Origin: an uncultured Pelagibacteraceae bacterium
Lineage (GTDB): Bacteria > Pseudomonadota > Alphaproteobacteria > Pelagibacterales > Pelagibacteraceae
Length of the DNA: 64,000 nucleotides
Assembly: GCA_902623305.1 (NCBI GenBank)
Contig: CACNTB010000001.1
Span: forward strand, 1-64,000
Reading direction: 5' to 3'
The position numbers were made by a program, and so were the translations under genes. The notes under the pieces were generated by a model. The model was not told where the DNA came from. It saw nothing but the letters and a program-made list of their open reading frames with translations, and did no database searches. How positions within the stretch are numbered: the first letter of the stretch is position 1; the number at the start of each line of letters is the position of its first letter. Below are positions 1 to 64,000 of the stretch, in pieces.

Positions 1-13
1 TATTATAATTGGT

Positions 14-946
14 TTATTTTTCATCTATGATTGTGTTTTGTTTAATCTTTTCAAAATATATTCCTGAAAAAATCTCAAGCTGTTGATTTTTTTTTAAAGA
101 AATTCTTTTTTGAAGAATTTTTTCAAAATTTAATTTTTTTTCAATTTCTTCTACATTTACAATTTTAAGAATTAAATAATTATTATTTAATTTTATAAAA
201 GAGGTAATCTCATCCTTTTTTAAATTTTTCAATTTTTCAAAGATTTGTTTCGTTAAAGTTTTTTCATCAATCCAACCAATTATACCACCAGTTTTAGCTG
301 ATTTAGAAATACTTAAAATTGAGGCAGTATTTTCAAAACCTATATCTTTAATACTTTTAAGTATTTTTTGTTTTTCACTTTCAATATTTTTTTTATTATC
401 AAATTTAACTAAAATTTCTGACAAAAGCAGCTTTCTATCTTTTCTTAAATTTTTTATTTGATCTTTAAGTTCTTTTTTAATTATATTTGTATCTATCTTT
501 AATTGATTACCATATTTTTGCATAATTAGAGTATTCCAATAAGTCTCGATTTTAATCTTTTGAAGGATCCACTCATATTCCAATTTAGAGTCCTTAAGAT
601 AATTTTTTATTTGTTGCTCGTTTTTTAATCCATTTTTAATAAAAAGATCATTAATAATATCTGCTAAAATATCTTCATTTTCATTAATTTCCAAATCATA
701 ATATTTTGACAATTCAATCAATTTTATTTTTTCTCTAATAATTGATTTTGTGGCTAAATTTTTTCTTTCATTCCTGTTAATTTTTTTGAGAGATGGATTT
801 AGGGCTAAAAGATATCTTTCTTCTTTTTCAATATCATAGTTTGTAATGATTTTATTATTTACTTTATATTTGATAAAGAAATCATCTGATAATAGAATAT
901 TTGAGAATACAGTCAAAAATAAAATTAAAGTAAAAAAAATTTTCAT
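14..946 (-). CDS. surA: SurA-like periplasmic peptidyl-prolyl isomerase/chaperone
   Basis: 310 residues. A hydrophobic signal peptide covers about residues 1-20, followed by a helical SurA N-terminal region. A single parvulin-like domain lies at about 174-264, recognisable by the GGIIGW motif at 220-225 (parvulins have GG-x-x-GW). E. coli SurA has two parvulin domains, so this is a shortened form, as is common in alphaproteobacteria. The family helps outer-membrane proteins, LptD among them, fold in the periplasm. It is the fourth gene of the lptF-lptG-lptD-surA operon, starting 8 nt after lptD. Only 13 nt follow its stop before the window edge, so I cannot see whether pdxA/ksgA come next as in related genomes. 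Confidence 0.85.
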   Translation of the reverse strand: MKIFFTLILFLTVFSNILLSDDFFIKYKVNNKIITNYDIEKEERYLLALNPSLKKINRNERKNLATKSIIREKIKLIELSKYYDLEINENEDILADIINDLFIKNGLKNEQQIKNYLKDSKLEYEWILQKIKIETYWNTLIMQKYGNQLKIDTNIIKKELKDQIKNLRKDRKLLLSEILVKFDNKKNIESEKQKILKSIKDIGFENTASILSISKSAKTGGIIGWIDEKTLTKQIFEKLKNLKKDEITSFIKLNNNYLILKIVNVEEIEKKLNFEKILQKRISLKKNQQLEIFSGIYFEKIKQNTIIDEK

Positions 947-954
947 TCAAATTA

Positions 955-3543
955 TTACAGAGATGTTAATGCACTTGTTTCTGAAAAAGGAATAATTGTT
1001 AAAGTAAACTCTAATTTTTTCTCGGGATTTATATCCTTGTCATAATAAAAATCTTTACTAAATTTTATTGATGCTTCTAGACAGTCATTAAAATATGAAT
1101 AATAAATGTTATAAAATTCTGTTGCATTTGTTATTTTGTCTTTTTTAACGTCAAATCCAATTAATCCATTATTACTTAAGGTAATTTCTGTTGTATTTGA
1201 AATATGCTTCTCTTTTTTTGCTAAACGGTTATCATTTGAGAATTCAAATTTTGTTATGAAATTATTTACTTTAAATTCACTGCTTAGTAAATTTTGGTTT
1301 AATTTATCTAAATTGTTATCAACGGCAAAATCGTATTTTACATTGAAATTACTACTTGGCTCTATATTTACTTTACCAAATATATCTGAGTTTTTTTGAC
1401 CTATGCTGCTCACTTCTGGAAGGTCCAAATTTTCCTCTATTCTGATTACAGAAGCTAGACTTAATCCAAACACTTCGTTTAAATTGTTTTTATTTAACTT
1501 TTTATAGTCAAATCCAATTGTTGAAGATAGACCACCTTCAATAGTGTCATCAACTCCCAATCTATTTAGGGAATAAATATTATCTATATTTATTGTTTTA
1601 TTTTCATTAACTATATTCTTAGATTTATTCGGACTATACATCAAATTCATTTTTGGTATTAAATTGAATTCATAATCATTATTTTCTTTAGTTAAAGGAT
1701 ATTCATTGTTAAATCTTACTACACCAAAAAAAGATTGACTAAAATCATTTTTAAATTTGTCAGAATTATTTCCATCACTGTTTACATTTTTGAAAAATGT
1801 TTCAAAATTATTTTTCAAACCTATTTGGTTAATATTCTCGTGAGTTGAAATTAAAATATCATTTGTAATTATTCCTTCATAAACATTTGTATTATATTTT
1901 TTTTGATGTCCAAATGAGGTAAAATTAATACTTTCAATTAATTTATTTTGATAATCAAAGTTATTACTTATAGAATAATTTGGATAGATAAACTCATACC
2001 TATCTGATTTGGGTTTAGATAAATTTTCATAAACCTCTAAGGAGACATCAAAATTAGAATTATTTTTTGATCCATATATTGATAAATATGAATTTAATAG
2101 ACCTGTGTCTTCAATTAGCTCTGAATTAAAATCATGAAGTTTTAAATAACTATCATTTGAGACTTTTTCAAAATTTGAAATTATTCTAATATCTTTCAAG
2201 TTACTAATTTCTGGATAAAAATTTGAATTTGCAAAAAAATGTGATTTAGTCTCTTTTCTAGAGTCAAAGAAATTTGCAAAGTTAAAACTAAAATCAAAAA
2301 TGTGATCACTATTTTTATTTTTTTGTCTATATTCATTTTGTAAAACTACTTTATCATCAGCATATAATTTTGGAGATAAGGTAAAATCTTTATTATCTGA
2401 GATTACAAAATAGTATGGAATCGTTATTGAGCCTCCTAAGTTTTTAGTATCGCTTATGTATGGGTTTAAAAAACCAGATTGCCTTTTTACTGTTGGATCA
2501 GGATGTGAAAAATTAGGTAAATAAATTACAGGAACATCATAGATTTTTAATAATGCATTTTTATAGGCTATCATTTTTGTATCACTATTATGTTCAATTT
2601 TATCTGCATAAATTGTCCAAGGTGGACAGTCATCATTTTTTTTACATGTTGTAAAAACTCCTTTTTCAACTGATGAGATATTATTGTGCTTTTTTAATGA
2701 TTTTGCTTTTAATCTAGGATCATTATCGGGATTACCAAAAAATGATTTATTAAAGTTTATCTCTAAATCTTTTCCTATAATTTTATTATTTTTTAAATCC
2801 ACCATTCCATTTTCAATGATAAATTCATTTTGATCTTGATCATAAAATTTGATTTTAGATCCTTTAAATTTTTTTGGAGTAATTTCCAAATTAAATTTTT
2901 CAATCTTTACAGTGTTTCCTTCCTTATCTTTAATAGTAACTTCATTTTTTGAACTGATAGTGTTTTCTGTTTTTAAAAACTTAAAATTAGTAGTTTTGAT
3001 GTTATAGTTTTTTGAAATATTTATATCTGCAGGAACAGGTGAAAAAACAAATTTTTTTTGTTTATTAAGAGTAATTTGTTCTGTATTAATTTCTAGTTTA
3101 TTTTTTTTATCTATATATCTAATATTATTACTTAAGATAAATATCTTATCATTTTGATTATAAGTAACTTTTTCTCCTTCAACTGTTGTATCATTTATTT
3201 TATCTTCATATTTGACGTCATCTAATAACTCTAATACCTGATCATTTTCATTGTAAACAATTTTCTTACTTTTAATATTTATATTATTTATTTTATCTTC
3301 TAAGTTAATATTATCAGATAATTCTAAAATTTTAGTATCACGATTGTAACTTAATTTATCTGCATAAATTATGATATTGTTGTTAATAATTATTTTGATA
3401 TTATTTTCACCAACAATATTTTTTCCCGAATTTAAAATTTTGATATTATCAGCCTCATAAGAAAATGTTTCAATTGCAAAACTTTTAAAAGAAACAAAAA
3501 AAGCAAATAAAAATAATATATATAGAAATAATTTATTTTTCAT
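955..3543 (-). CDS. lptD: LPS-assembly outer-membrane protein LptD
   Basis: 862 residues. A signal peptide covers about 1-23. A long OstA/LptA-like N-terminal domain follows (about 25-290), then the OstA C-terminal beta-barrel region. The family inserts LPS into the outer leaflet of the outer membrane as the end point of the Lpt bridge. Three tandem OstA-type segments with a 31-residue period begin near residues 60, 91 and 122, each pairing an alternating beta strand with a Y-N-x-N/D-D turn. Cysteines at 300 and 306 and one near the C-terminus might form the disulfides LptD needs; the E. coli four-Cys pattern is not reproduced exactly. It overlaps lptG by 11 nt and precedes surA. The Lpt operon context makes the call firm. 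Confidence 0.9.
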   Translation of the reverse strand: MKNKLFLYILFLFAFFVSFKSFAIETFSYEADNIKILNSGKNIVGENNIKIIINNNIIIYADKLSYNRDTKILELSDNINLEDKINNINIKSKKIVYNENDQVLELLDDVKYEDKINDTTVEGEKVTYNQNDKIFILSNNIRYIDKKNKLEINTEQITLNKQKKFVFSPVPADINISKNYNIKTTNFKFLKTENTISSKNEVTIKDKEGNTVKIEKFNLEITPKKFKGSKIKFYDQDQNEFIIENGMVDLKNNKIIGKDLEINFNKSFFGNPDNDPRLKAKSLKKHNNISSVEKGVFTTCKKNDDCPPWTIYADKIEHNSDTKMIAYKNALLKIYDVPVIYLPNFSHPDPTVKRQSGFLNPYISDTKNLGGSITIPYYFVISDNKDFTLSPKLYADDKVVLQNEYRQKNKNSDHIFDFSFNFANFFDSRKETKSHFFANSNFYPEISNLKDIRIISNFEKVSNDSYLKLHDFNSELIEDTGLLNSYLSIYGSKNNSNFDVSLEVYENLSKPKSDRYEFIYPNYSISNNFDYQNKLIESINFTSFGHQKKYNTNVYEGIITNDILISTHENINQIGLKNNFETFFKNVNSDGNNSDKFKNDFSQSFFGVVRFNNEYPLTKENNDYEFNLIPKMNLMYSPNKSKNIVNENKTINIDNIYSLNRLGVDDTIEGGLSSTIGFDYKKLNKNNLNEVFGLSLASVIRIEENLDLPEVSSIGQKNSDIFGKVNIEPSSNFNVKYDFAVDNNLDKLNQNLLSSEFKVNNFITKFEFSNDNRLAKKEKHISNTTEITLSNNGLIGFDVKKDKITNATEFYNIYYSYFNDCLEASIKFSKDFYYDKDINPEKKLEFTLTIIPFSETSALTSL

Positions 3544-4612
3544 TTATTCTAACCAATCCTATACAAACTATTATAAGTAACAGTAGATGTGGTGTCCATA
3601 TTGATAGCTCAATTGGAAGCCTTTGATTTTTTGCTAATAAATCTGCAAAATGATTTATATAGAAAACAAGCGCAGATAAGAAAATACCAACTAAAATATA
3701 AAAAAATTTGGATTTATTGCTTTTAATATTTAACATGATTACAATTGCCAAAACTGACATGATAGTTAAATAAAAGGGATATGAATAAAGTTTTTGAAGA
3801 TGAATATTTATTTCATCTACAGAATATCCAACTGCATCATAATCATCTTTTAATTTTAGTAGCTCCCAAATTGTCAAAGACTCAAGGTTTGAAAATAGGC
3901 TATTTATCTTATTATAATTAAAATTACTTCTAATTAGCAAATTTTCATTTATTTCTTTTGTACTTTTATCATCTATAATTTTACCTCTACTAATTATCCA
4001 TGTGTTATTTTTAATGTCTATTTCATCAGCATAGATATATTTAATTAAATTATATTCGGCGTCGAAGTTAGCAATAGTAACATTTTTAAGTAAGTTAGTT
4101 TCAATGCTATCTGCATTCACAATATTAATATTGTCATCAATCTTATCTCTTATCCATAAACCATTTTCTGTTATTACTGCTAAATATTTGTCATCACTTG
4201 CATAATCACTTTTAAGATCTAAATATGTAAATTTTAATTTTGATGAAAAGTTATAAAAAACAATAATTATTAACATTGATAAAATGAATGATATTAAACT
4301 GAATAATCTAATTAATTTTAGATAATCAAAGCCGAAACTTTTAAATATGAACAATTCATTACTTTCTATAAGTTTTAAAATAAAAAATTGTGAGGCAATT
4401 AAAAAAATAAACGGAAAAATATTAAATAAAATAGATGGGGCATTTAAAAAATTTAATAAAATAGGAAACAAGACAGAAATTTTTAAATCTTTAAAATAAT
4501 TTATTTCCTCAAATATATTTAGCAGCAAAACTAATAAAAAAAATATTCCTGTTATTGTTATTAAACTTTTTATATAAGATTTAATTAAATATGATTTGTA
4601 TATTTTTATCAT
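3533..4612 (-). CDS. lptG: LPS export ABC permease LptG
   Basis: 359 residues of the YjgP/YjgQ family. Hydrophobic segments near residues 13-33, 50-75 and 100-122 precede a polar periplasmic beta-rich domain (about 125-270), and three more membrane segments follow near the C-terminus. With LptF it forms the inner-membrane permease that lifts LPS out of the membrane using the LptB ATPase, which is not in this window. It overlaps lptF by 4 nt (ATGA type) and lptD by 11 nt, so the three are very likely translationally coupled. Assignment as LptG rather than LptF rests on its second place in the operon, the usual alphaproteobacterial order, and on the LptG-like domain pattern. Confidence 0.85.
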   Translation of the reverse strand: MIKIYKSYLIKSYIKSLITITGIFFLLVLLLNIFEEINYFKDLKISVLFPILLNFLNAPSILFNIFPFIFLIASQFFILKLIESNELFIFKSFGFDYLKLIRLFSLISFILSMLIIIVFYNFSSKLKFTYLDLKSDYASDDKYLAVITENGLWIRDKIDDNINIVNADSIETNLLKNVTIANFDAEYNLIKYIYADEIDIKNNTWIISRGKIIDDKSTKEINENLLIRSNFNYNKINSLFSNLESLTIWELLKLKDDYDAVGYSVDEINIHLQKLYSYPFYLTIMSVLAIVIMLNIKSNKSKFFYILVGIFLSALVFYINHFADLLAKNQRLPIELSIWTPHLLLLIIVCIGLVRINEK

Positions 4613-5751
4613 TTAATTCGTCTTCGATAATTGATTAAAAAGATTAAAGTTAAATAAGAAATGAAAAATAAAATTATAGGAAAAAAAAATAAAAATTTGT
4701 CTAAAAGGAAATTTATTCCAATATATTTTATTGAAATTTCAGAAGAGAAAATTAAGATAAAACCAAATATAAAAATTGATAATTTATATTTATTATAGTG
4801 AATATTTTCTTTAGAAGTGAATATGAGCAATGAAGCAATCAAACATATTAATGGAATATACATTGGTAGATATATTCTTTTATATAATTCTTGAGAAACA
4901 TTTTTATTAGAGTCTTTTTGACAATTAAATTTAAACAAGTTTCTGTCAATTATTTTTAAAAAATTTAAGTTTCTAAAACATTCTAAAAGACGGATCGTAG
5001 ATATTTCTTGGATTTTAGGTATAGTTGTTGTTTTTGTCTCATAATTAGATAAGTTGAATTTAAAGGTTTCAAAGTTAAAATATGTAATTTCATCATTATC
5101 ATTGTAATTGATTATTTTACCGTCTTTTAATTTAAAAATATTTTTATTATTTTCTTTTACTAATTTACCTTCTTTTGCCAATATTAATTTAGATTTCTTA
5201 GATCCTTTTTTTTGTTCTTTAATTAAAAGATTTTTCATTATTAATTGTTTGTTTGATCTTTCTTCTACGAAGATTGTCAAGTTTGCAACGGTGTCTACAA
5301 ATTTTTTACCCTGTATAAGAGAAGGAAAAAAATCAATTTTTGAGTCTCTTATAAACGATCGAGCCCTATCTTGTGTGTGTGGTGTTACGTAAGTTGTAAA
5401 TAAAATTAAAAGAGTAAATAAGATAACAGAAAATTTTATAATGTTATTTATAAAATCTGATTTTTTAATACCATTCAACCAAAATATAATTAATTCATTT
5501 TTATCCTCATATTTTAAAAGACTATAAAAAATTGATATAAACAATACTATTATGAATAATCTTGAAATTATTTTAGGTAGGGATAACAGAGTATAAGAAA
5601 AATAAACTTTTAAACCATGCCCATCTTCAGATATAAAATCTAAAAAATTTACCGCTTGAATAATCCAAACAATTAAAGCTAGAGATACCAATAAGACTAT
5701 AAAATTTTTTAATATGTCGCTAAGCAGTTTTCTATATATTAATTTTTTCAT
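4609..5751 (-). CDS. lptF: LPS export ABC permease LptF
   Basis: 380 residues of the YjgP/YjgQ family, with two groups of three membrane spans flanking a periplasmic beta-jellyroll domain of roughly 130-290. It is the partner of LptG in the LptB2FG complex that extracts LPS from the inner membrane. It is the first gene of the leftward lptF-lptG-lptD-surA operon, and its ATG lies 59 nt from the ATG of the divergent pepA. The middle domain carries an insertion with a K/E-rich stretch (about 180-210) and an extra loop with a Cys pair around residues 260-280 that I do not see in LptG. Family assignment is clear; the F versus G label is from gene order. Confidence 0.85.
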
Positions 5752-5783
5752 TGAAATTAAATAATTTTAACTTTATATACCAC

Positions 5784-5800
5784 TACACTTTTAGAGTGTA
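5784..5800. promoter_or_regulatory. Inverted repeat between lptF and pepA
   Basis: A perfect 6-bp inverted repeat, TACACT-N5-AGTGTA, lies in the 59-nt divergent space between lptF and pepA. Ten nt separate it from the pepA ATG. It could be an operator for a dimeric regulator or a small hairpin in the pepA leader. The arms are short, so chance is possible in AT-rich DNA, though the GC content of the arms is above background. No T-tract follows it on either strand that would make it a terminator. Confidence 0.35.
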
Positions 5801-5810
5801 TTTAAAAATT

Positions 5811-7265
5811 ATGTCTATTCAAATAAATTATAAAATAAATCCTAAGAACATATCACAAAGAAATCTCATTTTATTCTCTAATGAGAAATTTGACCTTAAA
5901 CCTTTAAAAAAACATATGTCCAGCTCAGATTATAACTTTGTATCTGATCTGATTAAAACTAAAAACCTAAAGCAAAAAATTTTAATTTTTGATCTAAGTT
6001 CAAGAAAAAAGATTATATTAATAGCTTTAAAGCAAAATATTTCATATTCCTCTGTTGAGAAGCTTGGTGCAAAATTTTATGATCTTTTTAAAGATTTAAA
6101 ACAAACTCAATATATTTTAGATTCAGACAGTGAAACAAGTAAATTAAAAAATTTAACGGGGTATTTTCTTCATGGTTTAAAATTAAAATCATATATTTTT
6201 GATAAATATAAGAGTAAAAAAAATAGAAAAAATATATCTATTATAGTAAGTGGAAAAAACAAACCATCAGTTAAAGATCAAATTAGATTTAAGGCAATAG
6301 AGGATGGAACTTTTTATACAAGAGATTTAGTATCTGAACCTGGAAATATTTTGCATCCTGATGAATATGCAAAAAGATTAAAATCATTAAGTAAAGATGG
6401 ATTAAAGATTACTGTTTATGATGAAAAAAAATTAAAAAAAATGGGCATGAATACTTTACTTGGAGTAGGACAAGGTAGCGTAAGAGGTTCTTACTTAGTC
6501 ACGATGGAGTGGAGTGGATTAAAAGATAAATCAAAACCTTTAGCGTTTGTAGGAAAAGGAGTTTGTTTTGATACAGGTGGAATTTCTTTAAAGCCAGCAA
6601 AATTTATGGAAGACATGACATATGATATGGCAGGTTCAGCTGTGGTAGTTGGATTAATGAAAAGTTTAGCTATAAGAAAAGCAAAAGTTAATGCAGTTGG
6701 AGTGGTTGGATTAGTTGAAAATATGCCTGGTGGAAATGCACAAAGACCAGGAGATATAGTTAAGTCTTACAGTGGAAAGACAGTAGAAATTTTAAATACA
6801 GATGCTGAAGGAAGATTAGTGCTTGCTGATGCACTAACATATACAGAAAAAAAATTTAATCCAAAGTTTATAGTGGATTTAGCAACCTTAACAGGAGCTA
6901 TTATTGTTTCTCTTGGTTCTGAATATGCTGGTTTATTTTCTAATGATGACAAATTATCCAAGCAATTAATTCATGCTGGTGAAAATGTAGAGGAAAAAGT
7001 ATGGAGAATGCCTTTAAATAAAAATTTTGATAAATTAATAGATTCAAAAAATGCGGATATGCAAAATATTAATTATGTTGGTGGCGCAGGATCTACAACT
7101 GCTGCACAATTTTTACAAAGATTTATATTAAATAAAACACCTTGGGCGCATTTAGATATTGCAGGTATGGCATTTTCTAAGTACGGAGGAGCATTGAATT
7201 CAGGAGGTGCTACTGGTTATGGTGTAAGATTATTAAACAAACTAATAGAAGATAAATATGAGTAA
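5811..7265 (+). CDS. pepA: Leucyl aminopeptidase (M17 family)
   Basis: 484 residues from the ATG at 5811. A TTG 60 nt upstream (5751) is also in frame but would overlap the lptF start codon and adds residues unlike the family, so I reject it. The C-terminal M17 catalytic domain has the signature NTDAEGRL at about residue 329. The metal/active-site segment [17 protein letters not shown] and the D-M-A-G-S/A helix are also present. M17 enzymes are hexameric two-metal (Zn/Mn) exopeptidases that release N-terminal residues in cytosolic peptide turnover. ndk starts 8 nt before this gene's stop, suggesting co-transcription. Confidence 0.93.
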
Positions 7266-7668
7266 AATAGAAAAAACTTTGTCAATAATTAAACCAGATG
7301 CTGTTGAAAGAAACTTGGAAAATGAAATAAAAGAAATTTTTAAAAGTAATGGGTTTTCAATTTTAAAAGAAAAAAAAATTCAAATTGAAAAATCTGAAGC
7401 AGAAAAATTTTATAAAGTTCATGAAACAAAGCCATTTTATAACGATCTATGTGATTATCTTTCATCTGGTCCGATTGTTGTTATGATTCTTGAAAAAGAA
7501 AACGCAGTTTTAGGAAATAGAGAATTAATGGGAGCAACAAACCCAAAAGACGCGGAAGAAGGCACAATTAGAAAAAAATATGGAATTTCAATAGATAAAA
7601 ACTCAGTCCATGGATCAGATAGCATTGAAAATGCTAAAATAGAAATAGATTTTTTCTTTAAAGATTAA
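7258..7668 (+). CDS. ndk: Nucleoside diphosphate kinase
   Basis: 136 residues, close to the usual 140-150. The N-terminal K-x-L-x-I-I-K-P-D motif and the phosphate-accepting histidine (H118 in NSVHGSDS) are present. The enzyme moves the gamma phosphate of ATP onto NDPs/dNDPs through that phosphohistidine. It starts inside the last codons of pepA and converges with purN, overlapping that gene's end by 11 nt. The N-terminus is acidic/lysine-rich as expected for this AT-rich genome and no key residue is missing. Confidence 0.95.
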
Positions 7669-8239
7669 ATGTTTTTAATATAGCTTTTGGGTAGAGCTTA
7701 TGTTCTTGAAATAAAATTTTTTTAGCAAGCGAAGCTTCAGTTTCATGTCTTGAAATCTTGACCTTCTTTTGTAAAATAATTTTCCCTGAGTCTAATCTAG
7801 CATTTACAAAATGCACAGTGCATCCCGAGTATTTTTCTTTATTATTTAATGCTCTTTTGTGAGTATTTAATCCTTTATATTTGGGCAATAAAGAAGGATG
7901 TATATTTAAAATATTCCCAGGAAATTTTTCAATAAAATTTTTTGATAAAATTTTCATAAATCCAGCAAGACAAATCATTTCAATATTATTTATTTTTAAA
8001 ATAGATAATAATTTTTCTTCACTTAAATTTTTATTTTTATAATTTAATATTTTTTTTTTAATTTTAAATATCTTAGCGTAATTTAAACCTTTTGCTTTAG
8101 AGTTATTTGAAATAATTAAGTTAATTGAAATAGGAGATTTTTTAGTTTTAGAAAATTTAATTAAAGATTTTAAATTACTACCTGTACCTGAAATAAATAC
8201 AGCTGTTCTTACTCTATTGTATCCAGTTGATAGAGCCAT
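7658..8239 (-). CDS. purN: Phosphoribosylglycinamide formyltransferase (GAR transformylase)
   Basis: About 193 residues from the ATG at 8239. The reading frame is open further upstream to 8284, but the extra residues lie inside purM and do not resemble PurN. Motifs are SGTGSN near the N-terminus, the catalytic NIHPSLLP segment (Asn and His) and the C-terminal LDSGKI Asp. The enzyme formylates GAR with 10-formyl-THF, the third step of purine synthesis. It overlaps the end of purM by 26 nt, the usual coupled purM-purN arrangement, and converges on ndk. Confidence 0.92.
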   Translation of the reverse strand: MALSTGYNRVRTAVFISGTGSNLKSLIKFSKTKKSPISINLIISNNSKAKGLNYAKIFKIKKKILNYKNKNLSEEKLLSILKINNIEMICLAGFMKILSKNFIEKFPGNILNIHPSLLPKYKGLNTHKRALNNKEKYSGCTVHFVNARLDSGKIILQKKVKISRHETEASLAKKILFQEHKLYPKAILKTFNL

Positions 8240-9245
8240 TAAGTTTAACTTTATTTTTGCCTTCAGAAATTTTTCCAATAACATATGGTTTATATTTTTT
8301 TGAAAAAAAATTATTTATTTTTTTTAGATTTTTACTTTCAACAATAAGGCAAAAACCAACTCCACAATTAAATGTTTTAAGCATTTCTTTATCTGAAACT
8401 CCATTTTTTTTAAGCCAATTAAATATTTTAGAAGCTTTAATCTTATCTAAACTTATATTTGCGGAAAGTTTATATGGAATAATTCTTTTAATATTGTCAG
8501 ACAACCCTCCACCAGTAATATTTGCACAACCATTAATTAATTTTTTGTTTGTTAATTTCATTATTTCTTGAACATATATTTTTGTTGGTTTTAAGAGCTC
8601 GGATTTTAAAAACTTGCTTTTTTTAATATTTATTTTTTTTTGCTTTATTAAATATCTTACTAGAGAATACCCATTAGAATGTAAACCATTTGAGGGAACT
8701 GCAAGAATCAGATTATTTTTTTTTATTTTATTTTTATTTAAAATATTATTCCTTCCAACAATGCCCACAGCAAAACCAGCAATATCAAATTTCCCTTTCT
8801 CATAAGTATCTGGCATTTCAGCAGTTTCTCCACCAACTAGTTCACAGCCTGATTGGTTACAGCCATAATTAATACCTTTAATTATTGCTTTAAGTTTTTT
8901 TAAATCAATCTTATTTATGGAAATATAATCCAAAAAAAGTAGAGGCTTAGCTCCTTGAACAATTAAGTCATTTACACTCATAGCAACTAGGTCAATGCCA
9001 ATTGTATCAAATTTATTTAAAGTATTAGCAATTTCAATTTTAGTTCCAACACCATCCGTACAGGCTACGATTTTAGGTTGTTTAATGTTATTTGGTATAT
9101 TCGTGATTGAACCAAAACCCCCAATATTAGAAAACTTTTTTTTGCCTCTTTTTTTTGTTGTAACAGTGGAAATGAAATCAACAAACTTATCTGCAGCTCT
9201 GATATTAACTCCACTTTTTTTATAGGTAAATTTTTTTTTATTCAT
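8214..9245 (-). CDS. purM: Phosphoribosylformylglycinamidine cyclo-ligase (AIR synthetase)
   Basis: 343 residues, normal length. The N-terminal segment Y-K-x-S/A-G-V-x-I and the ATP/metal motif TDGVGTK near residue 65 are visible. The GGETAEMP loop near residue 140 and a GGGLSDNI helix near residue 250 complete the pattern. PurM closes the imidazole ring of AIR using ATP. Its start codon is only 11 nt from the start codon of the divergent DUF2066 gene, so any promoter must overlap coding sequence of one or the other gene. purN follows with an overlap. Confidence 0.95.
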   Translation of the reverse strand: MNKKKFTYKKSGVNIRAADKFVDFISTVTTKKRGKKKFSNIGGFGSITNIPNNIKQPKIVACTDGVGTKIEIANTLNKFDTIGIDLVAMSVNDLIVQGAKPLLFLDYISINKIDLKKLKAIIKGINYGCNQSGCELVGGETAEMPDTYEKGKFDIAGFAVGIVGRNNILNKNKIKKNNLILAVPSNGLHSNGYSLVRYLIKQKKINIKKSKFLKSELLKPTKIYVQEIMKLTNKKLINGCANITGGGLSDNIKRIIPYKLSANISLDKIKASKIFNWLKKNGVSDKEMLKTFNCGVGFCLIVESKNLKKINNFFSKKYKPYVIGKISEGKNKVKLNGSINWIQ

Positions 9246-9256
9246 TAATATGTTTT

Positions 9257-10345
9257 ATGAAATTTATTTCTAAACTTTATAAATTTAGGCTTTTATATAA
9301 TTTATTTTTATTTCTTGCTTTATCAAATATTTTCTTTTCCACAGAAAAAAGTCACGCAAATACATTTTCTATAAATGATATTGAAATATCAACACCTTTT
9401 GAAATAAATTTTAACAAAAATGAAATTATAGATGAGGGTTTTGCAAAGGCATTCAATGAACTAATTCTGTCAATTGCTCAAAGCAAGGATCAAGTTAAAT
9501 TAAAAAATACATCAATTAATCAAATAAAGGGAATGATTGAAACTTTCTCTATTATAGAAGAAAAGTTTATAGATGAGATCTATTATCTGACCTTAAACGT
9601 TTCATTTAATAAAAAAAATATATTCGATTTATTAGAAACAAAAAATATATTTCCATCTCTACCTGTAAAAAAAGATTTTTTATTTATTCCCGTCTTTATT
9701 GACCAGAATCAAAATCAAGTTTCAATGTTCTCTGAGAGCAAATTATTTTCTAGTTGGAATTCAAATAATAAAAAACACAGTCTTTTAAATTATATTTTAC
9801 CCACACAAGATCTTGATGACTTTAGTTTGATCAAAAAAAATATTGATAATTTGGAGACTTATAACTTCAAAGAAATAATAAATAAATACAATATAAATGA
9901 TCACATAATTATGATTGTATTTAAAGAAAATAATAAAATAAGAGTATTTAACAAAATTTTTTTTAATCAAAAAAACAATTTAAAAAATTTGAATTATACT
10001 AAAGTTAATTTTGATGATGAAGAAGAAATTTTTAAATTTATTGATAACTTAAAATTAGTTTATGAAGATTTTTGGAAATCACAAAATCAAATTAATACTT
10101 CAGTAAAACTATCTTTAAATATTTCTGTAGATAATTCCGACAATATAAAAATTAATAAATTTGAAAAAATTCTATCTAATATGGATTTGATATATAATTT
10201 TTCAATTTATAAGTTTGATAATCAAAATAATTTTTATAAAGTTGTTTTTAATGGAACACCCGATAAATTTTTAGAGGTCATGAGTTATCAAAATTATAAT
10301 TTTGAAATAAAAAATAAAATTTGGGTTTTAAATGACAAATCTTAA
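9257..10345 (+). CDS. DUF2066 domain exported protein
   Basis: 362 residues of unknown function. An N-terminal hydrophobic signal segment (about residues 10-30) ends in a plausible cleavage site after SHA. The early part (about 40-160) fits the DUF2066 pattern: a sequence starting with D-I-x-V/I-x-x-x-x, then a conserved alternating region. DUF2066 genes are often found between purM and the DnaA-like hdaA in proteobacteria, which is the layout here. The function is not established. It overlaps hdaA by 14 nt, so the two are likely co-transcribed. The gap to the divergent purM is 11 nt, leaving no room for a normal leader. Confidence 0.75.
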   Translation: MKFISKLYKFRLLYNLFLFLALSNIFFSTEKSHANTFSINDIEISTPFEINFNKNEIIDEGFAKAFNELILSIAQSKDQVKLKNTSINQIKGMIETFSIIEEKFIDEIYYLTLNVSFNKKNIFDLLETKNIFPSLPVKKDFLFIPVFIDQNQNQVSMFSESKLFSSWNSNNKKHSLLNYILPTQDLDDFSLIKKNIDNLETYNFKEIINKYNINDHIIMIVFKENNKIRVFNKIFFNQKNNLKNLNYTKVNFDDEEEIFKFIDNLKLVYEDFWKSQNQINTSVKLSLNISVDNSDNIKINKFEKILSNMDLIYNFSIYKFDNQNNFYKVVFNGTPDKFLEVMSYQNYNFEIKNKIWVLNDKS

Positions 10346-10994
10346 TCAGCAAATACTTAAATTTGATTATGAGCAAAATTTTAAAGATCAGGATTTTTAT
10401 GTTTCCAATAGTAACGAACATTCTTTTCGTCTTTTAAACAGTTGGCCAAAGTGGGATAAAAATTTTATAAACTTAATTGGTGAAAAGTTTTCAGGTAAAA
10501 GTCATTTAATAAATATATTTTTAGCAAAAAATAAAGGAATTAAAATTAATTCAGAGGATATTAAAAATGATTTTCTTTCAAAAATTAAAATATATGAAAA
10601 CATTATTGTTGAGGATTTAACTGAAAAAATAAATGAAAATTTATTATTTTCACTTATTAATATTATAGATCAGGATAATAAATATTTGATAGTAACCTCA
10701 ACAATACCGATAGTAGACTTTAAATTTAAACTTAATGATTTAAATTCAAGATCTACTAATTTTATTTTATCTCAAATTGAAAAACCTGGTGATGATTTAA
10801 TTTATGCATTAATACTAAAAAATCTTTCTGATCGTCAAATATCAATAGACCAAAAACTTATTGAATTTATAATTAAGAGAATTGATAGAACTTATGGCAA
10901 AATTTCTGATTTCATATATAAAATCGACGAAATTAGTTTAAAAAGAAAGAAACCAATCGATTTTAAAATTATAAGAGAAGCATTAGAGGTTTAA
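10332..10994 (+). CDS. hdaA: DnaA-like regulatory protein (HdaA/Hda type)
   Basis: 220 residues, matching the Hda family (DnaA domain III only, without the DNA-binding domain IV). A P-loop-like GEKFSGKSH lies at about residues 50-58, preceded by a phenylalanine/proline-rich beta-clamp-binding N-terminus. The Sensor regions toward the C-terminus are weakly conserved. Hda proteins bind the DNA polymerase clamp and stimulate ATP hydrolysis by DnaA after initiation (RIDA). The position between the DUF2066 gene and aspS is typical of alphaproteobacteria. A general DnaA-family ATPase would be the alternative label. Confidence 0.8.
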   Translation: MTNLNQQILKFDYEQNFKDQDFYVSNSNEHSFRLLNSWPKWDKNFINLIGEKFSGKSHLINIFLAKNKGIKINSEDIKNDFLSKIKIYENIIVEDLTEKINENLLFSLINIIDQDNKYLIVTSTIPIVDFKFKLNDLNSRSTNFILSQIEKPGDDLIYALILKNLSDRQISIDQKLIEFIIKRIDRTYGKISDFIYKIDEISLKRKKPIDFKIIREALEV

Positions 10995-12779
10995 TTGAAT
11001 AAATACAGAACACATAAGTGTAATGAATTAAGAAAAGAGCATGTAGATAAAAAAATTTTACTTGCAGGCTGGATAAATAAAAAAAGAGATCATGGAAATT
11101 TATTATTCATTGATTTGAGAGATAATTACGGAATTACCCAATGTATAATTGATAAAGATAATAAATATTTTTCTGATTTAGAAAAAATGCAATTAGAAAC
11201 AGTGATTAAATTTGAGGGAAAGGTTGTTAACAGATCAAAAGAAACAATTAATTCTGAAATTGATACAGGTGAAATAGAGGTTGTTATTGAGAAATATGAA
11301 ACTTTGGGAACTTGTAAAGAACTGCCTATGCCGGTCTTTAGCGATCAAGAGTATGCCGAAGAAATAAGACTGAAATATAGATTTTTAGATTTAAGAAGAA
11401 AAAAAATTCACGAGAATATTATTTTAAGATCTAAAGTCATTTCATATATCCGAAATGAAATGACTAAATTAGGTTTTTTAGAATTTCAAACACCAATTTT
11501 AACCTCATCTAGTCCAGAAGGTGCAAGAGATTTTTTAGTACCTAGTCGTTTAAATCCAGGAAAATTTTATGCATTACCTCAAGCTCCTCAACAATTTAAA
11601 CAATTAATAATGGTCTCTGGATTTGATAGATATTTTCAAATTGCACCTTGCTTTAGGGATGAAGATGCACGAGCAGACAGAAGTCCTGGGGAGTTTTATC
11701 AATTAGATTTGGAAATGTCATTTGTTGAACAAGAGGATGTATTTAATGTTGTTGAGAAGTTAATGGTTAATACATTTAAAAATTTTTCTACCAAAAAACT
11801 GGTATTTGATAAATTTCCAAAGATTTCATACAAGGAAGCAATGCTTAAATATGGTACTGATAAACCAGATTTAAGAAACCCACTCATTATAAATGATATA
11901 ACTGAAATTTTTACAAGAGAAGATGTTTCATTTGAAATATTTAAAGAATTAGTAAAATCTGGATCTAAAGTAAGATGTATTATTACAAAAAATACAAAAG
12001 ATAAGCCAAGAAGTTTTTTCGATAATATTGATAAATGGGCAAAAGAAGAGGGCGCTTCAGGTTTAGCTTATTTTACTTTTGAAAAAGATAAAGATATTTC
12101 AGCAAAAGGCCCCATAGGAAAATTCTTTTCTCAAGATGCATTAGTTGAAATCATAAAAAAAACAAATTGTGAAATAGGAGATAGTATTTTCATGGCTTGT
12201 GGGAAACAAGATGAATTAGAAAAAATTACTGCACTAGCAAGAGATAAAATTGCAAAAGATCTAGATTTAATTGATGAAAATGTTTTCGCATTTTGCTGGA
12301 TAGTAGATTATCCAATGTTTGAAAAGGATGAATCAGCAAACACGATTAAATTTAGTCACAATCCGTTTTCAATGCCTCAAGGTGATTTAAGTAAAAAAGA
12401 TTTTGAAAACCCATTAGATATACTTGCTTATCAATATGACATAGTTTGTAATGGCATAGAATTATCTTCAGGAGCAATTAGAAACCATAAACCAGAACTT
12501 ATGTATAAACTTTTCTCGATAGCAGGATATGATAAAGATCAAGTAGACGAAAAATTTAGTGGTATGATTAATGCACTTAGTTATGGAGCTCCACCACATG
12601 GCGGTATAGCGCCTGGAATCGATAGAATAGTAATGCTATTAGCTAATGAGAAGAATATTAGAGAAGTAACTATGTTTCCAATGAACCAAAACGCACAAGA
12701 TTTGATGATGAACGCACCATCTGAAGTAAATCCAGATCAATTAAAAGAATTAAATTTAGCTTTAAAAAATAAAAAATAA
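10995..12779 (+). CDS. aspS: Aspartyl-tRNA synthetase
   Basis: 594 residues, normal for the bacterial type with a GAD insertion. It begins at a TTG directly after the hdaA stop, with an AGAGG ribosome-binding site 6 nt upstream (10985-10989), and the N-terminus (M-N-K-Y-R-T-H) matches family starts. Class II motif 2 (FRDEDARADRSPGEF-like) is near residue 220 and motif 3 (G-G-I-A-P-G-I-D-R) near 540. It charges tRNA-Asp; some alphaproteobacterial enzymes also charge tRNA-Asn, and I cannot decide that here. It converges with the TSCPD gene, leaving one base between stop codons. Confidence 0.96.
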   Translation: MNKYRTHKCNELRKEHVDKKILLAGWINKKRDHGNLLFIDLRDNYGITQCIIDKDNKYFSDLEKMQLETVIKFEGKVVNRSKETINSEIDTGEIEVVIEKYETLGTCKELPMPVFSDQEYAEEIRLKYRFLDLRRKKIHENIILRSKVISYIRNEMTKLGFLEFQTPILTSSSPEGARDFLVPSRLNPGKFYALPQAPQQFKQLIMVSGFDRYFQIAPCFRDEDARADRSPGEFYQLDLEMSFVEQEDVFNVVEKLMVNTFKNFSTKKLVFDKFPKISYKEAMLKYGTDKPDLRNPLIINDITEIFTREDVSFEIFKELVKSGSKVRCIITKNTKDKPRSFFDNIDKWAKEEGASGLAYFTFEKDKDISAKGPIGKFFSQDALVEIIKKTNCEIGDSIFMACGKQDELEKITALARDKIAKDLDLIDENVFAFCWIVDYPMFEKDESANTIKFSHNPFSMPQGDLSKKDFENPLDILAYQYDIVCNGIELSSGAIRNHKPELMYKLFSIAGYDKDQVDEKFSGMINALSYGAPPHGGIAPGIDRIVMLLANEKNIREVTMFPMNQNAQDLMMNAPSEVNPDQLKELNLALKNKK

Positions 12780-12780
12780 T

Positions 12781-13605
12781 TTATTTTTTACCTTTTAAAC
12801 TTATTTTTATATCTGAAAGATCTACTAGATTTTTTTTATAATTATTTCTTACAAAACCTTTACTTGTAATATCTTTTACAATTTTTAATAATTGATTTTG
12901 ATCATCAGAGCTTTGATCTTCATTATTTATAGAATCATTTCCTCCAATTGCTGGAGTGTGGGCCAGATCTTCTCTATTTTGATATGAAATAGCTAATTCT
13001 CTGAAAATATAATCCAAAATGGATGTGGCGCTTAAAATTCTATCATTACCATGGACTTTGCCAGATGGTTCAAATTTTGTACCAACGAATGCACTTATAA
13101 ACTCATCTAACGGAACACCATATTGAAGGCCTAATGAAACAGCAATTGCAAAGTTATTCATTAAAGCTTTAACAAGCTCACCTTCTTTACTGGTATCAAT
13201 AAATATTTCTCCAATTTTTCCATCTTCATATTCTCCAGTATGCAGGTAGACTTTGTGATCACCAATAGTAGCTTTTTGAATATACCCTTTTCTTCTGTCG
13301 GGCATACTAAATCTTTTACCTAATCTTTCGTTAGCTGTGTTTATGCTTGTTATTACATTTTCTTTATCTATTGAGCTTTTATTATCTGTTTCGGTAACCA
13401 CTTCTACTTTGTTATTTTTAAGGACTTTATTATTTTTAGGATCTAGACTTTTTGTTTTTCTGTTATCAAGTTTTACGTCTAAAACCTCAAATTTACCGTC
13501 ATCTCTTTTTTCTAAATTTTTTAACTCTTTCTCGTTAATATCATCTAAATAATGATTTACCTTAAAGGTACAGGTATAATAAGTTTCTACTAAGTACTTT
13601 GCCAT
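12781..13605 (-). CDS. Stand-alone TSCPD-domain protein related to NrdJ C-terminus
   Basis: 274 residues. Residues about 95-225 match the C-terminal region of B12-dependent (class II) ribonucleotide reductase NrdJ. Visible motifs include [33 protein letters not shown] and FEPSGKV. The N-terminal 90 residues are a short conserved start ([12 protein letters not shown]) followed by a charged, K/D/N-rich linker. There is no catalytic domain, so it is a separate TSCPD unit, analogous in architecture to NrdJb of split class II enzymes. The C-terminal redox CxxC pair of full-length NrdJ is not visible. The main RNR gene is not in this window. Its function alone is unknown. Confidence 0.7.
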
Positions 13606-13720
13606 TTGACCTCAATTTAAAAATTAATTTGAATAATGAATCATTTTATTTATATACAAATTCATATTTTAGTCTAATTTAAATTTTACAATTTTTAATT
13701 GAATAAATAAAAAAAATATT

Positions 13721-14080
13721 ATGTTGACACTCTTAAAAAAAATTTTCACGTGGTGGAATCAAGACACTTTTGGAACAAGACTAAAAACTATTTTTTTTGG
13801 AAAAATAGTTGGTACCGATGAGACAGGTAATAAATACTATGAGAGTAAAAACGGAAAAAGATGGGTTGTCTATTCAAATACAATTGATGCATCAAAAATT
13901 CCTGTTGAATGGTATTCTTGGATACATTTTACACCTAACAAAATTGAAAAAAAGCATACCCTTGAAAAATACGAATGGCAAAAACCACATCAAGAAAATT
14001 TAACTGGAACTGACAAGGCATATTATCCAAATAAAAATAAAGATGGTGTTAAAAAGAAATACTCAAGTTGGAAAAAATAA
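13721..14080 (+). CDS. NADH:ubiquinone oxidoreductase 17.2 kDa (NDUFA12) family subunit
   Basis: 119 residues. The family core is visible: G-T-x-x-x-x-x-x-G-x-x-V-G-x-D-x-x-G-N-x-Y-Y-E, then RRWVVY-like KRWVVYS, and a WYSWIHF box near residue 66. These are the hallmark blocks of the NDUFA12/NdufA12-like accessory subunit of alphaproteobacterial and mitochondrial complex I. Supernumerary subunits of this kind stabilise the complex at the membrane. It is followed by a DUF2155 gene that overlaps its 3' end by 38 nt in another frame. This pair is conserved in alphaproteobacteria. The rest of the nuo genes are not in this window. Confidence 0.85.
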   Translation: MLTLLKKIFTWWNQDTFGTRLKTIFFGKIVGTDETGNKYYESKNGKRWVVYSNTIDASKIPVEWYSWIHFTPNKIEKKHTLEKYEWQKPHQENLTGTDKAYYPNKNKDGVKKKYSSWKK

Positions 14081-14450
14081 TTTTAAATTAATCTATTTAG
14101 TTTTTTTGTTTTATTTTTGCTTAGTTTTTAATTCAAACTCAAAAAATAATTTAGAGGGAGCTTTTACTGATATAAAAATTTTAGATAAAATTAGTTCTAA
14201 AAATACCCTTCTTAAACTTAAAAATGGAGAATTGAAAAAATTTAAGGATTTGTCTATAAAAAGTCTTAAATGCAAAAATTCTGAATTTGATGATAATCCA
14301 GAAATAACTGCATATATTCAAGTTCGAGATTTAACTAATAAAAATAATGATGAAGTTTTTGTTTTTAATGGATGGATGTTTTCATCTAGTCCATCAATAA
14401 CACCTTTTGATCATCCTGTTTATGATGTTTGGCTTATAAACTGTTATTAA
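14043..14450 (+). CDS. DUF2155 domain exported protein
   Basis: 135 residues. A charged N-terminus is followed by a hydrophobic signal segment (about 17-33), then the DUF2155 domain. The domain shows L-D-K-I/T-S, the LKSLKC Cys segment, VFNGWMFSSSPSI and a C-terminal D-V-W-L-x-x-C. These two cysteines may form a disulfide outside the cytoplasm. The start at 14043 lies inside the upstream NDUFA12-like gene; no better ATG occurs before the signal segment. It converges with accC, overlapping its end by 4 nt. Function is unknown; the family is restricted mainly to alphaproteobacteria and often sits beside the NDUFA12-like gene and aat. Confidence 0.75.
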   Translation: MVLKRNTQVGKNNFKLIYLVFLFYFCLVFNSNSKNNLEGAFTDIKILDKISSKNTLLKLKNGELKKFKDLSIKSLKCKNSEFDDNPEITAYIQVRDLTNKNNDEVFVFNGWMFSSSPSITPFDHPVYDVWLINCY

Positions 14451-15784
14451 ACAATAGAATCTTTATCTAACCAGCTAACGTTAAAATCTGAATTGATAAA
14501 TTTTTTGTGGTTTAATAATTTTTTATGTAAAGGTATTGTTGTAGTTATTCCTTCAATAACAAATTCATCTAAAGATCTATTCATTCTTTGAATTGCTTCT
14601 GTTCGGTTTCTTCCATGACAAATTAACTTACAAACCATACTGTCGTAATAGGGGGTTACTTTATATCCCTGAAATATTGCACCATCCACTCTGGTTCTAA
14701 AACCAGATGGTTGATGACACATAGTAATAACACCAGGCGAAGGTTGAAAGTTTTTACTCGCATCTTCAGCATTTATTCTACATTCAATTGCATGTCCCCT
14801 AGGATTTATATCGCTTTGTTTCAATGCTGTTTCTCCTGAAAAGGCAATCCAAATTTGTTCTTTGATTATATCAACGCCTGTAACCATCTCAGTAACAGGA
14901 TGCTCAACTTGAACTCTTGTGTTCATTTCAAGGAAATAAAATTTTTCATCTTCATAAATGAATTCAACAGTTCCAGCTCCCATATAACCTATTTTAGCTA
15001 CCATTTTTACTGTTCTCTCAAATAAATCTTTTCTTATTTCATCATTTAAAACTGGACTTGGTGTTTCCTCTATTAATTTTTGATGTCTTCTTTGAACAGA
15101 ACAATCTCTTTCATGAAGGTGAACTACTCTATTTTTACCTGCTAATATTTGAACCTCAATATGTCTTGGATTTTGGAAAAATTTTTCAATATAAACTTCA
15201 TCATTGCCAAAATATTTTTGTGCTTCTGATTTAGCAGTTGAAAATAAAGTTTCAAATTCTTCTTCCTTGTAAACTATTTTCATACCTTTACCTCCACCTC
15301 CACCTGAGGCTTTAATTAAGATAGGAAAACCAATTTTTTTACAAAGCTCTTTTGCTTCAATAACATCTTTTACACCACCTTCAGAACCCTCAATAACAGG
15401 TAATCCATTTTCTTTAGCTATTCTTTTTGCTTGGATTTTATCACCCATCATTTCAATGTGTTTTGATGAAGCTCCTATAAAATTAATTTTATTCTCTTCT
15501 AAAATTCTGGCAAAATTTGCATTTTCTGAGAGAAAACCATAGCCAGGATGAACAGCATCAGCATTTGTAAGTTCGATTGCTGACATTAATGCTGGAATAT
15601 TTAAATAACTATTCGCTGGTTGATGGGAACCAATACATACGCTTTCATCAGCCATTCTTACATGCATACTTTCTCTATCTACATCTGAATGAACAGCGAC
15701 AGTAGGAATTCCCCATTCTTTACATGCTCTAATAATTCTAACTGCAATTTCCCCACGGTTTGCAATTAAAATTTTTTTAAACAT
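14447..15784 (-). CDS. accC: Acetyl-CoA carboxylase biotin carboxylase subunit
   Basis: 445 residues, the standard length. It shows the N-terminal IANRGEIAVRI motif and the glycine-rich ATP-grasp loop GGGGKGM near residue 165. The metal/bicarbonate segment FLEMNTRVQVEHPVTE lies near 285. It carboxylates the biotin on AccB with ATP and bicarbonate, the first half-reaction of fatty-acid synthesis. The operon order is aroQ-accB-accC on the minus strand: accB ends 3 nt before this gene starts, and aroQ overlaps accB. This is the common alphaproteobacterial arrangement. Confidence 0.96.
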   Translation of the reverse strand: MFKKILIANRGEIAVRIIRACKEWGIPTVAVHSDVDRESMHVRMADESVCIGSHQPANSYLNIPALMSAIELTNADAVHPGYGFLSENANFARILEENKINFIGASSKHIEMMGDKIQAKRIAKENGLPVIEGSEGGVKDVIEAKELCKKIGFPILIKASGGGGGKGMKIVYKEEEFETLFSTAKSEAQKYFGNDEVYIEKFFQNPRHIEVQILAGKNRVVHLHERDCSVQRRHQKLIEETPSPVLNDEIRKDLFERTVKMVAKIGYMGAGTVEFIYEDEKFYFLEMNTRVQVEHPVTEMVTGVDIIKEQIWIAFSGETALKQSDINPRGHAIECRINAEDASKNFQPSPGVITMCHQPSGFRTRVDGAIFQGYKVTPYYDSMVCKLICHGRNRTEAIQRMNRSLDEFVIEGITTTIPLHKKLLNHKKFINSDFNVSWLDKDSIV

Positions 15785-15787
15785 TAT

Positions 15788-16222
15788 TTATTCTAGGACA
15801 ATAATAGTTTGACCAAATTCTACAGGTTGGCCATCTTCGACACAAATTTCTTTTACTACACCATCTGCTGTTGAAGGAACATGATTCATTGTTTTCATTG
15901 CCTCAACAATCATTATTGTATCACCTTTTTTAATTTTTTTTCCAATCTCAACAAACTTTTGAGCGCCAGGTTCTGGAGCATGATAGGCAGTTCCAATTAT
16001 AGGTGAAGTAATTTCAGTTCCTGATTTAATATTTTGAGTTTGTGAAGGTGTTGAACTTATTGTAGGTGATGAGGACGAAATAACTTGAGGTTGATTACTA
16101 ACTGAAACATTATTTTTTGATACTTTAATTTTTGTATCCTTTTCGGTTATCTCTATTTCAGTAAGATCAAATTCTTTTAAATAATCACTTAATTCTTTAA
16201 TTATTTTTTTATCTATTTTCAT
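15788..16222 (-). CDS. accB: Acetyl-CoA carboxylase biotin carboxyl carrier protein
   Basis: 144 residues. An N-terminal domain (about 1-40) and a Ser/Thr/Pro/Gln-rich flexible linker (about 40-68) precede the biotinyl domain. The biotin-accepting lysine is K110 in VEAMKTMNHV. The canonical motif is E-A-M-K-M, so threonine replaces the second methionine. Biotin is attached by BirA and shuttles carboxyl from AccC to AccAD. It overlaps aroQ by 14 nt upstream and is 3 nt from accC. All other features match the family. Confidence 0.94.
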   Translation of the reverse strand: MKIDKKIIKELSDYLKEFDLTEIEITEKDTKIKVSKNNVSVSNQPQVISSSSPTISSTPSQTQNIKSGTEITSPIIGTAYHAPEPGAQKFVEIGKKIKKGDTIMIVEAMKTMNHVPSTADGVVKEICVEDGQPVEFGQTIIVLE

Positions 16223-16658
16223 TTTGCAAAGTCTTTTGTAATGAAATTATGGCCAAAATATATCCTTCAGCACCTAATCCAAAAATTCCTCCAGTTACGA
16301 CATCACTTATAAGTGATTTATGTCTAAATTCCTCTCTTTTATAAATATTAGATAAATGTATCTCAATTATTGGTTTTTTGAATAAATCTAGAGCATCTCT
16401 TATAGCCACAGAAGTATGAGTAAATGCAGCGGCATTTATAATCATACCATCAAATTTTTTCCTAGCATCTTGAATTACATTAACAAGCTCACCTTCAACA
16501 TTAGATTGAGCAAATTCAACCTCTAGACCAATTTCTTGTGCTTTTTTAGAACAATTTTCTTTAAGTTGGTCAAATGTAGTTGATCCATAATGTGATTGTT
16601 CTCTTTCACCTAATAGATTAAGATTTGGACCATTAATAATAATTATTTTATTATTCAT
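16209..16658 (-). CDS. aroQ: 3-dehydroquinate dehydratase, type II
   Basis: 149 residues, normal length for AroQ. Active-site motifs are seen: NGPNLNLLGEREQSHYG near the N-terminus with the catalytic Tyr, NAAAFTHTSVAIRDAL, and the IHLSN loop. The dodecameric enzyme removes water from 3-dehydroquinate in the shikimate pathway. It leads the aroQ-accB-accC operon. Its ATG is 16 nt from the ATG of the divergent thiS. No leader sequence fits in between, so either the promoters overlap the two coding regions or the mRNAs are leaderless. Confidence 0.95.
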   Translation of the reverse strand: MNNKIIIINGPNLNLLGEREQSHYGSTTFDQLKENCSKKAQEIGLEVEFAQSNVEGELVNVIQDARKKFDGMIINAAAFTHTSVAIRDALDLFKKPIIEIHLSNIYKREEFRHKSLISDVVTGGIFGLGAEGYILAIISLQKTLQNENR

Positions 16659-16674
16659 TCAGCATTTATATACG

Positions 16675-16893
16675 ATGAAAAAAATAAAAAAAATAAAAAT
16701 TAAAATAAATGGCAAAATCAAATCTATAACTGATGATTCTAAACTTTCTGCAGTGTTAAAAAATCTTAAAATACCATTAAATAAAGTAGCAATTGAGCTA
16801 AATGAAGAAATAATAGATAAAAAAAAAATTAATAAAATAAAAATAAATAAAAATGATAAAATTGAAATAGTTCATTTTATTGGAGGTGGTTAA
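16675..16893 (+). CDS. thiS: Sulfur carrier protein ThiS
   Basis: 72 residues with a ubiquitin-like fold pattern: I-K-I-N-G-K, a helix around L-K-N-L-K-I-P, the V-A-I-E-L-N-E segment, and the C-terminal diglycine tail ending H-F-I-G-G-G. The terminal glycine is adenylated and loaded with sulfur for thiazole synthesis by ThiG. It directly precedes thiG; its last glycine codons supply the thiG ribosome-binding site. The N-terminal residues are almost entirely Lys/Ile, and the start is the only ATG available. Confidence 0.88.
   Translation: MKKIKKIKIKINGKIKSITDDSKLSAVLKNLKIPLNKVAIELNEEIIDKKKINKIKINKNDKIEIVHFIGGG
16882..16889 (+). promoter_or_regulatory. Ribosome-binding site for thiG encoded by ThiS Gly codons
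   Basis: GGAGGTGG, spanning the codons of the ThiS C-terminal glycines (GGA GGT GGT TAA), lies 8 nt from the core to a TTG at 16895. This makes the TTG at 16895 the best thiG start. Upstream in-frame TTG (16880) and GTG (16886) fall inside or before the motif. Because the glycines are required for ThiS function, this Shine-Dalgarno is protected by the protein constraint. Confidence 0.65.
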
Positions 16894-16894
16894 T

Positions 16895-17668
16895 TTGAAA
16901 AAAGATAGTCTGATTATTGCAAATAAAAAATTTAATTCCAGATTAATTGTTGGAACAGGAAAATATAAAAGTATGTCTGAGTGTGCTAAAGCAATTAAAC
17001 TCTCTGGCGCAGAAATTGTAACTGTTGCAGTTAGAAGAGTTAATATTACTGATAAAAATAAACCTTTATTAATGGATTACGTTGATCCAAAAAAAATTAC
17101 TTATTTACCAAATACAGCAGGATGTTTTAATTCAAAAGAAGCTTTAAGAACTCTTAGACTTGCTCGAGAAATAGGTGGTTGGAAATTAGTTAAATTAGAA
17201 GTCTTAGGAGATAAAAAAAATTTATTTCCAGATATGATTGAAACATTAAAATCAACTGAAGTACTAGCTAAAGAAGGCTTTAAAGTTATGGTATATTGCA
17301 ATGATGATCCATTAATGGCTAAACGTTTAGAAAATTCTGGAGCAGATGCAATTATGCCATTAGCAGCACCTATTGGATCAGGATTAGGAATACAAAATAA
17401 AATTAATATTCATATAATTAGAAAACAAACAAAACTTCCATTGATTATTGATGCAGGTTTAGGGCAAGCATCTGATGCAACAATTGCAATGGAACTAGGA
17501 TGTGATGGTGTTCTTGTTAATACAGCAATTGCTAAGGCAAAAAAACCATTTGAAATGGCTCTTGCTTTTAAAAATGCCGTTATTGCTGGAAGACAATCTT
17601 ATAAATCTGGAAGAATAAACAAATCTTTAATGGGCAATCCATCTTCTCCAACAAGAGGAATTATTTAG
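16895..17668 (+). CDS. thiG: Thiazole synthase ThiG
   Basis: 257 residues from TTG 16895, chosen by the strong GGAGG site 8 nt upstream; the frame also opens at 16880. Typical ThiG blocks appear: SRLIVGTGKY at the N-terminus, NTAGC and VKLEVLGD (with the Schiff-base lysine region). Further on are MPLAAPIGSGLG and the NTAIAKAK phosphate-binding end. It forms the thiazole moiety from deoxyxylulose phosphate, dehydroglycine and ThiS thiocarboxylate. Other thiamine genes (thiC, thiO/thiH, thiE) are not nearby. The gene overlaps the end of the convergent RNase E/G gene by 8 nt. Confidence 0.93.
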   Translation: MKKDSLIIANKKFNSRLIVGTGKYKSMSECAKAIKLSGAEIVTVAVRRVNITDKNKPLLMDYVDPKKITYLPNTAGCFNSKEALRTLRLAREIGGWKLVKLEVLGDKKNLFPDMIETLKSTEVLAKEGFKVMVYCNDDPLMAKRLENSGADAIMPLAAPIGSGLGIQNKINIHIIRKQTKLPLIIDAGLGQASDATIAMELGCDGVLVNTAIAKAKKPFEMALAFKNAVIAGRQSYKSGRINKSLMGNPSSPTRGII

Positions 17669-19472
17669 CTTTCTTATAAAACTTCTTTTTTTTGTAGTTT
17701 TTTGTAGTTTTTTTTTTAATTTCTTTTTTTTCTATATTTTTATTTTCTTTGTTTTGATTTTCTAAGTTTTTTAATTTTTCAAAATATTCAACTAATTCAA
17801 TTGTTTTTTTTGATTTATTTTGAATGTTAATTATGTATTCAGGAATTATTAGAGAATTGTCGCTTATAATATCAATTGTCATTTTATTTTTTTTTTCAAA
17901 ATATGTTAAGTCTTTAATAAAATTTTCTTTTAAAAAATCTGAAATTTTTTCACAAACTCTTAACTCAACAAATTTAGCCTTATTAATTACAGCTTTTAAT
18001 TCAACAATTTTTAATATTTTTTGAGCAAACGATTCATCTGTTAATGATACTTTCCATTTAATTGCACTTTCCCTAAGTCTTTGTCTAGACATTTCTAATA
18101 AACCAAAGTTACTTATTCTCCCAATTTGGATTCTTGCTCTATCAGATCTACATTTTTCTTTTAGTCTTCTCTCTACCAACCGTCTATTTCCATAGCTAAG
18201 CATATCAATAAAATCTATTATAATTAATCCAGATAGATCTCGAATTTTTATTTGTCTAGCTATTTCCTCTGCTGCTTCAATGTTTGTATCAAGGGCTGTA
18301 CTTTCAACATTTTTATTTTTAATAGAACTTCCAGAATTAATATCTATAGAGACCAACGCTTCGGTTGGGTTAATAACTAAGTATCCACCCGATTTAAGTT
18401 TAATTTCAGAGTCAAAAATTTGGTTTAATTTTTGTTCTATATTTTCTTCAATAAATAGTGGAATTTTACCTCTATATTTTTTAATTTTTTTTACAAATGA
18501 AGGCATCATTGTTTTCATAAATGACTGAGCTTTTTTATACCCCTCATTTCCCTCAACAATAATATTTTGGGTACTATCATCGAACATATCTCTTAAAGTT
18601 CTTTTAATTATTTCACTTTCTTGATGAATTAATGATGGTGCAATTGAGTTAATTGCATTTTCTTTTATTTGCTCCCAAGCATTTATCAGAGTAGTTAAAT
18701 CATTATTAATTTCATTTTTTGTTTTATTGCTTCCAGCAGTTCTAACTATTAAACCCATCTCTTTTGGTATTTCTATATCATTTAAAATTGTTCTAATTTT
18801 TTTTCTATCAGTTGGATTAAATATTTTTCTTGAAATTCCCCCACCTTTAGGAGTATTTGGCATTAATACTATATATTTTCCAGCAATTGATATAAAAGTA
18901 CTTAGGGCAGCACCTTTTTGACCTCTCTCATCTTTTGTTACCTGAACTAATATAACCTGATTTGGTTTTATCACTTCTTGAATTTTATATCTTTTTATTC
19001 TGAATTTTTTTTCTTTCTTTTTATCTTTATCATAATCTAGATTATCATTTTCAATGATATTCTCTTTACTAGAAATTTGTTCTTCATCATCAGTTTTTTT
19101 TTCTATTGGATCATCTATTTCTAATTTTCCTTCGGCAATGTTTTCCTCTTCTTTTGCTTCAACTTGTTTTGAAAGTTCTTCTCTGGCTTTCTCTTCTTCA
19201 TCTTTAATTTTATCTAAATCTGCTTTAGGTATTTGATAGTAGTCAGACTGAATATCATTAAAAGACAGAAACCCATGTCTTTCTCTACCAAAATCTACAA
19301 AAGCAGCTTGTAAAGATGGTTCAATTCTACTTACTTTTCCTAAATAAATATTATTTTTAATTAAGTTATTTTTTAAACCTTCGTACTCGTAATCTTCAAT
19401 ATTTTCACCTGATTTAAGAACAACTCTTGTTTCATTTGGATGCGATGCATCAATGTATAAATTTTTTTCCAT
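17661..19472 (-). CDS. rne: Ribonuclease E/G family endoribonuclease
   Basis: 603 residues. An S1 RNA-binding domain covers about 35-200, interrupted by a long acidic/lysine insertion (about 85-155) as in alphaproteobacterial RNase E. The DNase I-like catalytic region carries INPTEALVSIDINSGS (catalytic Asp) and LSGLIIIDFIDM (second Asp). The MSRQRLRESA block near residue 465 is also present. The Zn-link C-P-x-C motif that normally follows this block is absent here. There is no long degradosome-scaffold tail, only a short lysine-rich end. RNase E/G matures rRNA and initiates mRNA decay. E versus G is uncertain given the short tail. Confidence 0.88.
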   Translation of the reverse strand: MEKNLYIDASHPNETRVVLKSGENIEDYEYEGLKNNLIKNNIYLGKVSRIEPSLQAAFVDFGRERHGFLSFNDIQSDYYQIPKADLDKIKDEEEKAREELSKQVEAKEEENIAEGKLEIDDPIEKKTDDEEQISSKENIIENDNLDYDKDKKKEKKFRIKRYKIQEVIKPNQVILVQVTKDERGQKGAALSTFISIAGKYIVLMPNTPKGGGISRKIFNPTDRKKIRTILNDIEIPKEMGLIVRTAGSNKTKNEINNDLTTLINAWEQIKENAINSIAPSLIHQESEIIKRTLRDMFDDSTQNIIVEGNEGYKKAQSFMKTMMPSFVKKIKKYRGKIPLFIEENIEQKLNQIFDSEIKLKSGGYLVINPTEALVSIDINSGSSIKNKNVESTALDTNIEAAEEIARQIKIRDLSGLIIIDFIDMLSYGNRRLVERRLKEKCRSDRARIQIGRISNFGLLEMSRQRLRESAIKWKVSLTDESFAQKILKIVELKAVINKAKFVELRVCEKISDFLKENFIKDLTYFEKKNKMTIDIISDNSLIIPEYIINIQNKSKKTIELVEYFEKLKNLENQNKENKNIEKKEIKKKTTKNYKKKKFYKKAK

Positions 19473-19575
19473 AGTATTGTGATTGTTTTTTTCATTAGTA
19501 TTTAGTTTATTTAAAAAATTTTGTTTATTTCTATTGCCATATCTTTAACAAATTCCAAGATATAATGAAATATAA

Positions 19576-21912
19576 ATGAATAAATTTTTAAGAAATATCT
19601 TTATTTTAATTACGTCTTTTATTCTTTTATCAGCTATTTTGATAATAAGTATCTTATGGACCTATTCTAACGATTTACCAGATTATAAATTTCTTAAAAA
19701 TTACAAACCTCCCGTTTCCAGTAAAGTTTACTCTGGCAATGGCGATTTAGTGGCAGATTTTTCAAAGGAAAAAAGAGTATTTGTTCCATTTAATTCAATT
19801 CCAAAAAATGTAATTAACGCGTTTTTATCTGCTGAAGATAAAAATTTTTTCAAACACCCAGGTGTTGATGCTAAAGGTGTTATTAGAGCTGTAATAAATA
19901 ATATTTCAAATATTTTATCATCTAAAAGGTTAGAGGGAGCATCTACGATTACCCAACAGGTAGCAAAAAACTTTTTATTAACTAATGAAGTAAGTTTAAA
20001 TAGGAAAATTAAGGAAGCAATTTTAGCTTTTAGAATAGAGAGAGCTTTATCCAAAGAAAGAATCTTAGAACTTTATCTAAACCAAATTTATCTTGGAAGT
20101 GGATCATATGGAGTAGCCGCTGCAAGTTTAGAGTATTTTGATAAATCTATTAAAGATTTAAATTACTCAGAAGCCGCTTTATTAGCAGCTTTGCCAAAAG
20201 CACCTAGTAGATATAACCCTTATAGAGATCCAGTTTTAGCAAAATTTAGAAGAAATCTAGTTTTAAAAAATTTGTTAGATAATAATTATTTAACTTCAGA
20301 ATGGTATAAAAAACTTACAAAAGAGGAAATAATTTTAAAAAAAAATAAAAAAATTTATTTAGAGGATGCTCAATATTTTATTGAAGATGTGAGAAAAAGT
20401 GTAATTGAAACTTTGAGCTATGATAAAGTTTACAAACAAGGTTTTAATATCAATACTCCGATAAATTTAAATTTACAAACAATTGCTACAAAATCTCTAC
20501 GAGATGGGTTGATAGAATATGATAAAAGAAAGGGATGGAGAGGACCACTTACTAATAAGGTTTATAACTCGGGATGGAAAAAAGATTTAGAAAAGTATAA
20601 ATTAGAAAATTCAATTAATTGGAAATTAGCGATAGTCAAAAAATTAAATAAATTTTCAGCAGAAATAGAAACAGAAGATAATATCAAAGGTGTTATAGAA
20701 TATCAGAGTATTTCTTGGACAAAGAAAGAATTCGATAAATTATTAAAACCTGGTGATGTTGTTTATGTTAAAAATCTTAAAGAAAATATTTTTAATTTAC
20801 GGCAACTACCAAAAGTAAATGGCGGAATTGTTGTAATGGATCCATATACTGGAAGAGTTTTAGCATTAAGCGGTGGTTTTAGTTTCAAGCAAAGTGAGTT
20901 TAACAGAGCCACCCAAGCCAAAAGACAGCCTGGATCAGCTTTTAAACCATTTGTTTATGCATTAGCCTTGGAGAATGATTTTACACCAACATCATTAGTG
21001 TTAGACGCACCACTTGTGCTAGAACAAGGAGATGATTTAAAAATGTGGAAACCAGAAAATTATGGAAAGAAATTTTATGGGCAATCGACTTTAAGGGTAG
21101 GTTTAGAGAAATCTAGAAATTTAATGACAGTAAGAATAGCTCAAAATCTTGGTTTAGAGAAAATTATTGATTTTTCAAAAGCATTAAAAATTTATGACAA
21201 TCCAGAAGAACTTTTGTCTATATCTTTGGGATCTGCTGAAACAACTTTATTAAAACTTACATCTGCTTATTCAGTCTTTATTAATGGAGGAAAACTTGTG
21301 GAACCAATACTGATAGATAGAATTCAAGACAGTGAAGGAAACACTATTTTTAATAATGATAAAAGAAAATGTATTAATTGTGATCAAATTTCTTATTTAA
21401 CTAATGATTATCCCGAGATTCAAAATAACTATATGCAAATTTTTTCTCCAGAAACAGCTTTTCAAATGACATCAATTTTAGAAGGAGTTGTTCAAAGAGG
21501 TACAGCAAAAAAACTAAAAGACTTAAATTTAAACATTGCAGGCAAAACCGGTACAACAAATAAAAATACAGATACTTGGTTTATAGGTTTTACTTCAAAT
21601 TTACTAGTTGGTGTATATGTTGGTTCAGATAATCCAAGTCCATTGGGTAAATATGAAACAGGATCTAAAACTGCTTTGCCGATATTCAAAAGCTTTATAA
21701 GTGATTCTGTTAACAAATATGATGCAAGACCATTTAAGGCTGCTAAAGGAACAGTTATGATGGTTGTTGACCCTTTAACAGGTCAAAAGGCAAAATTTAA
21801 CTCAAAGAATACTATTATAGAGGTTTTTAAAAAAGAAAATATTGTTGATGGAAAAGTACTTTATACAAATTCAGATAGATTAGACTCAAATAATATATTA
21901 AAGTTTTATTAA
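19576..21912 (+). CDS. mrcA: Penicillin-binding protein 1A (bifunctional)
   Basis: 778 residues. A membrane anchor covers about 8-28. The GT51 glycosyltransferase domain shows EDKNFFKHPGVD, EGASTITQQVAKN and RKIKEAILAFRIE. The class A transpeptidase domain has SAFK (S454, K457) and KTGTT (657-661). It polymerises and cross-links peptidoglycan in the periplasm. An OB-like linker lies between the two domains (about 320-420). Its TAA overlaps the ATG of prfB by one base. Catalytic residues are all in place. Confidence 0.93.
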   Translation: MNKFLRNIFILITSFILLSAILIISILWTYSNDLPDYKFLKNYKPPVSSKVYSGNGDLVADFSKEKRVFVPFNSIPKNVINAFLSAEDKNFFKHPGVDAKGVIRAVINNISNILSSKRLEGASTITQQVAKNFLLTNEVSLNRKIKEAILAFRIERALSKERILELYLNQIYLGSGSYGVAAASLEYFDKSIKDLNYSEAALLAALPKAPSRYNPYRDPVLAKFRRNLVLKNLLDNNYLTSEWYKKLTKEEIILKKNKKIYLEDAQYFIEDVRKSVIETLSYDKVYKQGFNINTPINLNLQTIATKSLRDGLIEYDKRKGWRGPLTNKVYNSGWKKDLEKYKLENSINWKLAIVKKLNKFSAEIETEDNIKGVIEYQSISWTKKEFDKLLKPGDVVYVKNLKENIFNLRQLPKVNGGIVVMDPYTGRVLALSGGFSFKQSEFNRATQAKRQPGSAFKPFVYALALENDFTPTSLVLDAPLVLEQGDDLKMWKPENYGKKFYGQSTLRVGLEKSRNLMTVRIAQNLGLEKIIDFSKALKIYDNPEELLSISLGSAETTLLKLTSAYSVFINGGKLVEPILIDRIQDSEGNTIFNNDKRKCINCDQISYLTNDYPEIQNNYMQIFSPETAFQMTSILEGVVQRGTAKKLKDLNLNIAGKTGTTNKNTDTWFIGFTSNLLVGVYVGSDNPSPLGKYETGSKTALPIFKSFISDSVNKYDARPFKAAKGTVMMVVDPLTGQKAKFNSKNTIIEVFKKENIVDGKVLYTNSDRLDSNNILKFY

Positions 21913-23013
21913 TGGATAATAATTATCAAAATTTCAAAGAAGAAGTTGAAAAGATAAATCAAAAAATACAGGAGTATCTTTGAAAAAAACAATATCCCAT
22001 CAAAACTGCAATTTTTAAATTCACAAATGCTGAGTGCCAATTTTTGGCAAGATAAAAATAATTCTCAAAGAGTAATCAAAGAAAAGAAATTTTATGAAGA
22101 TTTAACAAATTCTCAAAGTAACAATGTTGAAAAACTAAAAGATTTGGATGATTTGAATCAATTGGCGATTGAAGAAGATAATTTACAAGTTCAAAAAGAA
22201 ATTCTGCAAAATATTAAAAACTTAAGAGATGAAGTTAAAAAAAATGAAATTAAATGTTTCTTATCCAATGAAGCAGATCCTTTAAATTGTTACATAGAAA
22301 TACATGCTGGTGCTGGAGGAACTGAAAGTCAAGATTGGGCTGATATGCTAAGAAGAATGTATTTAAAATGGTCTGATAAAAAAAATTTTAAATCAAGTTT
22401 GATTAGCGAACATAGAGGTGACGAAGCAGGAATAAAATCTGCAACAATTAAAATAGATGGTGACTATGTATTTGGATGGTTAAAAAAAGAGTCGGGAATA
22501 CATAGATTGGTTAGAATATCTCCATTTGATTCCGGAGCAAGAAGGCATACAAGTTTTGCAAGTGTTTGGATTTATCCAGTGGTAGATGAAAATATAAATA
22601 TAGAAATTTTAGAAAAAGATTTAAGAATAGATACCTATCGTTCCAGTGGAGCAGGTGGCCAGCACGTTAACACTACTGATAGCGCAGTTAGAATAACACA
22701 TATTCCATCAAAAATTGTTGTTCAATGTCAAAACGAAAGATCTCAACACAAAAATAAAGAAACATGCATGAATATGTTGAGAGCAAGATTATATGATTAT
22801 GAAATTAAAAAAAGGGAGCAAGAAAGTCAAAATGCTGAAAGTTCAAAATCTGAAATCGGATGGGGCCATCAAATTAGATCATATGTTCTACAACCTTATA
22901 GACTCGTAAAAGATAATAGAACTAATTTTGAAAGCACAAGTCCTGATAAAGTATTGGATGGTGAAATAGATGAATTTTTAGAACAGTCACTTTATAAATT
23001 AAATGAAAAATAA
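21912..23013 (+). CDS. prfB: Peptide chain release factor 2 (programmed +1 frameshift)
   Basis: A short zero-frame ORF from ATG 21912 (23 codons) ends at an in-frame TGA (21981-21983). The remainder is in the +1 frame from 21982. Joined, the product is 366 residues, against 365 in E. coli. The codon-recognition SPF motif (ISPFDSG) and the hydrolysis motif GGQ (248-250) are intact, so this is not a pseudogene. RF2 terminates at UGA and UAA; low RF2 increases frameshifting, giving autoregulation. The start overlaps the PBP1a stop (TAATG), and the asmA-like gene begins 11 nt before the end. Confidence 0.95.
21970..21983 (+). other. RF2 +1 recoding site
   Basis: The sequence AGGAG TAT CTT TGA contains an internal Shine-Dalgarno-like AGGAG, placed 3 nt from the CTT slippery codon as in E. 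coli (AGGGGG TAT CTT TGA C). The stop is the RF2-specific TGA, here followed by A rather than C. The ribosome is expected to slip from CTT to TTT and continue in the +1 frame. The matching architecture and the full-length conserved protein downstream make the function very likely. Confidence 0.92.
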
Positions 23014-25432
23014 TATTTTAAAGTATTTCATTATATTTGTTTCGTTATTATCTATTTTGATACTTCATCTAAGCATAATTGGTATAGAGACAGACAAATT
23101 TAACAATCAAATTAAAAATAAAATTTCACAAATAAATAAAAATATAGATATTGATTTAAAAAAAATTAAAATAACATTAGATCCTTTAAAACTAAAAATT
23201 TATGCAAAAACAGTCGGTGGTACTATATATTTTTCAAAAAGACCATTGGCATTGGAAAGTATAAAAACCCAAGTTTCCTTAAATTCTTTAATTAAAAATA
23301 AAATTTCATCTTCAAAAATAGAGATAACAACTAGGTCTATATTATTAAAAGATCTAATTAAATTTGTTCGTACTGTAAACAAAAAGCCAGAATTATTTAT
23401 ATTGGAGACAATTATAAAAAAAGGTCATGTAATAATAGATTTAAATTTAAATTTTGACAAAAATGGTAAAATTAAAAATGATTATGAAATTAAAGGTTTA
23501 ATAAAAGATGCAAGTGTTAATTTTTTAAATAAGGCAAACTTTAATAATATAAATTTCAATTTTAATCTTCAAAAAGATAATTATTTTTTAAATGAAATAA
23601 ATTTTGTCACTGAAGAAGTGAATTTGACTTCTAAAAAATTAAACATAATAAAGAAAAAAAATAGTTTTTTAATTGATGGGATTGTCAAAAATAACGAGAC
23701 AAGCTTAAATTCAAATATAATAAAATTATTAAATTTAAACTTTGATAATATAATTATAGATGGTGCTAAATTTAAAACAAATAATGAATTTTCTTTTGAG
23801 ATAGATGAAAAGTTTAAAGTAAAAAATGTAGTATTAAATTCTGATATAGAAATTGATCAGTTAAAGTATAAAAAAATAGATATAATTGATAGTTTTTTGC
23901 TGGAGGTTGATGACTTAATTTTACTGAATAACCATAAATTAAATTTAAATTATAAGGATAAAAATTTATCAATTAATGGTGATGGAGAAATTCAGTTAAA
24001 TAATAATGACATAAATAAAATTAAATATTTTTTAAACAAAAGAAACAATGATTTAAATATAAATTCAGAATTAATTTTAAGAAATATAGCCTTAAAACAA
24101 CAAGATTATTTAAAAATTTTCTTTCCTCAAACTAATAAAAAAATTAATTTGAATAATCAGAAATTGAAAATTAATTTTAATAATAACAATCTTATTTTTT
24201 CAGGTTCTGGAAAATTTAAAATCAATAAGGATTTTGAAGAAATAGATTACTTAATTGAGAAAAAAGAAAACAAAATAAGTTTTAATACTAAATTAAATGT
24301 AAAAAATACAAAATTTAAAATTGATAATATTAATTATAAAAAAAAAGATAAAAGTAAAATGTATCTTCAAATTAATGGAGAATTAAAAAATAACAAAAAT
24401 CTAAATATAAATAGCTTTATTCTTAATGAAGAAAATAATATGATTAAAATTAAGAATTTATCTCTCAATGATTCTAATCAAATAATAAAAATTGATCAGG
24501 CATATTTTAATTATTTGGATACAGAAAATAAAAAAAATAATTACAATGTTAAAAAAGCAGAAGGTCAAAATTATTTAATTGAGGGCACTTCATTTAATGC
24601 AAATTCTTTAATTTCTAACTTACTTGATGCCGATGATAAAAAAGAAAATAATCTTTTTGAAAATAACGTAAGTATGGAATTAAATTTTGAGGAAGTATAT
24701 TTTGATAAAATATATTTTGTTAAGGATTTAAAAGGAAAAATAAACATCATTGAAAATAAAGTAGAAGAAGCTCAAATATTGGCCTTTTTTAATAGTTCAC
24801 AAAACATAAATTTTACAATTATTACAAATGATCAAGGCGAAAAAATTACCACTCTTTTTTCATCAAAGGCTAAACCTTTGGTAAAAAGATATAAATTCAT
24901 TAAAGATTTTGAAGATGGAAAAAATGGATATTTAGACTTTTACTCTTTAAAAAAAGATGGAATTTCAACTTCTAAATTAGTGATTGATAATTTCAAAGTT
25001 AAAGAAATCCCAGCGTTAGCTAAGTTGTTAGCGCTCGCATCACTTCAAGGCGCAGCAGATTTACTAACTGGAGAAGGAATAAGATTTACAGACTTTGAAA
25101 TGAATTTTACTAAAGAGGATAAACTCATGAGAATTCAAGAGTTATATGCAATTGGACCAGCAATATCTATACTATTAGAAGGTTATGTAGAGGGAAATAA
25201 TTTAATTAGCTTAAAAGGTACATTGGTTCCAGCTACAACTATAAATAGGACGATTGCATCTATCCCTATACTTGGTGATCTATTAATTGGAAAGAAAGTT
25301 GGAGAAGGAGTTTTTGGAGTTAGTTTTAAAATTAAGGGCCCTCCTGAGGATTTAGAAACTACTGTAAATCCAATAAAAACTTTAACACCCAGATTTATCA
25401 CAAGAACTTTAGAAAAAATCAAAAAAAATTAA
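23003..25432 (+). CDS. AsmA-like (AsmA/YhdP family) envelope protein
   Basis: 809 residues. An N-terminal membrane anchor (about 8-28) is followed by a very long, repetitive beta-strand-rich region. The C-terminal AsmA-like domain (about 660-800) is recognised by LLALASLQGAADLLTGEGI, an F-x-x-x-x-x-F-x pattern and GTLVPATTINRTIASIPILGDLLIG. Proteins of this superfamily span the periplasm and are implicated in lipid transfer to, or maintenance of, the outer membrane. The middle is asparagine/lysine-rich and weakly conserved. It starts inside the 3' end of prfB and overlaps the convergent tyrS by 4 nt. The exact subgroup (YhdP or AsmA) is not certain. Confidence 0.75.
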   Translation: MKNNILKYFIIFVSLLSILILHLSIIGIETDKFNNQIKNKISQINKNIDIDLKKIKITLDPLKLKIYAKTVGGTIYFSKRPLALESIKTQVSLNSLIKNKISSSKIEITTRSILLKDLIKFVRTVNKKPELFILETIIKKGHVIIDLNLNFDKNGKIKNDYEIKGLIKDASVNFLNKANFNNINFNFNLQKDNYFLNEINFVTEEVNLTSKKLNIIKKKNSFLIDGIVKNNETSLNSNIIKLLNLNFDNIIIDGAKFKTNNEFSFEIDEKFKVKNVVLNSDIEIDQLKYKKIDIIDSFLLEVDDLILLNNHKLNLNYKDKNLSINGDGEIQLNNNDINKIKYFLNKRNNDLNINSELILRNIALKQQDYLKIFFPQTNKKINLNNQKLKINFNNNNLIFSGSGKFKINKDFEEIDYLIEKKENKISFNTKLNVKNTKFKIDNINYKKKDKSKMYLQINGELKNNKNLNINSFILNEENNMIKIKNLSLNDSNQIIKIDQAYFNYLDTENKKNNYNVKKAEGQNYLIEGTSFNANSLISNLLDADDKKENNLFENNVSMELNFEEVYFDKIYFVKDLKGKINIIENKVEEAQILAFFNSSQNINFTIITNDQGEKITTLFSSKAKPLVKRYKFIKDFEDGKNGYLDFYSLKKDGISTSKLVIDNFKVKEIPALAKLLALASLQGAADLLTGEGIRFTDFEMNFTKEDKLMRIQELYAIGPAISILLEGYVEGNNLISLKGTLVPATTINRTIASIPILGDLLIGKKVGEGVFGVSFKIKGPPEDLETTVNPIKTLTPRFITRTLEKIKKN

Positions 25433-26658
25433 TCTATCTCTATTTTAATATGTCTTTTTTTTCCAATGGAAAGTTTAAGGTAATTATCTTTAAACAAATC
25501 TTTGTTAATTTCAAATTTTTCATCTGAAATAACATTTTCGTTTATTTTAATCGCATTCCCTTTTAAAAGTCTTCTGATTTCGCTTTTAGAGTTTTCTAAT
25601 TTAGATAACAAAACCAGATCTACTATATTAATTTTTTCCTCTATTTTCTTAAAACGAATATTTACTTTTGGTAAGTTTGCACCAAGATATTTTCCTGAAA
25701 AAGCTTCTTTTGCTGCTTGTTCAGAATTTTTAGCAGCTATCTTTCCGTGCAGCATTTCTGTGGTTTTATTAGCAAGTAGTATTTTTAATTCATTTATATC
25801 TTTATTTTTAATTGTTTCTATTTCTTCAATTTCAATTTCAGTAAACATTTTCAAAAATTTAATTACATCTCTATCATCTACGTTTCTCCAAAACTGCCAA
25901 TAATCATAAGCTGATAAATATTTTTCATCCAACCAAATAGCTCCACTTTCAGTTTTTCCCATTTTAGCACCACTTGCTAGGGTAATTAAGGGTGTTGTTA
26001 AACCAAAGGTTTGATTATTAGAAAATCTTTTTATAAGCTCAACACCATTAACTATGTTTCCCCATTGATCTGAACCTCCAATTTGTAATATACAATTTTC
26101 TTTTTTATTTAATTCTAGAAAATCATATGCTTGTAAAATCATATAATTAAATTCCATATAGCTCAGAGATTGTTCTCTATCTAATCTGAGTTTTACGCTA
26201 TCAAATGTTAGCATTCTATTAATAGTAAAATGTTTTCCTATATCTCTTAAAAATGAAATATAATTTAAATCTCTAAGCCATGTATAATTATTAACAAATA
26301 TTGGTTTTGTGTTTGGATCATCATTATCTAAAAATTTTTTTAAAATATTTTTGATATTTTTAATATTTGTTTCTATTTCTTTTTCACCTAGTATTTTTCT
26401 AGTTTTGTCTTTACCAGACGGATCTCCAATTCTTGTAGTTCCCCCACCGAGTAAAACTATTGGTCGATGTCCATTTTTTTGAAGTAGTCGCAAACACATT
26501 ATTTGCAACAAGCTACCTACATGTAGACTTTCAGCCGTACAATCAAAACCTATGTAACCTTTAATCTTTTCTGCATCTAGTTTTTCAGATAATTCATCTT
26601 CACTTGTGCATTGATAGAAAAAACCCCTATCTTTAAATTCTTTTAAAAATTTATTCAT
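25429..26658 (-). CDS. tyrS: Tyrosyl-tRNA synthetase
   Basis: 409 residues, usual length. Class I signatures are LHVGSLLQ (HIGH equivalent) near residue 46 and KMGKT (KMSKS equivalent) near 237. The tyrosine-binding segment with YMILQAYDF lies near 180, and an S4-like RNA-binding C-terminus follows (LVLLSKLENSKSEIRRLLKG). It charges tRNA-Tyr. The gene converges with the AsmA-like gene, sharing 4 nt at the stops, and is divergent from anmK with 45 nt between starts. Confidence 0.96.
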   Translation of the reverse strand: MNKFLKEFKDRGFFYQCTSEDELSEKLDAEKIKGYIGFDCTAESLHVGSLLQIMCLRLLQKNGHRPIVLLGGGTTRIGDPSGKDKTRKILGEKEIETNIKNIKNILKKFLDNDDPNTKPIFVNNYTWLRDLNYISFLRDIGKHFTINRMLTFDSVKLRLDREQSLSYMEFNYMILQAYDFLELNKKENCILQIGGSDQWGNIVNGVELIKRFSNNQTFGLTTPLITLASGAKMGKTESGAIWLDEKYLSAYDYWQFWRNVDDRDVIKFLKMFTEIEIEEIETIKNKDINELKILLANKTTEMLHGKIAAKNSEQAAKEAFSGKYLGANLPKVNIRFKKIEEKINIVDLVLLSKLENSKSEIRRLLKGNAIKINENVISDEKFEINKDLFKDNYLKLSIGKKRHIKIEID

Positions 26659-26703
26659 AAGTTTATAGTTACAATATACAAATTTTTTTTAAAAAACATA
26701 TCA

Positions 26704-27846
26704 ATGAAGAAAAAATTATTTACTGCAATGGGATTAATGACTGGAACATCTATGGATGGTCTTGATTTATCTATAATTAGTTCAGATGGATACGATGAAT
26801 TTTCAAACATTCTAGATGATTATTATGAGTACGATAAAAATCTTCAGGATCATTTAATTCAAATAAGAGATTTAGTTTTAACAAAGAATGATCTTTTACA
26901 AAATTCTGAAAAATTAAGAGAATTAGAGCGGGACTTAACTCTTTTTCATGGTGATGCTATTAATCAATCATTAAAAAAATTTAAAAATCCCATTGATTTG
27001 ATAGGATTTCATGGCCAAACAATTTACCATAACCCACATGAGAAAATTACCAATCAATTAGGAGATGGTAAATTGTTATCTCAAATAGTTAAAAAAAAAG
27101 TCATATATGATTTTAGACAAGCGGATATTCAAAATAATGGTCAAGGTGCACCTTTAACACCAATTTTTCATCATATTTTATCAAAAAAAATCAATCAAAA
27201 TTTTAATATGAAATTTCCAATAGGTTTCTTAAACATTGGTGGTATTGCTAATGTTACAAAAGTAATTAATGATTCAAATAATTTTCAAAATAATCTTTAT
27301 GCTTTTGATATAGGTCCTGGCAATTGTTTAATTGATGAATGGGTAAGAAATAATTCTAATAAAAAATTGGATAAAAATGGTGATTTATCTAAAGTAGGGA
27401 AAGTTGATCAATTTATTCTAAATCAGGCAATAGATAATTTTAAAATAAATTCTTACTCTCAGTCATTAGATATTAAAAATTTCGACGTATCTTTTGTAAG
27501 AGGTTTATCTTTAGAAGATGGTTGTGCTACTATAACGGATTTTACAGCATATTTGATTGCAGAAGGATTAAAACATATAAATCAAAAAAATAGTATTACA
27601 TTTTTACTCTGTGGTGGTGGTAGAAAAAATAGCAATTTGATTAATCGTATAAAAAATTACATATCGAATGAAAATAATATTGCTTTAGAAATTATAGATA
27701 ATTATAATTTAAATGGAGATTATATTGAATCCCAAGCATTTGCATTTTTGGCTATAAGGTCTTTTTTAAATTTACCAATATCTTTTAGTACAACAACTGG
27801 ATGTAAAGAATTCACAGTCGGTGGAAAATTAGTAGAAAATTTTTAA
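26704..27846 (+). CDS. anmK: Anhydro-N-acetylmuramic acid kinase
   Basis: 380 residues, usual length. The N-terminal phosphate loop G-L-M-T-G-T-S-M-D-G and the GFHGQTIYHNP motif near residue 100 are present. GFLNIGGIANVT near 175 and DIGPGNCLID near 200 match the ASKHA-fold AnmK family, and the C-terminal CGGGRKN segment completes the pattern. It phosphorylates and opens 1,6-anhydro-MurNAc released during cell-wall recycling. The gene shares 4 nt at its end with the convergent hydrolase. Its neighbour tyrS in divergent orientation is common in alphaproteobacteria. Confidence 0.93.
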   Translation: MKKKLFTAMGLMTGTSMDGLDLSIISSDGYDEFSNILDDYYEYDKNLQDHLIQIRDLVLTKNDLLQNSEKLRELERDLTLFHGDAINQSLKKFKNPIDLIGFHGQTIYHNPHEKITNQLGDGKLLSQIVKKKVIYDFRQADIQNNGQGAPLTPIFHHILSKKINQNFNMKFPIGFLNIGGIANVTKVINDSNNFQNNLYAFDIGPGNCLIDEWVRNNSNKKLDKNGDLSKVGKVDQFILNQAIDNFKINSYSQSLDIKNFDVSFVRGLSLEDGCATITDFTAYLIAEGLKHINQKNSITFLLCGGGRKNSNLINRIKNYISNENNIALEIIDNYNLNGDYIESQAFAFLAIRSFLNLPISFSTTTGCKEFTVGGKLVENF

Positions 27847-28499
27847 TATAGAGCTGTTTCTTTTTTTATATATTTATTAAGATTTCTAATTAAAGCATCA
27901 CTTGTTTTTGAAAAAAAATGATTTGCCTCAGATATTGCATTAAATTCTACCTTAATACCTTTTTGTGCACTTAATCTTTTGTCAAGCTCAGTAATATATT
28001 CTACTGGTACCAATTCATCCTTTTTACCATAAACAACCATTCCAGAAGTTGGACACGGAGATAAAAAAGAAAAATCATAAACATTTGGTTGAGGAGAAAT
28101 TGCTATAAACCTATTTATTTCTGGTCTTCTCATTAACAACTGCATTGCAATTAATGATCCAAATGAAAATCCTGATACCCAACATTGAGAATTATCAAAA
28201 TTTTCTCTTTCCAACCAATCTAATGCAGCTGCAGCATCTGCAAGTTCACCTTGACCATTATCAAATTCCCCATCGCTTTTACCAACACCTCTAAAATTTA
28301 CTCTGCAAACTGAAAAATCGTTATCCATAAAAGTATGAAAAGCATCTACTACAACTTTATTATTCATCGTTCCCCCATATTGAGGGTGTGGCTGTAATAC
28401 TAAAGCAATTGGAGATGTATTTTTTTTACTTTTAAAATATTTAGCCTCTAGTCTCCCAGCGGGTCCAGGTATAAATATTTCTAAAATTTTGTTATCCAT
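27843..28499 (-). CDS. Alpha/beta hydrolase (COG2945 type)
   Basis: 218 residues. An HPQYGGTMNNKV loop near residue 38 and FRGVGKSDGEFDNG near 75 are visible. The nucleophile elbow GFSFGS lies near 116, and a C-terminal acid/His pair follows (VVYGKKDELVP, then NHFF). These are characteristic of the compact COG2945 alpha/beta hydrolases found across proteobacteria; their substrates are not known. It is divergent from the iscR-suf operon, so the 137-nt space upstream carries promoters for both. Esterase or acyl-hydrolase activity is likely but not demonstrated. Confidence 0.8.
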   Translation of the reverse strand: MDNKILEIFIPGPAGRLEAKYFKSKKNTSPIALVLQPHPQYGGTMNNKVVVDAFHTFMDNDFSVCRVNFRGVGKSDGEFDNGQGELADAAAALDWLERENFDNSQCWVSGFSFGSLIAMQLLMRRPEINRFIAISPQPNVYDFSFLSPCPTSGMVVYGKKDELVPVEYITELDKRLSAQKGIKVEFNAISEANHFFSKTSDALIRNLNKYIKKETALY

Positions 28500-28581
28500 A
28501 AGCGATAATGATTATTATTCTCAAAAAAAATGTACGTTTATCACAAGTCAGCGACAATATGTTAATTTTTTTTTAAACTCT

Positions 28582-28613
28582 AATCTTGACCATTTTAGTC
28601 AGGTATGTATAAA
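28582..28613 (+). promoter_or_regulatory. IscR type 1 site overlapping suf promoter
   Basis: Positions 28582-28606 match the published E. coli IscR type 1 consensus (ATASYYGACTRWWWYAGTCRRSTAT) at 22 of 25 positions. The two half sites GAC and AGTC are in the correct phase. A sigma70-like promoter TTGACC-N16-TATAAA (28586-28613) lies across it, so a bound IscR would occlude the -35 and spacer. iscR begins 23 nt after the TATAAA. Its product keeps the three Cys and the His that hold a [2Fe-2S] cluster. Negative autoregulation of the suf operon is the natural inference. Confidence 0.75.
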
Positions 28614-28636
28614 AACCCTTTATTTAAGGGTATAAA

Positions 28637-29062
28637 ATGAAACTTACATCAAGAGGAAGATATGCTGTAACAGCATTAGTAGATTTAGCTAGGTTTGATA
28701 ACATCAATCCAGTATCACTAAGAGACATATCATTAAGACAAGGTATATCTTTAGATTACCTAGAACAAATTTTTTCTAAACTAAAAAAAAACGAGATTGT
28801 TAAAAGTATCAGAGGAACTCAAGGAGGATATGTTCTTAATAAAAACCCGAACGATATTAAATTAACAAATATTTTTCATGCAGTAGATGAAAAAGTTAAA
28901 ACTGTTCAATGTAAAAAAGAATCTAAAAAAGGATGCAACGGCAAAGCTACAAAGTGTATTACTCATAACCTATGGGACGAATTAGAAGTTCACATAAATA
29001 CATTCTTTGAAAATAAAAGCCTAAAAGATTTATTAAATAATAATAAAGAGACAAGAGTTTAG
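28637..29062 (+). CDS. iscR: Rrf2-family Fe-S sensing regulator IscR
   Basis: 141 residues. A winged-helix Rrf2 domain starts [11 protein letters not shown] and contains IRGTQGGY. Cluster ligands C92, C100, C107 and H110 are present; E. coli has C92, C98, C104, H107, so the spacing of the first two is wider. IscR with a [2Fe-2S] cluster represses Fe-S assembly genes and is relieved when clusters are scarce. It is the first gene of the operon, and sufB begins one base after its stop. Confidence 0.92.
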
Positions 29063-29063
29063 A

Positions 29064-30506
29064 GTGGATAACAGACAAAAAGAAATAAATAATTTAAAAG
29101 ACTATAAATATGGTTTTTCAACAGATATAGAAAATATTCAAGCCCCAAAAGGTTTGAATGAAGATGTTATTAAATTTATTTCTAATATTAAAAAAGAACC
29201 TGAGTGGATGCTTGAGTTCAGGTTAAAAGCTTTTGAAAGATTTAAAGTATTAAAAGAACCAGATTGGCAGAAACCTAAATTTACAAAAATAGATTATCAA
29301 GATTTATATTATTATTCTGCTCCCAAAAGCATGAAAGATAAACCAAAGAGTCTAGATGAACTGGATCCTAAACTTTTAGAAACTTATAAAAAACTCGGAA
29401 TCCCTTTGCAAGAGCAAGCAAGATTAAATGGAATAGCTGTTGATGCTGTATTTGATTCAGTTTCTGTGGCCACTACTTTTAAAGATGAATTAACTAAACA
29501 AGGAATTATATTTTGCCCTATATCAGAGGCAATTCAAAATCACCCAGAATTAGTTAAAAAATATTTAGGCTCTGTAATCCCAACAAGTGATCATTTTTTT
29601 GCAACATTAAATTCAGCAGTTTTTACAGATGGTTCTTTTGTTTACATACCAGAGGGTGTTAGATGTCCAATGGAACTCTCAACCTATTTTAGAATTAATG
29701 CATCAAATACAGGTCAATTTGAGAGAACTTTAATTATTGCAGATAAAGGAAGTTATGTAAGTTACTTAGAGGGATGTACAGCTCCAATGAGAGACGAAAA
29801 TCAATTACATGCTGCTAATGTAGAATTAATTGCACTTGATGATGCAGAAATAAAATATTCAACAGTTCAAAATTGGTATCCAGGCGATAAAGATGGCAAG
29901 GGTGGAATTTATAATTTTGTAACAAAAAGAGGTTTGTGCAAAGGAAAAAATTCAAAAATTTCATGGACACAAGTTGAAACAGGTTCTGCAATTACCTGGA
30001 AGTATCCTAGTTGTATTCTTAAAGGAGATAATTCTGTTGGCGAATTCTATTCAATAGCTATTACTAACAATCATCAAAAAGCTGACACAGGTACCAAAAT
30101 GATCCATCTCGGTAAAAATACTAAAAGCAAAATTATTTCGAAAGGAATATCAGCTGGCAGTTCAGATATGACTTACAGAGGTCTAGTTGATATTTCCTCA
30201 AAAGCCAAAAATTCAACAAATTATACCCAGTGTGACTCTTTATTAATGGGTAATAAATGTGGAGCTCACACTGTACCTTATATTAAAAATAAAAATTCCG
30301 AGTCTAATATTGCTCATGAGGCAACTACATCGAAGATTAGTGAAGAGCAGTTACATTATTGTCAGCAAAGAGGGTTAAATCCAGAGGAAGCTGTTGGCTT
30401 GATTGTTAATGGTTTTTGTAAAGAGGTGTTACAACAATTACCAATGGAATTTGCTGTAGAAGCCCAAAAACTTGTAGGTATCAGCCTGGAAGGAAGTGTT
30501 GGTTAA
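29064..30506 (+). CDS. sufB: Fe-S cluster assembly protein SufB
   Basis: 480 residues. It starts at a GTG one base after the iscR stop. The family blocks appear: [54 protein letters not shown] and the C-terminal [21 protein letters not shown]. SufB is the scaffold subunit of SufBC2D, where clusters are built on its Cys and on SufD His ligands with ATPase SufC. It is the longest and most conserved of the operon, with no missing motif. Its TAA overlaps the ATG of sufC. Confidence 0.96.
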
Positions 30507-31240
30507 TGCTTAAAATAAATAATTTAAATGCAGCAATTGATAATAAGTCTATTTTAAAGGGTTTTTCTTTAAACATAAATCCTGGTGAAGTACACGCAAT
30601 TATGGGTCCTAATGGATCAGGAAAAAGTACATTATCGAATATTCTATCTGGAAAAAAAGGTTATGAAGTTTCTGGTGAGGTTCTTTTTGAAGATAAGGAT
30701 TTATTCGAACTTGAAACAGAAGAAAGAGCACATAAGGGTATATTTTTAGCTTTTCAATATCCTCTAGAAATTCCAGGTGTAAATACAAATATATTTTTAA
30801 AAACTTCTTTGAATGCTGTGAGAAAAGCTAGAGGAAAGAAAGAGCTAGATGCTATTGAATTTCTAAAATTGGTAAAAGAAAAATCCAAAAAATTAAGATT
30901 TGATGAGGAAAAATTAAATAGACAGTTAAATGTTGGTTTCTCTGGAGGTGAAAAAAAGAAAAATGAAATTTTACAGATGTCATTGTTAGCTCCAAAACTG
31001 TCAATTTTAGATGAAACAGATTCTGGTTTAGATATTGATGCTTTAAAGATTGTTGCAGATGGAGTTAACACATTGAGAGATAAAGATAATTCGTTTTTAA
31101 TTATTACACACTACCAAAGATTACTTGATTACATAAAACCTGATTTTGTTCACGTTTTGATGAATGGAAAAATTGTAAAATCTGGTGGCCCAGATTTAGC
31201 TTTAGAATTAGAAAAAAAAGGATATGAAAATTTTAATTAA
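30506..31240 (+). CDS. sufC: Fe-S assembly ATPase SufC
   Basis: 244 residues, normal length. Walker A is GPNGSGKST near residue 35, and the ABC signature here is FSGGEKKKNEI. Walker B is SILDETDSGLDIDAL, followed by an H-loop TH. SufC is a soluble ABC ATPase that drives conformational change in SufBCD. It sits between sufB and sufD, with sufD starting directly after its stop. Confidence 0.97.
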   Translation: MLKINNLNAAIDNKSILKGFSLNINPGEVHAIMGPNGSGKSTLSNILSGKKGYEVSGEVLFEDKDLFELETEERAHKGIFLAFQYPLEIPGVNTNIFLKTSLNAVRKARGKKELDAIEFLKLVKEKSKKLRFDEEKLNRQLNVGFSGGEKKKNEILQMSLLAPKLSILDETDSGLDIDALKIVADGVNTLRDKDNSFLIITHYQRLLDYIKPDFVHVLMNGKIVKSGGPDLALELEKKGYENFN

Positions 31241-32488
31241 ATGAAAGAACAATTACAAAAAGATTTTGATAGTAGTATAAAAAATTTAAGTTTATCTCAA
31301 AAAGATATCGAAATTAAAAAATTTTGTTTAAATAATTTTATAGATAAAGGTTTTCCCAATAGAAAAGAAGAAGATTGGAAATTTTCAGATCTTAATCAAA
31401 TAATAAAAAACAATATTGGAGAACTTAGTTTTTATAATGATCAAGCGTCTACTAATAAAGTTGATACATCTGTATTTGTAGATGGATTAGAGCATAATAA
31501 AATAGTTTTTATAAATGGTAGAATTGAAAAAATTGATTTTGAATATGAAAAAAAAGATCAAATAGAAATAATTGATCAATCAGAAACTATAAATGAATTT
31601 AAAAATAGTAATTCATTATCTGATTTGAATAATGCCTTTACTACTAAATGTTTTAAAATATTGTTAAAACAAGGCTATCAACTAGCAAAACCTCTTATTA
31701 TCTATCATACAACAAATTCAAAGATTTGGTCTAAGAACATTAATTTACGACTAAATTTTGAACTAGATAAAGATAGTTCATTAAGACTAATAGATTTATT
31801 TAATGATACATCTGAAAAGAATTTTTTAAATATTTTTTATAACTTTGAATTAAAGGAAAATGCAGTTTTAAAAAACTATAAAGTAGATAAATTAGAGAAT
31901 AAAAATATTAAGTATTCTTTTAACAATATTGACCAAGATAAGAACAGTATTTCTGAAACATTTATTTTATCCTCTGGATCAAATTTTTCTAAAAATGAGA
32001 TAAATTGTAATTTAAATGGAGTTTATGCATCAGCTTTTGTAAATGGTATTTTTTCATTAAATAATGACAAACATCACGAAATCAGATCAATAATAAATCA
32101 TTTAACTGAAAATACTAAAAGTTATCAACTAATTAAAAGTGTTTTAGATGAAAGTTCTAAAGCAGTATATCAAGGAAAAATATTTGTAAATTCTGATGCT
32201 CAGAAAACTGATGGATACCAACTGAGTAAAGCAATATTGTTGAATAAAGAATCAGAATTTAATGCTAAGCCAGAATTAGAAATTTATGCTGATGACGTTA
32301 AATGTTCGCATGGTTCAGCCTCAGGTAGTTTAAATGATGATTCTATATTTTATTTAATGTCTAGAGGTTTAAGTCATCAGCAATCAAAAGAATTATTAAT
32401 TAATGGTTTCTTACTTGATGTTGTAGAAAAAATTACAGACTCAGAAATTAAAAACCTAATAAAAAATATGATCGGAATTAAAGAATGA
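31241..32488 (+). CDS. sufD: Fe-S cluster assembly protein SufD
   Basis: 415 residues. The N-terminal region ends with RKEEDWKFSDLNQI, typical of SufD. The C-terminal SufBD beta-helix shows K-T-D-G-Y-Q-L-S-K-A, K-P-E-L-E-I-Y-A-D-D-V-K-C-S-H-G and FLLDVVE. The His in the C-S-H-G motif corresponds to a SufD cluster-handling residue. It pairs with SufB in the scaffold complex. sufS starts 4 nt before the stop, indicating coupling. The middle is asparagine/lysine-rich and less conserved than in SufB. Confidence 0.93.
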   Translation: MKEQLQKDFDSSIKNLSLSQKDIEIKKFCLNNFIDKGFPNRKEEDWKFSDLNQIIKNNIGELSFYNDQASTNKVDTSVFVDGLEHNKIVFINGRIEKIDFEYEKKDQIEIIDQSETINEFKNSNSLSDLNNAFTTKCFKILLKQGYQLAKPLIIYHTTNSKIWSKNINLRLNFELDKDSSLRLIDLFNDTSEKNFLNIFYNFELKENAVLKNYKVDKLENKNIKYSFNNIDQDKNSISETFILSSGSNFSKNEINCNLNGVYASAFVNGIFSLNNDKHHEIRSIINHLTENTKSYQLIKSVLDESSKAVYQGKIFVNSDAQKTDGYQLSKAILLNKESEFNAKPELEIYADDVKCSHGSASGSLNDDSIFYLMSRGLSHQQSKELLINGFLLDVVEKITDSEIKNLIKNMIGIKE

Positions 32489-33702
32489 AAATTGATCAGA
32501 TAAAAAAAGAATTTCCAATTTTTGATGAAAAAATTCACAATAATGATTTAGTTTATTTAGATAGTGCGAATTCATCTCAAAAACCAAAGGTGGTTGTAGA
32601 TCGAATTAATGATTTTTATACTAAACAATTTTCAAATGTTGGAAGAAGTGTTCATTATCTTGCGGTTGCAGCTACTAATTTATATGAAAATACAAGAACA
32701 TCTGTTCAAAAATATATCAACGCTAAAGATAAAAATGAAATTGTTTTTACAAAAGGCGCTACTGAGGCATTAAATTTAGTTGCTAATACTTTAGGCCAAA
32801 GTTATTTACAAGAAGGTGACGAGGTATTGATTACAGAACTCGAGCATCATTCAAATTATGTTCCATGGCATTTCCTGAGAAAATCCAAAAATATTAAAAT
32901 TAACTTTGCTGAAATAAACGAGGAGGGTGAAATTACTCTTGATGAAATAGAAAAGAAAATCACTCCAAAAACAAAGTTAATATCAATTACTCATTTATCT
33001 AACGTAACAGGAGCAATTTTGCCAGTTAAAGAAATAACACAGCTTGCACATACAAAAGGAATAATTGTTGTAGTTGATGGATGTCAGGGAGCACCACATT
33101 TAAAACTTGATATGCAAGATTTAGATTGTGACTTCTACGCAATTTCATGTCACAAAATGTACGGACCAACAGGCTTAGGAGTTCTCTATGGTAAGAAAAA
33201 ATGGTTAGAGGAATTACCTCCGTATCAAGGTGGTGGAGGTATGATAAATGAAGTTAAAAAAGATAGGATTTCCTATGGAGAATTACCTAACAAGTATGAG
33301 GCAGGGACCATGGCTACTGCACAGGTAATTGCTTTTGATCAATCAATAAAATTTTTAGAAAGCATTGGTATAGAAAATGTTATGAGTCACGAAGCTGATT
33401 TGGTTGAGTACGGGCAAGAACTATTACAAAAAAATAATTCAGTTAAACTTATTGGAAATCCAAAAAATAAAGGAGGAGTGTTATCATTCACTATAGAAGG
33501 AGTTCATCCTCATGATATAGCCACTATCTTAGATGAAGATGGAGTTGCAATACGAGCAGGACATCATTGTTGTCAAATTTTACATGACAAATTAAATATT
33601 CCTGCAAGTGCAAGAGCGTCTGTTGGTATTTATAATACAAAAGATGATTTAGATCAGCTAAATAATTCAATAAACAATTGTAAAAAAATATTTAACTTAT
33701 AA
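32485..33702 (+). CDS. sufS: Cysteine desulfurase SufS (group II)
   Basis: 405 residues. The PLP lysine lies in ISCHKMYGPTG near residue 224. The active-site cysteine lies in the loop RAGHHCCQ near 360, the group II context. LDSANSSQKP is at the N-terminus. It mobilises sulfur from cysteine and hands it to SufU (the usual partner when sufE is absent, as here). It overlaps sufD by 4 nt, and sufU starts at its last base. Confidence 0.95.
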   Translation: MKIDQIKKEFPIFDEKIHNNDLVYLDSANSSQKPKVVVDRINDFYTKQFSNVGRSVHYLAVAATNLYENTRTSVQKYINAKDKNEIVFTKGATEALNLVANTLGQSYLQEGDEVLITELEHHSNYVPWHFLRKSKNIKINFAEINEEGEITLDEIEKKITPKTKLISITHLSNVTGAILPVKEITQLAHTKGIIVVVDGCQGAPHLKLDMQDLDCDFYAISCHKMYGPTGLGVLYGKKKWLEELPPYQGGGGMINEVKKDRISYGELPNKYEAGTMATAQVIAFDQSIKFLESIGIENVMSHEADLVEYGQELLQKNNSVKLIGNPKNKGGVLSFTIEGVHPHDIATILDEDGVAIRAGHHCCQILHDKLNIPASARASVGIYNTKDDLDQLNNSINNCKKIFNL

Positions 33703-34166
33703 TGAATTTAAAAGAACTTTATCAAGAAATTATATTAGAACACGGTAAGAACCCTAGAAATCTTAGAAAGACAGAAGGTTTTAACAAAGATGCCAAAGGT
33801 AATAACCCTCTTTGTGGTGATAATGTTCATGTTTATTTAAAACTAAATGGACAAAAAATTGTAGAAGATGCATCGTTCGAGGGTAGTGGTTGTGCTATCT
33901 CAATGGCTTCAGCTTCTATAATGACAGATTTGATTAAAGGAAAAAACGAGCATGAAGCTAAAGAAATAGTTCAGGATTTTTTAGGCATGATTAAAGAAAA
34001 TCCTGAATTAAAATCTGAATATTTGAGTGAAGATGAAAAAACTAAACTAATGTGTTTATCTGGTGTTAAGCAATATCCAATGAGGGTTAAATGCGCAACT
34101 TTATCATGGCACACAATGGTTTCTGCTTTTGATGAAAATATAGAAGAAGTTAAAACGGAAAATTAA
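33702..34166 (+). CDS. sufU: SufU-type scaffold/sulfur-transfer protein
   Basis: 154 residues of the IscU-like fold. Three cysteines are in the family positions: NPLCGDNV near residue 38, GSGCAIS near 65 and VKCATLSW near 128. The insertion between the second and third cysteines, ending CLSGV-x-x-Y-P-x-R, identifies SufU rather than IscU. In SufU systems the protein accepts persulfide sulfur from SufS with Zn at its cysteines. It follows sufS directly (TAATG), and sufT starts 3 nt after it. Confidence 0.9.
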   Translation: MNLKELYQEIILEHGKNPRNLRKTEGFNKDAKGNNPLCGDNVHVYLKLNGQKIVEDASFEGSGCAISMASASIMTDLIKGKNEHEAKEIVQDFLGMIKENPELKSEYLSEDEKTKLMCLSGVKQYPMRVKCATLSWHTMVSAFDENIEEVKTEN

Positions 34167-34169
34167 ATT

Positions 34170-34469
34170 ATGTCAAAAAAAGAACAGATAATTGAGGAAA
34201 TAAGAAAAATTTATGACCCAGAGCTACCCGTAAATATTTACGAATTAGGTTTGATTTATGATATTAAAGTTAAAGATGAAAAATTTGCTATTATAAAAAT
34301 GACTTTAACAACCCCTAATTGTCCAGTTGCAGAAAGTTTACCAAAAGAGGTTAAAGAGGGCGCAATGCAAGTTGAAGGTATAGAGGATGTCGAACTTGAG
34401 TTAGTTTGGGACCCTCCTTGGAACAAAGATATGATGTCAGAAGTAGCAAAATTAGAATTAAATTTATAA
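34170..34469 (+). CDS. sufT: SufT-like DUF59 (MIP18 family) protein
   Basis: 99 residues. The DUF59 core is visible as YDPELPVNIYELGLIYDI, the TTPNCPVAESLP loop with the conserved cysteine, and VWDPPWNKDMMSEVAKLEL at the C-terminus. Family members (SufT, MIP18) help in Fe-S maturation or cluster delivery. It lies between sufU and sufA, and its stop overlaps the sufA ATG (TAATG). Confidence 0.9.
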   Translation: MSKKEQIIEEIRKIYDPELPVNIYELGLIYDIKVKDEKFAIIKMTLTTPNCPVAESLPKEVKEGAMQVEGIEDVELELVWDPPWNKDMMSEVAKLELNL

Positions 34470-34804
34470 TGAACGCTATAATTAAATTAAGTGATAACGC
34501 TGCCTTAAGAATAAAAGAAATTATGGCCAATGCTGAAAAAGATTCTATTGGAGTAAGAGTATCTGTAAAAGCTGGCGGTTGTGCAGGGATGTCTTACGTA
34601 ATGGAATATACCAAAGAGCATAATCCCAATGATGAAGTTATTGAGGACAAAGGAGTAAAGGTATTTGTAGACTCTGCTGCTGTTATGTATTTGCTAGGTA
34701 CTGAAATGGATTACAAAAAAGGGGAATTATCTTCATCTTTTGTATTCAATAACCCAAATGAAACCGAGCGTTGTGGCTGCGGAGAGTCTTTTAAAATATC
34801 ATAA
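34469..34804 (+). CDS. sufA: A-type Fe-S carrier (HesB/IscA family, SufA)
   Basis: 111 residues from ATG 34469, where the sufT stop overlaps. A longer open frame from 34406 lies inside sufT and does not match the family, so I reject it. The three conserved cysteines are CAGMSY near residue 34 and CGCGESF at the C-terminus. A-type proteins carry clusters from the SufBCD scaffold to targets. It is the last gene of the suf operon. Confidence 0.92.
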   Translation: MNAIIKLSDNAALRIKEIMANAEKDSIGVRVSVKAGGCAGMSYVMEYTKEHNPNDEVIEDKGVKVFVDSAAVMYLLGTEMDYKKGELSSSFVFNNPNETERCGCGESFKIS

Positions 34805-34870
34805 GTTGTATTATCCCATTAATTGCATATCAGTATTGCATTTTATGCATATCTAATGTATAGATTCTAT

Positions 34871-35041
34871 ATGAATAAATTTGAGTTTAAAAATCTTGTT
34901 AAAAACTTAAAAGACTCTTTAAAAGAAAAAACGTTCTTTAAAGATCTACGTAAAGAAGTCGAAACAGGTGCGAATGGTACGCAGGATTACGTAGTTAAAA
35001 AAGGTATTAACAAAGATTCAATAGCAACAACTAAACAGTAA
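34871..35041 (+). CDS. Small charged protein of unknown function
   Basis: 56 residues from ATG 34871 (no clear ribosome-binding site). ATG 34856 and TTG 34823 are in-frame alternatives. The sequence is amphipathic and lysine-rich at first (K-F-E-F-K-N-L-V-K-N-L-K-D-S-L), then a polar segment with G-A-N-G-T-Q-D. No cysteines and no transmembrane stretch are seen. It lies between sufA and the convergent glnA, ending 7 nt from the glnA stop. I do not recognise a family. It may be a real small gene or a spurious ORF; its length and position in the otherwise empty 34805-35048 gap argue mildly for real. Confidence 0.4.
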   Translation: MNKFEFKNLVKNLKDSLKEKTFFKDLRKEVETGANGTQDYVVKKGINKDSIATTKQ

Positions 35042-35048
35042 TTAAATA

Positions 35049-36455
35049 TTAGCTACTGTAATACATCTCAAACTCTACAGGATGAGGTGCATGTTCAAAT
35101 CTGTGTATCTCTTCAAACTTTAGCGCAATATAAGCATCAATCTGATCGTCAGTAAATACCCCACCTTGAGTTAAGAATTCTCTATCTTTGTCTAAACTCT
35201 CCATAGCTTCTCTTAAAGAACCACAAACAGTTGGAATAGCTTTCACTTCCTCAGGTGGTAATTCATATAAATCTTTATCAAAAGACTCACCTGGGTGGAT
35301 TTTATTTTTAATTCCATCAAGGCCTGCCATAAGCATTGCTGCAAAAGTTAAATAAGGGTTTCCAGAAGCATCTGGAAATCTTATTTCACATCTTGCACCT
35401 TTTTTACTTAAAGTAATTGGTATTCTACATGAGGCTGATCTATTTCTTGCTGAATATGCGAGAAGAACTGGAGCCTCAAAACCTGGAACTAATCTTTTAT
35501 AACTATTTGTTGTAGAGTTAGCAAAAGCGTTAATTGCTTTTGCATGTTTTAAAATTCCACCAATATAATGTAGTGCTGTTTCACTTAATCCAGCATATGC
35601 GTCACCTGAAAATACTGGTGTATCACCTTTCCAGATAGATTGATGAATATGCATACCTGAACCATTATCTCCAGCTACAGGTTTTGGCATAAAGGTTGCA
35701 GTCTTTCCAAATGAATGTGTAACCATTTGTACAACATATTTATATAATTGTACGTTATCTGCCTGATCAACTAAAGTTCCAAAGTACATACCAAGTTCAT
35801 GTTGACTAGGTGCAACTTCATGATGATGTTTTTCAACCTTGATACCAACCTCTTTTAAATTTTTAAGATATTCACCACGCATATCTTGTTCACTATCAAC
35901 TGGTGGTACAGGAAAATAACCACCTTTAACTGGAGGTCTGTGACCCATGTTGCCATTTTCGTATTCTTTTCCAGAATTGTATGGACCTTCTTTACTATCT
36001 ATTTTAAATCCACATTCATTCATATCATTCTTTATTCTCACATCATCAAACACAAAAAACTCAGGCTCAGGTCCAAAGAAAGCCTTGTCTCCAACACCTG
36101 AAGCTTTTAAATACTCTTCAGCTTTTTTAGCAACACCTCTAGGATCTCTTTCATAAGGAGATTTTTTTACAGCATCAAGAATATCACAGAACAAAACAAC
36201 AGTGTTATGAGACGTAAAAGGGTCCATAAACATTCTTGCTGTATCAGGTTTTAAAATCATGTCAGACTCATTAATTGCTTTCCAGCCAGCAATAGATGAA
36301 CCATCAAAGAAGACGCCTTCATTTAACATGTCTTCATCTACTATTGAGGCATCCATTGTTAAATGTTGAAGCTTTCCTCTTGGATCAGTGAATCTCAGAT
36401 CTACAAACTCAGCTTCTTTTTCTTTTATAAATTTTAAAACGTTTGCTACACTCAT
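35049..36455 (-). CDS. glnA: Glutamine synthetase, type I (GlnA)
   Basis: 468 residues, the standard GS-I length. [10 protein letters not shown] near residue 50 and the metal-binding E in GPEPEFF are present. [13 protein letters not shown] carries the key histidine and glutamates, and the ammonia/ATP loop [16 protein letters not shown] follows. Tyr397 in DLYELPPEE is the adenylylation site of GSI-beta. It makes glutamine from glutamate and ammonia. The start is preceded by AGGAGA, 5 nt before ATG. glnB, the usual neighbour, is not here. A YbaK-like gene is divergent, 138 nt away. Confidence 0.97.
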
Positions 36456-36593
36456 TTTGTCTCCTATGTAATTTTGTATGGCCTAATTAACAAAAAAATA
36501 GCTAAAAATATTGCTTATTTAATAAATAACACCTATGCAATTTTCACATAAGTAGTGTAATTAGTCACTAAAATAATAAAATTTAATAAACTT

Positions 36594-37076
36594 GTGAATT
36601 CAATACTAAATAAAGAGCCAGTTTTAAGAGCAGAAAAATCATTAAAACAATTTAACCCAGAACTTAAAGTGATTGTTTTAGAGCAAACCGCCAGAACAGC
36701 TAACGATGCAGCTACAGCTTTAGGTTGTAAAGTAGGAGCAATTGTCAAAAGCTTACTTTTTAGAGCAGGGGATAATTTTGTTTTATGTTTAGTGTCCGGA
36801 GACAAAAGGTGTTCATTAAATAAATTAAAAAAAATTATAGATGAAAAAGATGTTTCAATGGCTAACCCGGAAGATGTTAAAAAAGTTACTGGATATACAA
36901 TTGGTGGAGTATCTCCAACAGGACATTTAAAAAAAATAAAAATTTTTATTGATGAAAAATTGAGTAGGTTTTCTTCTATCTTTGCAGCTGCGGGACATCC
37001 TAATGCAGTTTTTGAAATAAATTTTGAAAATTTAATTGCTTTAACATCTGGTGAGATAGAAGAGATAACAGAATGA
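36594..37076 (+). CDS. YbaK/EbsC aminoacyl-tRNA deacylase-like protein
   Basis: 160 residues, starting at GTG 36594. The family shows T-A-x-x-A-A-x-A-L-G-C near residue 38, IVKSLLFR with the conserved Lys, GYTIGGVSPTGH near 105 and AAAGHPNAVFEI at the C-terminus. Proteins of this fold hydrolyse mis-acylated tRNAs (for example Cys- or Ala-tRNA-Pro) or are freestanding INS-like editing enzymes. The specific tRNA is not deducible. It precedes an EamA transporter (start 4 nt before its stop), so co-transcription is likely. Confidence 0.85.
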   Translation: MNSILNKEPVLRAEKSLKQFNPELKVIVLEQTARTANDAATALGCKVGAIVKSLLFRAGDNFVLCLVSGDKRCSLNKLKKIIDEKDVSMANPEDVKKVTGYTIGGVSPTGHLKKIKIFIDEKLSRFSSIFAAAGHPNAVFEINFENLIALTSGEIEEITE

Positions 37077-37960
37077 GACAACCAAAATTAATTGATTACT
37101 TTTTATTAACAATATTATCTCTTATATGGGCCTCTGCATTTTTTAATATTAAAATAGCAACTTATTCTTTTGGCCCAGTTACAATAGCTTTCCTTAGAGT
37201 ATTTTTTGGAGCAATTCCAGTTTTACTTTTATGTTATTTTAAAAATATTAAAGTTGAAGCTTTTTCTAAAGATTGGCACTGGTTTGCAATGATAGGATTT
37301 ATTAATTTGGTAGCTCCTTTTTTTTTAATTGCTTATGGTGTTAAATCTGTTCAAAGTAACTTGGCGGCTATATTGATGTCGACTACACCTTTAAGTTCCA
37401 CTTTATTAGCACATTTTTATACAAAAAATGAAAAATTTAATTTAGTAAAGACTATTGGAATTTTAATTGGATTTTCTGGAATAGTTTTTTTATTTTCTGA
37501 TAATCTTTTAATAGATAAAGATAATTTTGCATCAGCTTTACTGATACTACTTGGTTCAACCTGTTATGTTGTAGGTGGAGTACTAACTTTAAAAATAAGT
37601 AAGAAAAAAAATGAAAATGTAACTGGATCTATTTTAATTTGGGCAATAATTATTTTGTTACCATTAACATTTTTAATTGAACAGCCTTTTCAAACTATGC
37701 CTAGAACAGATTCACTTATATCAGCTGTTTATTTAGGTATTGTCCCTACAGGCATTGCTTGGTTATTGCGTTTTAGGATTTTGACAACAAATGGATTAAT
37801 TTTCCAATCTCAAGTTTCTTATTTAATACCTATATTTGGAACTATCTTAGGGTACATTTTTTTAAAAGAGCTAATAACAGTAAAAGTTTTAGTTTCTTTA
37901 GTCGCGGTTTGTATAGGTATTTATTATGTTAAAAAGGGTGGAAGTAAAAAAGCTACTTAA
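37073..37960 (+). CDS. EamA/DMT family transporter
   Basis: 295 residues with ten hydrophobic segments arranged as two EamA repeats (about 10-138 and 152-290). The family hallmark is a W-x-S/A-x-x-F near the start (SLIWASAFFN) and a proline/glycine-rich helix in each repeat. These carriers export or import small metabolites such as amino acids; substrates are not predictable from sequence. It overlaps the upstream YbaK gene by 4 nt and the convergent methyltransferase by 8 nt. Confidence 0.85.
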   Translation: MRQPKLIDYFLLTILSLIWASAFFNIKIATYSFGPVTIAFLRVFFGAIPVLLLCYFKNIKVEAFSKDWHWFAMIGFINLVAPFFLIAYGVKSVQSNLAAILMSTTPLSSTLLAHFYTKNEKFNLVKTIGILIGFSGIVFLFSDNLLIDKDNFASALLILLGSTCYVVGGVLTLKISKKKNENVTGSILIWAIIILLPLTFLIEQPFQTMPRTDSLISAVYLGIVPTGIAWLLRFRILTTNGLIFQSQVSYLIPIFGTILGYIFLKELITVKVLVSLVAVCIGIYYVKKGGSKKAT

Positions 37961-38855
37961 GCTTTGCCATTTCTTTTATATGAGAAGGACCAGTTTCACA
38001 ACAACCTCCAATTATGGTTGCTCCTGCGTCTTTAAATTTTTTTGATATTTCACAAATTTTTTGTGGATTTAAATCTTTTCTTTGACCTAAAAATTCATTT
38101 GGATTGCCATTTGATTTAATATAGTTAGCCTTATAACCCCCTTTAGCTTTTGTCGTAACAAATCCATTCAATTTAAATCCAAACGGTAGATTTAATTTTT
38201 TTAATTCATGAATATTTTTCTCAAAATTTTCAGGTGAAACACACGATAGCATCACACCTAAAACATTATTATCAATTATATTTTTAATATCTGAAATTTT
38301 TTCTCCACTTGGTAAATTGGTTCCTTCTGAAATATGTATTCCAAAGAGGCATGGTTTTTTAAAATCTTTTATTGCTTCAATTCCACATTCAAATTCTTTA
38401 ATACTACTCCATACATCAAAGTAAAAAAAATCTACAAATGGATTTAATATTTTAGCTTGTTCTTTAAAATCATTAGTTATTTCATTTTTAGCTCTATTGT
38501 CTGCTTCATAAGTATTGTTTTGAGGTGGAAGTCCACCTGCAATTAGAATACCTGGGAATTCTTTTTTAACTTTTACTGCAATTTCACCTGCCTTTTTATT
38601 TAAATATTCAAATTTATCCTCTACGTTGTTATCTCTCAGCCTATTCTTTCTAGTAGTAAAAGTTGCGGTTACAATTATTTCAGCTCCAGCTTTTACAAAA
38701 TCTCTATGAGTGTTTATTAATAAATTATGATAATCATTATTTAAAAGAGCATTTGCACTCCATAAAGTACCATTAGGTTTCATTCCTCTGGCCAAAAGTT
38801 CTTGACCCGTACCCCCATCTAATATTCTTGTTTTTTGAAAATAATTTAAGTCCAT
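37953..38855 (-). CDS. Homocysteine S-methyltransferase family protein
   Basis: 300 residues. The Zn-binding GGCCETGP motif lies near residue 285, with the third Cys in VMLSCVSPENF near 208. The N-terminal DGGTGQELLARG loop is typical of the Hcy-methyltransferase fold (Pfam S-methyl_trans). Members use S-methylmethionine, betaine or other methyl donors to methylate homocysteine or related thiols. The donor is not certain here. It converges with the EamA gene and is followed upstream by a glycosyltransferase 7 nt away. MetH-type cobalamin and folate domains are absent. Confidence 0.85.
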   Translation of the reverse strand: MDLNYFQKTRILDGGTGQELLARGMKPNGTLWSANALLNNDYHNLLINTHRDFVKAGAEIIVTATFTTRKNRLRDNNVEDKFEYLNKKAGEIAVKVKKEFPGILIAGGLPPQNNTYEADNRAKNEITNDFKEQAKILNPFVDFFYFDVWSSIKEFECGIEAIKDFKKPCLFGIHISEGTNLPSGEKISDIKNIIDNNVLGVMLSCVSPENFEKNIHELKKLNLPFGFKLNGFVTTKAKGGYKANYIKSNGNPNEFLGQRKDLNPQKICEISKKFKDAGATIIGGCCETGPSHIKEMAKLK

Positions 38856-38862
38856 AATTTTT

Positions 38863-39696
38863 TTAAATTTTTATATGTTCCAATCTTAGTGATGAGGGTT
38901 TACTAAGAATTGCAGAGATTAATGCGAGAAATTTAAATTTGTTTAAAGTGCTTTTTTCTTTATTAAAAAAAATTAAACCAAAAAAATATTGAGTTAAAGA
39001 TCCAATCAATTTTTTCAAGAAAATATAATTTGCTTTTAAATTACCATAGTTTTTCTTGTAGAAATATATATAAGACCAATAACCATGCCAATTTCTAAGC
39101 ACTTTCATTTTTAAGTCATCTTCACCACTAGACATTTTGCCTAAATGTTTCAAATCATTTGTATCTAAAGAAAAAATTTTACCACCCTTTTTTTTAATAT
39201 CCAAACACAAATCAATTTCCTCGTTATATAAAAAATAATTTTCATCAAAAACCTTTTTTTTTTTTAATTTTTTTAAGTTTAATAACATAGCGTGTCCACC
39301 AACATATTTACTCTCAATTAAAGTGTTTTTTGAATTTGTTATATTTTCGATTCCCATAAGCCAAAAATTATTTTTTAATTTTTTTATTGAATTTTCTATT
39401 TTTTTAAAAATCTCTTTTTTTAAAAAAGTATCGGGACTTATTATAAATGCATATTGTGTTTTAGTTAATTTAATACCAATATTATTTCCTGCCCCATATC
39501 CATTATTTAATGAATTACAAATTAATCTAATATTTTTTTTTCTTTTATAGTTGTTTAAAATTTTTTTATTGTTTGCATTTTCAATGATTATAATTTTAGA
39601 TTCTTTAGGAAGACAATCAAGACATTTTCTAATAATTCTACCACTATTATAAGAAACTATAATAAAAGTTATTTTACTTAAAAATTCCTTGATCAT
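38863..39696 (-). CDS. Glycosyltransferase family 2 protein
   Basis: 277 residues. The GT2 fold starts with T-F-I-I-V-S-Y-N-S-G and the nucleotide-sugar segment N-N-G-Y-G-A-G-N-N-I-G. The metal-binding DXD equivalent is in IISPDTF near residue 92, and a C-terminal acidic pair near 165 (L-Y-N-E-E-I-D-L) fits the rhamnosyltransferase-like subgroup. It probably transfers a sugar in LPS or exopolysaccharide assembly. The C-terminal third is lysine/phenylalanine-rich. Substrates are unknown. Confidence 0.8.
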   Translation of the reverse strand: MIKEFLSKITFIIVSYNSGRIIRKCLDCLPKESKIIIIENANNKKILNNYKRKKNIRLICNSLNNGYGAGNNIGIKLTKTQYAFIISPDTFLKKEIFKKIENSIKKLKNNFWLMGIENITNSKNTLIESKYVGGHAMLLNLKKLKKKKVFDENYFLYNEEIDLCLDIKKKGGKIFSLDTNDLKHLGKMSSGEDDLKMKVLRNWHGYWSYIYFYKKNYGNLKANYIFLKKLIGSLTQYFFGLIFFNKEKSTLNKFKFLALISAILSKPSSLRLEHIKI

Positions 39697-39700
39697 TTAA

Positions 39701-40291
39701 TTAATTACCAAATATTAACTTTACATTAAATGAAAACGATCTTCTTTCACCTTCAGCATTAAAAGGATAAGCAGTGTGCATTAAATAATTTGGAAAAATA
39801 ATTAAGTCTCTTTTTTTTGGAATTAAATTATAAATACTTTTGCTTAAAAAAGCTTTTTGACCATTTATAAAATCTAATGTTCCATTTGTTTGAATTTTTT
39901 TATTTTTTAATAATTTATTTTTTGTCATATTTTTTGGAACTTTTAAATATCCAACACCTGATAAATCTCCTTCATGGTAATGTATTGGATTATATTCTCC
40001 CCTAAATTGACATACCACCCATAAATTCAAAATTTTTATTTCTTTAATATTTTTTATATTTTCATTTTTGAGGAATTTTTTAATATTTTTTAATAATTCC
40101 TTTTTTAAATATTTATTTAAAAAAGATTTTGTAACTTTAATTTCTTTTTTTATCTGACTTGCTAATTTATGACTGTAATCGTTATTTTTCGAAAAAATTT
40201 TAGTATCAATTTCTTTATTGAGAATATTAATAAATTTTAGTGAAATCTTTGATTTTCCTATAGAAGGCCCAAATGGTTTTACATTTTTCAT
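39701..40291 (-). CDS. Putative 2OG-Fe(II) oxygenase-fold protein (TIGR02466-like)
   Basis: 196 residues. A central block P-I-H-Y-H-E-G-D-L-S-G-V-G-Y-L-x-V-P and a C-terminal block L-M-H-T-A-Y-P-F with a following R-R-S-F-S-F-N resemble the cupin-fold dioxygenase family annotated TIGR02466. The proximal H-x-H/E and distal H, R would bind Fe and 2-oxoglutarate. The N-terminal 90 residues are lysine/asparagine-rich with low similarity to anything I recognise. The gene starts a minus-strand cluster with the glycosyltransferase 4 nt downstream, suggesting modification of a surface sugar or a peptide. Hydroxylase activity is inference. Confidence 0.55.
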   Translation of the reverse strand: MKNVKPFGPSIGKSKISLKFINILNKEIDTKIFSKNNDYSHKLASQIKKEIKVTKSFLNKYLKKELLKNIKKFLKNENIKNIKEIKILNLWVVCQFRGEYNPIHYHEGDLSGVGYLKVPKNMTKNKLLKNKKIQTNGTLDFINGQKAFLSKSIYNLIPKKRDLIIFPNYLMHTAYPFNAEGERRSFSFNVKLIFGN

Positions 40292-40328
40292 ATTGGATTA
40301 ATTATCCTAAAAAAAAAATTATTCAATC

Positions 40329-41075
40329 TTAAGAGATTAATTTTAATCCCATTCTGATAGCAACAAATATAACTAAAAAGGAGGTTAATAGCGCTAATTT
40401 TTTATTGGATAAAAGCTGAATATTTAAGAAACTTCCGATTTGTCCTCCAATAAAGACAATTAAAAATAATGGCCAATAATTTATTAGTTCATCTAGAACT
40501 ATGTTTTTGGTTAGTTGTCCTGCAACACCAAATATCGAATTTATCAATATAAAAAGAGATGCAGTGCTCGTTATATGCCTTGGATAACCAGCCCGCAGAA
40601 GAAATAAAATTGGACTTAAAAATATTCCCCCACCTATTCCTACCAATCCAGAAATAAAACCAATAATTGCACCAACAATAATAGAAAAAACTTTTGGGAT
40701 TTGTCTAATTTTAATCTGATCTTTACCGAAGGATTTGCTGTTTAATAATAAAAAAATTCCTGCCATTAATAAAATAAAGAAAAGTAAAATTTCGAATAAA
40801 TTTTTTTCGATCGTTATTGATCCTCCAATAAATGCAAAAGGTATAGAGCCAATTAAATAAGGAAAAAGTAAGTTAAAGTTTGTATTATTGGATCTTATAA
40901 AATTAATAGAATTACCAGTTACAACAATAATATTACAAATTAATGCTATAATTGGAAAAATATAGAAGGAGACATCCCAAATTAACATCAAAGCAAGATA
41001 AGTTGACCCACCACCAAAACCAATACTAGAGTAAAAAATTGCTGTTATAAAAAAAAATATTGTTAGTATAATCAT
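40329..41075 (-). CDS. TSUP (TauE/SafE) family transporter
   Basis: 248 residues with about seven to eight hydrophobic helices. The TSUP hallmark GFGGGSTYL at the N-terminus is repeated as GLVGIGGGIFLSP in the second half, as expected for duplicated TSUP repeats. The family moves sulfite, sulfonates or other organic anions across the inner membrane; the substrate is unclear. Its ATG is only 9 nt from the moaB ATG on the other strand. Confidence 0.85.
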   Translation of the reverse strand: MIILTIFFFITAIFYSSIGFGGGSTYLALMLIWDVSFYIFPIIALICNIIVVTGNSINFIRSNNTNFNLLFPYLIGSIPFAFIGGSITIEKNLFEILLFFILLMAGIFLLLNSKSFGKDQIKIRQIPKVFSIIVGAIIGFISGLVGIGGGIFLSPILFLLRAGYPRHITSTASLFILINSIFGVAGQLTKNIVLDELINYWPLFLIVFIGGQIGSFLNIQLLSNKKLALLTSFLVIFVAIRMGLKLIS

Positions 41076-41084
41076 TTAAAAATT

Positions 41085-41585
41085 ATGATTGTAAATATTG
41101 CTTTATTGACTGTAACAGATACAAGGACAATTGATAACGATAAATCAGGTGCAATCCTTGTAGATAAAATAGCTCAAGCTAATCATAAATTAATAGCGAG
41201 AAAAATTTGTAAAGATAATAAAGAGGATATTGTATTAATCTTAAAAGACTGGACGAATATCAAAGATATTGATGTAATTATTACTACTGGAGGCACAGGT
41301 TTAACTGGTAGGGATATTACACCTGAAGCACTAGAAGAGATTGCTGATAAACATATACCTGGATTTGGAGAAGTTTTTAGAACAATTAGCTTAAAGACAG
41401 TTGGTACATCAGCAATTCAATCTAGAGCTTGTGCAATCTTATCTAATGGAAAATATATTTTTGCATTACCCGGTTCTTCAGGTGGAGTAACAGATGCATG
41501 GGATGGGATTTTAAAACATCAATTAGATATTAATCACGAACCTTGTAACTTTGTAGAATTATTTCCAAGACTTAAAGAAAAATAA
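41085..41585 (+). CDS. moaB: Molybdopterin adenylyltransferase-type protein MoaB
   Basis: 166 residues. The MPT-binding core shows TVTDTRT at the start, TTGGTGLTGRDITPEA near residue 66 and the PGSSGGVTDAWDGIL segment near 130. MoaB/MogA adenylates molybdopterin before Mo insertion. It is alone here, away from moaA-moaC-moaD-moaE 6 kb downstream, but the window clearly supports Moco synthesis. It converges with the DUF1244 gene one base away. Confidence 0.9.
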   Translation: MIVNIALLTVTDTRTIDNDKSGAILVDKIAQANHKLIARKICKDNKEDIVLILKDWTNIKDIDVIITTGGTGLTGRDITPEALEEIADKHIPGFGEVFRTISLKTVGTSAIQSRACAILSNGKYIFALPGSSGGVTDAWDGILKHQLDINHEPCNFVELFPRLKEK

Positions 41586-41831
41586 TCATTTTTGATATTT
41601 TTCTTTCCATTCAGAATAAGGCATTCCATAAACATGCTCTCTGGCTTCTAAGTCTGACATGCTAACTCCATTTTTTTCACCTTCTTCTCTAAACCATCTT
41701 GATAAACAATTTCGACAAAATCCTGCAAGGTTCATCAGATCAATATTTTGAACATCTTTTCTTTCATTCAAATGTTTTAACAATCTCTCGAATGCTGCTG
41801 ATTGTAATTCTTTTTTTTGATCATTATTCAT
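41586..41831 (-). CDS. DUF1244 domain protein
   Basis: 81 residues from ATG 41831. The frame is open to 41864, but the extra residues are hydrophobic and unlike the family. The DUF1244 pattern includes A-x-F-x-R-L-L-x-H-L, the conserved LAGFCRNCLSRWF Cys pair and the closing Y-G-M-P-Y-x-E-W-K-x-x-Y. Function is unknown; the family is compact and widespread in proteobacteria. The cysteine pair might bind a metal. It is divergent from the aldehyde dehydrogenase, with 117 nt between starts. Confidence 0.85.
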   Translation of the reverse strand: MNNDQKKELQSAAFERLLKHLNERKDVQNIDLMNLAGFCRNCLSRWFREEGEKNGVSMSDLEAREHVYGMPYSEWKEKYQK

Positions 41832-41948
41832 AAATAAATTATTAATCACAAAATAGAAAAGCACAAGATGTAGTATTAATTCACTTATAAGTAGAAAATT
41901 ATAATTTTTATAAATAGACTTGAGGTAAGTTTATTAGTTTAATTAGAG

Positions 41949-43688
41949 ATGGCTATTAAGAAAAAGAAAATAGCAAAATCAAAGACCAAGAGAAAAAAAT
42001 CTAAATTGGTCAAATCTTCTAGAAAAAAAATAAAAACGAAAAAAAAAGTTGTGACCAAGAAATCTGCGACTAAGAATCGTTCTAAAAAGTCTAGAAAAAG
42101 TAATAAACTTAAAAAAAAAACTAATAAGAGAGGGGTTAAAAACATGAGTGCAGAAGCAATGAAGGTGTCTTCAGTACTAGATACATCTCACTTAAATGTT
42201 AAATTTCCATTTAAATCAAAATATGGAAATTACATTAATGGAAAGTTTGTTGAGCCATTATCAGGAAAGTATTTTGATAATCCAAGCCCAATTTCAAACG
42301 AGATAATCTGTTCTGTAGCACGATCAAATGAAAAAGATGTTGAGGCAGCATTAGATGCAGCCCATGCAGCTTTTAAAGAATGGGGCAAAACTGATATCAC
42401 TACAAGATCTAATATTTTAAATAAAATAGCTGATAAGATTGAGGAAAACAAAGATATGTTAGCTGTAGCTGAATGTTTAGATAATGGTAAGCCAATCAGA
42501 GAATGTATGGCTGCTGATTTAGCGCTTGTAATAGATCATTGGAGATATTTTGCAGGTGTAATTAGAGCAGAAGAGGGATCAGTTGCTGAGATAAGCAATT
42601 CTCAATACTCTTATAATATTCCTGAGCCATTAGGTGTTGTTGGTCAAATAGTTCCTTGGAACTTTCCATTACTGATGGCAACTTGGAAATTAGCACCAGC
42701 ACTTGCAGCAGGTAACTGTTCAGTTCTTAAACCAGCAGAACAAACACCAGCATCTATTATGGTAATGATGGAATTAATTGGTGATTTATTACCTCCAGGT
42801 GTTGTTAATATTGTAAGTGGTTTTGGATTAGAGGCCGGTAAACCATTAGCTTCATCAAAAAGAGTTGCTAAAGTAGCCTTTACTGGTGAAACAACTACTG
42901 GAAGATTAATCATGCAGTATGCTGCACAAAATATAATTCCTATAACTTTGGAATTAGGTGGAAAATCTCCAAATATTTTCTTTGAAGATATCATGGATAA
43001 AGATGATGACTTTTTAGATAAATGTGTTGAAGGTTTTGTAATGTTTAATCTAAACCAAGGTGAAGTTTGCACTTGTCCTAGTAGAGCATTAGTTCAAGAA
43101 TCTATTTATGATAAATTCATGGAAAAATGTATAGCTAGAACTAAAGCGGTTGTTCAAGACAATCCTTTGAAAATGGAAACAATGATTGGAGCACAAGCTT
43201 CAGTAGAGCAAATGGAAAAAATCAAATCCTTCTTAGATATTGGAAAAAAAGAAGGCGCCAAAGTTCTTACTGGAGGAAGTGAAGCTAAATTAAATAGTGG
43301 CTTAGAAAAAGGTAATTATATTGAACCTACTATTTTTGAAGCTAAAAATAGCATGAGAATTTCTCAAGAAGAAATTTTCGGTCCTGTTGTTTCTGTAATT
43401 AAATTTAAAGATGAAGCTGAAGCATTGGAAATTGCTAACGATACTCTTTATGGTTTAGGCGCAGGTGTTTGGACAAGAAACGGAAATATTGCCTACAGAA
43501 TGGGTAGAGCGATACAAGCAGGAATAGTATGGACAAATTGTTATCATGCTTATCCAGCTCACTCACCATTTGGAGGTTACAAACAATCTGGAGTAGGAAG
43601 AGAAACTCATAAAATGATGCTTAATCATTACAGACAGAATAAGAATCTTCATGTTTCTTATGCTGAGCAAAAATTAGGCTTCTTTTAA
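41949..43688 (+). CDS. NAD-dependent aldehyde dehydrogenase with lysine-rich N-terminal extension
   Basis: 579 residues from ATG 41949, or 514 from ATG 42144. The ALDH domain (after residue 66) has the [20 protein letters not shown] cofactor motif, ELGGKSP with the general base, and C309 (514-residue numbering) in GEVCTCPSR. Its sequence fits acetaldehyde/chloroacetaldehyde-type ALDHs, which oxidise aldehydes to acids. The 65 extra N-terminal residues are about half Lys/Arg (histone H1-like), with no TM or signal peptide. A strong internal site GAGAGGGG sits 8 nt before ATG 42144, so the shorter form may be the main product. A DUF779 gene follows, a pairing known for this ALDH type. Confidence 0.9.
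42128..42135 (+). promoter_or_regulatory. Internal ribosome-binding site before ATG 42144
   Basis: GAGAGGGG ends 8 nt before ATG 42144 within the in-frame lysine-rich leader of the ALDH gene. This is far stronger than the weak AGAG-like element upstream of ATG 41949. It supports internal initiation of a 514-residue ALDH, whether or not the extended form is also made. Confidence 0.6.
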
Positions 43689-43708
43689 ACGAGAATAATA
43701 TATATACT

Positions 43709-43733
43709 GGCCCATGATTCTAAGTCATGGGCC
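43709..43733. repeat. GC-rich perfect hairpin between ALDH and DUF779
   Basis: A 9-bp perfect inverted repeat, GGCCCATGA-N7-TCATGGGCC, lies between the ALDH stop (43688) and the DUF779 ATG at 43745. It is much richer in GC than the surroundings. No T-tract follows it, so it is not a standard intrinsic terminator. The right arm contains an ATG (43727) that is in frame with the DUF779 gene but lacks a leader. A role as an mRNA-stability hairpin or a protein-binding operator is possible. Confidence 0.6.
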
Positions 43734-43744
43734 GGACATCAAAA

Positions 43745-44098
43745 ATGAAAGTATCTGCAACACAATCAGCTTTAAATCTGTTATCTGAACTTCAAGATAA
43801 GTACGGAGAAAAATTAATGTTTCATCAATCAGGAGGATGTTGTGATGGAAGTGCCCCAATGTGCTTTCCTGAGGGTGAATTTCCTCTTGGTGATAATGAT
43901 GTAAAACTGGGAGAAATAGGTGGAGTACCTTTTTATATGAATGGCGATCAGTACGAAAAATGGAAACATACAGATCTAACTATAGATGCTGTAAATGGCA
44001 TTGGAGGAATGTTTTCATTGGATAATGGAACAGGAAAGAGATTTTTAACAAAATCTGAAATTTGCTTAGTAGTAGATAACGATCAAGAAAATAAATAA
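43745..44098 (+). CDS. DUF779 domain protein
   Basis: 117 residues from ATG 43745; a slightly longer frame from 43727 starts inside the hairpin arm, so I prefer 43745. The family core HQSGGCCDGSAPMC is near residue 34, followed by E-G-E-F-P-L-G-x-x-D-V-x-L-G and the C-terminal G-T-G-K-R-F-L-T-K-S-E-I-C. Cys-rich DUF779 proteins are typically encoded next to an acetaldehyde-type ALDH, as here. Function is unknown; the clustered cysteines suggest metal or redox chemistry. It converges with the xdhC C-terminal gene. Confidence 0.85.
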   Translation: MKVSATQSALNLLSELQDKYGEKLMFHQSGGCCDGSAPMCFPEGEFPLGDNDVKLGEIGGVPFYMNGDQYEKWKHTDLTIDAVNGIGGMFSLDNGTGKRFLTKSEICLVVDNDQENK

Positions 44099-44100
44099 AT

Positions 44101-44787
44101 TTAAATTTTATTTTTATATTTTTCAGAAACAAGTTGTGAAATAATTGATAACGCTATTTCAGAAGGAGATTTCCCTCCCAACCTAATTCCAATAGGCCCA
44201 TTTATTGCCTCTACCTCCATGTGTTTAAAACCAGCCTCTATCAATCTCAAACATCTTTTCTCATGCGTTTTTTTGCTTCCAAGGGCACCAATATAAAAAA
44301 ATTTATTTTTTATAGCATATTGTAAAGCAGGATCATCAATTTTTGGGTCATGAGTTAAAGTAACTAAAGCTGTCTTTGAATTAGTTTCTATTTGATTAAA
44401 AGCTTCATCGGGCCATTTATTGATAATTTTTATATGTGGAAATCTTTCTTTTGATGCAAAAGATTTCCTTGGATCAACAACAATAATTTCGAAATTTAAA
44501 TTTTTTGCAAAATCAATTAAATACGTTGAAATATCAACAGCTCCTACAATGATTACTTTAATTGGATTTTTAAACGTTTGAACAAATATTTCTGTATTTT
44601 CTATGATACCATTTTTGTTTGAATTGAATATTTTTTCTATTTCATCAAAATATTTTGAAAACATCCCTGTAAGATTTATTCCAGGAACAAATATTTCACT
44701 GTCACTATTAATTAAATTTGTAATAAGTGCAAATTCTTTTTTTAAAGATTTATTTTTTAAAGTTTCTCTAATTATTTCTATTTTCAT
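44101..44787 (-). CDS. XdhC-like protein, C-terminal Rossmann part
   Basis: 228 residues. The XdhC C-terminal domain shows V-I-I-V-G-A-V-D-I, then a Rossmann-like G-x-x-x-x-L and D-P-R near 150. A T-H-D segment and G-A-L-G-S-K-K-T-H-E-K-R near 180 follow, and G-P-I-G-I-R-L-G-G-K-S-P-S-E-I-A at the end. XdhC matures molybdenum hydroxylases such as xanthine dehydrogenase by sulfurating Moco. Here the protein is split: the N-terminal part is a separate gene directly upstream, overlapping by the TAATG junction. No xdhA/xdhB or coxL is in the window. Confidence 0.8.
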   Translation of the reverse strand: MKIEIIRETLKNKSLKKEFALITNLINSDSEIFVPGINLTGMFSKYFDEIEKIFNSNKNGIIENTEIFVQTFKNPIKVIIVGAVDISTYLIDFAKNLNFEIIVVDPRKSFASKERFPHIKIINKWPDEAFNQIETNSKTALVTLTHDPKIDDPALQYAIKNKFFYIGALGSKKTHEKRCLRLIEAGFKHMEVEAINGPIGIRLGGKSPSEIALSIISQLVSEKYKNKI

Positions 44788-45116
44788 TATTTAATTTCTT
44801 CAATATAAATTGAAATATCACCCCCACAGGCCAAACCTATTTCCCACGCATTTTCATTTGAAACCTTAAAATCTATTTTTTTGTAATCTTTTTTATTCTT
44901 AATTAAAGATATACATTCTTCTACAACTTTAGCTTCTACACATCCCCCAGATACAGATCCTAAAAAATTTCCATCTTCATCTACTATCATTCTACTGCCT
45001 ACTCCTAATGGTGATGAACCCCAGGTTTGTATAACAGTTGCTAATGAAACTTTTTTGTTATTTTGTATCCAATTATCAGCTTCTTCAAATATTTTTTTTT
45101 CTGTAAAATAACTCAT
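44787..45116 (-). CDS. XdhC/CoxI-like protein, N-terminal part
   Basis: 109 residues. The XdhC_CoxI domain starts with W-x-x-x-x-x-x-V-S-L-A-T-V-I-x-T-W-G-S-S-P, then G-S-R-M-I-V, G-x-x-L-G-S-V-S-G-G-C-V-E and a C-terminal L-A-C-G-G-D-I. This corresponds to the N-terminal half of full-length XdhC. Its stop overlaps the ATG of the following C-terminal half. It follows msrQ, sharing 4 nt. Confidence 0.85.
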   Translation of the reverse strand: MSYFTEKKIFEEADNWIQNNKKVSLATVIQTWGSSPLGVGSRMIVDEDGNFLGSVSGGCVEAKVVEECISLIKNKKDYKKIDFKVSNENAWEIGLACGGDISIYIEEIK

Positions 45117-45691
45117 TTGTTAAATATTCTTTTAAAGTTTATTCTTAAAAATAGTAAAAATGTTATTATAACAAAGTAAATTAAAGGTTTAAAATAAATA
45201 GTTTTAGACAACCAAACAAAATGTAAAGAACCTAAAATTGCAATAACATAAATCAATCTGTGTAATTTTTTCCAATTTTGTTTAAGTAACAACATCATTT
45301 TTTGAGATGAAGTTAATGTAAGCGGTATTAGTAACAACCAAGCAGCAAATCCAACAAAAATATATTTTTTTTTAACAACATCATCAAAAATTGGCTGCCA
45401 GCTAAATCTATAGTCTATGCCAACGTAAGTTAATAGATGTAATGATGCATAAAAAAAAACAAATAATCCCAACATTCTTCTAACTCTTACCCAAAAATTC
45501 AAATTAGTTAATTTTTTTAGAGGACTCATTGCTAAGGTTAAACATATAAAAATTAATGTCCATTCTCCTGTAAAATGAGTTATTTCTTTTACTGGCTCTG
45601 GTCCTAATTTATTAAAAATAATTTTATAACTTATAATTAAAAATGGAATTGTACTTAATACGAAAATACTTGGCTTAAAATACTTTATCAT
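45113..45691 (-). CDS. msrQ: MsrQ, heme membrane subunit of the MsrPQ system
   Basis: 192 residues, with six hydrophobic segments of the ferric-reductase-like/YedZ fold. Histidines likely to bind heme b are in ASLHLLTYVG, KLHRLIY and LHFVWL. MsrQ passes electrons from the quinone pool to MsrP, which repairs methionine sulfoxide in periplasmic proteins. It sits directly after msrP (start at that gene's last base) and before the xdhC genes. Confidence 0.92.
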   Translation of the reverse strand: MIKYFKPSIFVLSTIPFLIISYKIIFNKLGPEPVKEITHFTGEWTLIFICLTLAMSPLKKLTNLNFWVRVRRMLGLFVFFYASLHLLTYVGIDYRFSWQPIFDDVVKKKYIFVGFAAWLLLIPLTLTSSQKMMLLLKQNWKKLHRLIYVIAILGSLHFVWLSKTIYFKPLIYFVIITFLLFLRINFKRIFNK

Positions 45692-46596
45692 TAAAAGTAT
45701 TTTTTCAAATCCATACCATTATATAAACTTGCGACTTCATCACCATATCCATTAAACATTAAAGTTTTAACTCTCGGAGCCCAAACACCTTCTCCAATTA
45801 TTCTCTCTGTAGCTTGTGACCATCTTGGATGATTAACATTTGGGTTTACATTTGAGTAAAACCCATACTCTCTAGGAGAGGCCCACATCCATGAGGAGGT
45901 TGGCATTTTTTCTACAAATTTAATCTTCACGATTGCTTTTGCACTCTTAAAACCATACTTCCAAGGAATAAAAATTCTTAAAGGTGCTCCATTTTGATTT
46001 GGTAGTTTTTTACCATACAAACCTGTTACAACAGTAGTTAATGGATGCATAGCCTCATCTAATCTTAAACCTTCTTTGTAAGGCCAATTTAAAACTGGAT
46101 ATCTTTGACCTTTCATTTGTTCAGGATCATAGATACTCTCAAATTCTACATATTTTGCTTTGTTTGTTGAATTAACTTTAGAAAGTAATTCACTTAATGA
46201 AAACCCCATCCATGGTATCACCATTGACCAGCCTTCTACACAACGTAATCGGTAAATTCTCTCTTCAGATACAAACATTTCAGAAATTTCTTCCATTGAT
46301 AATCTTAATGGTTTTTCTACCTCACCCTCTATGCTTATTTGCCAAGGTGTTGTTTTAAAAATCTGAGAATTTCTATATGGATCACTCTTTGATGTTCCAA
46401 ACTCGTAGTAATTATTATATGTGGTAATATCTTTATAACTTGTTAATTCATCTCTATTTTTTGCAGAGGCATTATTTAAAAAAGGGATAGATGAAATTGC
46501 TAACGAGCTTGCCCCTAATCCAAGTGATTTTACAAAAGATCTTCTATTCTTATAGATTTTTTCTGGAGTAATTTCGGAATATTTAATTTTTTTCAT
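45691..46596 (-). CDS. msrP: MsrP periplasmic methionine sulfoxide reductase (Mo)
   Basis: 301 residues. A twin-arginine signal NRRSFVK (R18, R19) precedes a hydrophobic stretch and a cleavage site after NASA (about residue 45). The Mo ligand is C119 in RLRCVEGW. The sulfite-oxidase fold domain shows GAPLRIFIPWKYGFKSAK. Substrates are protein methionine sulfoxides in the periplasm. It is in a row with msrQ and the Moco genes moaE, moaD, moaC, moaA on the same strand, overlapping moaE by 14 nt. Confidence 0.95.
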   Translation of the reverse strand: MKKIKYSEITPEKIYKNRRSFVKSLGLGASSLAISSIPFLNNASAKNRDELTSYKDITTYNNYYEFGTSKSDPYRNSQIFKTTPWQISIEGEVEKPLRLSMEEISEMFVSEERIYRLRCVEGWSMVIPWMGFSLSELLSKVNSTNKAKYVEFESIYDPEQMKGQRYPVLNWPYKEGLRLDEAMHPLTTVVTGLYGKKLPNQNGAPLRIFIPWKYGFKSAKAIVKIKFVEKMPTSSWMWASPREYGFYSNVNPNVNHPRWSQATERIIGEGVWAPRVKTLMFNGYGDEVASLYNGMDLKKYF

Positions 46597-47035
46597 TAAC
46601 TATCGGGTTTCCTTTGAGCCAAGAAGTTTCTTCATTTAAATAGTGTTCTTTTTTCCATATTGGAGATCTTTTTTTTATCTCTTCAATTATATATCTAGAT
46701 AATAGATATGCCTCATCTCGGTGTTTACAAGCAACCCCTATTATAATACTAGTTTCACCAAGATTTAAGTAGCCTTTTGCGTGTTCAATAAATACAGACT
46801 TTTCATCGATATTTAATTTTTCCTCAGCTTCATTATAGATTTCTTGAAAGCTTTTTATCACAAGTGCATCATGACTATCGTATGTGATGCCAACTACATT
46901 CTTGTCATTATTTTGATCACGAACATTTCCTGTAAAAAAAATTGAAGCTCCATAACTATTTGAAGAGATGAATTTTTCTGCATCAGATAAAGAGATTTTC
47001 TTTTCTTTTATGTCTACAATTTTTGCGTGAAGCAT
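46583..47035 (-). CDS. moaE: Molybdopterin synthase catalytic subunit MoaE
   Basis: 150 residues. The MoaE domain shows G-A-S-I-F-F-T-G-N-V-R, Y-D-S-H-D-A near residue 58 and I-E-H-A-K-G-Y-L-N-L-G. The C-terminal S-P-I-W-K-K-E-H-Y catalytic lysine block also fits. It inserts sulfur from MoaD thiocarboxylate into cyclic pyranopterin to make molybdopterin. Its ATG overlaps the moaD TAA, and the moaD glycine codons supply its ribosome-binding site. Confidence 0.93.
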   Translation of the reverse strand: MLHAKIVDIKEKKISLSDAEKFISSNSYGASIFFTGNVRDQNNDKNVVGITYDSHDALVIKSFQEIYNEAEEKLNIDEKSVFIEHAKGYLNLGETSIIIGVACKHRDEAYLLSRYIIEEIKKRSPIWKKEHYLNEETSWLKGNPIVNEKN

Positions 47036-47304
47036 TATCCTCCTCCAATTGGAGGTATAATAGCAATCTTTTGATTTTTTGTTATTTTATAATTGTCGCT
47101 CACAATATTATTATTTTCAGTGCAAAACACAGAATTTTTTACAATTTTTTTAAAATCTTTATTGCCATCAAAGTTTTGGTCCAGGTAATTTATCATTTCA
47201 TCCCTAATTTTTTTTATCGTCGAGTTATTTTTTATTTCAAATTCTATAATATTGTTTTTACTAAATTCTCGACTAGCTCCAAAAAGTTCTATTTTAATTT
47301 TCAT
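47035..47304 (-). CDS. moaD: Molybdopterin synthase sulfur carrier subunit MoaD
   Basis: 89 residues, ubiquitin-like, ending in the G-G-G tail after A-I-I-P-P-I. It opens with the expected I-K-I-E-L-F-G-A-S-R-E. The C-terminal glycine is activated (by MoeB-like proteins) and carries sulfur to MoaE. It lies between moaC and moaE with a one-base gap and an overlap, respectively. Sequence similarity is modest, as is normal for MoaD. Confidence 0.85.
   Translation of the reverse strand: MKIKIELFGASREFSKNNIIEFEIKNNSTIKKIRDEMINYLDQNFDGNKDFKKIVKNSVFCTENNNIVSDNYKITKNQKIAIIPPIGGG
47038..47046 (-). promoter_or_regulatory. moaE ribosome-binding site in MoaD Gly codons
   Basis: On the minus strand, GGA GGA GGA TAA TG encodes the MoaD G-G-G tail and stop and provides GGAGG a few nt before the moaE ATG at 47035. 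The pattern equals that of thiS-thiG in this window. Confidence 0.6.
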
Positions 47305-47305
47305 T

Positions 47306-47848
47306 TTAAAATAAATCTTTTAAAAATTCAGGGATACCCTCTGGGTTTTTCCATAAACCACTTTTTCCACCTTCTTTTATTAATAATCTAATATTATTAA
47401 TTTTAAGATTTGGGTTAATTATCTTGCTTAAATCATAAATAGTAATTAAAGCGGCATTAACACCCATTATAGCTTCCATTTCTACACCAGTTTTAGAATA
47501 AGCAGATACAACACAAAATACTTCTAAGGAGTTATCTTCTTCATTCAAAATTATTTTACTAGCAGTATGATCAATTGCCAAAGGGTGGCATAAAGGTATT
47601 AATTCACTAGTTTTTTTTACACCCAATACAGCTGCCACCTCAGCTAAAGATACAGGGTCTCCTTTAGGCATAGTCTTATTCTTAATTAGGTTAAAAACTT
47701 CTTCCCCAACAAAAATTTTACCTGAAGCCAATGCTCTTCTGAAAGTTTCTTTTTTGGAAGAGACATCAACCATATGAAAAGAATTATCCTTAAAAATTTC
47801 CTTAGCCCAATCTTTTAATAAATTTTGATTAATTACTTTTAATTTCAA
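47306..47848 (-). CDS. moaC: Cyclic pyranopterin monophosphate synthase MoaC
   Basis: 180 residues from TTG 47848. The frame is open to 47893 with a GTG inside moaA, but residues before HMVDVS are not conserved that far. The family blocks are F-H-M-V-D-V-S-S-K near residue 25, A-S-G-K-I, then I-P-L-C-H-P-L near 100. An A-x-x-x-T-G-V-E-M-E-A block follows. MoaC with MoaA converts GTP to cyclic pyranopterin. The GGGGGG at 47853-47858 (moaA Gly-Gly codons) is 4 nt from the TTG, suggesting translation is coupled to moaA. Confidence 0.9.
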   Translation of the reverse strand: MKLKVINQNLLKDWAKEIFKDNSFHMVDVSSKKETFRRALASGKIFVGEEVFNLIKNKTMPKGDPVSLAEVAAVLGVKKTSELIPLCHPLAIDHTASKIILNEEDNSLEVFCVVSAYSKTGVEMEAIMGVNAALITIYDLSKIINPNLKINNIRLLIKEGGKSGLWKNPEGIPEFLKDLF

Positions 47849-47849
47849 T

Positions 47850-48842
47850 TTACCCCCCAGTTTTTGATAAATTTTTTGTTGAGCCAGTATCACCTAATTC
47901 TAAATAATGAGACTCTTTTTTGAACTGCATTTGTTTTAATATCAAGTCTCTTAACTCTTCCAACTGATCATCTTTTTGTAATAAGTGTCTTAAATTTACG
48001 CCTGTATTTCCAAATAAACAAAGTCTTAAGTCTGCTCTTGATGTAATTCGTAATCTATTACACGATTTACAAAAATCTTTTGAGTAGGGAGCTATAATAC
48101 CAAATTTACCTTTAAATTTAGGGTTGATGTAATTCAAAGAAGGGCCAGCATCTTTCCCAAATGTTTGGTAAATCCATTTATTTTCATCTAAATATGTTTT
48201 GAATATTTTTGATGATACGTGATATTTATTAAAATATTCTAAATTATCACCAGTCCTCATCAACTCTATATACCTAAAATCAATTTCATTTTTTTCAATA
48301 AATTTTGACCATTCATCAAAATCTTTTCTCGATGAATTTATTCCATTTAAAAGTACAGCATTAATTTTAATATTTTTAAAACCAATATCTTGTAAAATTT
48401 CAATTCCTTTTAAAATTTCTGGCAGCCTGTCGTGACCAGTTATATTTTTAAACGTTTCTTGATTTAAACTATCTATACTTATGTTTATTCCAGTGAGACC
48501 ACTTTTTGCTAGAAATTTTGCTTTTTGATCTAAATGATATCCATTTGTAGTTATAGCTATATTTTCAATTCCTGTATCAAATTTTAAAACTTTAATAATA
48601 TCAAAAAAATCTTTTCTTACGGTAGGTTCTCCCCCGGTAATTCTTATTTTATTAACACCTAAAAGAGAAAAGCATTTAGATAGTCTTCTTATTTCATCTA
48701 AATGAAGAAATTTTCTATTATCGCTTTTATCTACTTGATAGCCATTTGGTAAACAATAACCACATTTAAAATTACATACATCTGTTATTGACATTCTAAT
48801 GTAAGGAAATGTTCTTCCGAACTTGTCTTTAAGAATGTTCAT
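47850..48842 (-). CDS. moaA: GTP 3',8-cyclase MoaA (radical SAM)
   Basis: 330 residues. The radical SAM cluster is C23, C27, C30 in CNFKCGYC. Substrate cluster cysteines are in CKSCNRLRITSRADLRLC near residue 260, and the essential C-terminal Gly-Gly is present (...S-K-T-G-G). MoaA carries out the first step of molybdenum cofactor synthesis from GTP. It is the first gene of the minus-strand block moaA-moaC-moaD-moaE-msrP-msrQ-xdhC(N)-xdhC(C). The start is 86 nt from the GYD-protein stop. Confidence 0.95.
   Translation of the reverse strand: MNILKDKFGRTFPYIRMSITDVCNFKCGYCLPNGYQVDKSDNRKFLHLDEIRRLSKCFSLLGVNKIRITGGEPTVRKDFFDIIKVLKFDTGIENIAITTNGYHLDQKAKFLAKSGLTGINISIDSLNQETFKNITGHDRLPEILKGIEILQDIGFKNIKINAVLLNGINSSRKDFDEWSKFIEKNEIDFRYIELMRTGDNLEYFNKYHVSSKIFKTYLDENKWIYQTFGKDAGPSLNYINPKFKGKFGIIAPYSKDFCKSCNRLRITSRADLRLCLFGNTGVNLRHLLQKDDQLEELRDLILKQMQFKKESHYLELGDTGSTKNLSKTGG
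47853..47858 (-). promoter_or_regulatory. Putative moaC ribosome-binding site in moaA Gly-Gly codons
   Basis: GGGGGG, the codons of the MoaA C-terminal Gly-Gly, precedes TAAA and the TTG start of moaC at 47848. It can pair with the CCUCC of 16S rRNA with a G:U pair. The 4-nt spacing is shorter than ideal, so the assignment is weaker than for thiG or moaE. Confidence 0.45.
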
Positions 48843-48893
48843 ATTATTAATTTATATAGTATTATTGTAGTTACGTGAATAAAATATGAGTAA

Positions 48894-48922
48894 TTAACTC
48901 CCAGCTATTAACTGGGAGTTAA
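48894..48922 (-). terminator. 11-bp hairpin after the GYD-domain gene
   Basis: TTAACTCCCAG-N7-CTGGGAGTTAA is a perfect 11-bp inverted repeat, starting 6 nt after the stop of the leftward GYD gene. On the minus strand the sequence after the stem is AATTAC, not a T-tract, although Ts precede the stem. It may act as an mRNA 3'-end hairpin or a weak terminator separating the GYD gene from moaA. On the plus strand no gene ends here. Confidence 0.5.
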
Positions 48923-48928
48923 AAAAGT

Positions 48929-49255
48929 TTAACCAGCAGGCTTATAACCAGCCATTGATTTTGCAGCTTGTTCAGCAGCCTTATTCATATCCATTTCTTC
49001 AAGGATGACCATATTCTCAACAGTGCCACTTGCTTCAACCGCTAATTTAACTCCTGCAAAATTTTCAAAAGGCATATCACCAGTTGTTACAGCGCAGAAA
49101 TCATATTGACCTCTTGTTATTGCAAAAGATTCTAATTTTCCACCCGCAGATTCTGTTAGTGCTTTGACAGCAGCTGATCTATCTTGAGTGGGATCTTTAA
49201 TAAAACCTTGAAATGCTTTAGCTGTATATTTTCCCATCACATAATATTTTGCCAT
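48929..49255 (-). CDS. GYD domain protein
   Basis: 108 residues. The GYD pattern shows Y-Y-V-M-G-K-Y-T near the start, an R-S-x-A-V-K-A-L helix, G-G-K-L-E-S-F-A-I-T-x-G-x-Y-D-F and E-N-F-A-G-V-K-L-A-V-E-A-S-G. GYD proteins (small ferredoxin-like fold) are common in proteobacteria; their role is unknown. A good AAAGGAAG ribosome-binding site precedes the ATG. Codon use and amino acids are less AT-biased than neighbours, suggesting high expression. It stands alone, flanked by a hairpin and a 77-nt upstream gap. Confidence 0.8.
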   Translation of the reverse strand: MAKYYVMGKYTAKAFQGFIKDPTQDRSAAVKALTESAGGKLESFAITRGQYDFCAVTTGDMPFENFAGVKLAVEASGTVENMVILEEMDMNKAAEQAAKSMAGYKPAG

Positions 49256-49332
49256 TTTACTTCCTTTGTTTAATTTTTATTATTAAACATTGAGCTGGTA
49301 TTTTTTACAATTACTAAATTTACGCAGTTTAC

Positions 49333-50346
49333 TTAAAAAGTAATCGTCTCAAACTTTTTAGTCTTAAGAGATTTTCTCGCTATTTCGGCTAAAATTAGAG
49401 ATTTTCTACCATCATCAAAGTTAGCTAGAGGTTTAGAATTTTTTTTACAAATCTTTACTAAATCATTTAGTTGAATTTTGTAGGCTTCAGAATATCGTTC
49501 AATAAAAAAATTTTTAAATTGAGTTTTGTTACCTGTTGAATTTTTTGAATACAAAACTGTTTCCAAGTCTCTTTGATTATCTGAAATAATCATGCCTTTA
49601 GAACCAAAAAGTTCAATTCTTTGGTCATATCCAAAACTACAATGCCTAGAATTAGTAATAATACATTGCACTCCTTTTTTAGTTTTCATAACTACAGTAG
49701 CTAAGTCTAAATCATTTATTTTTTTTAGTTTTGTATCTGAAAAACGTTGCCCGGTAGCAAATATGGATACAAATTCATCCTTTCCAGTATAAAATCTTGC
49801 TAAATCAAAATCATGAATCATCATATCCTTAAATATGCCTCCAGATGTTTTTAAATAATTTATGGGTGGAGGCTCAGGATCTCTACTAGTGATAATTATT
49901 TTTTCCAATTTACCAATTTTTCCTTTGAGTAAATTATGATTTAAAGAATTATGAGCTGGGTCGTATCTTCTATTAAATCCAATTTGAATTTTTGGGTTAT
50001 ATTTCGAAATTCTTTTTTTGCACTTATTAATTTTATTTAAATCAAGGTCCAAAGGTTTTTCACAAAACACAACCTTTTTATTTATAACCGCCTCCTCAAT
50101 AAATTTTAAATGTGTATTTGTGCTCGACGCGATAAATATACATTCAATATTTTTATCTTTAAATGCAATTTTTGGATTTTGAATACCAATAGAGTTATAT
50201 TTTTTAGATAGATATCTTGTTAATTTTTGATCTTTGTCAAAAATATATTTCAGATTAAATTCCTTATGATTTATTAAGTTGCTAGCATGCATTTGGCCAA
50301 TTCTGCCAAGTCCAAATAGCGCAATATTAATTATATTTTTACCCAT
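49333..50346 (-). CDS. iolG: Myo-inositol 2-dehydrogenase-like oxidoreductase (IolG)
   Basis: 337 residues, the IolG length. The N-terminal Rossmann GLGRIGQMHA, then the E-K-P-L-D-L-D motif and G-F-N-R-R-Y-D-P, are typical. M-I-H-D-F-D-L-A-R-F near residue 185 contains the catalytic His/Asp and matches inositol 2-dehydrogenases. It oxidises cyclitols or related sugars at a ring hydroxyl with NAD. It follows another Gfo/Idh gene (overlap 16 nt) on the minus strand, and IolE is divergent from that gene. The exact substrate could differ; other IolG-like enzymes act on scyllo-inositol or sugar alcohols. Confidence 0.7.
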   Translation of the reverse strand: MGKNIINIALFGLGRIGQMHASNLINHKEFNLKYIFDKDQKLTRYLSKKYNSIGIQNPKIAFKDKNIECIFIASSTNTHLKFIEEAVINKKVVFCEKPLDLDLNKINKCKKRISKYNPKIQIGFNRRYDPAHNSLNHNLLKGKIGKLEKIIITSRDPEPPPINYLKTSGGIFKDMMIHDFDLARFYTGKDEFVSIFATGQRFSDTKLKKINDLDLATVVMKTKKGVQCIITNSRHCSFGYDQRIELFGSKGMIISDNQRDLETVLYSKNSTGNKTQFKNFFIERYSEAYKIQLNDLVKICKKNSKPLANFDDGRKSLILAEIARKSLKTKKFETITF

Positions 50347-51464
50347 CTTTTACTTCTTGAGGAAATTTTACACGCATTAATAAACTTTGCTGTTTCTAAG
50401 CCTTCATCTTCATTTGGATAAAAGTATCTTTTTTTTGTTTTATTTTTTAAAGAATCTGCAAACTCTTTATAAATATTAGCAAAAGCATCAAGATAGCCTT
50501 CTGGATGACCAAATTTTACTCTAGAGAATTGCTTTGAAAATTCTGAATTATGAAATCCTCTTTCTAATAATTTTACAGCACCTTTTTCTGGATTTAATTT
50601 AAGATAATTGGGATCATTTTGTACCCATTCCAAGCTTCCTTTTGAACCAAATACTCTAATTCTTAAACCATAAACACCACCCTTAGCCATTACACTTGTC
50701 CAAAACATTCCTTTTGCACCATTGTTAAAATTAATCATTACTTGCGCATTATCATCCATTTTAATCTTTTTTGATATTTGTTTTATATCTGCAAAAACTC
50801 TTTGTCCTTTTAAACCCGAAATATAAGAGGCTAAATGGTACGCATGAGTTCCGATTTCATTTAATACTGCAGATGATCCTACTATCTTACTATCAATTTT
50901 CCATTTAAGTTTTTTTTTTGCATTTTTTGAGTTAATTTTCGTTCCATCAGACCAATCTTGAATATATTCAACATTTACATACTTAACTTTACCAATCTTA
51001 CCTTTTTCAACTAATTTTTTTGCTTCTCTTACCATTGGATAAGCTGAGTAATTATGGGTTAGAGCGTATTTTATTTTTTTATTTGTTTTAATTTTACTAT
51101 ATAATTTTTTAGCTTGCTTGAGATTTCCAGCAAATGGTTTGTCGGAAATTATATGTACATTTTTTTCTATAAATTTTTCAGCTATAATTTGATGACTTGA
51201 AGGCGGTGTCATAATTGTGACTACCTTTATTCCATCTTTCCTTTTGAACTCTTTGTTAGCCATTTCAATATAATTTGAGTAACATCTATCAGCAGATATA
51301 CCCAAACTTTTTCCAAAGTTTTTAGATAATTTTTCATTTCTCGAAAATACTCCTGCAACTATTTCGTATTTATCATCAAATCTTGCAGAAATTCTATGAA
51401 CATGACCAATCCAAGATTTAGGACCTCCTCCAACAATACCTAAGGATAATTTATTTGTTTTCAT
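50331..51464 (-). CDS. Gfo/Idh/MocA family oxidoreductase (copy 1)
   Basis: 377 residues from ATG 51464. The frame opens 77 codons earlier but that part is antisense to the divergent IolE gene. It has G-I-V-G-G-G-P at the NAD site, I-S-D-K-P-F-A, L-T-H-N-Y-S-A-Y-P-M-V-R and D-D-N-A-Q. The C-terminal G-H-P-E-G-Y-L-D-A-F-A-N-I-Y is also present. It is clearly paralogous to the gene at 61715 (same motifs in order). These enzymes typically oxidise or reduce sugars or inositols. It overlaps iolG (49333) by 16 nt and is divergent from the IolE-like gene, with only 40 nt between starts. Confidence 0.8.
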   Translation of the reverse strand: MKTNKLSLGIVGGGPKSWIGHVHRISARFDDKYEIVAGVFSRNEKLSKNFGKSLGISADRCYSNYIEMANKEFKRKDGIKVVTIMTPPSSHQIIAEKFIEKNVHIISDKPFAGNLKQAKKLYSKIKTNKKIKYALTHNYSAYPMVREAKKLVEKGKIGKVKYVNVEYIQDWSDGTKINSKNAKKKLKWKIDSKIVGSSAVLNEIGTHAYHLASYISGLKGQRVFADIKQISKKIKMDDNAQVMINFNNGAKGMFWTSVMAKGGVYGLRIRVFGSKGSLEWVQNDPNYLKLNPEKGAVKLLERGFHNSEFSKQFSRVKFGHPEGYLDAFANIYKEFADSLKNKTKKRYFYPNEDEGLETAKFINACKISSRSKRWVKI

Positions 51465-51504
51465 TGATTGTTTGTTTTTATATATCATAACAAAAAAATA
51501 TATT

Positions 51505-52404
51505 ATGTCAGTAAATTTAGGAATAGCACCTATAGCATGGAGCAATGATGATATGCCTGAGCTTGGTGGTGATACACCTCTTGAGCAATGTCTTTCAGAA
51601 GCTAGTGAAGCTGGATTTTCAGGGATTGAATCTGGAGGAAAGTTTCCAAAAAAATCAAAAGAATTAATTCCCTTGTTAGATAAATATAATCTCAAATTAT
51701 GTTCGGGATGGTATGGAGCAAATTTAAGAATAAATTCAGTAAAAAAAGAAATAGAATTAATTCAAGGTCAATTAAAACTTTTTCAAGATTGTAACGCACC
51801 ATGTATTGTATTTGCAGAGGTTTCTGAGTCTATAGCAGGTGATCCAAAAAGACCTCTATCAACTAGACCAAAATTGACTAATGAAGAATGGATCAATTAT
51901 TGTAAAAAAATTTCTGAAATTGGAAAATACCTCGAAGACCAAGGTATGCCATTAGCTTACCATCATCATATGGGGACAGTTATTGAGACACAACAAGATA
52001 CCGAAAGACTTTTAGAAAATACTTCTGACCAGGTTAAATTAATTCTAGACACTGGTCATATGCTTTTTGCTGGTGGCGATTCTATTGAAGTAGCAAATAA
52101 TTTTAAAGAAAGAATTATTCATGTTCATTGCAAAGACATGAGAAAAAATGTTTTAGAAAAGTCATTGAAAGATGATTTTAGTTTCCGACAAGCTTTTCTA
52201 GAAGGAGCTTTTACAGTCCCAGGCGATGGATTTATTAATTATGAACCGCTATTAACTCTTCTGAAAAAAAATGATTACAATGGTTGGCTTGTAGTTGAGG
52301 CAGAACAAGACCCAGCAAAAGCAAACCCTTTAGAATATGCTAAAATAGGACATAAATATTTATCAAACGTCTGTAAAAAAATTGATTTAGATATTAATTT
52401 ATAG
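51505..52404 (+). CDS. iolE: Inosose dehydratase-like TIM-barrel protein (IolE type)
   Basis: 299 residues from ATG 51505. A longer frame from 51472 has a hydrophobic start not expected for the family. AP-endonuclease-2/xylose-isomerase-like barrel: G-I-A-P-I-A-W at the start, S-T-R-P-K-L-T near residue 117, A-Y-H-H-H-M-G-T near 151 and L-D-T-G-H-M near 182. H-V-H-C-K-D and a C-terminal V-V-E-A-E-Q (metal-binding Glu) complete the barrel. IolE dehydrates 2-keto-myo-inositol. It converges with the hydroxyacid dehydrogenase, overlapping by 6 nt. It is divergent from a Gfo/Idh gene, making a dehydrogenase plus dehydratase pair. Confidence 0.72.
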   Translation: MSVNLGIAPIAWSNDDMPELGGDTPLEQCLSEASEAGFSGIESGGKFPKKSKELIPLLDKYNLKLCSGWYGANLRINSVKKEIELIQGQLKLFQDCNAPCIVFAEVSESIAGDPKRPLSTRPKLTNEEWINYCKKISEIGKYLEDQGMPLAYHHHMGTVIETQQDTERLLENTSDQVKLILDTGHMLFAGGDSIEVANNFKERIIHVHCKDMRKNVLEKSLKDDFSFRQAFLEGAFTVPGDGFINYEPLLTLLKKNDYNGWLVVEAEQDPAKANPLEYAKIGHKYLSNVCKKIDLDINL

Positions 52405-53364
52405 TTTTACAATTTTTGATTTATCTAATTTGTTATCAAAAAAATCAATAATATTTTGAGCTGTCTCTTTTCCCATTCTTGACATACATTCTTCTGTAAA
52501 AGCAGCAGTATGTGGACTTAAAAATACTTTATTATTTTTTAGTAAAGGATTATTTGATTCAGGTGGCTCAATCTCAAATACATCTAAACCAGCTCCAAAA
52601 ATTAAATTTTCATTTAAGGCTCTATCTAGATCAATTTCATTTATCACTCCACCTCTTGCGGCATTAATTATAATACAATTTTTTTTCATATTTTTGAGTA
52701 AATCATAATTGATAATATTCTTTGTTTTCGCATTAAGTGGGACATGAAGAGATATAGCATCCATATTTTTTGAGGATTGTTCTAAACTGTCAATTTTAAT
52801 ACCCCCGTGTTTTTCAATTATTTCTTTAGATACAAATGGATCATAAACAAAAACTTTCATTTCAAATCCATGACATCTTTTTATTAAAGCTTGTCCAATA
52901 CGACCAAATCCAGCAATCAATATATTTTTGTTCCATAATTCAACTGTTTTAGGCAATTTATTTCGATCATCGAATTTACCACTTTTAACAGTTTCATCGT
53001 ACATATTCCCTTTTTTAGAAATATTTAGCAGCATAAACATTACATGTTCAGCTACTGCTACTGCATTTGCAGTTGCTGTGATCGCAAGAGTTATATTATT
53101 TTTTTTAGTGCTCTCTAAGTCTATATTGTCATAACCAACACCATGTCTTGAAATAATTTTTAATTTAGTTGAACCTTCTATTACTTCACTAGTAAGTTTT
53201 GCAGTCCTTATTGAAATACCATCACAATCCTTTATCTTGGATTTTAAAAATTCATTATCTGTATTATCTACTATTTCAAATTCATAATTAGAATTATCTT
53301 CTAATAATTTTATACCAGCATTGTGAATAGGCTGAACAATTAAAATTTTTTTTTTACTACTCAT
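52399..53364 (-). CDS. NAD-dependent 2-hydroxyacid dehydrogenase (SerA-like)
   Basis: 321 residues. D-isomer-specific 2-hydroxyacid dehydrogenase fold: S-R-H-G-V-G-Y-D-N-I-D near residue 75, G-F-G-R-I-G-Q-A near 150 and N-A-A-R-G-G-V-I-N-E near 234. The catalytic H-T-A-A-F pair near 290 is also present. It lacks the ACT regulatory domain of serine-pathway SerA. It might reduce a keto acid such as hydroxypyruvate or 2-keto-aldonate in the surrounding sugar pathway, or act as a D-3-phosphoglycerate dehydrogenase. It converges with the IolE-like gene. Confidence 0.8.
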   Translation of the reverse strand: MSSKKKILIVQPIHNAGIKLLEDNSNYEFEIVDNTDNEFLKSKIKDCDGISIRTAKLTSEVIEGSTKLKIISRHGVGYDNIDLESTKKNNITLAITATANAVAVAEHVMFMLLNISKKGNMYDETVKSGKFDDRNKLPKTVELWNKNILIAGFGRIGQALIKRCHGFEMKVFVYDPFVSKEIIEKHGGIKIDSLEQSSKNMDAISLHVPLNAKTKNIINYDLLKNMKKNCIIINAARGGVINEIDLDRALNENLIFGAGLDVFEIEPPESNNPLLKNNKVFLSPHTAAFTEECMSRMGKETAQNIIDFFDNKLDKSKIVKL

Positions 53365-53423
53365 ATTTAAGTTTAAATAAGGACTTTCTAATACGAAAAT
53401 TTATTAAAAGTGTAAATTACTTT

Positions 53424-54416
53424 TTACATACCCCATCGCATAGCTGCAGTATGCACAGGTGCATCCCAATTTTTTAAAATTTCCTCATCACATTTTAGGA
53501 GTGTTATTGATGCTCCCTGCATTTCAAGTGATGTACAATAATTTCCAACTAAACTTCTTGTGATTTCAATTCCTTTAGATTTTAAAATTTCACAAGCATC
53601 ATCGTATACTAAATATAATTCAGTAAGAGGAGTTCCGCCCATACCATTTATAAATAGAAGCGTCTTTTCATTTTTTTCTGGTTTTAAATCATCAAGTATA
53701 GCTTCCAACATATTATTTACTATTGTTTTTGATGGTTGAATTTTTTCTCTCTTTCTACCAGGTTCTCCGTGTATACCTACTCCAAATTCCATTTCATCAT
53801 TTCCAATATCAAAAGTAGGTTTGCCTGCAGCAGGAACTGTGCAACTAGTAAAAGCAACACCCATAGTTCCAGAGTTTTTGTTTACTTTTTCACCAAGTTT
53901 TTTACATTCGTCTAACGAACCTCCATTCTCAGCTAGTGATCCAACAATCTTTTCGACCAAAACTGTTGCAGCTACACCTCTTCTACCAGTTGTGAACGTA
54001 GAGTCTTCAACAGCTACATCATCGTTAGTAATGATACTATCATTTTTACCTGAGTACATTTCTGCACCCATTTGAAAATTCATAATATCCCCAGAATAAT
54101 TTTTAACTATGAACAAAACACCAGCTCCACTATCCACATGTTCAGCAGCAGCTTGCATTTGATCTGGAGTAGGTGCTGAAAAAACAAAACCTGGACATGC
54201 TGCATCTAGCATTCCATGACCAACAAAACCACCGTGCATCGGTTCATGACCACTTCCTCCGCCTGAAATTAAAGATACTTTTCCTTCTTTAGTTTTTGAT
54301 TTTCTAGAAATGAAGTTTGGTTCAAAATTTATCGTAATTATATCACTATGCGCCTTACCAAATCCATTAAGACTTTCTTTTAAAAAATCATCAACATTAT
54401 TTATAAACTTTTTCAT
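53424..54416 (-). CDS. dhaK: Dihydroxyacetone kinase subunit DhaK
   Basis: 330 residues. The DhaK domain shows L-I-S-G-G-G-S-G-H-E-P-M-H-G-G-F-V-G near residue 47 and G-V-L-F-I-V-K-N-Y-S-G-D. The I-H-G-E-P-G motif with the substrate-binding His lies near 220. It binds dihydroxyacetone (or a related ketose) covalently by a hemiaminal. DhaL is directly upstream in the same operon, 8 nt away, with TAGGAGG before this ATG. No dhaM is present, so either an ATP-dependent DhaKL or PTS phosphate from elsewhere is needed. Confidence 0.9.
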   Translation of the reverse strand: MKKFINNVDDFLKESLNGFGKAHSDIITINFEPNFISRKSKTKEGKVSLISGGGSGHEPMHGGFVGHGMLDAACPGFVFSAPTPDQMQAAAEHVDSGAGVLFIVKNYSGDIMNFQMGAEMYSGKNDSIITNDDVAVEDSTFTTGRRGVAATVLVEKIVGSLAENGGSLDECKKLGEKVNKNSGTMGVAFTSCTVPAAGKPTFDIGNDEMEFGVGIHGEPGRKREKIQPSKTIVNNMLEAILDDLKPEKNEKTLLFINGMGGTPLTELYLVYDDACEILKSKGIEITRSLVGNYCTSLEMQGASITLLKCDEEILKNWDAPVHTAAMRWGM

Positions 54417-54424
54417 ATTTCCTC

Positions 54425-55054
54425 CTATTTATTAATTAGTGATTTGCATATTGAATCGATTATAAGTTGTGATGAACGGGCTCCTGGATCTATATGGCCT
54501 TTGGCGCGTTCGCCTAAAAATGAAGCTCTACCTTTGGTAGCAAGCATATCTTTTGTTCCTAACATTCTATCTTCAGCAATTTTTATTATCTCACTTAATC
54601 CTTCTTTCACATCCTTATTACCACTTTTTAATTCACTAAGTTTTTCTGATACTGGAATTAAAACATCCATCATTGTTTTTTCTCCAACATCAGCTTTTCC
54701 TCTTTCCCTCATTGCATTAATTCCCGATATAACCATCTCACATGCTTTTTTAAAATCTATATCTTTATCTAGATCTGGTGTTTTAGCCATAGACATAAAG
54801 AAAGTTCCAAACAAAGCTCCAGAAGAGCCACCAATACCTGACAAGACTTTCATAGCAATCATATTTAAACCTTTTTGCAAAGGTAGGTTTTTAATATCAT
54901 TTTCAAGCTCAACTACTAACTTAAGACCTCTTTGCACATTAAATATATGATCTCCATCTCCAATATTTTGATCTAGTGCCTCAATTTCTGCTGCATTTTC
55001 ATCAATAACTATTTGAATATTTTTTGCTTGAGAAATTAAAAAATTAACGCTCAT
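54425..55054 (-). CDS. dhaL: Dihydroxyacetone kinase subunit DhaL
   Basis: 209 residues from ATG 55054; the frame is open to 55078 but would lie within the ABC ATPase gene. The three-Asp nucleotide/Mg motif D-x-x-x-G-D-G-D-H is near residue 33, and S-G-S/G-S-G-A-L-F-G and the C-terminal D-P-G-A-R-S fit the family. DhaL phosphorylates the ketone held by DhaK. It overlaps the upstream ATPase gene by 11 nt, placing DhaLK in the ABC importer operon. This strongly links the importer to a three- or four-carbon ketose or to its precursors. Confidence 0.9.
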   Translation of the reverse strand: MSVNFLISQAKNIQIVIDENAAEIEALDQNIGDGDHIFNVQRGLKLVVELENDIKNLPLQKGLNMIAMKVLSGIGGSSGALFGTFFMSMAKTPDLDKDIDFKKACEMVISGINAMRERGKADVGEKTMMDVLIPVSEKLSELKSGNKDVKEGLSEIIKIAEDRMLGTKDMLATKGRASFLGERAKGHIDPGARSSQLIIDSICKSLINK

Positions 55055-56054
55055 GTATCCTTTGGTCTCTGTTATCAAATTTTAAAACTTTATTCGTATT
55101 AATGTCAAAATTAATTTTTTCATTAATTGATGACTTATAGCTACCCTGAATTGATGCTAGTACTTCATTATCTTGAAAATTAATAGCTACCACAGTCTCT
55201 GAACCTAAATTTTCTATAGAAATAACCCTTCCTTCGTATGGTCCATCACCTAACTCTATATTTTCTGGTCTAAGTCCAATTTTTGTTATGTTGTTATCTA
55301 GTTTAAATAAAGAACCAGGTAAAATATTTATTTTTGGTGACCCCAATCTTTGGGATACATAAATTGAATTTGGATTTTCATAAATTTCTTCAGGAGTTCC
55401 AATTTGAACAATTTTGCCTTCTTTTAAAACTCCAATTTTATCTGCTAATGTTGTTGCTTCAGCCTGATCATGTGTAACATACAATATAGTAGCATTTAGG
55501 TTTAATTGAATATTTTTTAATTCAACTCTAAGAGTTTCTCTTAGTTTAGCATCTAATGAGGATAGTGGCTCATCCATTAGATAAATATTTGGTTCGCGAA
55601 CTAGAGCTCTGCCAATAGCTACCCTTTGCATTTCTCCACCAGAAAGTTCAGTTGCTTTATTTTTTAATTTGCTTGTAATTTTGAGCATTTCAGCAATTTT
55701 CTCTACTTTATTTTTTATTTCTTCCTCAGGAAGTTTTCTCATTGGAGACCTTAAAGGGAAAGCAAGATTTTCATAAACAGTATAATGAGGGTAAAGAGAG
55801 TATTGTTGAAAAACAAAAGACACATCTCTTGAGGCAGGTTGATCATGAGTTATATTTTCATCATTAAACAATACATCTCCAGAATCAATTTTTTCTAAAC
55901 CAGCTATACATCTAAGTGTTGTAGTTTTTCCGGCACCAGATGGACCCAGTAACACAAAAAATTGACCATCTTCAATTGTAAGATTTATATCCTCCAAAGC
56001 TTTAATTTTTTTGTTATAAGTTTTAAATAATTTTTTTAATTCTACTTTTGCCAT
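55044..56054 (-). CDS. CUT1 sugar ABC transporter ATPase (second of two)
   Basis: 336 residues. Walker A is GPSGAGKTT, the signature is LSGGEMQRVAIGRAL and Walker B is NIYLMDEPLSSLDAK. A TOBE regulatory domain follows at about 240-330. It is an MalK/UgpC-like ATPase but pairs with a second, different ATPase (next gene), as seen in glycerol-type GlpS/GlpT importers. It overlaps dhaL by 11 nt and starts at the last base of the preceding ATPase. It likely forms a heterodimeric ATPase. Confidence 0.85.
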   Translation of the reverse strand: MAKVELKKLFKTYNKKIKALEDINLTIEDGQFFVLLGPSGAGKTTTLRCIAGLEKIDSGDVLFNDENITHDQPASRDVSFVFQQYSLYPHYTVYENLAFPLRSPMRKLPEEEIKNKVEKIAEMLKITSKLKNKATELSGGEMQRVAIGRALVREPNIYLMDEPLSSLDAKLRETLRVELKNIQLNLNATILYVTHDQAEATTLADKIGVLKEGKIVQIGTPEEIYENPNSIYVSQRLGSPKINILPGSLFKLDNNITKIGLRPENIELGDGPYEGRVISIENLGSETVVAINFQDNEVLASIQGSYKSSINEKINFDINTNKVLKFDNRDQRIHER

Positions 56055-57136
56055 TATTTTATAAAGTCGCTGTTTAAAGATTTATCTGTCTCACCGTCAA
56101 AAATAATAATATTATTATTTGAAGGTTTAACCTGAACATTTTCATTCAATTTAACGTCAACAGAAATGTCTGTTTTAACTTTAATTTCACCTAAAATTGT
56201 TTTAACTGTAATTATTTTTCTTGATCCTAAATACTCTACTCCAAAAACTGAACCTTTTAGACCTTCATTATTATTTAGAGTTAAATTTTCTGGACGTATA
56301 CCAAAGAAATTTTTACTTCCCTTTGATTCCTCAAGTTGTTTGGGAATATCAAATTTTGCACCTTCGATATTTATAAATGATTGATCTTTAGAAATTCCCT
56401 CATTAACTTCAAAAAAGTTCATACCTGGAGATCCTATAAATGAGGCTACAAATTTAGTTTTAGGTTTATTGTAAATAATATTAGGCTCATCAGCTTGTAA
56501 TATTTCACCACCATCCATAACTGCAATTCGATCAGCTAATGACATTGCTTCTAACTGATCATGAGTTACATAAACTGTAGTTGCTCCAATATCTAAATGA
56601 AGTTTTTTTAATTCTAAACACATTAATTCTCTAAATTCAGCATCCAATGTTCCCAATGGCTCGTCCATTAAAAATGCTTTTGGTCTTCTAACTAGCGCTC
56701 TACCCAAAGCTACCCGTTGTCTGTCTCCACCCGAAAGAGAGGAAATGTTAGAATTTAAGATGTGATCAATTCTTAAAAGTTTTGCTGCTTCTTCAACTCG
56801 ATTTTTGATATCATTTTTTTTATAACCCTGCATTTTGAGAGGAAATGATAAGTTGTTTCTTACATTCATGTGCGGGTAGAGGGCAAACAATTGAAAAACA
56901 AAAGCAATATCTCTTTCTGATGCTCTCAACATTCCAACCTCTTCATCTCCAAGAAATATCTCACCAGAAGTAGGTAATTCTAATCCTGCAATCATTCGAA
57001 GTGTTGTAGTCTTTCCACAACCAGATGGTCCAAGTAAAACAAAGAACTCTTTATCATTAATCGTTAAATTAGAATTTTTAACTGCAGTAAAATCACCAAA
57101 TGATTTTTGTAAATTTACTATTTTAATTTGAGACAT
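56054..57136 (-). CDS. CUT1 sugar ABC transporter ATPase (first of two)
   Basis: 360 residues. Walker A is GPSGCGKTT, the signature is LSGGDRQRVALGRAL and Walker B is KAFLMDEPLGTLDAE. A C-terminal TOBE/MalK-like region follows. The signature carries D instead of E after SGG. Two unlike ATPase subunits in one CUT1 operon is a pattern of the glycerol (GlpSTPQV) group, so the importer may serve a polyol or small sugar. The small membrane gene is 1 nt upstream. Confidence 0.85.
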   Translation of the reverse strand: MSQIKIVNLQKSFGDFTAVKNSNLTINDKEFFVLLGPSGCGKTTTLRMIAGLELPTSGEIFLGDEEVGMLRASERDIAFVFQLFALYPHMNVRNNLSFPLKMQGYKKNDIKNRVEEAAKLLRIDHILNSNISSLSGGDRQRVALGRALVRRPKAFLMDEPLGTLDAEFRELMCLELKKLHLDIGATTVYVTHDQLEAMSLADRIAVMDGGEILQADEPNIIYNKPKTKFVASFIGSPGMNFFEVNEGISKDQSFINIEGAKFDIPKQLEESKGSKNFFGIRPENLTLNNNEGLKGSVFGVEYLGSRKIITVKTILGEIKVKTDISVDVKLNENVQVKPSNNNIIIFDGETDKSLNSDFIK

Positions 57137-57137
57137 A

Positions 57138-57329
57138 TTAATCCGGAAAGTGGCTTGTGATTATGAAACCTATAGTTCCTACTAAAATTACAATAAAAGA
57201 ATAAGTAAACATCCACATTGCAAATGGTTGTAATAACATGAAAACTCCAATTAAAATTAGTATCGTCGATAAGTTTTCCCAGTAAACTCTTCTAAATATT
57301 TTTCGCATTAATGACTTTTCTTCCTGCAT
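57138..57329 (-). CDS. Small two-helix membrane protein in the ABC operon
   Basis: 63 residues from ATG 57329 (overlapping the permease stop, TAATG). A longer frame from 57443 lies within the permease gene. A basic N-terminal segment is followed by two hydrophobic helices (about 20-38 and 40-58), ending T-S-H-F-P-D. Its place between the second permease and the ATPases parallels the small GlpU/DUF2160-type protein of rhizobial glycerol importer operons, though I cannot claim sequence homology. Function unknown; likely an accessory subunit. Confidence 0.6.
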   Translation of the reverse strand: MQEEKSLMRKIFRRVYWENLSTILILIGVFMLLQPFAMWMFTYSFIVILVGTIGFIITSHFPD

Positions 57330-58273
57330 TATTTTCTTACCGCTCCAAATGTGATACCTCTTAAAAGATGTTTTCTTAAAATTATTGTAAAAATCATAAC
57401 AGGTAATAGAAATAAAGTTGTTCCTGCTCCAATTGCTGGCCAATCAAGACCACCTTCACCAATGATTGTAGGAATAAATGGTGGGGCTGTTTGGGCATTG
57501 AATTGAGTAAGCAAAACAGCAAAAGCGTATTCATTCCATGAAAAAATCATACAAAAGATTGCAGTTGCCGCTATACCAGTCATTGCTTGTGGAAGAACAA
57601 CTTTAAAGAAAGCTTGAAGTCTAGAATATCCATCGATCATAGCTGCTTCTTCATATTCTTTAGGAATTTCATCCATAAATCCTTTTAATAACCATACTGC
57701 TAAACTTAAGTTTACAACGGTATACAATATGATCATTCCAAGGTGAGTATCCCCAAGACCTAATTTTCTGTACATAATAAATATAGGAACAGCCACTGCT
57801 ATTGGGGGAAACATCCTGGTCGAAAGAATAAAAAATAATAAATCATCTTTTAAAGGAACTCTAAACCTTGAAAATGCATATGCAGCCAATGCTCCTAAAA
57901 ACACAGATGCAAAAGTTGAACCAAATCCAATTATCATAGAATTTGAGTATCTACCCAAAAATTTAGATGGCCCTGTTATAACCATCTCTCTGCTTCTAAC
58001 TAGTTCTTCATACCAATTTTCTGGGGGAGGTAATGAATCAAGATATTCTTGTGATTGTCTTGACCTATTAGTAAATAAGTTAACATATCCCTCTAGTGAT
58101 GGTTCAAACAAAACTTCGGGCGGATATGAAATAGCACTATCAACATTTTTAAAACTTGTCATTACCATCCAAGATATTGGTATCAAAGTAATTACAGCGT
58201 AAACTATGATAATAGCAGCAGCCATTTTTTTTGAAAAAGACGAAGGTTCCAAATATGATCTAGAAGTATCCAT
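57329..58273 (-). CDS. CUT1 sugar ABC permease (MalG-type)
   Basis: 314 residues. Six hydrophobic helices and the inner-membrane EAA loop, here E-E-A-A-M-I-D-G-Y-S-R-L-Q-A-F, fit the MalG-type permease. A long periplasmic loop (about 35-115) carries an unusual Q-E-Y-L-D-S-L-P-P-P-E insertion. It forms a heterodimer with the permease of the adjacent gene. It starts at the last base of that gene and is followed by the small membrane gene (overlap 1 nt). Confidence 0.88.
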   Translation of the reverse strand: MDTSRSYLEPSSFSKKMAAAIIIVYAVITLIPISWMVMTSFKNVDSAISYPPEVLFEPSLEGYVNLFTNRSRQSQEYLDSLPPPENWYEELVRSREMVITGPSKFLGRYSNSMIIGFGSTFASVFLGALAAYAFSRFRVPLKDDLLFFILSTRMFPPIAVAVPIFIMYRKLGLGDTHLGMIILYTVVNLSLAVWLLKGFMDEIPKEYEEAAMIDGYSRLQAFFKVVLPQAMTGIAATAIFCMIFSWNEYAFAVLLTQFNAQTAPPFIPTIIGEGGLDWPAIGAGTTLFLLPVMIFTIILRKHLLRGITFGAVRK

Positions 58274-59172
58274 CAGCGTTCCTTTATTTTATTCATTACT
58301 TTTACGTAAACATTTCCGAAACCAAATATGGTAACAAAAAGAATAACAGCAAATGCTGAGCTGTAACCTGTTTTCCATTTTTCAAACGCTTCTCTTTTTA
58401 AGTTAATTGAGGCAAGCTCTGTAGCAGATCCGGGACCACCAGAGGTGAGCTCAACAACCATGTCAAACATTTTAAAATTCTCAATCCCTCTAAAAAGCAG
58501 AGCTAATAATAAAAAAGGTAAAACGGAGGGCAAAGTAATGTAAATAAATTGCTGCCATTTACTTGCTCTATCAACCTCTGCAGCTTCATATAAATAATTT
58601 GGAACAGATCTTAGACCTGCTAAGCAAATTAACATTGTAAATGGTGTCCACATCCATGTATCAACAATGACAATAGCCCATGGTGCAAGTGTACTTGAAC
58701 CAATCATATCAAAGCTTCCTAAATCATAGAAAAAATTAACTACGTAATTAAATAGACCTACTTGAGGGTTATAAAGATAAGTCCAAAATACACCTACAAC
58801 TGCAGGTGATAACATCATGGGCAAAACAATTAATGTAGTTAGTAGTTCATTACCTTTAAATTTCCTGTTTAGAAGCAAAGCTAAACCCAATCCTATAATT
58901 GCTTGAAGTAACAAAGTCCAAAACATAAAGCTTGCTGTAACTTGCATTTTTTCCCATATGGCTTCTTTGTTAAGAACTTTAATATAATTTTTTAAACCAA
59001 CAAATTGAGGTTCTCTTCCAATTTTATTTGCATAAAAATTTGTAAAAGACATTTTGATTGCATAGACCAATGGATAAATATTTATAGCCAGTAGCAGAAG
59101 TACAGTTGGTCCAATAAAAAGCCAACCTACGGCTTTGTCAGAAAGTCCTTTGAATTTTTTTTTTACGCTCAT
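58273..59172 (-). CDS. CUT1 sugar ABC permease (MalF-type)
   Basis: 299 residues with about six hydrophobic helices. The EAA loop Y-E-A-A-E-V-D-R-A-S-K-W-Q-Q-F is near residue 198, and P-T-V/L-L-L-L-A-I-N-I-Y-P-L near the N-terminus is typical of MalF/UgpA-like permeases. It pairs with the following permease. A stem-loop with a T-tract lies 14 nt before its ATG, separating it from the binding-protein gene. Confidence 0.88.
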   Translation of the reverse strand: MSVKKKFKGLSDKAVGWLFIGPTVLLLLAINIYPLVYAIKMSFTNFYANKIGREPQFVGLKNYIKVLNKEAIWEKMQVTASFMFWTLLLQAIIGLGLALLLNRKFKGNELLTTLIVLPMMLSPAVVGVFWTYLYNPQVGLFNYVVNFFYDLGSFDMIGSSTLAPWAIVIVDTWMWTPFTMLICLAGLRSVPNYLYEAAEVDRASKWQQFIYITLPSVLPFLLLALLFRGIENFKMFDMVVELTSGGPGSATELASINLKREAFEKWKTGYSSAFAVILFVTIFGFGNVYVKVMNKIKER

Positions 59173-59185
59173 ATGAATTTTTTAT

Positions 59186-59212
59186 AAAAAAAGGGGAGGC
59201 GTAACCCCCCCT
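59186..59212 (-). terminator. Terminator-like stem-loop between binding-protein and permease genes
   Basis: On the minus strand an 8-bp stem (AGGGGGGG with CCTCCCCT, one G:U) closes a 5-nt loop and is followed by seven Ts (59192-59186). It lies between the binding-protein stop (59240) and the permease ATG (59172). Such partial terminators keep more mRNA for the binding protein than for the membrane subunits. Confidence 0.75.
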
Positions 59213-59239
59213 AATTTTTAATTTCTTTAAGTATTAATG

Positions 59240-60544
59240 TTAAAGTTTTCCGTCTGCTTCGAATACTTCAACCCACTCTGCGATAATTTTATCTAGAGCT
59301 TCTTTAGCAGTTCCTTTTCCATTAACAACATAGTCATGAATTGCTTCTTGCATAGGAAGCATTAACTCTACGAAAGTTGGTTCTTGCCAAAAATCTTTGA
59401 CAATTCCCATTGAGTCCAAGAATCCTTGTGCATACACAGTAGATGTTGGAAATGACGGTGAATTCAAAACATCATTATGACATGAGTATCCACCTAGATC
59501 CCACCATTTTTGTTGTACATCTGGTCTTGCAAACCACTTAATGTATTCAAGAGCAAGATCTTGTTTGTCTGAATATTTAACAACAGATATCCCTTGTCCA
59601 CCTAACGTTGCAGCTGCAACATTTTGTTTTGGATTTGCAAAGAAGCCACTGACTCTTCCGTCACTGTCTTCTTTTGAAACACCCGGCCAAAAGGCATACC
59701 AATTCATTTGAAATGCAACTTGTCCTGATTTGTAAGCATCTAAGTTTGCAACCATGTAAGCATCAGAGTGTCCTGGAGGTGCGCAATCTTCATATAACTT
59801 TCTGTAAAATTCAACTGCTTCTACAGCTTGTGGTGAATTGAAATATCCTTCCATATCGTATGGCTTGTTAGGATTTTCATATTCCATACCCCATGCATAC
59901 ATAGCAGCTGTAACACCCATTGTTATACCTTCTGATCCACGCTCTGTGTTAATTGCAGCCCCATATCTTTTTTGACCATCAATTTCTCTTCCTTGGAAGA
60001 ACTTACACATATCATGTAATTGATTCCAATTTGCAGGAACTCCAAGATCATATCCATGTTTCTTTTTAAACTCAGATCTAAGTTCTGGTCTATCAAACCA
60101 GTCTTTTCTGTAAGCCCATGCTAAGGCATCTCCCATAGCTGGTAATGCATAGTAGTTTTTACTACCTTTAGGCCAAGTTGAATAAGCATAAACTGTAGCT
60201 GGTGAGAAATCACTCATTGAAATTCCTTCTTTATCAAAGAAGTCATTTAATTTTACGTAATGCCCATAAACAGCTCCAGCACCAATCCATTGTGAGTCAC
60301 CAATTAATAAGTCAAATGTTTTACCTTTGTTGTTAAGTTCATTTAACATACGATCAGCAAAATTTGGCCACGGTACAAACTCAAAGTTAACTTCTATTCC
60401 AGTTTCAGCAGTAAATTCTTTAGTTAACTCTTGTAAAGCATTAGCTGGATCCCAAGCGGCCCATCCTAATGTTATAGACTTAGCGTTTGAATTTACAGAG
60501 AATGAAAATAGAGAAACAAACAATAAAATCATTATTTTTTTCAT
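59240..60544 (-). CDS. CUT1 carbohydrate ABC substrate-binding protein
   Basis: 434 residues. A signal peptide covers about 1-21 (MKKIMILLFVSLFSF..., cut after NAK-like end). The mature protein has the SBP_bac_1 fold: F-T-A-E-T-G-I-E-V-N-F, then D-L-L-I-G-D-S-Q-W, and many Trp/Tyr typical of carbohydrate sites (W-P-N-F, W-A-Y-R-K-D-W-F, Q-M-N-W-Y-A-F-W). Leader GAGGAG is near the ATG. It probably captures a sugar or polyol in the periplasm. It is the first gene of the importer operon, with the stem-loop after it. Substrate unknown. Confidence 0.85.
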   Translation of the reverse strand: MKKIMILLFVSLFSFSVNSNAKSITLGWAAWDPANALQELTKEFTAETGIEVNFEFVPWPNFADRMLNELNNKGKTFDLLIGDSQWIGAGAVYGHYVKLNDFFDKEGISMSDFSPATVYAYSTWPKGSKNYYALPAMGDALAWAYRKDWFDRPELRSEFKKKHGYDLGVPANWNQLHDMCKFFQGREIDGQKRYGAAINTERGSEGITMGVTAAMYAWGMEYENPNKPYDMEGYFNSPQAVEAVEFYRKLYEDCAPPGHSDAYMVANLDAYKSGQVAFQMNWYAFWPGVSKEDSDGRVSGFFANPKQNVAAATLGGQGISVVKYSDKQDLALEYIKWFARPDVQQKWWDLGGYSCHNDVLNSPSFPTSTVYAQGFLDSMGIVKDFWQEPTFVELMLPMQEAIHDYVVNGKGTAKEALDKIIAEWVEVFEADGKL

Positions 60545-60594
60545 TTTATCTCCTCTTAGTTTATTTTTCTTAAGAATAGTCTATCCAAGATGAG

Positions 60595-60623
60595 TTGTGG
60601 CTGCTAGTATTTTCTTATATAAA
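60595..60623 (+). promoter_or_regulatory. Sigma70-like promoter for the isomerase gene
   Basis: TTGTGG (60595-60600), a 17-nt spacer and TATAAA (60618-60623) form a good sigma70-type promoter 37 nt before the ATG at 60660, with GAGGGAGGG as ribosome-binding site. The TTATATAA core (60615-60622) is nearly symmetrical, so the same spot may serve as the -10 of a divergent promoter for the ABC operon, though no clear -35 is seen on the minus strand. Confidence 0.45.
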
Positions 60624-60659
60624 ATTAATTGTTGAGAAACTTAAAGAGAGGGAGGGATT

Positions 60660-61715
60660 ATGAATAATATAAAAGGTCCTGCAATTTTTCTAGCACAATT
60701 TGTAGGTGAAGATGCACCGTTTAACTCTTTAGATAGCATTTGTAAGTGGGCATCTTCTTTAGGTTACAAAGGTGTACAAATTCCAAGTTGGGATGGTAGA
60801 TTAATAGATTTAAAGAAAGCTTCTGAAAGTAAAGATTATTGTGATGAAATCAAAGGCATAACAAAAAAACATAATATCGAGATAACTGAACTATCAACAC
60901 ATCTTCAAGGACAATTGGTAGCAGTACATCCAGCATACGACACTGCATTTGATGGATTTGCCGTACCTGAAGTAAGGGGAAATCCAAAAGCAAGACAAGA
61001 GTGGGCAGTAAATCAATTGATGATGGCAGCTAAGGCCTCTAAAAATCTTGGACTATATAGGCATGTTACTTTTTCTGGAGCACTAGCTTGGCCTTATGTT
61101 TATCCTTGGCCACAAAGACCTGAAGGACTAATTGAAAACGCATTTAATGAACTTTCTAATCGATGGAAACCAATTCTTGATCAATTCGATCAAAATGGAG
61201 TTGATCTTTGTTATGAAATACATCCAGGTGAGGATCTTCACGATGGTATCACATTTGAAATTTTTTTAGATAAAGTTGGTAATCATAAAAGATGTAATAT
61301 GCTTTATGATCCTAGTCATTATGTTTTACAGAATTTAGATTACTTGGCTCATATAGATATTTATCATGAAAAAATAAAAATGTTTCATGTTAAAGATGCA
61401 GAGTTAAATCCTACTGGAAAACAAGGGGTGTATGGTGGTTTCCAATCTTGGGTTAACAGAGCAGGTCGATTTAGATCTCTTGGCGATGGACAGGTAGATT
61501 TTAAATCAATCTTTTCAAAGTTTACCACTTATGGTTATGATGGTTGGGCAGTTCTAGAATGGGAGTGTTGTCTTAAACATCCAGAAGATGGAGCAAGAGA
61601 AGGTGCTGAATTTATCAAAAATCATATTATTAACACCACAGAAAAAGCATTTGATGATTTTGCAGGAAGTGGTGCTGATATTGAAGCAAATAAAAAAATG
61701 TTAGGTATAAATTAG
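60660..61715 (+). CDS. Sugar isomerase/epimerase-like TIM-barrel protein
   Basis: 351 residues of the AP-endonuclease-2 (xylose isomerase-like) barrel. Metal-binding residues are seen in L-C-Y-E-I-H-P-G-E-D, M-L-Y-D-P-S-H-Y, F-H-V-K-D and V-L-E-W-E-C. The sequence is longer than IolE and not closely like it. Members isomerise, epimerise, dehydrate or cleave 3-keto glycosides. A GAGGGAGGG ribosome-binding site is 4 nt from the ATG. The Gfo/Idh gene starts in its stop codon (TAGTG), so the pair is co-translated. Confidence 0.75.
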   Translation: MNNIKGPAIFLAQFVGEDAPFNSLDSICKWASSLGYKGVQIPSWDGRLIDLKKASESKDYCDEIKGITKKHNIEITELSTHLQGQLVAVHPAYDTAFDGFAVPEVRGNPKARQEWAVNQLMMAAKASKNLGLYRHVTFSGALAWPYVYPWPQRPEGLIENAFNELSNRWKPILDQFDQNGVDLCYEIHPGEDLHDGITFEIFLDKVGNHKRCNMLYDPSHYVLQNLDYLAHIDIYHEKIKMFHVKDAELNPTGKQGVYGGFQSWVNRAGRFRSLGDGQVDFKSIFSKFTTYGYDGWAVLEWECCLKHPEDGAREGAEFIKNHIINTTEKAFDDFAGSGADIEANKKMLGIN

Positions 61716-62869
61716 TGCAAAGAAAAATCCGTATTGGAATGGTTGGCGGAGGAGAAGGCGCTTTTATTGGAGGTGTTCACAGAATAGCCTTAAGACTTGA
61801 TGGTCATTACGAATTAGTAGCAGGATGTTTTTCATCTAATTTTGACAACTCAAAAGAAACTGGAAGAAAACTTGGATTGTCTGAAAAACGTATCTATGAA
61901 ACTTATCAAGAAATGGCTGAAAAAGAGTCTACACGTTCCGATGGGATAGATGTTGTTTCTATAGTAACTCCTAATCATCTTCATGTGCCAGTAGCAAAAA
62001 TTTTTGCAGATAAAGGTATTCACATTATTTGTGATAAGCCTCTTGCTTTTTCAAGTGAAGAAGCAAATTCTCTTAAAAAAATCATAGAAAATAAAAAGAT
62101 AATTTTTGCCTTAACACATAATTATACTGGATATCCAATGGTAAGACATGCAAGATCTATGGTTAAAGAAGGTGATCTTGGAAAAATAAGAGTTATACAA
62201 GCAGAATACCCTCAAGATTGGTTAACTACAAAAGCTGAGGATACTGGTTTAAAACAAGCTGAGTGGAGAACTGATCCTAAAAGATCTGGAGGAGGAGGAT
62301 GCATAGGAGACATTGGAACTCATGCATTTAATCTTATTAGATTTATAACCGAGTTAGAATTGGATGAGCTATCAGCTGACATTCATACTTTTGTGAAGGG
62401 TCGAAAACTAGATGACAATGCACAAATCATGCTTAGATTTAAAGAAGGTGCAAAAGGTGCGATATGGTCTAGTCAAGTTGCAGTTGGTAATGAAAATAAT
62501 CTTAAAATCAGAGTATATGGTGACAATGGAGGGTTAGAGTGGAAACAAGAAGATCCAAATTATTTGTATTATACAAAATTTGGAAAACCTACCGAAAAAA
62601 TAACAAGAGGTAGTGGCAGTGCAAATAAAGAAGCTAACGATGTTACAAGAATTCCACCAGGTCATCCTGAGGGATATTTGGAAGGTTTTGCAAATATTTA
62701 TACTGATGTTTCTAAAAGATTAAATGCTCAAATAAACAATGAAAAATATAACGAGCTAGATGACTGTTACCCAACTATTTACGATGGTATTGAAGGGATG
62801 AAGTTCATCGAAACTGTTTTAAAGTCTAGTAAAAATAATAGTAAATGGACTGAGTTTAATAAGCTTTAG
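61715..62869 (+). CDS. Gfo/Idh/MocA family oxidoreductase (copy 2)
   Basis: 384 residues, starting at GTG overlapping the upstream stop. It shows G-M-V-G-G-G-E at the NAD site, I-C-D-K-P-L-A, L-T-H-N-Y-T-G-Y-P-M-V-R, D-I-G-T-H-A-F-N, D-D-N-A-Q and G-H-P-E-G-Y-L-E-G-F-A-N-I-Y. The same motifs occur in the copy at 50331, so these are paralogues. It probably oxidises a ring hydroxyl of a sugar or cyclitol. It overlaps the convergent aldolase by 14 nt. Confidence 0.82.
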   Translation: MQRKIRIGMVGGGEGAFIGGVHRIALRLDGHYELVAGCFSSNFDNSKETGRKLGLSEKRIYETYQEMAEKESTRSDGIDVVSIVTPNHLHVPVAKIFADKGIHIICDKPLAFSSEEANSLKKIIENKKIIFALTHNYTGYPMVRHARSMVKEGDLGKIRVIQAEYPQDWLTTKAEDTGLKQAEWRTDPKRSGGGGCIGDIGTHAFNLIRFITELELDELSADIHTFVKGRKLDDNAQIMLRFKEGAKGAIWSSQVAVGNENNLKIRVYGDNGGLEWKQEDPNYLYYTKFGKPTEKITRGSGSANKEANDVTRIPPGHPEGYLEGFANIYTDVSKRLNAQINNEKYNELDDCYPTIYDGIEGMKFIETVLKSSKNNSKWTEFNKL

Positions 62870-63647
62870 ACTCTTCTTTTTTTGAAGAACCTTTCATTTT
62901 ATCTACAACTGATTTAGCGCCTGCACTTAATGCTCTTTGATCAGCCCCAATAGTCACAAAATTGAAACCTTTATCTATCATTTTTTGTGCATACTCAGGT
63001 GTACCATTATGAATTCCAGCAAAAATATTATTCTTTTTTGCGTGTTCTAATATTCTTAGTATTTCTGAATAAGCTTTAGTACTTTCTGCTCTATCAAAGC
63101 CAGGCTCTTCTCCTATTGCTAAACTTAAATCAGCTGGTCCAATATATATTCCATCTACACCAGGAGTAGACATAATTTCATCTAATTTTTCTAAAGACTC
63201 TTTAGTTTCTATCATAGCTAATTTGAGCATTTCATCATTTGCATGTTTTGCATAATCTGAACCTCCATAGATTAATCCTCTAACAGGACCAAAACTTCTA
63301 TAACCACGAGGAGGGTACATACAAGCTTGAACAAATCTTTCTGCTTCTTGCTTATTACTCACCATTGGGCATATAATTCCATAACAACCTGCATCAAGAA
63401 TTTTCATTATTTGCCCTGGTTCATTCCAATTTACTCTAGCCAAAGGAGTTACTTCTGTTGAAGATATTGTTTGTAACATTGGAAGTGCATTATTGTAATC
63501 TACTAAGCCATGTTGCATATCTATTGTTAGAGAATCCCACCCTTGGTGAGCCATTACTTCTGCCGAAACAGTACTAGGTATTTGAAGCCAACCATTAATA
63601 ACAGGTTTCCCTGCTTTCATCATTTCTTTAACTTTATTTTTTCTCAT
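62856..63647 (-). CDS. HpcH/HpaI family aldolase
   Basis: 263 residues. The family shows G-x-W-L-Q-I-P-S near the start, D-M-Q-H-G near residue 43 and I-C-P-M-V near 95. An R-G-Y-R-S-F-G-P-V-R-G loop, the metal Glu in M-I-E-T-K-E-S and D-G-I-Y-I-G-P-A-D-L-S-L follow. Members cleave 2-keto-3-deoxy acids such as 4-hydroxy-2-oxoheptanedioate or 2-keto-3-deoxyglucarate to pyruvate plus an aldehyde. It starts 2 nt after the ALDH stop, so the aldolase and dehydrogenase are coupled. The substrate is not known. Confidence 0.82.
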   Translation of the reverse strand: MRKNKVKEMMKAGKPVINGWLQIPSTVSAEVMAHQGWDSLTIDMQHGLVDYNNALPMLQTISSTEVTPLARVNWNEPGQIMKILDAGCYGIICPMVSNKQEAERFVQACMYPPRGYRSFGPVRGLIYGGSDYAKHANDEMLKLAMIETKESLEKLDEIMSTPGVDGIYIGPADLSLAIGEEPGFDRAESTKAYSEILRILEHAKKNNIFAGIHNGTPEYAQKMIDKGFNFVTIGADQRALSAGAKSVVDKMKGSSKKEESKAY

Positions 63648-63649
63648 TT

Positions 63650-64000
63650 TTAGATTTTTAAACCCATGTGTGTATATTTCACATTTAGATAATCTTTTAT
63701 TGCGCCTGATCCACCTTCACGACCATAACCAGTTTGTTTTATTCCTCCAAATGGTGCCTCAGCAATTGCAACAACACCAGTATTAACTGCAACACAACCG
63801 GACTCTAATTTTTCAGATCCAATATGAGCTTTATCCATGGAGTTAGTATATAAATAACTACATAATCCTAAGTCATTATTATTTGCTCTTTCAATTACTT
63901 CATCAAAAGTTTTAAAAGTTAAAATTGGAACTAGTGGACCAAAAGGTTCTTCTTTCATGATTGTAAAATTATCTTTTACATCATCAAATACAGTTGGTTC
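63650..64000 (-). CDS. Semialdehyde dehydrogenase, 3' part (runs off edge)
   Basis: Only the C-terminal about 116 residues are present; the gene continues past 64000. The block E-P-T-V-F-D-D-V, then E-E-P-F-G-P-L-V-P, G-C-V-A-V-N and A-P-F-G-G-I-K-Q-T-G-Y-G-R-E-G match the C-terminus of succinate/alpha-ketoglutarate semialdehyde dehydrogenases (GabD group). It is upstream of the aldolase gene in the same operon. It probably oxidises an aldehyde product of the pathway. Confidence 0.8.
   Translation of the reverse strand, partial: EPTVFDDVKDNFTIMKEEPFGPLVPILTFKTFDEVIERANNNDLGLCSYLYTNSMDKAHIGSEKLESGCVAVNTGVVAIAEAPFGGIKQTGYGREGGSGAIKDYLNVKYTHMGLKI

Follow-up and report, generated by a model that had tools for sequence, protein, structure and literature searches.

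The canonical myo-inositol pathway of Bacillus subtilis and Salmonella is encoded by iolG, iolE, iolD, iolB, iolC, iolJ and iolA, whereas the inositol pathway of Thermotoga uses IolG, IolN and IolO. Aldolases of the HpcH/HpaI family, which use 2-oxoacid donors, act in the GarL-type galactarate/glucarate pathway. A solved member is the hydroxyketoacid aldolase SwHKA of Sphingomonas wittichii (PDB 6r62), which, according to an excerpt of the source paper, accepts hydroxypyruvate and was crystallised with it (PMC10099721). A non-hydrolytic glucoside pathway combines a 3-keto-glycoside lyase with the hydratase of PDB 8ro4.

We compared with these systems a locus in a window of 64,000 nt, the whole stretch of DNA analysed, on contig CACNTB010000001.1 from an uncultured Pelagibacteraceae bacterium (GCA_902623305.1). 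The locus shares with the canonical pathway IolG, IolE and IolD equivalogs, an MmsA/IolA encoded elsewhere and, as we infer, a 3+3 carbon split. It differs in that 247 Pelagibacteraceae genomes contain no KduI/IolB or passing IolC match, that a trio of aldehyde dehydrogenase, HpcH/HpaI aldolase and hydroxyacid dehydrogenase is linked to it instead, and that 20 SAR11 loci show no kinase in their contiguous core. Like the Thermotoga pathway, it starts with an inositol dehydrogenase and departs from the Bacillus route, but it has IolE and IolD, and the IolO model remains far below its cut-off (27.5 bits, on IolE itself, cut-off 300). We give roughly even weight to the reading that these inositol genes encode a variant myo-inositol pathway, in which a canonical IolG/IolE/IolD top would be followed by a substituted, oxidative and kinase-free lower part running through the trio (aldh, hadh1 and hpch).

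Two gene modules in the window

All genes named by the first-pass annotation were found at about the positions it gave, using family models and open reading frames. The named genes at 49333-64000 form two modules rather than the single catabolic island it had proposed. Module I contains the inositol pathway genes iolG, iolE, iolD, hadh1, hpch and aldh; module G contains a CUT1 importer, DhaLK, a TIM-barrel relative of 8ro4 and gfo3.

49333..50346, minus: iolG, myo-inositol 2-dehydrogenase, module I (TIGR04380, 369.9 bits, cut-off 355)
50331..51464, minus: gfo2, Gfo/Idh oxidoreductase, role uncertain (PF22725/PF01408; start corrected to 51464)
51505..52404, plus: iolE, 2-keto-myo-inositol dehydratase, module I (TIGR04379, 409.1 bits, cut-off 290)
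52399..53364, minus: hadh1, D-2-hydroxyacid dehydrogenase, module I (PF02826/PF00389)
53424..54416, minus: dhaK, module G (TIGR02363, 461 bits, cut-off 406)
54425..55054, minus: dhaL, module G (TIGR02365, 189 bits, cut-off 138)
55044..56054, minus: CUT1 ATPase 1, module G (open reading frame, conserved gene order)
56054..57136, minus: CUT1 ATPase 2, module G (open reading frame, conserved gene order)
57138..57329, minus: small open reading frame (about 63 aa) that includes a hydrophobic stretch (DNA inspected by eye)
57329..58273, minus: CUT1 permease, module G (open reading frame, conserved gene order)
58273..59172, minus: second CUT1 permease, module G (open reading frame, conserved gene order)
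59240..60544, minus: CUT1 solute-binding protein, module G (open reading frame; distant sugar-binding PDB matches)
60660..61715, plus: TIM-barrel protein, 2-hydroxy-3-keto-glucal hydratase relative, module G (PDB 8ro4)
61715..62869, plus: gfo3, Gfo/Idh oxidoreductase paired with the TIM barrel, module G (domain matches, conserved order)
62856..63647, minus: hpch, HpcH/HpaI class II aldolase, module I (PF03328)
63650..64000, minus: aldh, C-terminal part, SSADH-like aldehyde dehydrogenase, module I (gene runs on to contig position 65092)
contig 65198-67015: iolD, just past the window end (797 bits, cut-off 715)

The CUT1 importer (two ATPases, two permeases and a solute-binding protein) was assigned by eye and from conserved gene order. 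The small frame sits between ATPase 2 and a permease, a place where Ruegeria and Sinorhizobium also annotate small genes. The short divergent spacers described earlier are present between gfo2 and iolE (40 bp) and between the solute-binding protein and TIM-barrel genes (115 bp), with another between aldh and iolD just outside the window (87 bp); consensus promoters are not enriched (61 observed vs 69.5 in shuffles). The Gfo/Idh enzymes gfo2 and gfo3 are 42% identical, and the levoglucosan dehydrogenase model falls far below its cut-off on them.

In relatives, the DhaLK/CUT1/TIM-barrel/Gfo block is separable from the inositol genes. The complete module G occurs in 28 loci, 21 of which lack iolD, hpch and aldh in flanks of up to 10 kb, and no DhaLK gene was seen in 20 SAR11 iolD loci of 12-20 kb each. 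The importers also differ, CUT1 in module G and CUT2 in module I. Module G is thus a separate neighbour of the inositol pathway; gene order in relatives conserves an hpch-aldh-iolD core (20/20 loci) to which module G does not belong. The TIM-barrel protein matches 8ro4 with 595 bits over 350 residues and by this similarity is closely related to 2-hydroxy-3-keto-glucal hydratase. With its paired Gfo/Idh enzyme it recalls the non-hydrolytic glucoside pathway, a likeness limited to module G, which is, unlike that pathway, linked to DhaLK and CUT1 and in which no lyase gene was recognised. DhaK and DhaL pass the equivalog cut-offs of the ATP-dependent dihydroxyacetone kinase DhaKL, and module G probably serves to take up glycosides or trioses. 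The TIM barrel was also considered as an IolB replacement and rejected, its nearest solved relative being a keto-glucal hydratase and its gene lying outside the core that the inositol genes form in the 20 loci.

The two modules do lie near each other in the source genome and in eight SAR11 loci (L007, L009-L014, L019). Moreover, a TIM-barrel relative adjoins iolE-iolD on two Paracoccus plasmids (64% and 65% identity), with a gfo3 relative (47%) also present in P. alcaliphilus. Such proximity would suit one island for an inositol glycoside, in which CUT1 would import a glycosyl-inositol, the hydratase/Gfo pair would strip its sugar non-hydrolytically and the iol genes would consume the inositol. 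This is improbable in our judgement, given the 21 complete module G loci with no iolD, hpch or aldh in flanks of up to 10 kb, the lack of dhaK and dhaL in every one of the 20 iolD loci and the separate importer of each module.

Upper inositol genes and the missing IolB and IolC

In profile searches, IolG, IolE and IolD each pass the cut-offs of curated models. As the first-pass annotation held, the window contains no iolB, iolC or iolD, yet iolD begins only 1.2 kb past its end. Its suggestion that IolG and IolE serve a different route stands as far as a non-canonical route tied to an HpcH/HpaI aldolase is concerned, but loses the argument from a missing iolD. Because iolD is present, the module I substrate is, from gene identity, very likely an inositol that is converted to 5-deoxyglucuronate. 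Of 247 Pelagibacteraceae genomes, 102 have an iolD that scores above cut-off. MmsA/IolA is above cut-off in 10 of 12 genomes checked, including the source genome (match cut at the contig end), and is unlinked to iolD in these; among the iolD genomes checked it is above cut-off in 8/10, with G018 and G041 the exceptions.

Searching for iolB and iolC across the genome and the family gave no passing match. The KduI/IolB family is absent from all 247 Pelagibacteraceae genomes, the 102 high-quality ones included (6 of 14 control genomes are positive), and was not found in the source genome, which is 78.5% complete. No protein of the 247 genomes passes the IolC cut-off of 300 bits (best 118; source genome 96.5), which 3/14 controls do. 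The 20 SAR11 iolD loci show no kinase in their contiguous core. A point against the lower branch proposed below is that GckA-type glycerate kinase (PF13660) was found in 0/12 genomes, compared with 4/14 controls.

PfkB-family proteins with weak IolC matches occur in 230/247 genomes, and the ribokinase-like gene of the source cluster is among them. An unlinked kinase of this kind could, together with a non-orthologous IolB, sustain the canonical lower pathway, in which case the trio would act on another substrate under shared regulation, such as an aldarate. The best weak matches (G194, G149), however, come from genomes without iolD above cut-off, and we consider this explanation unlikely, also in light of the aldolase's distribution described below.

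Aldolase and dehydrogenases linked to iolD

Orthologues of hpch are present in 108/247 Pelagibacteraceae genomes and accompany full-length iolD in 100, that is, in 100 of the 102 iolD-positive ones (Fisher p ~1e-56, with kinship not corrected for). The two genes share one contig in 96 genomes, with no more than 3,374 bases between their starts, and are split over different contigs in four, where placement at a contig end is clear only for G069. Eight genomes have hpch without full-length iolD (two of these with a partial iolD), and two have iolD without hpch. The order hpch-aldh-iolD-gfo4 is contiguous, with aldh adjoining hpch, in 20/20 SAR11 loci; the single-cell locus L008 retains hpch and aldh with iolD not nearby. 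Genes flanking hpch in some SAR11 loci, for example one that looks by eye like a glycosyltransferase, are not conserved with the core.

The aldh product scores 496 bits with the NCBIfam SSADH model, below the cut-off of 646. The third member, hadh1, belongs to the PGDH/glyoxylate reductase/2-ketogluconate reductase superfamily, with PGDH and glyoxylate reductase as nearest PDB chains, and lies about 9.5 kb from hpch in the source contig. Among 197 genomes searched it is present in 73 of 75 iolD-positive ones and in 19 without full-length iolD (two of them with a partial iolD); within the SAR11 iolD loci it is found, at 55% identity or more, in 13/20.

The PDB chains nearest to hpch are those of SwHKA (206 bits). 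His, Arg, Glu and Asp residues that we take to be catalytic are conserved in 40/40 aligned aldolase rows, in which the window protein is present twice. In contrast, SwHKA is separated by a long branch in the tree, and its F210 position is His or Gln in iol-linked copies. Most rows of the alignment have His there and three SAR11 copies have Gln, while one unlinked relative has Asn and another Phe. Since both garD-linked relatives also carry His, this residue cannot separate hydroxypyruvate from pyruvate use and was dropped as a marker. The protein falls below the cut-offs for the HpaI 4-hydroxy-2-oxoheptanedioate aldolase (175.9 vs 368.8) and the GarL 2-dehydro-3-deoxyglucarate aldolase (144.5 vs 406.75). 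Some of its closest iol-unlinked relatives adjoin galactarate dehydratase genes, by analogy suggesting a C6 2-oxo-diacid context like that of the proposed substrate.

Beyond SAR11, plasmids from Rhizobium (R. leguminosarum), Paracoccus (P. alcaliphilus, P. ferrooxidans), Jiella (J. pelagia) and Shinella carry the aldh-hpch-hadh trio together with iolD, iolE and/or iolG, and there the Gfo/Idh genes adjoining the operon are not those of SAR11. In the IolD tree (64 rows reduced to 52 by dropping 12 near-duplicate SAR11 rows; L207 left out, its iolD match being split in two pieces), every hpch-linked row lies on the same side of a 100/100 split (15/29 vs 0/23). The SAR11 rows have as nearest sisters L189 and L190, which have a KduI member elsewhere in the genome and no hpch by iolD. 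In the HpcH tree (40 rows reduced likewise to 28), relatives do not form a single branch, and the iol-linked L202 groups with garD-linked copies (90/95).

Related aldolases in galactarate operons fit a trio acting on an aldarate beside a canonical lower pathway. So does the count outside SAR11: only 1 of 21 alphaproteobacterial genomes with iolD and without KduI has hpch by iolD, as judged on fetched stretches (four shorter than 5 kb). Another replacement may therefore exist somewhere, and hpch as a general iolB replacement in Alphaproteobacteria is unsupported. Against a separate aldarate role, no aldarate dehydratase is annotated in six annotated iol-linked plasmid loci (L206, L207, L208, L210, L211, L214), and the pairing of aldolase with iolD in 100/102 genomes argues for work in the same pathway.

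Proposed lower pathway and its significance

The oxidative, kinase-free lower part would run in four steps, whose substrates and products we infer, from observed gene identities, absences and genomic coupling. IolG, IolE and IolD would convert myo-inositol to 5-deoxy-D-glucuronate. The SSADH-like aldh would oxidise the C1 aldehyde to 2,3,4-trihydroxyadipate (5-deoxyglucarate), and hadh1 or a Gfo/Idh enzyme the alpha-hydroxyl, giving 3,4-dihydroxy-2-oxoadipate. The aldolase would then split C3-C4 to hydroxypyruvate and malonate semialdehyde. Finally, the unlinked MmsA/IolA would turn malonate semialdehyde into acetyl-CoA, and hydroxypyruvate would be reduced or transaminated. The branch would stand in for IolB, IolC and IolJ, require no ATP and yield an oxidised, unphosphorylated triose. 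As in the galactarate/glucarate pathway, an HpcH/HpaI aldolase would, by gene context, cleave a C6 2-oxo-diacid to a C3 2-oxoacid and a C3 semialdehyde acid; unlike there, the iol-linked operons have no annotated dehydratase, and hydroxypyruvate would fit better than the pyruvate that the first-pass annotation had named.

That annotation also had DhaLK phosphorylate the cleaved triose, which would fit less well than kinase-free hydroxypyruvate. In the corresponding scheme, an unrecognised isomerase would replace IolB, the aldolase would cut unphosphorylated 2-deoxy-5-keto-gluconate to dihydroxyacetone and malonate semialdehyde, and DhaLK would phosphorylate the former. The carbon split would be the canonical one, and DhaLK is in the window and above its family cut-offs. 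Nevertheless, DhaLK travels with the CUT1 block and is missing from the 20 iolD loci, for which reason it was discarded as part of an inositol route in a single island. HpcH/HpaI enzymes, moreover, take 2-oxoacid donors, the hydroxyacid dehydrogenase would be left without a role, and the conserved core contains no recognised isomerase. We rate the scheme a poor prospect.

SAR11 bacteria are among the most numerous marine groups, and their cells are auxotrophic for serine and glycine. Tentatively, and with a little less confidence than for the module I pathway itself, we propose that about two fifths of the sampled SAR11, and scattered Alphaproteobacteria, use this undescribed oxidative, kinase-free route, with an aldolase that splits 3,4-dihydroxy-2-oxoadipate; in SAR11, hydroxypyruvate may be a source of serine and glycine. 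The open-licence literature yielded no paper on 5-deoxyglucarate, or on inositol catabolism with hydroxypyruvate and malonate semialdehyde, and no earlier description of the SAR11 lower branch. A genome survey of inositol use, as described in an excerpt of its text, defined clusters by at least three of iolB, iolC, iolD and iolE within 10 kb (PMC9430895), a rule that as given there excludes clusters with neither iolB nor iolC. Should the inferred chemistry prove right, inositol use in the ocean would be undercounted, and the textbook pathway would gain a second, ATP-free lower half. Six recombinant enzymes could then be used to test a novel aldolase reaction and a metabolic connection between inositol and hydroxypyruvate.

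Gene content at the right edge of the window

The window is the start of a 202-kb contig in a genome of 1.01 Mb (35 contigs, 78.5% complete), and its nearest named loci come from Pelagibacteraceae (SAR11) single-cell genomes (L007-L017), with 97-98% identity over 351 aa in the TIM-barrel protein. The genes named in the first-pass annotation are present, and IolG, IolE, DhaK and DhaL exceed curated family cut-offs. That annotation suggested that IolG and IolE may act in a route other than the canonical inositol one; of the iol genes missing from the window, iolD alone lies just outside it. A group by eye resembling moaA, moaC, moaE and msrPQ (molybdenum cofactor/methionine sulfoxide reductase; window 44101-48842) abuts the left side of the region.

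Genes at and past the window end (contig coordinates where available)
63650-65092: aldh, SSADH-like aldehyde dehydrogenase, score under the SSADH cut-off
about 65180-67027: iolD, TIGR04377 score 797 against a cut-off of 715
past the window end: gfo4, a further Gfo/Idh gene
past the window end: hadh2, a further hydroxyacid dehydrogenase
past the window end: CUT2 importer, ribose type
past the window end: FucU-like gene
past the window end: ribokinase, TIGR02152 score 315 against a cut-off of 299.65
beyond the ribokinase: pdxA, tricarboxylate transporter, SDR, ROK gene and second CUT1 system, assigned by eye or by distant likeness

iolD exceeds its cut-off in 102 of 247 Pelagibacteraceae genomes. 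The KduI/IolB Pfam family, which holds IolB, was found in none of the 247, nor in any of the 102 among them that are at least 90% complete (controls positive, 6/14), and no genome of the 247 passed the cut-off of the IolC model (weaker matches in 230, best 118 bits; 3/14 controls pass). The lack of iolB and iolC is not a gap of one draft genome. Orthologues of the window's HpcH/HpaI aldolase gene, hpch, occur in 108 of the 247 genomes (E ≤1e-60), including all iolD genomes except two (100/102), and in 96 genomes hpch and iolD lie on the same contig, their starts separated by no more than 3,374 bases. Eight hpch genomes are without a full-length iolD, two of them having a partial one. The 20 SAR11 loci read all carry hpch, aldh, iolD and gfo4 as one contiguous run in which aldh and iolD are divergent. 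The D-2-hydroxyacid dehydrogenase gene hadh1, searched in 197 genomes, is present in 73 of 75 with iolD; it is coupled to iolD and not exclusive to it, because 19 more genomes have it without full-length iolD. At 55% identity or more it falls within 13 of the 20 iolD loci; in the window it lies about 9.5 kb from hpch, with the dhaK-dhaL-importer block (module G) in between.

The SAR11 single cell AG-422-J14 (L008) keeps hpch and aldh beside pdxA, and iolD, gfo4, hadh2, the CUT2 importer and the ribokinase were not seen there, an arrangement that looks like a deletion. In another locus (L112, 2175-6819), a five-gene block separates hadh1 from hpch, its products by eye including phytanoyl-CoA dioxygenase-like and ketopantoate reductase-like proteins; L114 and L116 have genes of similar size, function not assigned, at the same place.

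A proposed lower pathway

The product of IolD is 5-deoxy-D-glucuronate (HOOC-CH2-CHOH-CHOH-CHOH-CHO), and the genes coupled to iolD would provide, by kind, aldehyde oxidation, alpha-hydroxyacid oxidation and a 2-oxoacid aldolase. Aldehyde oxidation of 5-deoxyglucuronate would give trihydroxyadipate, whose alpha-hydroxyacid oxidation would yield 3,4-dihydroxy-2-oxoadipate, which the aldolase could then cleave to hydroxypyruvate and malonate semialdehyde. The alpha-carbon of trihydroxyadipate has the configuration of gluconate C2, suiting a D-2-hydroxyacid dehydrogenase akin to 2-ketogluconate reductase, and the PDB relatives of hadh1 include a probable 2-ketogluconate reductase. In the aldolase, the residues to which we ascribe presumed catalytic roles are kept in 40 of 40 aligned rows (the window protein present twice), and the F210 position does not tell the donors apart. 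Its nearest solved relative is the hydroxyketoacid aldolase of Sphingomonas wittichii (SwHKA, PDB 6r62), which was crystallised with hydroxypyruvate (PMC10099721).

Malonate semialdehyde could proceed to acetyl-CoA via MmsA, which exceeds its cut-off in 10 of 12 genomes, namely eight of the ten with iolD (not G018 or G041) and both without it. A GckA-type glycerate kinase was found in 0 of 12 genomes (controls positive, 4/14); reduction of hydroxypyruvate by hadh1 or its transamination to serine would be possible. This putative chemistry suits the three coupled kinds of enzyme better than any other single scheme. Within the open-licence literature, full-text searches for the proposed deoxyglucarate and for hydroxypyruvate in inositol catabolism gave no match, and none of the 11 papers matching SAR11 and myo-inositol has a title that points to SAR11 inositol catabolism.

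Module G as a separate neighbour

The window order dhaK, dhaL, two CUT1 ATPases, two permeases, solute-binding protein, TIM barrel and gfo3 is kept in 28 of 80 loci fetched with the TIM barrel, all from single cells or MAGs titled Pelagibacteraceae or uncultured Alphaproteobacteria. No iolD, hpch or aldh was seen in the available flank (up to 10 kb) of 21 of these 28, at least hpch is present in the other seven (L007-L012, L014), six of which have iolD, and dhaK/dhaL occur in none of the 20 SAR11 iolD loci (12-20 kb each). CUT1 genes also occur with DhaK elsewhere: in Ruegeria a Gfo/Idh gene and a sugar phosphate isomerase/epimerase accompany them, and in Sinorhizobium the partner is dhaKLM. 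Module G most likely serves the uptake of glycosides or trioses, since its TIM barrel resembles 2-hydroxy-3-keto-glucal hydratase (PDB 8ro4, 595 bits), whose step belongs to non-hydrolytic deglycosylation, a pathway reportedly first published for Agrobacterium. This hydration is one step in a route via 3-keto-sugars (PMC13273386). A glycerol glycoside as the substrate is our guess.

A strong terminator-like hairpin (9 pairs, then a T run; window 59190-59212, minus strand) lies between the binding-protein and permease genes, where one would be expected if the cell overproduces the binding protein. A small frame, roughly 63 aa long and containing a hydrophobic stretch (57138-57329, minus strand), lies between the ATPase 2 and permease genes, and a small protein is annotated at the matching place in importers of the same type from Ruegeria and Sinorhizobium. 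On Paracoccus plasmids (L208, L211), a keto-glucal hydratase relative (64-65% identity to the window's) is clustered with iolE-iolD, in L208 alongside a gfo3 relative, so that module G and the inositol genes meet outside SAR11 too.

Distribution outside SAR11

Of 385 alphaproteobacterial genomes, whose listed rows include five from the SAR11 family, 56 pass the iolD cut-off: 33 also have a KduI-family match (one of these, in G477, being a fragment interrupted by stops), and the remaining 23, two of them SAR11, have none. We fetched 40 iolD stretches (L163-L202): 21 cover the non-SAR11 genomes that lack KduI (21 genomes), and 19 come from 17 of the genomes that have it. hpch stands beside iolD in three: L180, from a genome without KduI; L197, one of three iolD copies in a genome with KduI; and L202, with KduI on a different contig. 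The hpch aldolase does not explain most KduI-less genomes. Of the 21 stretches from the non-SAR11 group that lacks KduI (L163-L183; four under 5 kb), 20 show no hpch by iolD, so other Alphaproteobacteria may have a further substitute for IolB or a different lower route. The hpch-less examples include L171, whose iolD sits on one contig 3.76 Mb long.

In a plasmid collection, 64 records have an hpch relative (E ≤1e-50; 25 listed), and we opened 14 regions. Seven (L206-L211, L214) combine iol genes with aldh, hpch and hadh: the iolD match is in one piece in L206, L208 and L211, the iolD and aldh matches are each split in two in L207, and L209, L210 and L214 have iolE and/or iolG only. L212 has the aldh-hpch-hadh trio and no iol genes within 14.7 kb; L203 and L204 place the hpch relative beside galactarate dehydratase genes; L205, L213, L215 and L216 have neither context, the unannotated L215 having an aldehyde dehydrogenase match. 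Among the named hosts are Rhizobium leguminosarum Vaf-108, Paracoccus alcaliphilus, P. ferrooxidans and Jiella pelagia. The Shinella plasmids (L209, L210, L214) join the trio and iolE and/or iolG to CUT2 importers, and the annotated L210 and L214 also have an RpiR regulator and a phytanoyl-CoA dioxygenase gene, a combination that suggests a modified inositol as the substrate.

We built the IolD tree from 52 rows, 12 near-duplicates having been removed from 64; its midpoint root is for drawing only, and a 100/100 split divides it into 23 and 29 rows. The 23-row side has no hpch link, eight rows having an iolB-type match and 15 neither; the 29-row side has all 15 hpch-linked rows, plus three with an iolB-type match and 11 with neither. 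In the aldolase tree, drawn from 28 of 40 rows, the copies from SAR11 cluster together (100/99), the iol-linked plasmid copies, L180 and L197 fall in another with L212 and L216 (97/99), and iol-linked L202 groups with copies beside galactarate dehydratase genes (90/95). Some supports are modest and some branches long; on this tree, the combination of such an aldolase with this type of IolD may have originated, or been transferred, on more than one occasion.

A published survey (PMC9430895) counted inositol clusters by at least three of iolB, iolC, iolD and iolE within 10 kb and blamed a missing fourth gene on a frameshift, an assembly error or incomplete sequence; by that rule, clusters that have neither iolB nor iolC are not counted. 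At the gene level, there is solid evidence for a systematic inositol cluster in SAR11 that lacks iolB and iolC and has an aldehyde dehydrogenase, an aldolase and a hydroxyacid dehydrogenase.
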